The notes below the pieces were generated by a model that saw only the letters and a list, made by a program, of their open reading frames with translations, did no database searches and had not been told where the DNA came from. A stretch of DNA of 24,861 nucleotides, from IMG/VR virus record IMGVR_UViG_3300047321_000120, positions 1-24,861 of that record, one strand, 5' to 3'. This stretch comes from a virus. The position numbers and the translations under genes are program-made. Positions 1-24,861 of the stretch are shown here, one piece after another (position 1 is the stretch's first letter; each line of letters begins with the position of its first letter).

Positions 1-322
1 GAACGGTCTGGTGCTGGGTGTGCTTGATGTACACCTGATCGAACCCAGCGACACTCAGCGGCGCGCGATCAAGGGCAGCGTCTACCGCAGCGAACAAGTC
101 GAATAGCTCACTGGGCCCCGGGGCCATCGACCAAACGTGAACCACCACCGTGGCGCTGAGCCCCTGCGCGTCATGGGTGTCATCCGGAAATTCCGTGATG
201 CTGCCTATCTGCACGTACGGGAACGGCGCAGGCTCCGGTATCTGGTCATAGACCTGGCCAGGAAGGGCGGCGGTCAGCTTGCCGTAGATGGCCGTCTGAA
301 GCGGCCGCATAGAAGTAGCCAC
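1..322 (-). CDS. Tail terminator / tail-completion protein, DUF3168-like (partial)
   Basis: The gene runs off the left edge, so only about the first 107 residues are visible. After the start the protein reads TSMRPLQTAIYGKLTAALPG, then PFPYVQIG and a Trp-containing beta-strand segment (VVVHVWSMAPG). This is the pattern of the DUF3168 tail-completion family, which caps the tail tube in long-tailed phages. I chose GTG at 322 because AGGTGG lies 4-5 nt upstream; an in-frame ATG at 310 is the alternative. It follows the HK97 gp10-like gene by one base, which is the usual order of connector genes. The family call rests on pattern and position only. Confidence 0.7.
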   Translation of the reverse strand, partial: MATSMRPLQTAIYGKLTAALPGQVYDQIPEPAPFPYVQIGSITEFPDDTHDAQGLSATVVVHVWSMAPGPSELFDLFAAVDAALDRAPLSVAGFDQVYIKHTQHQTV

Positions 323-323
323 G

Positions 324-692
324 TCACCACCTATCCAGGAAGCGACGGGCGTTGCGCTGAAGCTCTCGCTCGCCGGTACGTGCGTGAATCTGGGTGGCCG
401 GACCTAGGAACGGCTGATCTTCCATCTTGCTCGTTCCTTTCTCGACGTAGTACGCGTAGTCACGTGTCTTGCCTGGCTTGATCTGCACCCAGGCTTTCCC
501 GGACCGCTCGTTCACGTTGGTCTCAATGCTCTCCCGCAGCGCGCCGGTACGGACTGGGGCCAGTTCCTTGGCAGTCTTGGCCAAGTCCTCTGCCCACTGA
601 TTCAGCGCAACGACACGTAGTTCGTCTATCCGCCGGGGAAGCAGCCTGATACGGGCCAGGGCCGTGCGCAGTCCGCGCAGAGTCTCGGCCAT
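324..692 (-). CDS. HK97 gp10-like neck/tail protein
   Basis: A 122-aa protein with an N-terminal helical, Arg-rich part, then APVRTGALRESI at about residues 46-57 and YAYYVEKGTSKMEDQPFLGP at about 79-98. These are the signature segments of the HK97 gp10-like family, a structural protein at the head-tail junction or tail tip-distal end. The start codon touches the stop of the upstream head-closure gene, so the two are probably translationally coupled. Length is normal for the family. I see no defect. Confidence 0.85.
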   Translation of the reverse strand: MAETLRGLRTALARIRLLPRRIDELRVVALNQWAEDLAKTAKELAPVRTGALRESIETNVNERSGKAWVQIKPGKTRDYAYYVEKGTSKMEDQPFLGPATQIHARTGERELQRNARRFLDRW

Positions 693-1024
693 CAGTTACC
701 AGGCTCGCGGAACAGACAGTCAGCGCGGAGGTAGGTCCCTGGCACGCTGGGCTGAAGAGTCTTCAGGACCAGGTAGACGTCAGTGCCTAGCCGTAGCTGG
801 TCACCTCGACGGACGCCAGCGGTCGGCAAGAGGTAAACCAGATGCGTCCGGCTGTCGCCAGCCTGACCCGCTAGAACCTGCTCTGTGACGCTCGGCTGGC
901 TGAATCGGGCCCGGACCACACCGGCAGGCTGCCAGGCCGTTACGTAGCCACCCATGCCATCTGGCGAGCGTTCCTCGCGGTAGACCTCAGCGCTGGTATT
1001 CAGCAGATGCGCTAGCCGACTCAC
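692..1024 (-). CDS. Head-closure / head-tail joining protein
   Basis: A 110-aa beta-rich protein. The N-terminus (ATSAEVYREE-like SAEVYREERSPDGMGGYV) with a conserved Gly-Gly turn and a C-terminal VPGTYLRADCLF segment fit the SPP1 gp16 / phage head-tail joining family, which seals the portal channel after packaging. It overlaps the upstream adaptor gene by 4 nt and abuts the gp10-like gene, consistent with a connector operon. Family assignment is from pattern plus position between adaptor and gp10-like genes. Confidence 0.75.
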   Translation of the reverse strand: MSRLAHLLNTSAEVYREERSPDGMGGYVTAWQPAGVVRARFSQPSVTEQVLAGQAGDSRTHLVYLLPTAGVRRGDQLRLGTDVYLVLKTLQPSVPGTYLRADCLFREPGN

Positions 1025-1632
1025 CGCGACTTCACCACCGTGGACGGGCCAGCACCAAAGCGGGCAGCCAGCCGATTGCGCTGGAAGTCGGACAGGGCGA
1101 GCATGCCGGTTTCAAGGTTGCCGTACTTGGCCTGGTAGTCCCCGATGCGTTCCAGGTCGACCACCCGCGCGAACGGGTCGCCACCACGTAGTGCTACTAG
1201 GGCCTGGCCGACCAGACGGCAGACCAGGTCAACAATGTCAGCGGGCACGGCGGGTAGGCCATGCGTATAGGTGACGCTGACCTCTGAAGGCTGGTCAGTC
1301 GACCGCCAGCCGTACGACGTCCAGTTCATCGCGCGCCAGCCCAGCTCACGCCACAGCGCGCCGCTAGCCAGCTTCCAGTCAGTCACAGGGTTGCCGTCGA
1401 TGGTGACGTCAGACACGGACTGGACGAGCTGCCCAGGCAGCCTGAGCCGCGTGTCATGGTCACCCTCTAGCGTGATGGTACTGGTGGCCTGGGTGATGGT
1501 AGACCCCGCAGCCTCGCGCACCAGGGCGGAAGCCACGTCAAAGTAGGTGGTTACAGCGACAGTCTCAGCAGACTCGACAGTGACGCCACGCGCAGTCAGG
1601 TCGGCGATAGTCGCCAGAGGGTCAAGCGCCAT
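1021..1632 (-). CDS. Head-tail adaptor (gp6-like connector) protein
   Basis: A 203-aa protein beginning MALDPLATIADLTARGV, followed by an Ala-rich helix (VASALVREAAGSTIT), a beta-rich middle with VSDVTIDGNPVTDW, and a helical C-terminus (PADIVDLVCRLVGQAL). This helix-beta-helix layout is typical of actinophage head-tail connectors of the HK97 gp6 type that dock under the portal ring. It lies between the 57-aa gene after the capsid gene and the head-closure gene, the expected place. No anomalies. Confidence 0.75.
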   Translation of the reverse strand: MALDPLATIADLTARGVTVESAETVAVTTYFDVASALVREAAGSTITQATSTITLEGDHDTRLRLPGQLVQSVSDVTIDGNPVTDWKLASGALWRELGWRAMNWTSYGWRSTDQPSEVSVTYTHGLPAVPADIVDLVCRLVGQALVALRGGDPFARVVDLERIGDYQAKYGNLETGMLALSDFQRNRLAARFGAGPSTVVKSR

Positions 1633-1645
1633 GGGTCACCCTCGC

Positions 1646-1819
1646 TTACTTGGCTGCGACAGGCTTACGCGCGGCAGGCTTGGCCACGTCTACGGCGTCC
1701 AGATCATCGCGCTTCAGCAGCAGACGGAGGTAGGCAAGCTGCTCGCCATCCGGATCTAGGCGCAGGCCCACGCGGGCACCCGTCTTGTTCGTGACGATCA
1801 CATCAACCAGGTCAGCCAT
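1646..1819 (-). CDS. Small protein of unknown function between capsid and connector genes
   Basis: A 57-aa protein (MADLVDVIVTNKTGARVGLR at the N-terminus) ending in a Lys/Ala/Pro-rich tail (VAKPAARKPVAAK). The reading frame is open upstream to 1891, but the ATG at 1819 has a GGAG sequence 7 nt before it, while the longer form would translate through the palindromic operator at 1866-1879. Many phages carry a short open reading frame in this place; a head-tail or capsid-accessory role is possible, but nothing in the sequence proves it. Confidence 0.6.
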   Translation of the reverse strand: MADLVDVIVTNKTGARVGLRLDPDGEQLAYLRLLLKRDDLDAVDVAKPAARKPVAAK

Positions 1820-1865
1820 GGGAACTCCAAAGGGTTGGGGAAGATAGGGCGGGGCGGGGGCCACG

Positions 1866-1879
1866 TACCAAGATTGGTA
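1866..1879. promoter_or_regulatory. Palindromic operator-like site 1 (TACCAAGATTGGTA)
   Basis: Near-perfect 14-bp palindrome in the gap between the major capsid gene and the 57-aa gene, 47 nt before that gene's ATG. The symmetry extends outward: GGGGGCCACG on the left matches the complement of GGTGACCCCC on the right with few mismatches. On the minus strand the RNA could fold into a long hairpin, but no T-tract follows. It is one of nine related sites in the window and may be a repressor operator or an RNA hairpin. Confidence 0.65.
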
Positions 1880-1904
1880 GGTGACCCCCACTCACTCAGC
1901 CGGA

Positions 1905-2780
1905 TTAGCTGGGCAGACCCGTGGTGACGTCAACGTCCATCACGGCCAGGGCCTCAGGACGCGCGACCTTGGCACCGTAAAGGTGAAGGCCCTTGATCGC
2001 GTCGGCGAAGCTGTTCTGCGGGCGGTACGCCTCGACCTTGTTAATCTGCTCCGCGTAGGTCGTTGCGATCGAGTGACCGGCAACCACGAAGTTGGACACG
2101 GCCGGAAGGGTGCCAGCGGTGCCCTGCGGGAGGTTAAGCGACACCATCACGCTGAAACCGAGGATTGCGCCGACCTCACCATTGCGGATGGGGTCAGTGG
2201 AACCGTACTGGTTCGCGTAGATGAAGCGCGTGTCCTGAAGGATCAGCGAGTAGAACTCGGGCGACACGATGACATACCGGCCAGCGGTCGGCACCTTGGC
2301 CTTGTCTAGCTTCAGCTTCAGGGCCAGGACGATCTTGTACGCCGCATCGGAAGTCGCAGCCGCACCCGGGGTCAGGACGTTGCCCGCAGCCGTGGTCATC
2401 GCGGACGCCAGGAAGGTGTCAACAACCTCGGCCAGGCCAAAGGCCGAATCCTCCGCAGCGCGGTTGAGTAGCTGGCCACCATCGCGGACCTGACGCGCGT
2501 CGACGTCATCGACCTCAAACGCGAAGTACTTGCTCTGGTCGATCACCAGGGTGTCGTCCGTGGTGACAAGAGTCTGGGGCGCGATCGTGGTGCTGTTCTT
2601 GGTGTACGTGCCGATAGTCGGGCGCACTAGGTGCCCGATGTGCACAGTGTCACCGTACTGCGCGATATCGCCCTCATAGTCGCGGTTGATGATGCCGGGC
2701 TGGCCAAAGACCAGGTTCTCCCGTAGCGCAACTAGCAGGTCTGCCGACCAGACCTCAGGAATGAAAGTGTCAACGGCCAT
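1905..2780 (-). CDS. Major capsid protein (P22 coat-like, HK97 fold)
   Basis: A 291-aa protein starting MAVDTFIPEVWSADLLVALR, with NRDYEGDIAQYGDTVHIG at about residues 32-49 and DQSKYFAFEVDDVDARQV at about 81-98. These segments are typical of the P22 coat-protein-like branch of HK97-fold capsid proteins in actinophages. The order scaffold, capsid, connector genes supports the call. AGAGAGG-type ribosome-binding sequence (CAGAGAGGTTCGGCAA on the minus strand) precedes the ATG. No protease domain is visible in the gene. Confidence 0.92.
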   Translation of the reverse strand: MAVDTFIPEVWSADLLVALRENLVFGQPGIINRDYEGDIAQYGDTVHIGHLVRPTIGTYTKNSTTIAPQTLVTTDDTLVIDQSKYFAFEVDDVDARQVRDGGQLLNRAAEDSAFGLAEVVDTFLASAMTTAAGNVLTPGAAATSDAAYKIVLALKLKLDKAKVPTAGRYVIVSPEFYSLILQDTRFIYANQYGSTDPIRNGEVGAILGFSVMVSLNLPQGTAGTLPAVSNFVVAGHSIATTYAEQINKVEAYRPQNSFADAIKGLHLYGAKVARPEALAVMDVDVTTGLPS

Positions 2781-2808
2781 TTGCCGAACCTCTCTGGGTT
2801 AGGGATAG

Positions 2809-3480
2809 TTACTTGATGCCGAGCAGGTTGTTCAGGCGGCCCTCAGTCTTGGCCTTGCGAATGGCCTCAGGACTCATGCCCTTTAGCTGGTCGCGGGTGA
2901 GCTGAGGAATAGCTGCCTTGCGCGCTGCTCCGCCATCGCCAGTTCCCTGAAACCGTGGCCGGGCCGTTGCGGCTAGGTGTGGCTTCCGGGTTAGTAGTTC
3001 CTCGATCGCGTCGGAGATCTCACCTGCGTCTACATCGCCGTTCTCGTCTACCTCGAACTGGGCAGCGTCGATGAACGCGAGAGCATCAGCGGGGTCGGCG
3101 AACTTGCCAGCGGCAGCAGCCTTGATCTCAGACCTGAGGATTCGCGCGTTGGCCTTCAGGGTGGCCTCTCGCGCCGCCTCTCGCCGGATAGAATCCGGGT
3201 CAGGGGTGTCTGTGTCACCGGACGGCTTTGGGGCCTCCAGCGAAGCGATACGGGACTCTAGGTCTCGCCGCTTGTCCCTCTCCTCACGCCACTTGCTCTT
3301 CATGGAGTCAAGGGCCTTCTTACCGGCATCCCCCAGGGCCTCACTGCCAGCGGGGTCTGCGCCATCCGTCGAGTCAATCCCGTCCGCAGGGCCGTTGCCG
3401 GGCGGGGTCTGGTTCTCGTCAGGCGCGCCCGGATCGGTCGAGTCGTCAGCCGGACCATTGGGGTTAGGGTTTTCGGGCAT
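2809..3480 (-). CDS. Capsid scaffolding protein
   Basis: A 223-aa acidic protein. Residues 1-48 are low-complexity Pro/Asp/Gly/Asn, followed by a strongly charged helix (KSKWREERDKRRDLESRIAS) likely to form a coiled coil. Next come an Ala/Arg-rich helical part and FADPADALAFID with VDENGDVD, a segment seen in many actinophage scaffolds. The C-terminus is basic (KAKTEGRLNNLLGIK), as expected for the part that binds capsid protein. It lies directly upstream of the capsid gene. Operator-like site 2 lies 36 nt before its ATG, with TGGAGG as ribosome-binding site. Confidence 0.85.
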   Translation of the reverse strand: MPENPNPNGPADDSTDPGAPDENQTPPGNGPADGIDSTDGADPAGSEALGDAGKKALDSMKSKWREERDKRRDLESRIASLEAPKPSGDTDTPDPDSIRREAAREATLKANARILRSEIKAAAAGKFADPADALAFIDAAQFEVDENGDVDAGEISDAIEELLTRKPHLAATARPRFQGTGDGGAARKAAIPQLTRDQLKGMSPEAIRKAKTEGRLNNLLGIK

Positions 3481-3515
3481 GCTTGAACCTCCATGCGCAT
3501 TGCGCGCGTATCAGG

Positions 3516-3529
3516 TACCAAAATTGGTA
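3516..3529. promoter_or_regulatory. Palindromic operator-like site 2 (TACCAAAATTGGTA)
   Basis: Perfect copy of the 14-bp core, in the 76-nt gap between the MuF-like gene and the scaffold gene. The outer arms of the extended consensus are weak here (CAGG on one side, TGTGCC on the other). It lies 36 nt before the scaffold start on the minus strand. I see no clear -35/-10 pair next to it. Confidence 0.7.
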
Positions 3530-3556
3530 TGTGCCGGGTGCGCCGTGCGCGCTGCC

Positions 3557-4462
3557 TCAGCGGAGATAGCCGTTTTTGTAGAGCAGGCGGATTGCCTGTG
3601 CTCGGTCACCGTCGGCTAGTCGGTAGATCTCTTCCGGCATTAGCCGGGGCGGGCGCTTAGGCTTACGCTTGCTGCCCGTTCCAACGTGGGTTACTTGGAC
3701 CTTTCGACCGAACATCTCTACTGTGTCCATCGCCTTGCGCGCGTTCACGATGCTGTAGATGTTGGCGCCATCATCAATGGCCTTAGTGCCAGCCTCGCCA
3801 AACACCTTGCGGCGCTGGTCGGCAGACATGCGGTCGAACATGTCCTTGGCGTCCAGGGTGAAAGCGGCCTTCCCGTGCGTCACCGGTTCCATGGTGCAGT
3901 CGCAGTTGGGATGGCGCTGGAAGCCCGTTGAGACGCTGTACTCGCGGCCAGCCAGGATGATGCAGCGGGCACACGCGGGAAGCTCCACCACGCGCACATA
4001 GCTGGTCACCTTGGTATTGCCGACCATTGCGGCCTGGTCTGCCTGCCTGCCCGTGTCAGCAATCGTGGTGCGAACCACCATGTTGATGAATGAGCCTGCA
4101 CGGGCCATTGCGGTCCGGGCGGAGTCTCCCTCATCTCGTCGCCACAGGGCGGTAGGGATTGCGCGGGCAAGCACACCCATCAGGTTCCGCCCGTCCGGGG
4201 TGGCCCTGGCAAACTGCTCAGCGTCGATCTCAGCGTCAAGTGCGCCGATCATGTCGCGCATGAAGTCGTTCGTCATGTCCGCTGACTTGGTCTGCCCAGC
4301 TTGGACCATTGCGGTTACCTTGGGCAGCAATCGACCCCAGTTCTCAGCAACAGAACTGGGGTCGACCTTGGACCACTCAGCGAGTACGGCGCGGGCGGTA
4401 GCGTCAGCCAGCCGTTCCCGTTCCTTCTGGTGTAGGCGGGCCCTCAGGCTCCATACCATCAT
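3557..4462 (-). CDS. MuF-like minor head / capsid morphogenesis protein
   Basis: A 301-aa protein with a helical N-terminal half and a compact Cys/His cluster: C164 and C167 (LPACARC), then AGREYSVSTGFQRHPNCDC with H184, C187 and C189. This Cys/His pattern after an AGR motif marks the MuF-like minor head proteins of actinophages, which sit inside the capsid near the portal. The ATG-ATG start overlaps the end of the portal gene by 59 nt and has only a weak ribosome-binding site, suggesting translational coupling. The C-terminal tail is basic (GSKRKPKRPPR). Confidence 0.82.
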   Translation of the reverse strand: MMVWSLRARLHQKERERLADATARAVLAEWSKVDPSSVAENWGRLLPKVTAMVQAGQTKSADMTNDFMRDMIGALDAEIDAEQFARATPDGRNLMGVLARAIPTALWRRDEGDSARTAMARAGSFINMVVRTTIADTGRQADQAAMVGNTKVTSYVRVVELPACARCIILAGREYSVSTGFQRHPNCDCTMEPVTHGKAAFTLDAKDMFDRMSADQRRKVFGEAGTKAIDDGANIYSIVNARKAMDTVEMFGRKVQVTHVGTGSKRKPKRPPRLMPEEIYRLADGDRAQAIRLLYKNGYLR

Positions 4463-5912
4463 TACCGCCGTTGGGGTCGACTGCCTGATCAGGGTTGTGC
4501 GTCATGATCTGGGACAGCGCCGCCATGGGGTCAGCCTGCATTTCGCGTTCCTTCATCTTCAGCAGGTCGGCGACCTCAGTAGGCGTCAGGCCGTACCGGC
4601 TGGCCAGGAACTCGAACGGGAACCCAATCCCCTTCAGCTTCAGCAGCGCGTCAGCGAGCTGGGCATTCGAGCGAGACTCAGCGTCCGCCCAAAGGACCGA
4701 ACCACCCTGCACCGCCTTGGCCTTAGCGTCGTTGCCCTGGGCCAGCGCGATCAATCCGAAAACCTCGCGGATGGCCTGGCCAAACCAAAGCTGCTTTTCC
4801 TCGACCCGCTTGATTAGGCCGGTCTCAGCAGCGATCAGCGCGTCACCAGAAAGGTTCGCCATCTTGCCGATTAGGTAGTGAGCAGGCGTACGGGTCTGCG
4901 CCGCAATGTGGCCGACCGCAGTCTCAATCACGCTTGTGTAGGCGTCGAGATTCGCAGCGGACCATTCCGCCGTCTTGACGTCATCTCCGCTGAAGAACTG
5001 CACACGGTCAACGGCAAACTTTTCCATGTCTACCGGACGTTCACCGACGATCTGCCCCGTAGCATCCAGCACAGGGACGACCGGCCGTTCGGCACCCAGA
5101 ACAATCCGGGTGGGGAACGATGCATAGTCACTCGCGGTGAAGAGCTGGGCCCAAAGCAGGTTCACGGCATTCTGCATTGCGACCACACCCGTAATATCCG
5201 GGATTGGGTCGCTGACCAGCATTGGCTTGTTGGGAAGCTCCACCATGGGAACACAACCCATAGGGTTGACCTGGGGGTTCGGTTCTGCCGTTCCCATGTC
5301 GCGCGGGGTCCAAGCGTCCATCTCATCATCTGCCTGAAGCATGACGAGAGACTTCTTAGGGGTCGACAGGTGCGCCCGCTGGAACTTCCAGACCTCATCC
5401 GGCAGGTACAGCGTGGCGTAGTCGTACCCGCCATCCTCCCAGCGCTTCAGGGCCGCACGGCGCTTCCGGCGGGAACCAGGCTCATAGACCACGATGCACT
5501 GAGAGGCATCCTCGAACGTGACTTCAGGGGTCTCAGGGTCGTCAGGGTTACCCCACACCAGGACGAACGACCGGCCGGAATTCACAGCGCCGAGGAAGCC
5601 CAACTGGCTGTCAGCGTCAAGGGCATTCATCTGCCAGACGCGCCACGATTCCTTGTCAGCCTCGGTCATTCCCGCTGGCTTGATGCCATTCACGGTCAGT
5701 CGCTCGACGGGAGCGTCAGAGACCACCTGAACCCAGTTGTCAGAAAAGTCCTTGTATCGCTCAGCGTGGTACTTGCGGAACTGGTCGGACGCGTAAGAGA
5801 GAGGCTGGCGACCCCGGTAGTACGCCTCATTGCGGTCGATTTCCCAGCGCCGATTGCGTAGTTCCGTTTCCAGAATGGCAACCAGGTTTAGGGCCTGATC
5901 CTGGGTGGCCAA
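4404..5912 (-). CDS. Portal protein (SPP1 gp6-like)
   Basis: A 502-aa protein whose N-terminus (LNLVAILETELRNRRWEIDR, then AYYRGRQPL) is the usual start of actinophage portal proteins, the dodecameric ring through which DNA is packaged. The middle contains the long helix region around AQTRTPAHYLIGKMANLSGD, also typical of the family. The C-terminus is acidic and Pro/Gly-rich. It follows the large terminase gene by 13 nt and overlaps the MuF-like gene. Length fits the family. Confidence 0.92.
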   Translation of the reverse strand: MATQDQALNLVAILETELRNRRWEIDRNEAYYRGRQPLSYASDQFRKYHAERYKDFSDNWVQVVSDAPVERLTVNGIKPAGMTEADKESWRVWQMNALDADSQLGFLGAVNSGRSFVLVWGNPDDPETPEVTFEDASQCIVVYEPGSRRKRRAALKRWEDGGYDYATLYLPDEVWKFQRAHLSTPKKSLVMLQADDEMDAWTPRDMGTAEPNPQVNPMGCVPMVELPNKPMLVSDPIPDITGVVAMQNAVNLLWAQLFTASDYASFPTRIVLGAERPVVPVLDATGQIVGERPVDMEKFAVDRVQFFSGDDVKTAEWSAANLDAYTSVIETAVGHIAAQTRTPAHYLIGKMANLSGDALIAAETGLIKRVEEKQLWFGQAIREVFGLIALAQGNDAKAKAVQGGSVLWADAESRSNAQLADALLKLKGIGFPFEFLASRYGLTPTEVADLLKMKEREMQADPMAALSQIMTHNPDQAVDPNGGNDGMEPEGPPTPEGTGTAG

Positions 5913-5925
5913 GATGCCCCCTCCC

Positions 5926-7524
5926 TCACGTTCCGTAGTAGTAAGACTTGCGCTTAGGTGCAGCCATGCCAGCGGCTATAGCATCCGAAGCGGCTTCATG
6001 TGCCAGGATGCTGGTTACCGCAGCGTCGATTTTCTGGTCAGCGGCAGACTTGGCCAGCACGTACCGGCCCTGGGGCCTTGCGGCTGCACGGGCGTTCCGA
6101 ATGTGACCGGACGTAATCGGGCACCCGTCATGGGTGAACCGAGTGTCAGCCTTGCTGATATCCGTCTTCAGTCGCTCCGCAGCAGTGTGCATCTGAACCA
6201 CGCGGCGGGTGTACCAGCGGATAACGATGCGGTCACCGTACTTGGCTGCCCACTCGTCTACCTCTGAGTCCCAATACGGTGGGTCAGCGTAAATGAGCTT
6301 GACGTCATACCGGCGCACCAGTTCGTCAAGGGCGGCCGAAACATCAAGCCTGGGAACCTGTCCGCCAAAGTCGGCAGGATTCCAGATGGTAGGCAGCCGG
6401 TTAGGGCCGTAGGTCGGGGTGAACTGGAAGCCGTCCAGCGTCTCAGCGCGGAATGCCGTCCAGTCATCGACGTCTGATCCGTCGAATCCCAAAACAATTG
6501 GGGTCCGGGGCTTGACATTCGGCCGGCCGTCTGCTCGCGCCTCCCACAAATTGTGCTCGACCCAGGCACCAGCGCCCGCAACGATGCGGTTTCCGAAGAA
6601 TCGCTCAGCCTGCGCGGGGTCAGTCTCGGCCAATTCGCTGGCCTCAGCCTCGATCGCGTCAAGGTCGATATGCGGGCAGTCACCGTAGACAGCCTTGTGA
6701 ATCTTCCGCCGTTCCTGCTTATTCCTGTACGACAGGTTTAGCGGGGCCTGCGGGAAGTAGCGGTAAACGTCCTCTGCCTTGCTCTCGTGGGTCCGCTTCG
6801 CTGTCGATTCCTCGGAAGGGTCGTAAGCGTTCGTCGTCTCCATGGAACGGCCGGACATACCAGCTAGACCACGGCGCATAGTCTCGGCCACTTTGATCAT
6901 CTTGTTCGTGGCCGTATACGTGCCGGTCTCGTCCTGAATTGCAAAGGTGATGGGGTTACCTAGGCGGGACTGCGCTGAAGACGTGACAGCGTCAATACGG
7001 CCTTCATCGCCGACCCTGACGAAACCCTCTCGGACGCTCATGAGCGCCCCTAGGGAACCGTGCTTGATCATGGCCGTCAGCGGGCGGTAGACGTTGGCGA
7101 CCTGGTCCTCAGACGTGGCGAGTAGCTGAATCAGCGGGGTGGGCTGAGGGACACCCATAGGCTCGCCCGGGGCGTACGCATAGGACCACCCGCAGGGGCA
7201 GCCATGGGTCCGGCACCGGTAACGCTCCCCGCCCTCAGCAAAGCCGTCAAAGACCGTAGGTCCGGCAGCCTCACCCAGAACGATGGCAGCCGCAAACGGG
7301 CCCTTACCGCTCTTCTGACTCATGATGACCTGCGCGCGCCGGTAGACGAACGCAGTAGAGAGCTGGCCTACCTCAGCGTCCGGGCGGACGGCGTACAGAT
7401 TCGCAGCGACCTTCATTTGCCAGGGCAGCAGATTGAACCGCTTACCCTGGCTGAAGCCATCAGGAACAACCGCGTGACGCTCGATCCAACGCAACGTGAC
7501 CCGCATGATGAGCGGATCACCCAT
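5926..7524 (-). CDS. terL: Terminase large subunit
   Basis: A 532-aa packaging motor. The ATPase half has a deviant Walker A (VIMSQKSGKGPFAA, K71-G75) and a Walker B ending in acidic residues (ITFAIQDE, D198-E199). The nuclease half begins with VLGFDGSD (D348) and has further acidic residues in LIYADPPYWDSEVDEW (D414 onward), consistent with an RNase-H-fold nuclease. A Cys-rich insert (CRTHGCPCGW, C104, C109, C111) sits in the ATPase domain. The start overlaps the small-subunit stop by 8 nt; an ATG at 7506 is an alternative. Confidence 0.95.
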   Translation of the reverse strand: MGDPLIMRVTLRWIERHAVVPDGFSQGKRFNLLPWQMKVAANLYAVRPDAEVGQLSTAFVYRRAQVIMSQKSGKGPFAAAIVLGEAAGPTVFDGFAEGGERYRCRTHGCPCGWSYAYAPGEPMGVPQPTPLIQLLATSEDQVANVYRPLTAMIKHGSLGALMSVREGFVRVGDEGRIDAVTSSAQSRLGNPITFAIQDETGTYTATNKMIKVAETMRRGLAGMSGRSMETTNAYDPSEESTAKRTHESKAEDVYRYFPQAPLNLSYRNKQERRKIHKAVYGDCPHIDLDAIEAEASELAETDPAQAERFFGNRIVAGAGAWVEHNLWEARADGRPNVKPRTPIVLGFDGSDVDDWTAFRAETLDGFQFTPTYGPNRLPTIWNPADFGGQVPRLDVSAALDELVRRYDVKLIYADPPYWDSEVDEWAAKYGDRIVIRWYTRRVVQMHTAAERLKTDISKADTRFTHDGCPITSGHIRNARAAARPQGRYVLAKSAADQKIDAAVTSILAHEAASDAIAAGMAAPKRKSYYYGT

Positions 7525-7984
7525 TGCCGACCACCAGCCGTAGCCGATCCTCGAACGAGTCTTCCTCGCTGTCAGTCACCGGCTGGTCATCGTCGTCAGC
7601 GTCGACAGCGCCAATGGTCCAACGGTTCCGTTGCATCCCGCTGACGCTCAGGCCCAGGGACTCGGCGAACTGTTTGACCTGGCCCCAGACGATTGCGCTA
7701 CTGCGCGGAGACTCAGCGCGAACCAGCAGACGAACGTAGCTGGCTACCTCGAATTCCTGGTGAAGCTGATCCCACATGACTGCCTGGGGAGTCTCCCAGA
7801 GCCGTTCCCAAAGCTGCATCTCGCGCGGACTCGGCGAGGCAAGGGGGAAGGCTGGTTCAGCGTCCTGACGACCCTCGCGCGGGAGTGTGACCCACCCGTT
7901 GGAGTCGGGGGCCTTAGCCTTGTGGCTGCGCTCAGTCGACGTTGGGGCCGGACCTGAGCGGGCGCGTGCGCCTCCCTTTGCCAT
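7517..7984 (-). CDS. terS: Terminase small subunit
   Basis: A 155-aa protein beginning MAKGGARARSGPAPTSTERS, the characteristic basic N-terminus of actinophage small terminases, which bind the packaging site and recruit TerL. It continues with helices (REMQLWERLWETPQAVMW) and ends in an acidic stretch (DADDDDQPVTDSEEDSFEDR). I chose ATG 7984 because GGAGG lies 7 nt upstream; the open frame to 8203 is antisense to the plus-strand gene there. The ribosome-binding site is fused to operator-like site 3. Confidence 0.9.
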   Translation of the reverse strand: MAKGGARARSGPAPTSTERSHKAKAPDSNGWVTLPREGRQDAEPAFPLASPSPREMQLWERLWETPQAVMWDQLHQEFEVASYVRLLVRAESPRSSAIVWGQVKQFAESLGLSVSGMQRNRWTIGAVDADDDDQPVTDSEEDSFEDRLRLVVGNG

Positions 7985-7993
7985 GGGGTCACC

Positions 7994-8007
7994 TCCCAAA
8001 ATTGGTA
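7994..8007. promoter_or_regulatory. Palindromic operator-like site 3 fused to the terS ribosome-binding site (TCCCAAAATTGGTA)
   Basis: Thirteen of 14 bases match the core. The one change (TACC to TCCC on the plus strand) makes GGGAGG on the minus strand, which is the ribosome-binding site of terS. On the minus strand the order is TACCAATTTTGGGAGG, TGACCCC, ATG. A plus-strand promoter starts on the other side, so this site may control both directions. The same fused arrangement recurs at 24262. Confidence 0.7.
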
Positions 8008-8014
8008 TGTGGTG

Positions 8015-8043
8015 TTGCGTAGTCAGCGGGCAGTGTGCTTGTC
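8015..8043 (+). promoter_or_regulatory. Possible plus-strand promoter after operator site 3
   Basis: TTGCGT at 8015-8020 lies 7 nt after the operator half TTGGTA; CTTGTC follows after a 17-nt spacer. The -10 is weak, but operator followed by TTGCRY after 6-7 nt is also seen on the minus strand at 14334 and 14687. It would drive the plus-strand gene at 8076. Confidence 0.35.
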
Positions 8044-8075
8044 TGGTGGTCCACACAGAACCAAGGGAGCGCACC

Positions 8076-8267
8076 GTGCCTGAGCCGCTGAAGGTTTCCG
8101 TCACCCTCACCATCACCCTCGCCAACCCGGATGACTGGACGATCGCGTTCGGTGCGAAGGGTCGCGCCGCAATCCGTGATGACGTCAAGTCGTACGTGGG
8201 CAACCTGATCCCGGAAAGTGGGGTGTTCGGTAACGGTGAAGTTGAAGCGTCAGTCGACTGGCGCTGA
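8076..8267 (+). CDS. Small plus-strand protein of unknown function beside terS
   Basis: A 63-aa protein, GTG start at 8076 with GGGAG 7 nt upstream. It has a beta-rich N-terminus (PLKVSVTLTITLANPDDW), a helix (RAAIRDDVKSYVGNL) and ends GEVEASVDWR. It is the only convincing plus-strand gene in the window and is divergent from terS with operator site 3 between them. A 12-bp hairpin follows the stop codon. The minus-strand frame over it lacks a good start. I do not recognise the family; divergent placement would suit a regulator or accessory gene, but no DNA-binding motif is visible. Confidence 0.7.
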   Translation: MPEPLKVSVTLTITLANPDDWTIAFGAKGRAAIRDDVKSYVGNLIPESGVFGNGEVEASVDWR

Positions 8268-8280
8268 CCGGCGGGAGGGT

Positions 8281-8310
8281 GGGGCCCTGGCCTGGTTGGC
8301 TGGGGCCCTT
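8281..8310 (+). terminator. Hairpin terminator after the plus-strand gene
   Basis: GGGGCCCTGGCC and GGCTGGGGCCCT can pair over 12 positions (with G-U wobbles) around a TGGTT loop, 13 nt after the stop at 8267. The following sequence TCACTTTA is only weakly T-rich, so this is a probable rather than a classic intrinsic terminator. It would also insulate the HNH gene from the opposite direction. Confidence 0.5.
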
Positions 8311-8337
8311 CACTTTAGGTGATGTGACTTGGGTCTC

Positions 8338-8402
8338 AACCGGGTGTCTGAACCGGGCGCACCTGGCAGACACCTCCCCCGCGTTCAATGTCCCCAACCG
8401 GG
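8338..8402. other. Repeat-rich gap near the terminase; candidate packaging-site region
   Basis: The gap 8268-8490 holds no convincing gene. Within it, AACCGGG occurs three times (8338-8344, 8351-8357, 8396-8402), and GGTGTCTG/CAGACACC forms an 8-bp inverted repeat (8343-8350 with 8367-8374). Short direct repeats beside the small terminase and HNH genes are what a terminase-binding site or cos region can look like. No cut site is visible, so this is a guess from position. Confidence 0.3.
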
Positions 8403-8490
8403 CAAGGGGTGCACCCCCACCCATACAGACCGAAACGGACATCACGGATGCTCACCCTAGGTCAGCTTGACAGCGAGGGAACCATATGAT

Positions 8491-8856
8491 TCATCCTCGG
8501 TCGTTCCAGCCACCAGGCTGGTTCCGTGCAGTCTCGCGCGCGTGATGCGACTTGGTCATGGCCCGTAGGTTGGTCCAGTCGTAGCCTCTCGGCCCCAGTG
8601 GTCCAAGGCCGTCGATGTGGTCAACCTCTGTAGCACGTGGCTTCAGCGGGACTGGCAGCGTACCGCACTGGGTGCATTCACAGTACGGGTGCTGCGCTAG
8701 GAATCTGGCCCGTGTGCGCTGCCACTGTGAGCCATAGCCCTTACGTGCAGTGCGCGTACGCATAGCAGCAGCCTTGGCCCTGCACTCAGCGCACCGCCCA
8801 GAGGGGTACACCAGCACAGGGCAGCCAGGGGTAGAACAGACGCTACGCGCTGGCAT
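8491..8856 (-). CDS. HNH endonuclease next to terminase
   Basis: A 121-aa protein with a zinc-binding N-terminus (CSTPGCPVLVYPSGRCAEC: C7, C12, C22, C25), then YGSQWQRTRARFLAQHPYCE and a second Cys pair (C..CGTLP), the HNH core ATEVDHIDGLG (D-H) and NLRAMTKSHHARET (N, H). HNH proteins beside terminases are known to take part in cos cleavage and packaging in many phages. The ATG at 8856 has GGGGG upstream and lies 12 nt after operator-like site 4. Confidence 0.88.
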   Translation of the reverse strand: MPARSVCSTPGCPVLVYPSGRCAECRAKAAAMRTRTARKGYGSQWQRTRARFLAQHPYCECTQCGTLPVPLKPRATEVDHIDGLGPLGPRGYDWTNLRAMTKSHHARETARNQPGGWNDRG

Positions 8857-8868
8857 AGGGCCCCCACA

Positions 8869-8882
8869 TACCGAAGTTGGTA
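8869..8882. promoter_or_regulatory. Palindromic operator-like site 4 (TACCGAAGTTGGTA)
   Basis: Divergent member of the palindrome family (12 of 14 core bases), 12 nt before the HNH start on the minus strand. The flank GGGCCCCCACA matches the extended arm only partly. Confidence 0.5.
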
Positions 8883-8895
8883 GGTGGTGCCTCCG

Positions 8896-9132
8896 TCAGA
8901 AACGGCCACCAGTCAGGAAGTGCACAGACAACCAGGCCATGAAAGCCAGCAGCGTGAAACGGCGTGTGCGGACCCAGCCAGAAGGCTTGGCCGTACTACC
9001 CGCGCCCGTACCGAACCAGGCCCATACGTGCTCGCTCAGCGTGTCGCCGGGCGTCTTGTTGAAAAGGGCTTTGCCCTCGATAACGCCAAATGCGCCTAGC
9101 CATGCCAGCCAGGCAATTGTGTATCCGCTCAT
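8896..9132 (-). CDS. Small two-helix membrane protein
   Basis: A 78-aa protein with two hydrophobic segments, YTIAWLAWLGAFGVIEG (about 4-20) and FTLLAFMAWLSVHFLTG (about 59-75), separated by a polar loop with a basic patch (KPSGWVRTRR). It probably inserts in the cell membrane. The frame is open through the tRNA genes up to 9435, but ATG 9132 is the plausible start. It begins 2 nt after tRNA-Gln, and its ribosome-binding sequence GGGGAG is the 3' acceptor strand of that tRNA. Holin-like or superinfection roles are possible; nothing identifies it. Confidence 0.65.
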   Translation of the reverse strand: MSGYTIAWLAWLGAFGVIEGKALFNKTPGDTLSEHVWAWFGTGAGSTAKPSGWVRTRRFTLLAFMAWLSVHFLTGGRF

Positions 9133-9134
9133 TG

Positions 9135-9206
9135 CTCCCCATCCTGGGTTCGAACCAAGGTCCCATGATCCAGAGTCATGTGTCTTGCCTATTAGACCAA
9201 CGGGGA
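9135..9206 (-). tRNA. tRNA-Gln (CTG)
   Basis: Minus-strand cloverleaf of 72 nt: acceptor TCCCCGT/ATGGGGA with one G-U pair and discriminator G, D-arm GTCTAATAGGCAAGAC, anticodon arm CATGA-CTCTGGA-TCATG giving anticodon CTG, T-arm CTTGG-TTCGAAC-CCAGG. No CCA is encoded. Its 3' strand doubles as ribosome-binding site for the next gene. Confidence 0.9.
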
Positions 9207-9210
9207 ACGG

Positions 9211-9285
9211 CAGGCCCACCAGGATTCGAACCTGGGACACCCGGGTTTGGAAGCCGGTGCTCTGACCAGACTGAGCTATGGGCCT
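9211..9285 (-). tRNA. tRNA-Trp (CCA)
   Basis: 75-nt cloverleaf: acceptor AGGCCCA/TGGGCCT, discriminator G, D-arm beginning GCTCAG, anticodon loop TTCCAAA giving CCA, T-arm CCAGG-TTCGAAT-CCTGG. The last pair of the anticodon stem is a C-C mismatch (CCGGC/CCCGG). Reading the loop one base earlier would give TCC (Gly), but that destroys the stem, and G as discriminator suits Trp. Confidence 0.82.
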
Positions 9286-9290
9286 TTGTG

Positions 9291-9371
9291 TCCGCTGAGA
9301 GGGAGTCGAACCCCCATGCCTTCCGGCAGCAGGTTCTAAGCCTGCCGTGTCTACCATTTCACCATCAGCGG
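9291..9371 (-). tRNA. tRNA-Leu (TAG)
   Basis: 81-nt class II tRNA: acceptor CCGCTGA/TCAGCGG with discriminator A, GTGAAATGGTAGACAC D-region typical of Leu, anticodon arm GCAGG-CTTAGAA-CCTGC giving TAG, an extended variable region, and T-arm with TTCGACT. Confidence 0.9.
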
Positions 9372-9375
9372 AAGC

Positions 9376-9457
9376 TGTCAGCGGTACAGGGCTAGAACCA
9401 CCCTGTAGGGGAGTGCATGCCCCCCGTTGTCCCACGCTTTCGGGGATCGCCGCTGAC
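9376..9457 (-). other. tRNA-like element A (possibly a degenerate tRNA)
   Basis: 82 nt fitted exactly between tRNA-Leu and tRNA-Ile. Ends pair as a perfect 8-bp helix (GTCAGCGG/CCGCTGAC) with A following. Inside are TCCC/GGGA, a G4/C4 hairpin with GCATGCAC in its loop, and ACAGGG/CCCTGT enclosing TGGTTCTAG. The shape is a cloverleaf, but the T-loop is displaced and the D-arm lacks the usual GG. If ATGCACT were the anticodon loop, the anticodon would be GCA (Cys), with a C-C mismatch. It may be a decayed or unusual tRNA. Confidence 0.4.
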
Positions 9458-9461
9458 TCCG

Positions 9462-9536
9462 TTGACCCCCCTGGATTTGAACCAGGGACCTCCGCCTTAT
9501 CAGGGCGGCGCTCTAACCTGACTGAGCTAGGGGCCA
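9462..9536 (-). tRNA. tRNA-Ile (GAT)
   Basis: 75-nt cloverleaf: acceptor TGGCCCC/GGGGTCA, discriminator A, D-arm GCTCAGTCAGGTTAGAGC, anticodon arm CCGCC-CTGATAA-GGCGG giving GAT, T-arm CCTGG-TTCAAAT-CCAGG. One nt separates it from tRNA-Lys. Confidence 0.92.
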
Positions 9537-9537
9537 G

Positions 9538-9610
9538 TGATTAGGGCTGGACTCGAACCAGCGACCATGGGATTAAGAGTCCCAAGCTCTACCAACTGAG
9601 CTACCTAACC
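9538..9610 (-). tRNA. tRNA-Lys (CTT)
   Basis: 73-nt cloverleaf: acceptor GGTTAGG/CCTAATC, discriminator A, anticodon arm TGGGA-CTCTTAA-TCCCA giving CTT, T-arm GCTGG-TTCGAGT-CCAGC. Confidence 0.93.
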
Positions 9611-9614
9611 AAAG

Positions 9615-9687
9615 CTGGCACGGTAGGACTCGAACCTACGACATCCGGGTTAACGGCCCGGCGCTCTACCAACTGAGCTACGTGTCA
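9615..9687 (-). tRNA. tRNA-Asn (GTT)
   Basis: 73-nt cloverleaf: acceptor TGACACG/CGTGCCA with an A-C mismatch at the third pair, discriminator G, D-arm GCTCAGTTGGTAGAGC, anticodon arm CCGGG-CCGTTAA-CCCGG giving GTT, T-arm GTAGG-TTCGAGT-CCTAC. Confidence 0.9.
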
Positions 9688-9803
9688 CCGAAATTTAGGG
9701 TTACTCGCCGCCCTCTGTAACCAGGAACCACCCTGGCCAGTCGGGGCCGGTTTCACCCAAGGCACAAAGCATCGGAACCGGTCAGGAACCTATCCCTGTG
9801 CCG
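9688..9803. other. Structured gap inside the tRNA cluster
   Basis: 116 nt with no gene. It contains an inverted repeat GGTTAC/GTAACC (9699-9704 with 9717-9722), and on the minus strand CCAGG/CCTGG, GGCACA/TGTGCC and the direct repeat GGTTCCTG. The segment CAGGGTGGTTC is shared with tRNA-like element A. It could be another worn tRNA, but I could not close an acceptor helix. Confidence 0.3.
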
Positions 9804-9878
9804 TGGCTGGCGGGGCTGGACTCGAACCAGCGCATTGCGGGGGGCGACCCCATGCTCTACCAACTGAGCTACCCACCA
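9804..9878 (-). tRNA. tRNA with abnormal anticodon arm (isotype undetermined)
   Basis: Acceptor TGGTGGG/CCCGCCA, D-arm GCTCAGTTGGTAGAGC and T-arm GCTGG-TTCGAGT-CCAGC are normal, the discriminator is G, and the 3' CCA is encoded (9804-9806), unlike its neighbours. The anticodon arm TGGGG-TCGCCCC-CCGCA has a G-G mismatch and C in place of the invariant U33; read this way the anticodon is GCC (Gly). Shifting by one gives GTCGCCC with CGC (Ala) but worse pairing. Either the tRNA is defective or it has an unusual decoding loop. Confidence 0.7.
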
Positions 9879-9882
9879 TTGC

Positions 9883-9976
9883 TCACGCGCGATCCGGAAT
9901 CGAACCGGTACCCGTTACCGGGTCAGGGATTGCGGTCCCTAGTGGCCACGCCAATGGCCACCACACTGCACGCGTG
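9883..9976 (-). other. tRNA-like element B (class II size, 8-bp end helix)
   Basis: 94 nt. Ends CACGCGTG/CGCGCGTG pair over 8 bp (one wobble) with A next. The D-position holds a 7-bp hairpin GTGGCCA/TGGCCAC. The anticodon position is AGGGA/TCCCT with a 6-nt loop CCGCAA, and the variable arm is ACCCG-GTAA-CGGGT. The T-arm CCGG-TTCGATT-CCGG has a normal loop. The arm order and T-loop say tRNA; the long end helix, long D-hairpin and short anticodon loop do not fit a standard one. Confidence 0.5.
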
Positions 9977-9981
9977 CGCTG

Positions 9982-10053
9982 CGCTCCGTACCGGATTTGA
10001 ACCGGTGACATCCCGCTCGACAGGCGGGCGCTCTACCACTGAGCTAACGGAGC
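9982..10053 (-). tRNA. tRNA-Asp (GTC)
   Basis: 72-nt cloverleaf: acceptor GCTCCGT/ACGGAGC, discriminator G, D-arm GCTCAGTGGTAGAGC, anticodon arm CCCGC-CTGTCGA-GCGGG giving GTC, T-arm ACCGG-TTCAAAT-CCGGT. It is the first tRNA of the cluster in the direction of transcription. Confidence 0.93.
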
Positions 10054-10056
10054 AAG

Positions 10057-10111
10057 GTCCCCAGGACTCAACCGGGCGGAGGAGAGTACGCGCGGGAGTC
10101 TCACTGGGGAC
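10057..10111 (-). repeat. Inverted repeat / tRNA-like remnant C upstream of tRNA-Asp
   Basis: GTCCCCAG/CTGGGGAC form an 8-bp end helix, extended by GACTC/GAGTC after a 3-nt bulge, around a 26-nt loop. GGTTGAGTCC near the 3' side resembles a T-loop that has lost one base. At 55 nt it is too short for a full tRNA; it could be a processing hairpin of the tRNA precursor or a remnant. Confidence 0.4.
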
Positions 10112-10182
10112 GATAGGGGCGGGGCCTCAGACCACCTGGTGTCAGACCTTAATGTGCGGGATCACCCGCCCTCCCCCTATAA

Positions 10183-10200
10183 CTAGCGAGTCGGTTACCT
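10183..10200 (-). promoter_or_regulatory. 18-bp directional repeat, copy 1, upstream of tRNA cluster
   Basis: Exact copy of AGGTAACCGACTCGCTAG (minus strand), 129 nt before tRNA-Asp, followed by TTATAGGGGG. Same orientation as the tRNA genes. Of the five copies this is the only one not in front of a protein gene. A promoter or regulator site is the simplest reading. Confidence 0.6.
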
Positions 10201-10230
10201 AATCGTGATATCCGGGGATAGTGCTGCTGA

Positions 10231-10322
10231 GTGACGGAGTGACGGTTTGGAGGTCGGTTCAGCTTCCTCTATAGAAACCCTTAGAGATACTAGAACTGTG
10301 TCTCTAATCGTCACTTCATCAC
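10231..10322. repeat. Nested inverted repeats in the integrase-tRNA gap
   Basis: The gap 10112-10396 holds no convincing gene. GTGACGGAGTGACG (10231-10244, itself a tandem of GAGTGACG) is the inverse of CGTCACTTCATCAC (10309-10322) at 12 of 14 positions. Inside lies a perfect TTAGAGA/TCTCTAA repeat (10281-10287 with 10301-10307). It may be a binding site for a dimeric protein, a structured RNA, or part of a recombination site. Confidence 0.5.
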
Positions 10323-10396
10323 TAAGGCCAGGTCAGAGGGTGTTTTGATCCTGTCCGCTGAAGAGCTGTTCGTCACTCGCCCGTGCGCTGTCAGGG

Positions 10397-10437
10397 CAAA
10401 AGTAACGGGCCGTGACCCTTTCGAGTCCGACCCGTTA
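10397..10437 (-). terminator. Terminator after integrase
   Basis: TAACGGG (10437-10431) and CCCGTTA (10409-10403) pair over 7 bp on the minus strand, with GAC/GTC pairing inside the 21-nt loop, followed by CTTTTG. It lies 20 nt after the integrase stop. Confidence 0.65.
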
Positions 10438-10456
10438 TCTTCAGGTGTGGTCTAGC

Positions 10457-11875
10457 TCACGCGCTTGCGTCCAGATCACCCAGGTACTCGGCGAGCATGA
10501 CGTCATCTCCGCCTATGGCCCAAGAGATCTCCAGCCGGTCGGCTCGCTGTTTGGGGTACAGCGTGATGGACAGGCCCACGTCCCGTAGAAGCCGGCCGCG
10601 AGACCCCGTGTCGGCCCTCCAGGCGTCCCCCAGCGTCCTCCCAGTGGGTTCTAGTACTTCCCTGACGTCTGGGTCATGGGAGGCCCTTAGAGCGGCGTAC
10701 GTGGCTTCCAGCTGTTCGGCCATCTCTCCCAGCTTGGTCAACATGAGCGGTCCGGCGGATGCCATCTGGCTGGCCAGCCGTTCGGCAGCCTCTTGCGCCT
10801 CGATCATCTGGTCTGACAGATCGTTGCCACCTTCAAGGCGCACGGTGTATTCGGCCATCTCGCCCCACGTGGCCAGAAACGCTTCCTCGACCCGCTGATC
10901 AATGGTCTCGGCGTACATGGTCACGTGGCCCAGCTTGCACTTGTACAGGCGCACGCCAGCACCGCTCTTCCCGCCGCTCAGCGGTCCGCCGCACTTGTAG
11001 CACCAGGCCATTCCGGCGCACTGGGGAGACTCGCCACGGGGCGCACGGTCCTGGCCGGTAGCCAGCGCCAGCAGCCTGTCCCGCACGGCCTTGTGCTCCG
11101 CAGCGTTCAGGATGGGTTCAGCGAACTGGATAGGCGTAATCCCGTCCTCAGCCAGGATCAGCTTGCCCTTGTGTGCTCGCTGTCCGCGCAGGGTCGGGGC
11201 CTTCAGCATGCGTCGCCACTGAGGCTCACTGATGTCGACCATGCGGGCGGTACTGGTGACCGTTCCGCCGTTGATGAGTGCGTCTACGGCTTCCCGGATC
11301 TTCGCCGCCTCAGGCTCATTGCGGACCAGGTAGGCAGCGCCGTCCCGCCGTTCGATGGCGTAGCCGTAGGGAGGCTGGCCAGCGCCCCAGCGGCCCTGTG
11401 CACGGCGGGTGGCATGGCCGTCGATAATGCGGCCCTTGATCATCTCGCGTTCCCACTCAGCGAGTGCAGCGAGCACCACAGCGACCATGCGGCCGGTCGG
11501 CGAAGCAGTGTTGATGGTGTTGTCCGTGGTGGCCAGCCGGACCCCATGAGCCTCGCCCCAGGCGACCAGCCGTAGGAACTCGCTGACGCTGCGGGCGTAC
11601 CTGTCCAGCTTCCAGGCGACAGCAACGACCGGCCGTTCGGCCATGAGCTGGCGCATGCCCTTGCGTGCGTCCAGGGCCTTAGCGCCGGATACGCCTGAGT
11701 CGATGTACTCGACCATTTCAGCGGGGTCGAAAACGTTGGCTTCAGCCCAGCGCCGGACGGCTGCCCGCTGAGTCTCGATGCTGGCGGAATCCTCGTTCTC
11801 ACGACTCAGCCGGATGTAAGCGGCGATGGCCGGTCGCTGGCCGTTGGCGGCGCTGATGCTCTGTGAAAGGCTCAT
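10457..11875 (-). CDS. int: Large serine recombinase (integrase)
   Basis: A 472-aa site-specific recombinase that would integrate the phage genome into the host chromosome. The resolvase domain starts AAYIRLSRENED with catalytic S24 and R22, followed by DSGVSGAKALDARKGM and WKLDRYARSVSEFL, all canonical. A recombinase domain (PPYGYAIE, about 165-172) and a zinc ribbon (CYKCGGPLSGG ... LYKCKLGH) follow, then a Glu-rich coiled-coil-like region (about residues 360-400). The ATG at 11875 has only a weak ribosome-binding site and sits inside a 52-bp dyad that is the likely attP. Confidence 0.95.
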   Translation of the reverse strand: MSLSQSISAANGQRPAIAAYIRLSRENEDSASIETQRAAVRRWAEANVFDPAEMVEYIDSGVSGAKALDARKGMRQLMAERPVVAVAWKLDRYARSVSEFLRLVAWGEAHGVRLATTDNTINTASPTGRMVAVVLAALAEWEREMIKGRIIDGHATRRAQGRWGAGQPPYGYAIERRDGAAYLVRNEPEAAKIREAVDALINGGTVTSTARMVDISEPQWRRMLKAPTLRGQRAHKGKLILAEDGITPIQFAEPILNAAEHKAVRDRLLALATGQDRAPRGESPQCAGMAWCYKCGGPLSGGKSGAGVRLYKCKLGHVTMYAETIDQRVEEAFLATWGEMAEYTVRLEGGNDLSDQMIEAQEAAERLASQMASAGPLMLTKLGEMAEQLEATYAALRASHDPDVREVLEPTGRTLGDAWRADTGSRGRLLRDVGLSITLYPKQRADRLEISWAIGGDDVMLAEYLGDLDASA

Positions 11876-11925
11876 GTACTCAAGACTACTCGCGTTTGCC
11901 CAATCGTGCGCAATCTTGAGTACAT
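11874..11925. other. attP: Candidate attP: 52-bp dyad over the integrase start
   Basis: A perfect 12-bp inverted repeat, ATGTACTCAAGA (11874-11885) and TCTTGAGTACAT (11914-11925), encloses 28 bp in which a further eight pairs are symmetric, giving a centre at 11899/11900 (CC). Serine integrases use attP sites of about 50 bp with imperfect dyad symmetry, commonly next to the int gene, so size, symmetry and place fit. The integrase ATG lies in the left arm. An operator controlling int is the alternative. Confidence 0.6.
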
Positions 11926-11929
11926 GGCC

Positions 11930-12205
11930 CTAGCTGAGCGCCGTATCCCAGGGGGACGGCTCAGGCTTGAACGGTTCCCACCCGGCGGGCGCAGGCACCA
12001 GGCCCCGACCCCAGGCCACCCGGCACTTGTACAGCCAGGCTTCGGCACCCTGTCTGACCGTCCACTCCAGCGGGAGCAGGTTGCCTTCCCCGTCCGGCAG
12101 GGTGCAGTAGCCGAACATGAACCGATCAAGGATCACCCAGCGGGATCGGTCCGGAAGCTGGGTCACTACGTAGCGGCGTGATGGCGCTGTCTGAAGGACT
12201 GTCAT
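11930..12205 (-). CDS. Unknown protein upstream of integrase
   Basis: A 91-aa protein, MTVLQTAPSRRYVVTQLPDR at the N-terminus, with aromatic and Pro-rich stretches (WVILDRFMFGYCTLPDGEG). I do not recognise it; there is no clear domain, signal peptide or membrane segment. It overlaps the upstream gene by ATGA and is followed by the attP-like dyad and then integrase, so it is probably co-transcribed with int from the promoter at 13040-13069. Confidence 0.7.
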   Translation of the reverse strand: MTVLQTAPSRRYVVTQLPDRSRWVILDRFMFGYCTLPDGEGNLLPLEWTVRQGAEAWLYKCRVAWGRGLVPAPAGWEPFKPEPSPWDTALS

Positions 12206-12495
12206 AGGGCCCAGATTCGCACGCTGACGGGCCCATTGGAACCCTGCCAGCTCCCGCCCTTTTCACGGGTGGCCAGCGTTCCGTCCGTCACCATGGAATG
12301 CCTCAGCGGGCCCCAGACGGCGTAAAGAACCTGGCTGAGTACTTCCGGGCCATCCGGCATGTAGTGACGCCGTAGAGCGCCGTCCACGCCCTCTACAACG
12401 GCATCAACGCAGTCGGCCACGCCCGACCCTTCCGAGCATTTCCCGCCCGCAATCTCCCGACCGGCAATCCGCCATGTGTACCCAAGGTCTGTCAT
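12202..12495 (-). CDS. Unknown protein in the integrase operon
   Basis: A 97-aa protein, start MTDLGYTWRIAGREIAGG, with a small Cys pair (C19 and C28) and a helical acidic middle (VADCVDAVVEGVDGALRR). Second of three small genes between the lysogeny promoter and integrase. It is 9 nt from its upstream neighbour and overlaps the next gene by 4 nt. No DNA-binding motif or known family is recognisable, so a repressor role cannot be argued from sequence. Confidence 0.7.
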   Translation of the reverse strand: MTDLGYTWRIAGREIAGGKCSEGSGVADCVDAVVEGVDGALRRHYMPDGPEVLSQVLYAVWGPLRHSMVTDGTLATREKGGSWQGSNGPVSVRIWAL

Positions 12496-12504
12496 GGGTC
12501 CAGC

Positions 12505-12969
12505 CTAGGCCGCACGCCCCAGCTCTCTGCGCGCCGGAAGTGGCATGAGCGGCGGGGCCGTCAAGCTGGCATCAAACCGCTGGCGCTCGATCAGTTGCCC
12601 AGTCTTGACGTAGTAGGTACGCGCCGCCGGACGCCAGCCGCACATGTAGTCAGCGGATTGGATGAACGCCCGTTCACTCGCCGACCAGGCCCACTCAGCC
12701 AGGCCCAGGACCATGCCGGTAACCGGCCCTCTGGCCAGCACGCTGAAGCGCGGGCCTAGCGACTGCCTGTCCAGAAGGGTCGGGGTGATCCGGCCGTAGA
12801 CCATGACTAGGGCCTGGCACTCACGCGCGTTGTAGGCGTACTCACGCACCATGCAACCCTGCGCGCGCGGATGCTCACCCCAGCGCCAACCGCCATGGTC
12901 GAGCGGCACAGGGACTCTCAGAAACAGGTGGACGGTAGGTACTGGGCCCAGGTCGGCAAAGGTGATCAT
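12505..12969 (-). CDS. Unknown protein, first gene of the integrase operon
   Basis: A 154-aa protein starting MITFADLGPVPTVHLFLRVP, rich in Trp, Tyr and Arg (WRWGEHPRAQG, LAEWAWSASERAF, YYVKTGQLIERQRF). I recognise no family. It is the first gene after the promoter at 13040-13069; its ribosome-binding site GGGGGA lies in the loop of a 6-bp hairpin directly before the ATG, hinting at translational control. Its place would suit a lysogeny-maintenance gene, but no helix-turn-helix is evident. Confidence 0.7.
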   Translation of the reverse strand: MITFADLGPVPTVHLFLRVPVPLDHGGWRWGEHPRAQGCMVREYAYNARECQALVMVYGRITPTLLDRQSLGPRFSVLARGPVTGMVLGLAEWAWSASERAFIQSADYMCGWRPAARTYYVKTGQLIERQRFDASLTAPPLMPLPARRELGRAA

Positions 12970-12986
12970 TAGTCGTCCCCCGACTA
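12970..12986 (-). promoter_or_regulatory. Hairpin presenting the ribosome-binding site of the 12969 gene
   Basis: TAGTCG/CGACTA (6 bp) enclose GGGGA on the minus strand and end at the base before the ATG. The Shine-Dalgarno sequence is exposed in, or hidden by, the loop depending on folding. Confidence 0.4.
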
Positions 12987-13014
12987 GATGGTCATTACAG
13001 CTTTCAACAATAAG

Positions 13015-13031
13015 CGGAGTGACCTACTCCG
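13015..13031. promoter_or_regulatory. Palindrome in the leader of the integrase operon
   Basis: CGGAGT/ACTCCG with a 5-nt centre GACCT, lying 9 bp downstream of the predicted -10 box. This position suits a repressor or autoregulator operator over the transcription start. It is unrelated to the TACCAA palindromes. Confidence 0.45.
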
Positions 13032-13039
13032 GCTACGCG

Positions 13040-13069
13040 TGTAGACAACCTACTGCACAGTTATGTCAA
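13040..13069 (-). promoter_or_regulatory. Promoter of the integrase / lysogeny operon
   Basis: On the minus strand a consensus -35 TTGACA (13069-13064) is followed after 18 bp by TCTACA (13045-13040); GTCTAC at 17 bp is the alternative. It is in the 150-nt gene-free stretch 12970-13117, right after a strong terminator, and is the best sigma-70-type -35 I saw in the window. Confidence 0.6.
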
Positions 13070-13117
13070 GTTGTGACCTTCCTGTGAAAGGTTAGTTTCG
13101 CTAAGCAACCAAAAAGA

Positions 13118-13146
13118 GGGCAAAAGAAAAGGGCCCCGTAGGGCCC
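13118..13146 (-). terminator. Strong intrinsic terminator with UACG tetraloop
   Basis: Minus strand: GGGCCC, loop TACG, GGGCCC, then TTTTCTTTT. The loop with its closing C-G pair is of the very stable cUNCGg type. It lies 19 nt after the stop of the 75-aa gene and ends the block before the lysogeny promoter. Confidence 0.9.
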
Positions 13147-13165
13147 AGTTCCTTACATCAGTTCC

Positions 13166-13393
13166 TTACACTGCCGGATCTTCCGGCGCGATCGGCTCAG
13201 GCACAATGGACATGTCTTGTATCTCGACATCCGGGAAGAGCGCTATCACTTCATTCCGCTGAGCCGTGGTGGTGGCTACGTCGCCATCCTCGACCCATTC
13301 GCCATCCCATCCGACCTTCACCGTTCGCACGTCCACTACTCCCCCATCAGGGACCGTCCACGTGCCGCTAATGGTGACATCAAGGATCTGCAT
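13166..13393 (-). CDS. Small acidic protein of unknown function
   Basis: A 75-aa protein, start MQILDVTISGTWTVPDGGVV, strongly acidic, apparently beta-rich, ending EPIAPEDPAV. AGAGAGG lies 6 nt before the ATG. Last gene before the strong terminator at 13118-13146. I do not recognise it; small acidic early phage proteins often bind host proteins, but nothing here shows that. Confidence 0.7.
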   Translation of the reverse strand: MQILDVTISGTWTVPDGGVVDVRTVKVGWDGEWVEDGDVATTTAQRNEVIALFPDVEIQDMSIVPEPIAPEDPAV

Positions 13394-13404
13394 ACTGTGC
13401 CTCT

Positions 13405-13635
13405 CTAGTGGTGACGCTTCAGGGACGCAAAGAACGAACGCTTCCGGCGCTCAGCGGGCATGGCCGCAATTTCATCTTCCAGGGCAGCGCGCAGACTCTC
13501 GCCGACCGAGTGAGGCAGTACAAGAGTCTTGCGGATACCGCTGGCCGTCACGTAATCGACTTCCAGCGTGAAATAGCTCCCTGACTCCACAGTGCGCGCC
13601 ACAGTGCAGCGAGCGACCTTTTCAGCGTGCCTCAT
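13405..13635 (-). CDS. Small unknown protein
   Basis: A 76-aa protein, start MRHAEKVARCTVARTVESGS, with an N-terminal beta-like segment (YFTLEVDYVTASGIRKTLVL), a helix (GESLRAALEDEIAAM) and a basic tail (ERRKRSFFASLKRHH). GGAGG precedes the ATG. It overlaps the 50-aa gene upstream by 14 nt, so translation is probably coupled. Family unknown. Confidence 0.7.
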   Translation of the reverse strand: MRHAEKVARCTVARTVESGSYFTLEVDYVTASGIRKTLVLPHSVGESLRAALEDEIAAMPAERRKRSFFASLKRHH

Positions 13636-13774
13636 GGTTCCTCCACATCAAGCTGAATACCGCTTCCAGCAACGGGGCGTTACCGCCATCCGCTGATACC
13701 GCCCACTCGACCAGCCTGCGCCCGTCCTCAGTGCTCTCAGCCAGGACTATGGCGCAGAACTCGACCTCTTCCAT
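13622..13774 (-). CDS. Very small unknown protein (50 aa)
   Basis: ATG at 13774 with a run of seven G then A just upstream. The product begins MEEVEFCAIVLAESTEDGRR, continues LVEWAVSADGGNAPLLEAVF and ends MWRNHEAR. It fills the space between the hairpin at 13791 and the 76-aa gene and overlaps that gene by 14 nt. The good ribosome-binding site and tight packing support it; the family is unknown. Confidence 0.6.
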   Translation of the reverse strand: MEEVEFCAIVLAESTEDGRRLVEWAVSADGGNAPLLEAVFSLMWRNHEAR

Positions 13775-13790
13775 GATCCCCCCCACCAAG

Positions 13791-13816
13791 GGCCCCGCCC
13801 GGTTAAGGACGGGGCC
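13791..13816 (-). terminator. GC-rich hairpin, terminator-like
   Basis: GGCCCCG/CGGGGCC, 7 bp with a 12-nt loop, 9 nt after the stop of the 145-aa gene on the minus strand. CTTGGTGG follows, with no T-tract, so it may attenuate or process rather than terminate. Confidence 0.45.
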
Positions 13817-13825
13817 AACCTGGCA

Positions 13826-14263
13826 CTACCAGCGGTTGTCAGCCAGCATGCGCGGCAGCCGCTGGGCCTCAGCCACCGGGATTCCCAGCAGCGCAGCCAC
13901 GTCCTTGAACATCTTCTGCCGTGCCAGCTTCCGCGCCCCCATCGTGCCCGGCATGGTGTGGCGCGGGTGGGGCTGGCCGTCCCTCAGCTTGTCCGCAAGG
14001 TCCCAGGGCAGCACGTGGGTTCCGCTGGATACCGTCACAGTGTTCTCAGCGTCCATCCGCAGACGAGCGGCCAGACCATCCTTGTAGGCCCGCATCTGGC
14101 CGAACGTCATGGTTCCCGCCGGACCGTGGAAGGCCACCCAGGTCAACGCGTCCGCAATGGCCATGCGCTCGGTGTAGTAGCTGGCCGTCCGGAAGACTTC
14201 CTGACCGTTCTCGGTGACCGTCGCGTAGGTCTTGCCGTTCTCGGTGTAGTCCGTGATCTCCAT
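13826..14263 (-). CDS. Unknown protein, 145 aa
   Basis: Starts MEITDYTENGKTYATVTENG followed by QEVFRTASYYTERMAIADAL, a strand-strand-helix arrangement that recalls small DUF1508-type domains, though I would not assign it. The rest is helical and basic (GARKLARQKMFKDVAALLG). GAGGGAGCAGGGACC precedes the ATG. It is the first gene after operator site 6 and its linked promoter, and a hairpin follows it. Confidence 0.7.
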   Translation of the reverse strand: MEITDYTENGKTYATVTENGQEVFRTASYYTERMAIADALTWVAFHGPAGTMTFGQMRAYKDGLAARLRMDAENTVTVSSGTHVLPWDLADKLRDGQPHPRHTMPGTMGARKLARQKMFKDVAALLGIPVAEAQRLPRMLADNRW

Positions 14264-14298
14264 GGTCCCTGCTCCCTCTGTCGTGTGCTGTTGGGATG

Positions 14299-14347
14299 AC
14301 TATGGCAGTTCGCGCGGGCGCGCGCAAGGCACCTACCAAAATTGGTA
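14299..14347 (-). promoter_or_regulatory. Palindromic operator-like site 6 (14334-14347) plus promoter
   Basis: Perfect TACCAAAATTGGTA core at 14334-14347. On the minus strand it is followed by GGTGCC and then TTGCGC (14327-14322), a 17-bp spacer and CATAGT (14304-14299). This operator-then-promoter order recurs at 14687. It lies just after a strong terminator and drives the 145-aa gene. Confidence 0.65.
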
Positions 14348-14362
14348 TGCGGTGAGTGCCAC

Positions 14363-14392
14363 AAAAGGGGGCCCAGGTTTCCCCGGACCCCC
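14363..14392 (-). terminator. Strong intrinsic terminator with GAAA loop
   Basis: Minus strand: GGGGGTCCGGG, GAAA loop, CCTGGGCCCCC, an 11-bp stem with two wobbles, then TTTTG. It is 9 nt after the stop of the 69-aa gene and directly precedes operator site 6. Confidence 0.9.
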
Positions 14393-14401
14393 TCTGACCT
14401 G

Positions 14402-14611
14402 CTAGTTCATAAATCCAACCAGCTTGACCTTGTTCGCAGCGATACCCGCGTCAGTCGGGCGAACCTTCTCAGCCCAGTGGTGCCAAGTGCGCTCAAACCC
14501 CTCGGCAGCGTCGCAGGCAGCATCCGCCGTGCCGTAGGCAGTGCCGGTGTAGACCTTGTAGTAAGGACTGACCACGTACCAGTTGCCGTTACGGTGAACG
14601 ATGCCGAACAT
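14402..14611 (-). CDS. Small aromatic protein of unknown function
   Basis: A 69-aa protein, MFGIVHRNGNWYVVSPYYKV at the N-terminus, then YTGTAYGTADAACDAAEGFE and HHWAEKVRPTDAG. AGGAGG precedes the ATG. It is a single-gene transcription unit: operator site 5 and a promoter upstream, a strong terminator downstream. Such isolation suggests individually timed expression. Family unknown. Confidence 0.72.
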   Translation of the reverse strand: MFGIVHRNGNWYVVSPYYKVYTGTAYGTADAACDAAEGFERTWHHWAEKVRPTDAGIAANKVKLVGFMN

Positions 14612-14650
14612 CTTGGTTCCTCCTGCTTCGCTGTGCTGCTGACAAGAGAG

Positions 14651-14700
14651 ACGTTACGGTCCGGCAGCGCACCCGTGCAAGTCACCTACCAAAATTGGTA
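14651..14700 (-). promoter_or_regulatory. Palindromic operator-like site 5 (14687-14700) plus promoter
   Basis: Perfect TACCAAAATTGGTA core at 14687-14700, then on the minus strand GGTGAC, TTGCAC (14680-14675), 18 bp, TAACGT (14656-14651). Operator, 6-nt gap and TTGCRC are aligned exactly as at site 6. It drives the 69-aa gene. Confidence 0.65.
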
Positions 14701-14719
14701 GCTGGTCCTAGGTCACAGG

Positions 14720-15148
14720 TTAGTAACGCAGGGTCCAGCGCGCGGACGGGCAGACCACCCGCCGGATGCCACTGGCCCGGATCAGAGTCCAGCAGGACGG
14801 GCACGGGGCCCGTGTGGTGTACAGGGTCGATCCGGGCAGCTCAGATGCGGAAGCGTGCCGGATGGCGTTGCGCTCAGCGTGGTCCGCCGTGCAGTTGGCG
14901 TAGTCGGTGCCTGCGGGGACCTCGCTGTAGCTGAGCTGGCCACGTGGACAGGCCCCAGCACTGAGGCAGCCAGGTACGCCGCTAGGTGCGCCGTTGTACC
15001 CCGTGCCCCGCACTTCCTGTTGCGCGTTGACCAGGATTGCTCCCACCTGAGAACGCGTGCAGTCCGCGCGGGTGGCCACCCAGGCAGCGCCAGCGAGAAA
15101 GTAGCTGTCCCAATCCGGGCGCTCATTCCGAGTAGTCGAATGTGTCAG
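14720..15148 (-). CDS. dCMP deaminase-like zinc enzyme (start uncertain)
   Basis: Probable deoxycytidylate deaminase, making dUMP for the ThyX reaction encoded nearby. Visible motifs: ADCTRSQVGAILV, GTGYNGAPSG, CPRG, then the zinc site HAERNAI (His-Ala-Glu) and APCPSCWTLI (Pro-Cys-x-x-Cys). The nearest ordinary in-frame start is GTG 15079, but family-like coding (RPDWDSYFLAGAAWVA) continues upstream in the same frame. I place the start at CTG 15148, 9 nt after GGGGAGG; a lost base near 15115 that would join ATG 15126 to this frame is the alternative. The frame is closed by TGA upstream. Confidence 0.8.
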   Translation of the reverse strand: MTHSTTRNERPDWDSYFLAGAAWVATRADCTRSQVGAILVNAQQEVRGTGYNGAPSGVPGCLSAGACPRGQLSYSEVPAGTDYANCTADHAERNAIRHASASELPGSTLYTTRAPCPSCWTLIRASGIRRVVCPSARWTLRY

Positions 15149-15299
15149 CGCTCTTCACCTCCCCCAGCAAGAATCGCGCGAAGCGCTCTACGGCCGCCAC
15201 ACGCGCGCTGAAGGGGGCACCGTCGGTGTAGCCACGGGTATTGGTCGCCATCTTATCGACGTGCTCCCGTGCAGCCGTCAGGGCCTCTTCAGGGGTCAT
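15123..15299 (-). CDS. Small unknown protein (58 aa)
   Basis: Begins MTPEEALTAAREHVDKMATN, continues TRGYTDGAPFSARVAAVERF and ends in an acidic tail (SADTFDYSE). Mostly helical by composition. Its start overlaps the upstream stop by ATGA and its stop overlaps the ATG at 15126, so it is embedded in a tightly coupled operon. The deaminase coding frame overlaps its last 26 nt if the CTG start is real. Family unknown. Confidence 0.65.
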   Translation of the reverse strand: MTPEEALTAAREHVDKMATNTRGYTDGAPFSARVAAVERFARFLLGEVKSADTFDYSE

Positions 15300-15634
15300 C
15301 TGGTCACCTTGATTCCGATATCGAAAGCGTTGGATGCGCGCGGGTCAATGCTCAGGCTGTAATCCCCCTGTACGTGCAGCGTTCCACGGTCGCTGACATA
15401 GACCTGAACCAGTTGCTTGGCCCGCCAATCGGGTGGGGTCATGTCGAATGCGATTACCGACCCCTGCGGGAGAGGCAAGTCCTTACCCAGGTAGTCCCGG
15501 ATGAAGACGTCAGTCTCGCCTACGTCCCGCTTCAGCGTCGCTACGCGCGCCTGCTCTCTCACCAGATCCCGGCGCAGCCCAGCCAGGGACTCTTGGGCCC
15601 ATTTGGGCAGCTTTGCTTCGCGTGGATCGCTCAT
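15296..15634 (-). CDS. Unknown protein downstream of ThyX gene
   Basis: A 112-aa protein from the second of two adjacent ATGs ([20 protein letters not shown]); GGAG lies 5 nt before it, too close to the first ATG at 15637. The N-terminal part is a charged helix likely to form a coiled coil ([20 protein letters not shown]). The C-terminus is beta-rich (VYVSDRGTLHVQGDYSLSID). I do not recognise a function. The upstream membrane-protein frame overlaps its first 125 nt. Confidence 0.7.
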   Translation of the reverse strand: MSDPREAKLPKWAQESLAGLRRDLVREQARVATLKRDVGETDVFIRDYLGKDLPLPQGSVIAFDMTPPDWRAKQLVQVYVSDRGTLHVQGDYSLSIDPRASNAFDIGIKVTR

Positions 15635-15719
15635 CATCTCTCCTCAGTGCGTAGCAAACGGCCAGGGCCCCGATGCCGTAGAGCACCAGGACCCCAACCG
15701 TGATCAGGAATGCAGTCAC
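15510..15719 (-). CDS. Small single-pass membrane protein
   Basis: A 69-aa protein from GTG 15719, whose start overlaps the ThyX stop (GTGA). Residues 3-25 are hydrophobic ([20 protein letters not shown]), followed by a basic, polar tail ([16 protein letters not shown]). The first 28 codons are unique; the remaining 125 nt overlap the next gene in another frame, which is unusually long for this genome. The membrane part looks real; the tail may be only an extension that happens to lack a stop. Confidence 0.5.
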
Positions 15720-16399
15720 TCGCTGGCGTCCGCCGGAATGTCCTGCACGCTGTTCGGTGCGATGAACTGGAGTTTCAGCAGAACCAGCCGCGCAAACTCC
15801 TGAATCTCGGCGTCAGCGTGCTTGCTGTGTCGCTTGCCCAGCACGTCACGCCAGGCCCGCAGGTTGCCGGTTACCACCATGTCGACGGGGGCAGCGTTGG
15901 GCAGTACCGCGCGGGCGGCTTCCCGGGCTTGCTTGCGAGTCTTACCACGGGCCACCAGACGCGCGGTCAGTTCCTCGTAAGCCTCTAGTGCCTCGTCGTA
16001 GTAGCAGGCGACTAGGTGGGCCTCATCAGCGTTCATCGCGGGCGGAACCACGGGGTCAGTCTCGGCGTAGTTCACGTAGCGCTGAGACACCACGCTGAAG
16101 GACAGGTGGCGATGGCGGCTCAGTTCGGCCAGCAGCGCGCGGGAAACGTCCTGCACCAGGAACGTCACTGACGCATGCTCCAGCACGCTGAAGTGGCCCT
16201 GGGACAGGATGTTGGCCAGGTACCCAGAGTTACTGGCCGTTGCAGGGTTCTTGCGGCCCCATGACTGGTAGCAGATGCGCCCCGCAGCCTCAGCCAGGTG
16301 GTCAGCATCCGTCGACCCGTTCTCAGTGTCGTACTGGTACGCGTCCTCTAGTGCGCCCTGGTAGTGCAGCTCAGTCGATGCGATGACGCTTACGCGCAA
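15716..16399 (-). CDS. thyX: FAD-dependent thymidylate synthase ThyX
   Basis: A 227-aa flavoenzyme that methylates dUMP to dTMP. The signature RHRxxSxxxxSxR is present as [15 protein letters not shown], preceded by [20 protein letters not shown], and followed by the C-terminal [19 protein letters not shown] substrate-binding region. I chose TTG 16399 because GGAGGAGA lies 6 nt upstream and [10 protein letters not shown] is the usual kind of N-terminus; the frame stays open to a GTG at 16429. It supplies thymidylate together with the dCMP-deaminase-like gene in the same operon. Operator-like site 7 lies 31 nt before the start. Confidence 0.95.
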
Positions 16400-16430
16400 G
16401 GTCTCTCCTCCATTGTGCTGAGGGGCCACC

Positions 16431-16444
16431 TACCAAATTTGGTA
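16431..16444. promoter_or_regulatory. Palindromic operator-like site 7 (TACCAAATTTGGTA)
   Basis: Fully palindromic 14-mer, extended by GGGGCCACC and TGTGACCCC arms, 31 nt before the ThyX start. The gap 16445-16487 also holds CTGGC/GCCAG and GGTAAGTTACC repeats, so the RNA here is highly structured. Confidence 0.7.
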
Positions 16445-16487
16445 TGTGACCCCAGGTAACTTACCGCCCTGGCAAATTGCGCCAGTG

Positions 16488-16652
16488 TCACGCGCTTCGC
16501 TTGGCCAGGTCGAGAACCAGTTCACGGGCGGACAGGTAGCCGAGACGCACGGTCGAAATGGTCTCGCCGCGAGTGTTCACGGTCTCGAACTCAGTACCCT
16601 CGTCCACCTTGCGGGTGATGACTCGGTAGCCGTTGCGCATGGTGTACGTCAT
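16488..16652 (-). CDS. Small unknown protein (54 aa)
   Basis: Begins MTYTMRNGYRVITRKVDEGT, then EFETVNTRGETISTVRLGYL, ending LVLDLAKRSA. GAGGAGA lies 7 nt before ATG 16652, better than the open extension to 16715, which would read through the 18-bp repeat. It overlaps the HNH-fragment stop by 4 nt. Beta-rich with a C-terminal helix; family unknown. Confidence 0.65.
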   Translation of the reverse strand: MTYTMRNGYRVITRKVDEGTEFETVNTRGETISTVRLGYLSARELVLDLAKRSA

Positions 16653-16930
16653 CGCGGTTTCTCCTCGGTTTGCTCGGTGTGTTGGGTGGCTAGCGAGTCG
16701 GTTACCTGGGACCACTCAGCGAGGGTCAGGGCAGCTTTGGACAGGTTGCATGCGGCGCAGGCAGGCACCACGTTGGACAGCACGTCACGTCCTCCCCGCG
16801 ATAGCGGCTGCACGTGGTCCAGATGCTCCGCTGGGGCCATGCAGTAGCAGCACAGGCCATCCCAGCGGGCGAACACGTCAGCGCGCTTGTAGGGTGCTTT
16901 CCTCTGCCGCCTGGCCCTGTCGTACGCCAT
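16649..16930 (-). CDS. HNH endonuclease, C-terminal half (split gene)
   Basis: A 93-aa frame from ATG 16930 carrying the HNH core: CCYCMAPAEHLDHVQPLSRG (C-x-x-C and D-H), then NVVPACAACNLSKAALTLAE. This matches the intact HNH protein at 23434-23856, where the same parts (CAYCGAYATHLDHVEPLSKG and NIVPACQRCNLSKGAKTLAE) follow an N-terminal zinc domain in one frame. Here that N-terminal domain is in another frame (16878-17234), so the gene appears broken by a frameshift or works as two chains. The 18-bp repeat lies inside its 3' end. Confidence 0.8.
   Translation of the reverse strand: MAYDRARRQRKAPYKRADVFARWDGLCCYCMAPAEHLDHVQPLSRGGRDVLSNVVPACAACNLSKAALTLAEWSQVTDSLATQHTEQTEEKPR
16690..16707 (-). 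promoter_or_regulatory. 18-bp directional repeat, copy 2
   Basis: Exact AGGTAACCGACTCGCTAG on the minus strand, coding VTDSLA near the end of the HNH fragment and lying 37 nt before the start of the 54-aa gene. Conservation at DNA level inside a coding region points to a site rather than a shared peptide. Confidence 0.6.
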
Positions 16931-17234
16931 TCGCACGACGCCACTGGGTGAGGAAATCACGGGGGTCCGCCTTTGCCTTGTAAGTCTCGCGGTACGCCCG
17001 GATACGGTCTGGATTGGCGGCGCGCCATTCCCGCTGATACGTCTTGCGCCGTTGCGCGTCTGCCTTGCTGTACTCCGCGAGATGCGCGGTATTGGAGTCT
17101 CGCCACTGGGCAGAGGACTTCCGCCCGCACTCGGCGCATTGGGCTTTGCGTCCGTCCTTGACGGCTGCACAGCGATGGAATGCGGAGAGGGGTTTAGTCT
17201 CCCCGCACTTCCGACACGTCTTGCTGTCACTCAC
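16878..17234 (-). CDS. HNH-associated zinc-finger protein, N-terminal half (split gene)
   Basis: A 118-aa frame from GTG 17234, overlapping the sigma-like stop (GTGA). It starts SDSKTCRKCGETKPLSAFHR with a second pair CAECGRKSSAQW: two Cys-x-x-Cys pairs forming the zinc domain common at the front of phage homing HNH proteins. A basic helical linker (YQREWRAANPDRIRAYRETY) follows. After ANGVRQ the frame continues into unrelated sequence, while the HNH core resumes in the next frame with MAYDRARRQR. This half alone would lack the nuclease site. Confidence 0.75.
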   Translation of the reverse strand: MSDSKTCRKCGETKPLSAFHRCAAVKDGRKAQCAECGRKSSAQWRDSNTAHLAEYSKADAQRRKTYQREWRAANPDRIRAYRETYKAKADPRDFLTQWRRANGVRQGQAAEESTLQAR

Positions 17235-18331
17235 TTCCGGCCCGCCGACTTGCGCGCCTCAGCGGCAGCAGCAGCCCAGGCGAGAGCGTCAGCCTCAGTG
17301 GTGGCCACCAGGGCAATGAAGTACTTGGCGAACGCCATACGGCCCTTGGATCGCTGGACCTTGGCGTTATCCGGGGTGCATGCCAGCTTGGTTGCCAGGC
17401 CGTCAAGGTCGCACCCGTCACCCCAGCCAAAGTTTTCTACGTTGTCGATGCCGAACGAGTGGATCAGGACGAGACGCTGTCCGGCCCCCATGCGGTCGAG
17501 TGCGGCGTGAACCATGCCAACCTTGGCGGCCCGCTCGTCGCGTCGTTCGTCGGACAGGTCGCGCAGATCGTCGGCCATGTCGCCATCCTGGGCGGTCGAC
17601 ACGTAGCTACGGAGGATGGCGCAAGCGTCCAGTACGTAGCGCCGTTCCGTCGCGTCCTTGGGAAGCCTGACAGCATCCTCGATCGCGTCGACAGCCTCAG
17701 CGTCCGCAGGGAGGGCGTTCAGGACCCCGTACGCGGACGAGTACCGCTGAAGGACTGCCAGGGCTTCCAGGGCGGCGCCATGGCCCACCTTGGGGCGGAT
17801 GACGTCCGGGGTCTCATCCTCGACGGCCAGCGTGTCAGCCAGGCTGGGCGACTCGTCGTCATCCCCGTTCGGGCGGTCGATGCTCACGCTTCCCTGCCAA
17901 GCCACACGGGCAGCCTTGGCGCGCTCAGCGGACAGGCGCAGACCCTTGGGCGGCTCAGTCTGGGCCAGGGCCTCAGCCTTGTGTGCGTCGCTGTCGGCAA
18001 GCTCCATCATCGACATGAAGACCTTTACAGCGTCCTTGTCTGCACCCTGGTAGCGGGCCGCACGGACCTTGTCTTTGAGTGCATTCTGCGCGGACGAGTA
18101 GAGGAACCCCAGGAAGCCGTCAACGCTGGCCCCGATATAGCGCGGGATGGCCGTCAGGACTGCTTCCCGTGCGTCCTGGGCAAAGTCGTCAGCGTGCTCC
18201 CCGTGGCCGTTCATCCGGCGCGCTGCCTGGGAGGCCAGGACCCCTACCCGCTCGTTCATCTCGGTGAGTACGGCGGAGATGGCGTCAGAGTCGTTGGACT
18301 GGGCAGCGTAGATGTGGGCAAGCGTGATCAT
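17231..18331 (-). CDS. Divergent sigma-factor-like protein
   Basis: A 366-aa protein. Residues about 45-100 (HADDFAQDAREAVLTAIPRY, then DGFLGFLYSSAQNALKDKVR) resemble sigma region 2. Residues about 276-340 (GAGQRLVLIHSFGI, a Gly/Asp loop, then DLDGLATKLACTPDNAKVQR) resemble the helix-turn-helix of region 4. The middle is longer than in ECF factors. It could redirect host RNA polymerase to phage promoters. I chose ATG 18331 (GGAG 7 nt upstream) over TTG 18346. The 18-bp repeat copy 3 lies 31 nt before it. The family call is from weak similarity and needs structure-based comparison. Confidence 0.6.
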   Translation of the reverse strand: MITLAHIYAAQSNDSDAISAVLTEMNERVGVLASQAARRMNGHGEHADDFAQDAREAVLTAIPRYIGASVDGFLGFLYSSAQNALKDKVRAARYQGADKDAVKVFMSMMELADSDAHKAEALAQTEPPKGLRLSAERAKAARVAWQGSVSIDRPNGDDDESPSLADTLAVEDETPDVIRPKVGHGAALEALAVLQRYSSAYGVLNALPADAEAVDAIEDAVRLPKDATERRYVLDACAILRSYVSTAQDGDMADDLRDLSDERRDERAAKVGMVHAALDRMGAGQRLVLIHSFGIDNVENFGWGDGCDLDGLATKLACTPDNAKVQRSKGRMAFAKYFIALVATTEADALAWAAAAAEARKSAGRK

Positions 18332-18362
18332 GATTGCTCCGTTCAAGGGGTCTGACTCGGCT

Positions 18363-18380
18363 CTAGCGAGTCGGTTACCT
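18363..18380 (-). promoter_or_regulatory. 18-bp directional repeat, copy 3, before the sigma-like gene
   Basis: Exact AGGTAACCGACTCGCTAG, 31 nt before ATG 18331. The TAA inside it ends a possible 19-aa leader peptide (ATG 18434, GGGGA upstream; MSADQGCPWGTDP...), so it may also serve in leader control. The position before its putative regulator suggests autoregulation. Confidence 0.6.
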
Positions 18381-18507
18381 GCGAACGGAGATGGCCGGAT
18401 CGGTGCCCCAGGGGCAGCCTTGATCAGCGGACATGGTCCCCGTTCTCAGGGACGTGGTCCGCACGTTTCGAGCCTCCGGCCGGATGACTCGTCGTTGCGT
18501 GAGGTGA

Positions 18508-18541
18508 ACTAGACGCTTTTTTTGGTAGGTGGTCAAGCGTC
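18508..18541 (-). promoter_or_regulatory. Promoter with half-operator inside a hairpin
   Basis: Minus strand: TTGACC (18536-18531), 17-bp spacer, TCTAGT (18513-18508). The spacer contains the operator half TACCAA followed by a run of A, and GACGCTT/AAGCGTC (18512-18518 with 18535-18541) form a perfect 7-bp inverted repeat around it. It would drive the sigma-like operon with a leader of about 170 nt. Confidence 0.55.
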
Positions 18542-18716
18542 AGATTCAGGGAAGTTGATAGTGAGACCAGCTACTAGGCCAGGTAGTTGTCTCGGATTCC
18601 AAGGCGTGACCGTGGTTCATCCCTGGGATTGACAGGTCTGGCATATGCCAACGGGGGATGCCATGCGCGTTACCGAAGGTTCGCCGCCCGTACGTGTAGC
18701 GTGCATCACAATGAGG
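18542..18716. other. Gene-free stretch between polymerase terminator and sigma promoter
   Basis: No convincing gene. It holds a perfect 12-bp palindrome TGGCATATGCCA (18639-18650) directly after a plus-strand TTGACA (18629-18634) with no good -10. The longest frames are very short (34 aa on plus from 18663 across the hairpin; 24 aa on minus) and lack good starts. Confidence 0.4.
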
Positions 18717-18751
18717 AAACGGCCACCCTCTGTCACAGAGGCCGGCCGTTT
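18717..18751 (-). terminator. Long hairpin terminator after DNA polymerase
   Basis: AAACGGCC/GGCCGTTT (8 bp), a 2x2 internal loop, then CCTCTG/CAGAGG around TGA. It lies 10 nt after the polymerase stop. The sequence that follows (CCTCATTG) is poor in T, and the A-rich side would give a short T-run in the other direction as well. Confidence 0.7.
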
Positions 18752-18760
18752 CATCACCTG

Positions 18761-20611
18761 TCAGTAGTCAGCGCCGTACAGGCTCCCCCAGCTCCGCTTC
18801 CCGATCTCCGCCTCAGACTCGATCGGCACGCCGTACAGGTCGAACGTCATGCACTGCTCAATCTGGCGCGCGTAGTCCTTGGCGTCAGCCTGCGGAACGG
18901 ACGCCAGAACCTCGTCATGGATCGGCAGCCGCATGTAGTCCAGCAGGCCCGCTTCCTCCATGTTGATGAGCGACTGGCCCAGGCAGTCGCGGGCCGCACT
19001 CTGCACGGCGTAGTTGGTCACCGCGTAGACCCTGTGCCGGTCGACAGGCAGACGGCGGCCGGTGACCGAGATACCCACCATTCCGTGTTCGTACGCTTCC
19101 CGCTGAAGTCGACGGCTGAAGCGCGCAATCTCGGGATAGGCACGGTCGTACGCTGCCAGGGCCCGCCGGACGTCAGTCTCAGGCGCACCGGTCTGGCGGG
19201 CGATGTGCTCAGGGCCACCCCCATAGACCTTGCCGAACGCAATTCCCTTGCTGATCTTCCGGTGCTTGGGTGTGAAGTCGGGGCCGAACACCAGGCCAGC
19301 CGTGAACGAGTGAAGGTCCGTGCCTTCGGCAATGGCCTGCTTCATTCGCTTGACGTCAGCCAGCGCAGCCAACACGCGAAGTTCAACGGCAGCAAAGTCC
19401 GTGGACACCATGACGTGTCCCTCTTCAGCCAGCAGCGCACGCCGAATGGTCTGGTCTGAGCTGGGCAAGGTCTGAAGGGCGGGGCGCGTGATACTCATCC
19501 TGCCCGTTCGCGCCTGCATGCTGTTAATGAAGCAGTGCACCCGACCTTCAGCGTCCGCCACATCAAGGAACGTCTGCGCGTATGCGCTATTCCACTTGCC
19601 AGCGCGCTTGCTCCGCAGAATGGCCTCAGCCAGCGGATTGGCCTTGCGCTTGCCCAGCGGGGCCCAACTGTGCTGGTCAAGGTCGGCCAGCGCACACAGG
19701 ACAGCCTTGTCAGCCTTGAACGCGCCCGTTTTGGTGCGGTCGGTCAGCGTCTCCCCCATGGCTAGCAGTGCCTCGACTACCTGACGGGTGGCGTTGATGT
19801 TCTCGACCCCGTAGCGGAGCGCCTGAGCCTCGAACTTCAGCGCATCCTCAGACAGTTCCGCGCTGAGACCCTGGCAGTACTCGACGTCAAGGACCATGCC
19901 CTTGCGTTGCATGATGGCGCATATACGCGCGATCTCATGCTCATACGCGACCAGGGCGGGGCGCACTTCCAGCTTGGCCAGCTCGGCGTCAAGGGCCACG
20001 TCCAGACGGCTGGTCAGGATGACGTCAAGGCCCGCGTACAGGAGGTAGGTCGGGTGGTCCAGCGGGATGCCTGCCCACCCGGTTGCCTTGGTCAGCTTCA
20101 GCGACCGGAACACGGCCGTAAGGTCGCCCTGGGTGTCCGGCGAGGCAGGGTCAAGGTAGTACGCACTGAGCGGCTTCAGACCCGTTCCCCGGCCACCCTC
20201 TTGCGGCTGGCGCGGGTCGATAAGGCCAGCCTTCAGGCGGGTGTCGATGGTGCGCGGGGCCAGTGACTCAATGCTGATTCCCGCATGCCGGTCAAGGACC
20301 GCCCAGTCAAACGGCGCGTTATGGATCTGGAAGCGGGAACCCGCGCGCAGAACCTTCAGGGCGTACTCAACGAACCTTCCGCCAAGCTCCCAGGGGATGA
20401 CCCAGCCGGTTTTCCGGTCGCCGAACTGCACGGTCCGCAGCCGGTATCCGGGGGCGTAGATATCCAGGCCCGTGGTCTCGGTGTCCAGCGCGATCGGACC
20501 CCGCCGGTTGGCGTCCTGGAACCAGTACCAGAATGCGCGCAAGTCGTGCGCGTCCTCAGGCACCTTGACCGTTACGGGGTCACCGGCTATGGCGTACTGA
20601 AATACCTTCAT
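18761..20611 (-). CDS. DNA polymerase I family (family A) with 3'-5' exonuclease domain
   Basis: A 616-aa replicative polymerase. The exonuclease domain begins ALDTETTGLD (D43, E45) and includes IHNAPFDWAVLD (about 97-107). The polymerase domain has motif A STDFAAVELRVLAALAD (D405), motif B RKISKGIAFGKVYGGG (R451, K455, Y463) and motif C PIHDEVLASV (H565-D566-E567). All catalytic residues are present. I chose ATG 20611, with GAGGAGAGAGC upstream; the open frame to 20710 runs through operator site 8. It lies after the primase-helicase gene and completes a replication module. Confidence 0.96.
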   Translation of the reverse strand: MKVFQYAIAGDPVTVKVPEDAHDLRAFWYWFQDANRRGPIALDTETTGLDIYAPGYRLRTVQFGDRKTGWVIPWELGGRFVEYALKVLRAGSRFQIHNAPFDWAVLDRHAGISIESLAPRTIDTRLKAGLIDPRQPQEGGRGTGLKPLSAYYLDPASPDTQGDLTAVFRSLKLTKATGWAGIPLDHPTYLLYAGLDVILTSRLDVALDAELAKLEVRPALVAYEHEIARICAIMQRKGMVLDVEYCQGLSAELSEDALKFEAQALRYGVENINATRQVVEALLAMGETLTDRTKTGAFKADKAVLCALADLDQHSWAPLGKRKANPLAEAILRSKRAGKWNSAYAQTFLDVADAEGRVHCFINSMQARTGRMSITRPALQTLPSSDQTIRRALLAEEGHVMVSTDFAAVELRVLAALADVKRMKQAIAEGTDLHSFTAGLVFGPDFTPKHRKISKGIAFGKVYGGGPEHIARQTGAPETDVRRALAAYDRAYPEIARFSRRLQREAYEHGMVGISVTGRRLPVDRHRVYAVTNYAVQSAARDCLGQSLINMEEAGLLDYMRLPIHDEVLASVPQADAKDYARQIEQCMTFDLYGVPIESEAEIGKRSWGSLYGADY

Positions 20612-20644
20612 GCTCTCTCCTCTGCACAGCACAAAGGGGCCACG

Positions 20645-20658
20645 TACCAAAATTGGTA
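20645..20658. promoter_or_regulatory. Palindromic operator-like site 8 (TACCAAAATTGGTA)
   Basis: Perfect core with the best extended arms: on the minus strand GGGGTCACC ... CGTGGCCCC, followed by TTTGTG. The RNA would form a stem of about 14 bp with one mismatch and a short U-run, so this copy could act as an operator, a terminator or both. It lies 33 nt before the polymerase start. Confidence 0.72.
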
Positions 20659-20682
20659 GGTGACCCCTCTGCTTACGACTGG

Positions 20683-20766
20683 CTAGACCTGCGCCCCGCA
20701 GGCCCCACACACTTCATCGGGCCTCAGGTCCGAGTGATCAGCCGGACACTCTCTCTCGTAGTACAT
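20683..20766 (-). CDS. 27-aa Cys-rich (zinc-ribbon-like) peptide
   Basis: ATG 20766 overlaps the primase-helicase stop by one base (TGATG). The peptide MYYERECPADHSDLRPDEVC continues GACGAQV and has C7, H11, C20 and C23: a C-x3-H then C-x-x-C set able to hold one zinc ion. Many phages encode such mini zinc ribbons. The 18-bp repeat copy 4 is 48 nt upstream. Confidence 0.6.
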   Translation of the reverse strand: MYYERECPADHSDLRPDEVCGACGAQV

Positions 20767-23210
20767 CAGGCATCCTTTCCGAAGATCCCGGGGCCCGTAG
20801 GCTTTGCCTCAGTGCTAGCGAGTCGGATACCCACCAGCGTGATGCCCTTGTTTGTCTTCTTACGGCTCACCTGTCGCTCTTCCATCGCGTCATAGAAAGC
20901 GCGGCGAGTCCAGATCTCCTTAGAGGGAAGCCCTTCAGCCTCGCACCATTCCCGGTACGCGTTGTAGGCGTCGGCCCCGGGAACCTGGTTGCTCTCGTCT
21001 CGGTCGTAGACACCCGGGAAGAACCCGACCAGGGCGTCGGAAGTCTCGCGGTACTCGCGCGAAGCGTCCGTGATCTCCGCAGGGTCCTGTAGTCCATTGG
21101 CGAACCACTCGACCGCTCCGCGCACTGCCCACGCTGCAATGCCCTTGGCTTCCGCCATCAACTTTTTGTCTAGGTCATGGTCCCGCTCATGCTCGGCGAA
21201 AAAGCGTTTGAAGGGGATCATCTTCACTCGACGCCACAGGCCATCGTCCTGGCCCTTGAACTTGGGTTTATGGTTCGTCGCCAGCATCAGCAGAAAAGAC
21301 GGCTTGAACTCAAAGAACTCCTGTTGCAGGAACCGCGCAGAGACCATGTCCTTGCCGGTTACCCGCTTCAGCACCGCTTCGCTCATAGGCTTGCCTGACT
21401 CACCCTCAGATGCCATGACGTACCGGGCACCGCGCAGGGCAGCAATGTCGTTGGGGATACCGCCGCTCTTCTTTTCCTCGAACGTGGCAAAGGGCGTTGT
21501 CTTGCTGATCGGCCCGAACACACTTGACAGGGTGTCAGTGAGCACACTCTTGCCGTTCGCGCCCTTGCCCCAGAGGACAGCGAAGCACTGCTCATCCGTG
21601 TGGCCCGTGCAGCCGTAGCCGATAAGCCGCTGAAGGTAGGCAGGCATGTCCGGCTTCCCCGGCATGATCTCCACCAGGAACGCTTCCCAGCGCGGGCACT
21701 TGGCGGCAGCGTCGTAGTCGATGGCCAGGCAGTAGGTCAGCATGTCCTCTTGGCGGTGCGGGTGCAGCCGTCCAGTGCGCAGGTCGACCGTGCCATTGCG
21801 GAAGCTCAGCAGATCAGCGCGTGCGTCAAACTCCTGGGGAGTCACGTACACGCTGGGGACGCTGCGTAGCTCCGTCATCAGGTCGTTGATGCGGGTCGTC
21901 ATGGTGAAGCCGCGCGCTTCCTTGACCTTGCCAGCGAGCACCAGGGCAGCACCCATCCGGTGAATTTCCTGCCGTACCTTGTGCGCGGATCGCTCCCACG
22001 TGCGCCCGTTCCAGACGTAGAAACCCAGGCCCGGGGCGTACTTGATCCGGCCATCCGTCCACGCCACCAGGGCATACGCGTTCATGGCGTCCGTGTCCCC
22101 GTAGCGTTCCAGCAGGCCAGCGAGGATGCGGGCCGCTTCATTGCCCATCTCACGCGAGACAATGTCAGCGCCGGTAGCCTCGCTAAGTTCCTCGCTGCGT
22201 TCCTCGCGCGCCGTGTCCTCAGCCTTGGCAACGGGCCGGGCAGCCTTGACGGCCTTGTGCAAGCTCAGCGCGAACGTCTGAGGCTCACTCTCTCGCCAGT
22301 CGGTAAGGTCAGCCTTGTTGCCCAGGGTGCGCGGAATGGCCAGCGCGTGAACGTCGATTCCGAACGGCTTCAGCCCTTCCGCCAACCTGCGGTTGAACTC
22401 GCGTCCGGCCGTGTCGTTGTCTCCGCACGCGATCACCTGAGTACCGGCAACGGCGTGCGCAATCTCGGCAACCAGGTCCGGCGAGGCAACCAGCGAGGCA
22501 CCCCGGACCATGACGACGTCGTAGCCAACGGCAACCCCTGTGAGGCCGTCTCCCGGCCCTTCAGTGATCAGGGTTACTCCGTACCCACCCTCACCCCGGA
22601 ACGCGCCGTAGGGGGCCCAGCGGAACCCCTCAGGGTTGCTGAGCGACACCCAGCGCCCGGGGCACTTGCCGGTCAGGTCGCGCCCCTGCAAACCGCGCGG
22701 GTTACCGCTGAAGTCCAGCAGAGGGACAGTCAGTCGCGCGTAGCGCTTGTAGGACTCACTGAGTGCCGGAAATAGCGGATTGACCGTGGTGTCATCGACT
22801 CCCACACCCAGCGCATACGCCAGCTCAGGACTCATGCCGAACCGGTCGGCGAGGTAGTCCCTGGCCCGTTCCGACCACTCGTCAGTTTCGGCCAGCCGGT
22901 CGCGTGACTCGTCCACGTAGTAAGCCAGGGCCGCAACGTGCTTGGGCCCCACCATCTCAGCCTTGGCGCTGGGCACGGTCGGAGCGTCCCCCTCTATGTC
23001 GAACAAGTCGGGCCACTTCAGATCAGCGGCCTTGCGCACGTCGTCAGTGGCGCAGCCAGCGCGGCACGTCAGCCGAACGGTGCGGTTATCGCCGACCCAG
23101 ATACGGAGCGACGGGCGGGAATCACCATGTGCGGGACACACAGCAAGGAAACCCCCGTCCGCCTGCTCAGTCACCTCAGTAAACCGGCTAATCAAATCAG
23201 CAAACTGCAT
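20766..23210 (-). CDS. Primase-helicase (zinc finger, Toprim, SF3 helicase)
   Basis: An 814-aa fusion that primes and unwinds DNA at the phage fork. The N-terminus has a CHC2-like zinc site (C25, H28, C49, C53). Toprim follows with LITEGPGDGLT (E217) and CGDNDTAG (D264, D266). The C-terminal half has a D5-type helicase: Walker A LWGKGANGKSVL (548-555), acidic MASEGESGKPM, and the sensor region LLMLATNHKPKFKGQDDGLW. AAGG lies about 8 nt before the ATG, which overlaps the 64-aa gene by 14 nt. Close in layout to other actinophage primase/helicase proteins. Confidence 0.95.
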   Translation of the reverse strand: MQFADLISRFTEVTEQADGGFLAVCPAHGDSRPSLRIWVGDNRTVRLTCRAGCATDDVRKAADLKWPDLFDIEGDAPTVPSAKAEMVGPKHVAALAYYVDESRDRLAETDEWSERARDYLADRFGMSPELAYALGVGVDDTTVNPLFPALSESYKRYARLTVPLLDFSGNPRGLQGRDLTGKCPGRWVSLSNPEGFRWAPYGAFRGEGGYGVTLITEGPGDGLTGVAVGYDVVMVRGASLVASPDLVAEIAHAVAGTQVIACGDNDTAGREFNRRLAEGLKPFGIDVHALAIPRTLGNKADLTDWRESEPQTFALSLHKAVKAARPVAKAEDTAREERSEELSEATGADIVSREMGNEAARILAGLLERYGDTDAMNAYALVAWTDGRIKYAPGLGFYVWNGRTWERSAHKVRQEIHRMGAALVLAGKVKEARGFTMTTRINDLMTELRSVPSVYVTPQEFDARADLLSFRNGTVDLRTGRLHPHRQEDMLTYCLAIDYDAAAKCPRWEAFLVEIMPGKPDMPAYLQRLIGYGCTGHTDEQCFAVLWGKGANGKSVLTDTLSSVFGPISKTTPFATFEEKKSGGIPNDIAALRGARYVMASEGESGKPMSEAVLKRVTGKDMVSARFLQQEFFEFKPSFLLMLATNHKPKFKGQDDGLWRRVKMIPFKRFFAEHERDHDLDKKLMAEAKGIAAWAVRGAVEWFANGLQDPAEITDASREYRETSDALVGFFPGVYDRDESNQVPGADAYNAYREWCEAEGLPSKEIWTRRAFYDAMEERQVSRKKTNKGITLVGIRLASTEAKPTGPGIFGKDA
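20815..20832 (-). promoter_or_regulatory. 18-bp directional repeat, copy 4 (variant)
   Basis: GGGTATCCGACTCGCTAG on the minus strand: 16 of 18 bases match. It lies inside the 3' end of the primase-helicase gene, 48 nt before the 27-aa peptide gene. The CCGACTCGCTAG half is fully conserved; the first half varies. Confidence 0.5.
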
Positions 23211-23391
23211 TGCGTGCCTTTCCAGCGCGCATGATTTGCAGCGCCTCGATAAGCTCTCCCATGTCGGTATCAGTCAGGAACACTGACGCGCTGTGTGCCC
23301 AGCCATCCGCCCACATAGTCAGCTCTGTCTGTCCGTACTCGATCCGGAGATCAATCTCCGCCCCGTCCTCAGTGACAAGTTCTGCGCGCAT
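23197..23391 (-). CDS. Small unknown protein upstream of primase-helicase
   Basis: A 64-aa protein: MRAELVTEDGAEIDLRIEYG then TMWADGWAHSASVFLTDTDM, ending IMRAGKARNAVC. GGAAGGGA lies a few bases before the ATG. It overlaps the primase start by 14 nt. Beta-rich with a C-terminal helix; I do not recognise it. The 18-bp repeat copy 5 is 26 nt before the start. Confidence 0.7.
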   Translation of the reverse strand: MRAELVTEDGAEIDLRIEYGQTELTMWADGWAHSASVFLTDTDMGELIEALQIMRAGKARNAVC

Positions 23392-23417
23392 CGCTGTCCC
23401 TTCCTGTCACTGAGGCC

Positions 23418-23435
23418 CTAGCGAGTCGGTTACCT
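23418..23435 (-). promoter_or_regulatory. 18-bp directional repeat, copy 5
   Basis: Exact AGGTAACCGACTCGCTAG directly after the intact HNH gene, whose TAG stop overlaps its first two bases, and 26 nt before the 64-aa gene. As at copy 2, it sits at the 3' end of an HNH gene and in front of a small gene. Confidence 0.6.
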
Positions 23436-23856
23436 AGAAAGGCGGAGGCTCAGCGCCGAACGTCTTGGACCACTCAGCCAGTGTCTTGGCACCCTTGGAC
23501 AGGTTGCAGCGCTGGCAGGCTGGCACGATGTTGGATTCCGTGTCAGTGCCTCCCTTGCTCAGCGGCTCGACATGGTCTAGGTGAGTGGCGTACGCCCCGC
23601 AGTAGGCGCAGGCATGTCCCCAGCGCTCCAAGATGGCCGTGCGCGAATAGGCCACGTGCTCGACCCCGTAGGACTCTGCACGGCGCTTGTGGGTTAGCTC
23701 ATGGCGCTTGTCCGGCGGCAGCGACCGGTAGTAGTTCTTGATGTGCTGGCGCTGCTTTGCTCGCCGACATGCCTTGCAAGCGCTCGACGGCTTGCCCTTG
23801 GCGGTAGTGAACTCAGTGGCGGGCCGACCCCGCCCGCATAGTCGACAGACCCTCAC
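23434..23856 (-). CDS. HNH endonuclease (intact, homing type)
   Basis: A 140-aa protein from GTG 23856 (GTGA overlap). N-terminal zinc domain: VCRLCGRGRPATEF and CKACRRAKQRQH. HNH core: CAYCGAYATHLDHVEPLSKG with D-H, then NIVPACQRCNLSKGAKTLAE with the second Cys pair and Asn. It is the intact relative of the split gene at 16649-17234. No intron is visible, so it is probably a free-standing homing endonuclease. Confidence 0.9.
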   Translation of the reverse strand: MRVCRLCGRGRPATEFTTAKGKPSSACKACRRAKQRQHIKNYYRSLPPDKRHELTHKRRAESYGVEHVAYSRTAILERWGHACAYCGAYATHLDHVEPLSKGGTDTESNIVPACQRCNLSKGAKTLAEWSKTFGAEPPPF

Positions 23857-23993
23857 TCGGTCACCTCGATAAGCGGTCCGTAGACGCGATCGACGGAGGC
23901 CCAGGAGTCAGACCATGCACCGGACACAGGCTCTAGCCACCCGTCCCCGTCCCACTCCCACACGTCTCCGGCAGTGTCCTTCCAGCGGGTCAC
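23853..23993 (-). CDS. Very small Trp-rich acidic protein (46 aa)
   Basis: GTG 23993 overlaps the upstream stop (GTGA) and its own stop overlaps the HNH start (GTGA). Product: MTRWKDTAGDVWEWDGDGWL, then EPVSGAWSDSWASVDRVYGP and LIEVTE. Six Trp in 46 residues and a net negative charge. The WEWDGDGW repeat-like segment is common in small unknown actinophage proteins. Function unknown. Confidence 0.65.
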   Translation of the reverse strand: MTRWKDTAGDVWEWDGDGWLEPVSGAWSDSWASVDRVYGPLIEVTE

Positions 23994-24076
23994 TCGTCCT
24001 CCCCAAACGTGCAGATGATGGCCAGCAGCAGCCAGCTACCCAGCAGTACACCGACCAGCAGACCAGCAACGAACAT
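23990..24076 (-). CDS. Very small membrane peptide (28 aa)
   Basis: ATG 24076 overlaps the upstream stop by one base (TGATG). Nearly the whole peptide is one hydrophobic helix (MFVAGLLVGVLLGSWLLLAI) with a short acidic tail (CTFGEDE). GGTGGG precedes it weakly. The chain of 1- and 4-nt overlaps on both sides supports that it is translated. Probably a single-span membrane peptide of unknown role. Confidence 0.6.
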   Translation of the reverse strand: MFVAGLLVGVLLGSWLLLAIICTFGEDE

Positions 24077-24252
24077 CAGCGAACCCACCTGACCTCAGCG
24101 CCACGCGTGATCGCGGCTGCAAATGCGTCCAGGTACCGACCCCAGTCCTTTCGGTCCTCAACGTCCGGGTAAAGCCAGATGACGTCACCCTGGCCCATCA
24201 TTCGTATGTCACCCATGGCCGGTGCGCTGGTGCCAGTAATGCCCATTTCCAA
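24076..24252 (-). CDS. Small unknown protein after operator site 9
   Basis: A 58-aa protein. TTG 24252 stands 7 nt after GGAGG, exactly where the terS ATG stands relative to its identical GGAGGTGACCCC; the ATG at 24246 is 13 nt away and less likely. Product: MEMGITGTSAPAMGDIRMMG, then DVIWLYPDVEDRKDWGRYLD and ITRGAEVRWVR. Unknown family. It is first in the operon leading to the HNH and primase genes. Confidence 0.65.
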   Translation of the reverse strand: MEMGITGTSAPAMGDIRMMGQGDVIWLYPDVEDRKDWGRYLDAFAAAITRGAEVRWVR

Positions 24253-24261
24253 GGGGTCACC

Positions 24262-24275
24262 TCCCAAAATTGGTA
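24262..24275. promoter_or_regulatory. Palindromic operator-like site 9 fused to a ribosome-binding site (TCCCAAAATTGGTA)
   Basis: The 14-bp site and the following 10 bases up to the start codon are identical to site 3 at terS: minus strand TACCAATTTTGGGAGG then TGACCCC. A TTGACC lies just upstream on the minus strand but no -10 fits. It follows a terminator, so this is where a new unit starts. Confidence 0.7.
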
Positions 24276-24285
24276 TGTGGTCAAC

Positions 24286-24320
24286 CCAAAGAAGGGGCCA
24301 GCGCGCATGGCACTGACCCC
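24286..24320 (-). terminator. Intrinsic terminator after the 97-aa gene
   Basis: Minus strand: GGGGTCAG/CTGGCCCC, 8 bp with one wobble and an 11-nt loop, followed by TTCTTT. It lies 12 nt after the stop at 24333 and immediately before operator site 9. Confidence 0.85.
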
Positions 24321-24332
24321 GTTCTCTGGTGG

Positions 24333-24626
24333 CTACTCGGTCGGCAGGCTGGCCAGGAAGTCTGGCACTACCAGCCGCACATGTTCCGCGCTGATCTCCA
24401 CCCGCTGAACTGTCTTGCGGGCACCCAGGCCCCAGCCGGACACAGCGCCGGTAGGTGTGACTACCAGGGTCGGCAGCAGCCTCCCCCCGATGTTCTTGGT
24501 GGTGACGTCCTCGACTACGGCGTCAGTCATCCGCACCCGGTTGCCATGGCGGACCGCGTAGGTCACCAGGTCACCCGCGTACAGCTCTTCCCCGGCATAG
24601 TCCGTGATGACTCCGCGCTTCCCCAT
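24333..24626 (-). CDS. Unknown protein, 97 aa
   Basis: Starts MGKRGVITDYAGEELYAGDL, with alternating beta-like segments (VTYAVRHGNRVRMTDAVVED, LLPTLVVTPTGAVSGWG) and ends VPDFLASLPTE. The ATG overlaps the upstream stop by one base (TGATG). The short beta-barrel-like make-up might suit a nucleic-acid or small-ligand binding fold, but no family is recognised. Confidence 0.7.
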   Translation of the reverse strand: MGKRGVITDYAGEELYAGDLVTYAVRHGNRVRMTDAVVEDVTTKNIGGRLLPTLVVTPTGAVSGWGLGARKTVQRVEISAEHVRLVVPDFLASLPTE

Positions 24627-24861
24627 CAGTCCTGGCCCTGGGTCGCGTCGGCGATGGTCAGCGCACGGGCAGCCACGCGAGAGATCTTCATGCGGGTGGT
24701 GTAGTCCAGCGACACGTAGGCACGGCCGTACAGAACGATGGCCAGGGTTCCGGCCATGATGTCGATGCGCGGGACGGCCTTTTCCAGCTCCGTCGACTTG
24801 ATCAGCGAGATGTTCCCGTCTGCCTTGCGCACCAGGTACCGGTCATGGCCAGGCGACTTGT
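24626..24861 (-). CDS. Unknown protein (partial at right edge)
   Basis: The frame is open to the window edge; the visible part ends MAGTLAIVLYGRAYVSLDYT ... KISRVAARALTIADATQGQD. A GTG at 24832 is a possible start, but in-frame residues before it (KSPGHDRYLVRKADGN) look like coding sequence, so I treat the gene as truncated by the edge. No known motif. Confidence 0.65.
   Translation of the reverse strand, partial: KSPGHDRYLVRKADGNISLIKSTELEKAVPRIDIMAGTLAIVLYGRAYVSLDYTTRMKISRVAARALTIADATQGQD

Follow-up and report, generated by a model that had tools for sequence, protein, structure and literature searches.

Dispersed palindromes as probable operators of a phiC31-type repressor in a putative temperate Streptomyces phage

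In phiC31, multiple dispersed repressor-binding sites have been reported, as have several N-terminally different isoforms of the repressor (PMC4557955). The cluster A stoperators of L5 and Bxb1 comprise 20–30 dispersed sites, most of which are not associated with promoters, and show a phage-specific consensus and cognate preference (PMC6550527). Those of L5 are asymmetric 13-bp sites that are aligned with the direction of transcription and bind a monomer, and they block elongation (PMC4557955, PMC6550527). Stoperator-type regulation has also been stated for R4 (PMC10276819). The genomes of phiC31, TG1, Lilbooboo and Samora each carry 15–16 conserved inverted repeats (CIRs), perfect or near-perfect palindromes that are intergenic and accompany both early and late genes. 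Cluster K start-associated sequences are repeated and located just before start codons; they are asymmetric and linked to translation starts.

The DNA analysed here (the window) comprises 24,861 nucleotides, positions 1–24,861 of the IMG/VR virus record IMGVR_UViG_3300047321_000120. Its primase, polymerase and ThyX are 61–67% identical to those of phiC31, its sigma factor (gene at 17231–18346) is 45% identical, and its terminase and portal proteins share 71–75% identity with those of Dubu and phiSASD1. Because it also encodes a serine integrase and eight tRNAs, the window is most naturally read as belonging to a temperate soil Streptomyces phage whose replication genes are phiC31-like. The tRNA genes form a cluster at 9134–10053, flanked by the integrase and HNH genes. 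The terminase small subunit-like gene (7517–7984) is 69% identical to Dubu gp1; the matching PHROG and Dubu record both carry the label 'minor tail protein', probably a misannotation since the gene precedes that of the large subunit.

A sequence-only reading of the window had described nine copies of a palindrome, all intergenic and 10–76 nt before minus-strand starts. All nine TACCAA-NN-TTGGTA sites are present where it placed them, compared with 0.32 ± 0.55 matches (up to three mismatches allowed) expected from shuffled windows, and none falls inside a called gene. The distances to the next minus-strand start, for which the HNH start was read by eye, are 9, 12, 15, 31, 33, 35, 46, 70 and 75 nt, so the earlier range was right to within one base. 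All sites are given here on the minus strand. The site at 1862..1883 (core 1866–1879) lies between the major capsid gene and a 57-aa gene starting at 1819; it has an extended hairpin, GTGGGGG...CCCCCGC, and its homologue is found at 15486 in the relative G002, described below. The next, at 3512..3533 (core 3516–3529), is 35 nt before the head scaffolding gene (2809–3480), a junction that also carries a site in the relative G001. At 7990..8011 (core 7994–8007, a TCCCAA variant) a site is followed after 9 nt by the terminase small subunit-like gene, and the right arm of the site, GGGAGG, can double as a ribosome-binding site; on the far side of the site at 7994, a small plus-strand reading frame (8076–8267) diverges from this gene. 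The site at 8865..8886 (core 8869–8882) is 12 nt before the HNH endonuclease gene (8491–8856), and Rowa has a site at the same junction. Two sites are associated with small genes: one at 14330..14351 (core 14334–14347), 70 nt before the gene at 13826–14263, and one at 14683..14704 (core 14687–14700), before the gene at 14402–14611. The latter is directly upstream of a promoter-like TTGCAC-N18-TAACGT on the same strand (14651..14680; −35 at 14680–14675 and −10 at 14656–14651). The site at 16427..16448 (core 16431–16444) is 31 nt before thyX, whose start was taken as 16399, and this junction carries a site in 8 phages. Between the primase and DNA polymerase genes, the site at 20641..20662 (core 20645–20658) sits inside an extended hairpin, GAGGGG...CCCCTTT, at a junction that carries a site in 7 phages. 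The last, at 24258..24279 (core 24262–24275, also a TCCCAA variant), is 15 nt before a 56-aa gene starting at 24246, and the same junction carries a site before phiC31 gene 5 and its homologues.

A half-site, TTGGTAGGTGGTC, had additionally been noted at 18522, between the DNA polymerase and sigma factor genes. It is real and unchanged in G002, but its second arm is absent and it falls within the loop of a different inverted repeat (18512..18541, minus strand); as an operator it is doubtful. The corresponding interval holds two CIRs in phiC31.

Direct inspection showed that two window sites near start codons (7994–8007 and 24262–24275) read TTGGGAGG and not TTGGTAGG, and these can therefore supply a ribosome-binding site. 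Sites within 15 nt of a start codon (these two and G001 20767) have an off-consensus right arm, TTGGGAGG or TTGGAAGG. Where such an arm serves as the ribosome-binding site, the bases used by the ribosome and by the repressor would coincide.

The conserved unit is 22 bp long, CAC-N-TACCAA-NN-TTGGTA-N-GTG, according to a consensus from 48 sites of G002 (which repeats the window's nine), three further relatives (G001, G003 and G004) and the contig L074. The variable columns are the centre and the positions designated ±1 and ±5 outside the core. An extension of the symmetry to GGGG-N-CAC-N-core-N-GTG-N-CCCC had been suggested; in its CAC/GTG part conservation almost equals that of the core (43 to 48 of the 48 sites per column), but GGGG/CCCC is weak, at about 0.1–0.6 bit per position, and owes part of its signal to the subset of sites that form hairpins.

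Scanning IMG/VR with the 22-bp pattern returned 29 stretches on about 16 contigs; among the isolated phages of INPHARED, none matches the 22-bp consensus. The closest relative, G002 (39,547 b), is 97–99% identical along the whole window and has 13 sites, while G001, G003 and G004 are near-complete, more distant relatives with 9–12 sites each. In all four, nearly every site is intergenic and precedes a start codon. Related phages and the remainder of the genome had been named as places to look, and both speak for an operator set: in the former the sites are kept before the same genes, and the latter, as represented by G002, contains further sites, including two before a repressor gene. This gene (27254–28723, 489 aa) is flanked by those for a dNMP kinase (26072–26626) and an exonuclease (29068), the position of repressor c in phiC31, and its product matches Pfam PF25746, 'Streptomyces phage repressor protein c' (E 6.7e-68). 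Proteins of G001 and G003 also match PF25746. A site precedes the repressor gene in all four genomes, accompanied in G002 by a promoter. The locus falls outside the span of the window, whose repressor is assigned through G002. Between the two sites directly before the G002 repressor gene is a 103-aa protein (26844–27155) without a Pfam or PHROG match; some other repressor reading frames (L080, L083 and L090) have parts of similar sequence in their N-terminal regions. An apparent duplication within the G004 repressor, as joined from contig ends, is probably a terminal overlap of the contig and was left out of the analysis.

The same placement of a PF25746 repressor between dNMP kinase and exonuclease genes is found in phiC31, TG1, Lilbooboo and Samora, and the CIRs of this group, like the sites of the window and G002, lie before the repressor, endolysin, thyX and polymerase genes. 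About 10–18 dispersed intergenic palindromes sharing one sequence are expected of a phiC31-type system; we found 9 in the window and 13 in G002. Unlike phiC31, with half-site GTGAGTAGG and residues R-T in the predicted recognition helix, the system has NTTGGTA-N-GTG and, in G002, E-I. Its repressor family, gene order and site layout place it in the phiC31 repressor–CIR kind. We consider it very probable that the palindromes are dispersed operators of the phage's own phiC31-type (PF25746) immunity repressor, encoded outside the window. A phage-wide operator set for one repressor, as the sequence-only reading had proposed, is the best-supported interpretation in view of the relatives' sites and the G002 gene; the inverted repeats of phiC31, invoked there as a parallel, are more than that, because the G002 repressor falls in the phiC31 repressor's own Pfam family. 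Beyond that reading, we observed that most sites have no adjacent promoter, that some form hairpins, and that the word is one spelling of a wider family.

A palindrome in DNA is also a potential hairpin in RNA, and the sites could be terminators or processing signals instead of protein-binding sites, which we regard as very unlikely. At least four contiguous paired bases extend beyond the 22 bp at 11 of 45 sites (2.4 expected), the primase–polymerase junction site has an extended stem in all four genomes, and T-rich tails follow the stems that enclose some CIRs of phiC31, TG1, Lilbooboo and Samora. However, an extended stem or T-run is missing at most sites, spelling tracks the repressor, and the core and CAC/GTG are fixed in sequence. 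Positions ±1 and ±5 are variable and mostly unpaired in the phage sites (paired at 11/45 and 14/45, no better than chance), unlike in chromosomal matches of the Streptomyces group (18/20 paired at each), which argues that the sequence and not an RNA stem is conserved. Since pairing exceeds expectation outside the operator and not inside it, a hairpin function would be an overlay, and it can be additional to the operator role. Phage sites might alternatively turn genes on: the phage sigma factor (17231–18346) or another protein would read them as activator, sigma-factor or start-associated sites. Their location before starts, the sigma factor gene itself and the pair TTGNNN-N16–19-TANNNT within 70 nt downstream of 8/45 sites (0.24 expected; upstream of none) would fit such a role, and a likeness to cluster K start-associated sequences, going by their general description, extends to being repeated just before start codons. 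Yet a palindrome is an unusual form for a sigma-factor site, most sites have no visible promoter, sites also precede the repressor gene, and the spellings follow the repressor; we find this reading very improbable. Genome-wide dispersal would also suit replication, packaging, a nuclease or a host nucleoid protein, but confinement to intergenic spaces before starts, conservation at corresponding gene junctions and a spelling specific to the phage make a role in any such DNA transaction barely credible.

Several phiC31-type CIRs are embedded in terminator-like hairpin stems (L030 34784; L031 25761 and 32646; L034 35082; L035 34193), and several of these are followed by T-rich tails, as operator–terminator hybrids. 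In GTDB genomes the 22-bp pattern occurs in 28 stretches, 20 of them in Streptomyces or Kitasatospora; almost all 28 are isolated copies with perfect pairing. No PF25746 gene was found in four Streptomyces genomes with a match or in a Streptosporangiaceae MAG, and we judged these chromosomal matches to be chance terminator-like hairpins rather than operators. The exception is L074, a phage-like contig with three sites.

The preferred reading, operators of a PF25746 repressor, can be combined with the promoter distribution. The 8/45 sites with a −35/−10 pair downstream indicate that part of the set adjoins promoters; the scan covered TTGNNN-N16–19-TANNNT only and would miss other promoter types. 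Most of the remaining sites lie 9–80 nt ahead of a start codon; many of them follow the stop codon of the preceding gene by a few bases, and some are located between tail genes. For these sites a block to elongation is likelier. In this respect they resemble cluster A stoperators, most of which are away from promoters, and they differ from those of L5 in being palindromes and not asymmetric, oriented 13-bp sites. Where a promoter is visible, sites of the window and its relatives are just upstream of the −35, whereas several phiC31 CIRs are just upstream of a −10-like sequence. A division into two classes of site-to-−35 spacing, for repressor and other promoters, was broken by G004 40460. We propose that a repressor dimer reads each 22-bp site by a helix-turn-helix, one half-site per subunit, recognizing the frame TA-N-GTG and the specificity bases TTGG. 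In a lysogen the repressor would occupy all sites at once, hindering initiation at promoter-adjacent sites and, at the majority without a visible promoter, blocking the passing polymerase as L5 stoperators do. The site before the repressor gene would allow autoregulation, and hairpin-forming sites may add termination.

The position of the sites is shared more widely than their sequence. Each phage repeats its own palindrome: ACTCACGTGAGT in phiC31, Lilbooboo, Samora and TG1, ACCTAG-N8-CTAGGT in Shady, and CACCT-N12-AGGTG in Rowa. ACTCACGTGAGT is absent from the window and the G002 system, which have TACCAA-NN-TTGGTA in its place. Shady (L036) has 18 genome-wide GACCACCTAG-N8-CTAGGTGGTC-like palindromes that are unannotated in its record. 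Among nine phages compared, homologous genes stand directly behind sites for the repressor in all nine, endolysin, thyX and the phiC31 gene-5/HNH group in eight each, and polymerase in seven, with differently spelt sites at the same junctions in phiC31, TG1, Lilbooboo, Shady and Rowa. A conserved position with a varying word fits joint change of word and repressor. Because spelling varies within the repressor family, we treat it as specificity and not as a defining feature of a phiC31-type system. Shady and Rowa match the window and G002 in repressor position, junctions and the outer frame TA-N-GTG; their inner bases are TT(A/G)C and T(T/C)CG, respectively, versus TTGG. In the PF25746 phages Dubu and L141–L143 we found no clear repeated palindrome of the shared frame, or only a few. 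GGAGAG-N3-CTCTCC is repeated six times in Dubu (L033) and four times in L144, and Dubu also has a few GACTCAA-TTGAGTC; either is a candidate for the operator.

Scans with repressor alignments yielded 33 loci and a further 22, and a PF25746 family search found members in 7/394 Streptomyces genomes. Read from the dyad outward, the half-sites are NTTGGTA-N-GTG (window/G002), NTTCGTA-N-GTG, NT(T/C)CGTA-N-GTG, N(A/C)CTGTA-N-GTG, NT(C/G)AGTA-N-GTG, TTCAGTA, GTGAGTAGG in phiC31 and GTTACTAGGTG in Shady. Nearly all have TA at +6/+7 (TG1 has TG, and some genomic relatives differ), most have GTG at +9 to +11 (not the phiC31 or TTCAGTA types), and the variation falls at +2 to +5. Grouping repressors by the +4 base alone was abandoned, as it mixed spellings and gave no clear columns. 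AlphaFold2 (25 sequences) predicted a helix-turn-helix at 383–391/398–413, with local confidence of about 85–96 and an overall pTM of 0.43; a PDB fold search with the repressor matched no solved structure (best E 0.3). Residues 398/399, predicted to sit at the start of the recognition helix, are the most informative on operator spelling, ranking 1 and 2 of 244 columns. With five residues around this pair, the spelling was predicted correctly in 13/13 cases among repressors less than 40% identical, a test weaker than its count because the cases come mostly from two classes (TTGG and the phiC31 type); none of 343 other five-residue windows equals this, and one reaches 12.

The best case is L105 (G003), which is 26% identical to the G002 repressor and has a TTGG operator. 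It groups with phiC31, Dubu and Shady in a clade of seven (support 99/97), on a long branch of unsure placement. L105 reads KSEIDKARER and the G002 group KGEIEKARER, and the only rare residues common to them are E398 and I399; TTGG thus occurs in two separated clades, both with E-I. L003, found via its operator only, has GEIEKARERY. The L105 case fits either convergence or acquisition of the helix by recombination. Operator classes mostly coincide with clades, so independent changes are few, L105 being the one best case. With moderate confidence, we suggest that the operators share a family-wide frame and that two repressor residues go together with operator spelling. We put forward, as an evenly balanced proposition, a modular PF25746 code in which TA at +6/+7, usually followed by N-GTG, is common to most of the family and the tetranucleotide at +2 to +5 is determined by two residues (398/399 in G002) that precede a conserved glutamate, with a specificity that arose at least twice and with many operator–terminator hybrids.

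The kind of system is already known; its specificity, the apparent code and the frequent hairpin embedding look new, and our literature search, which covered sources other than the original phiC31 repressor papers, returned no report of a family-wide frame or a two-residue correlation. A single repeated word gives a testable rule on which prophage confers immunity against which phage, within a large group of Streptomyces viruses that includes phiC31, the source of standard genetic tools. Because two distant clades share one specificity, the code can be tested cleanly by mutation. If the code is true, immunity groups of PF25746 actinobacteriophages would be predictable from sequence, and a compact protein–DNA code would allow mutually independent repressor–operator pairs to be chosen from nature.
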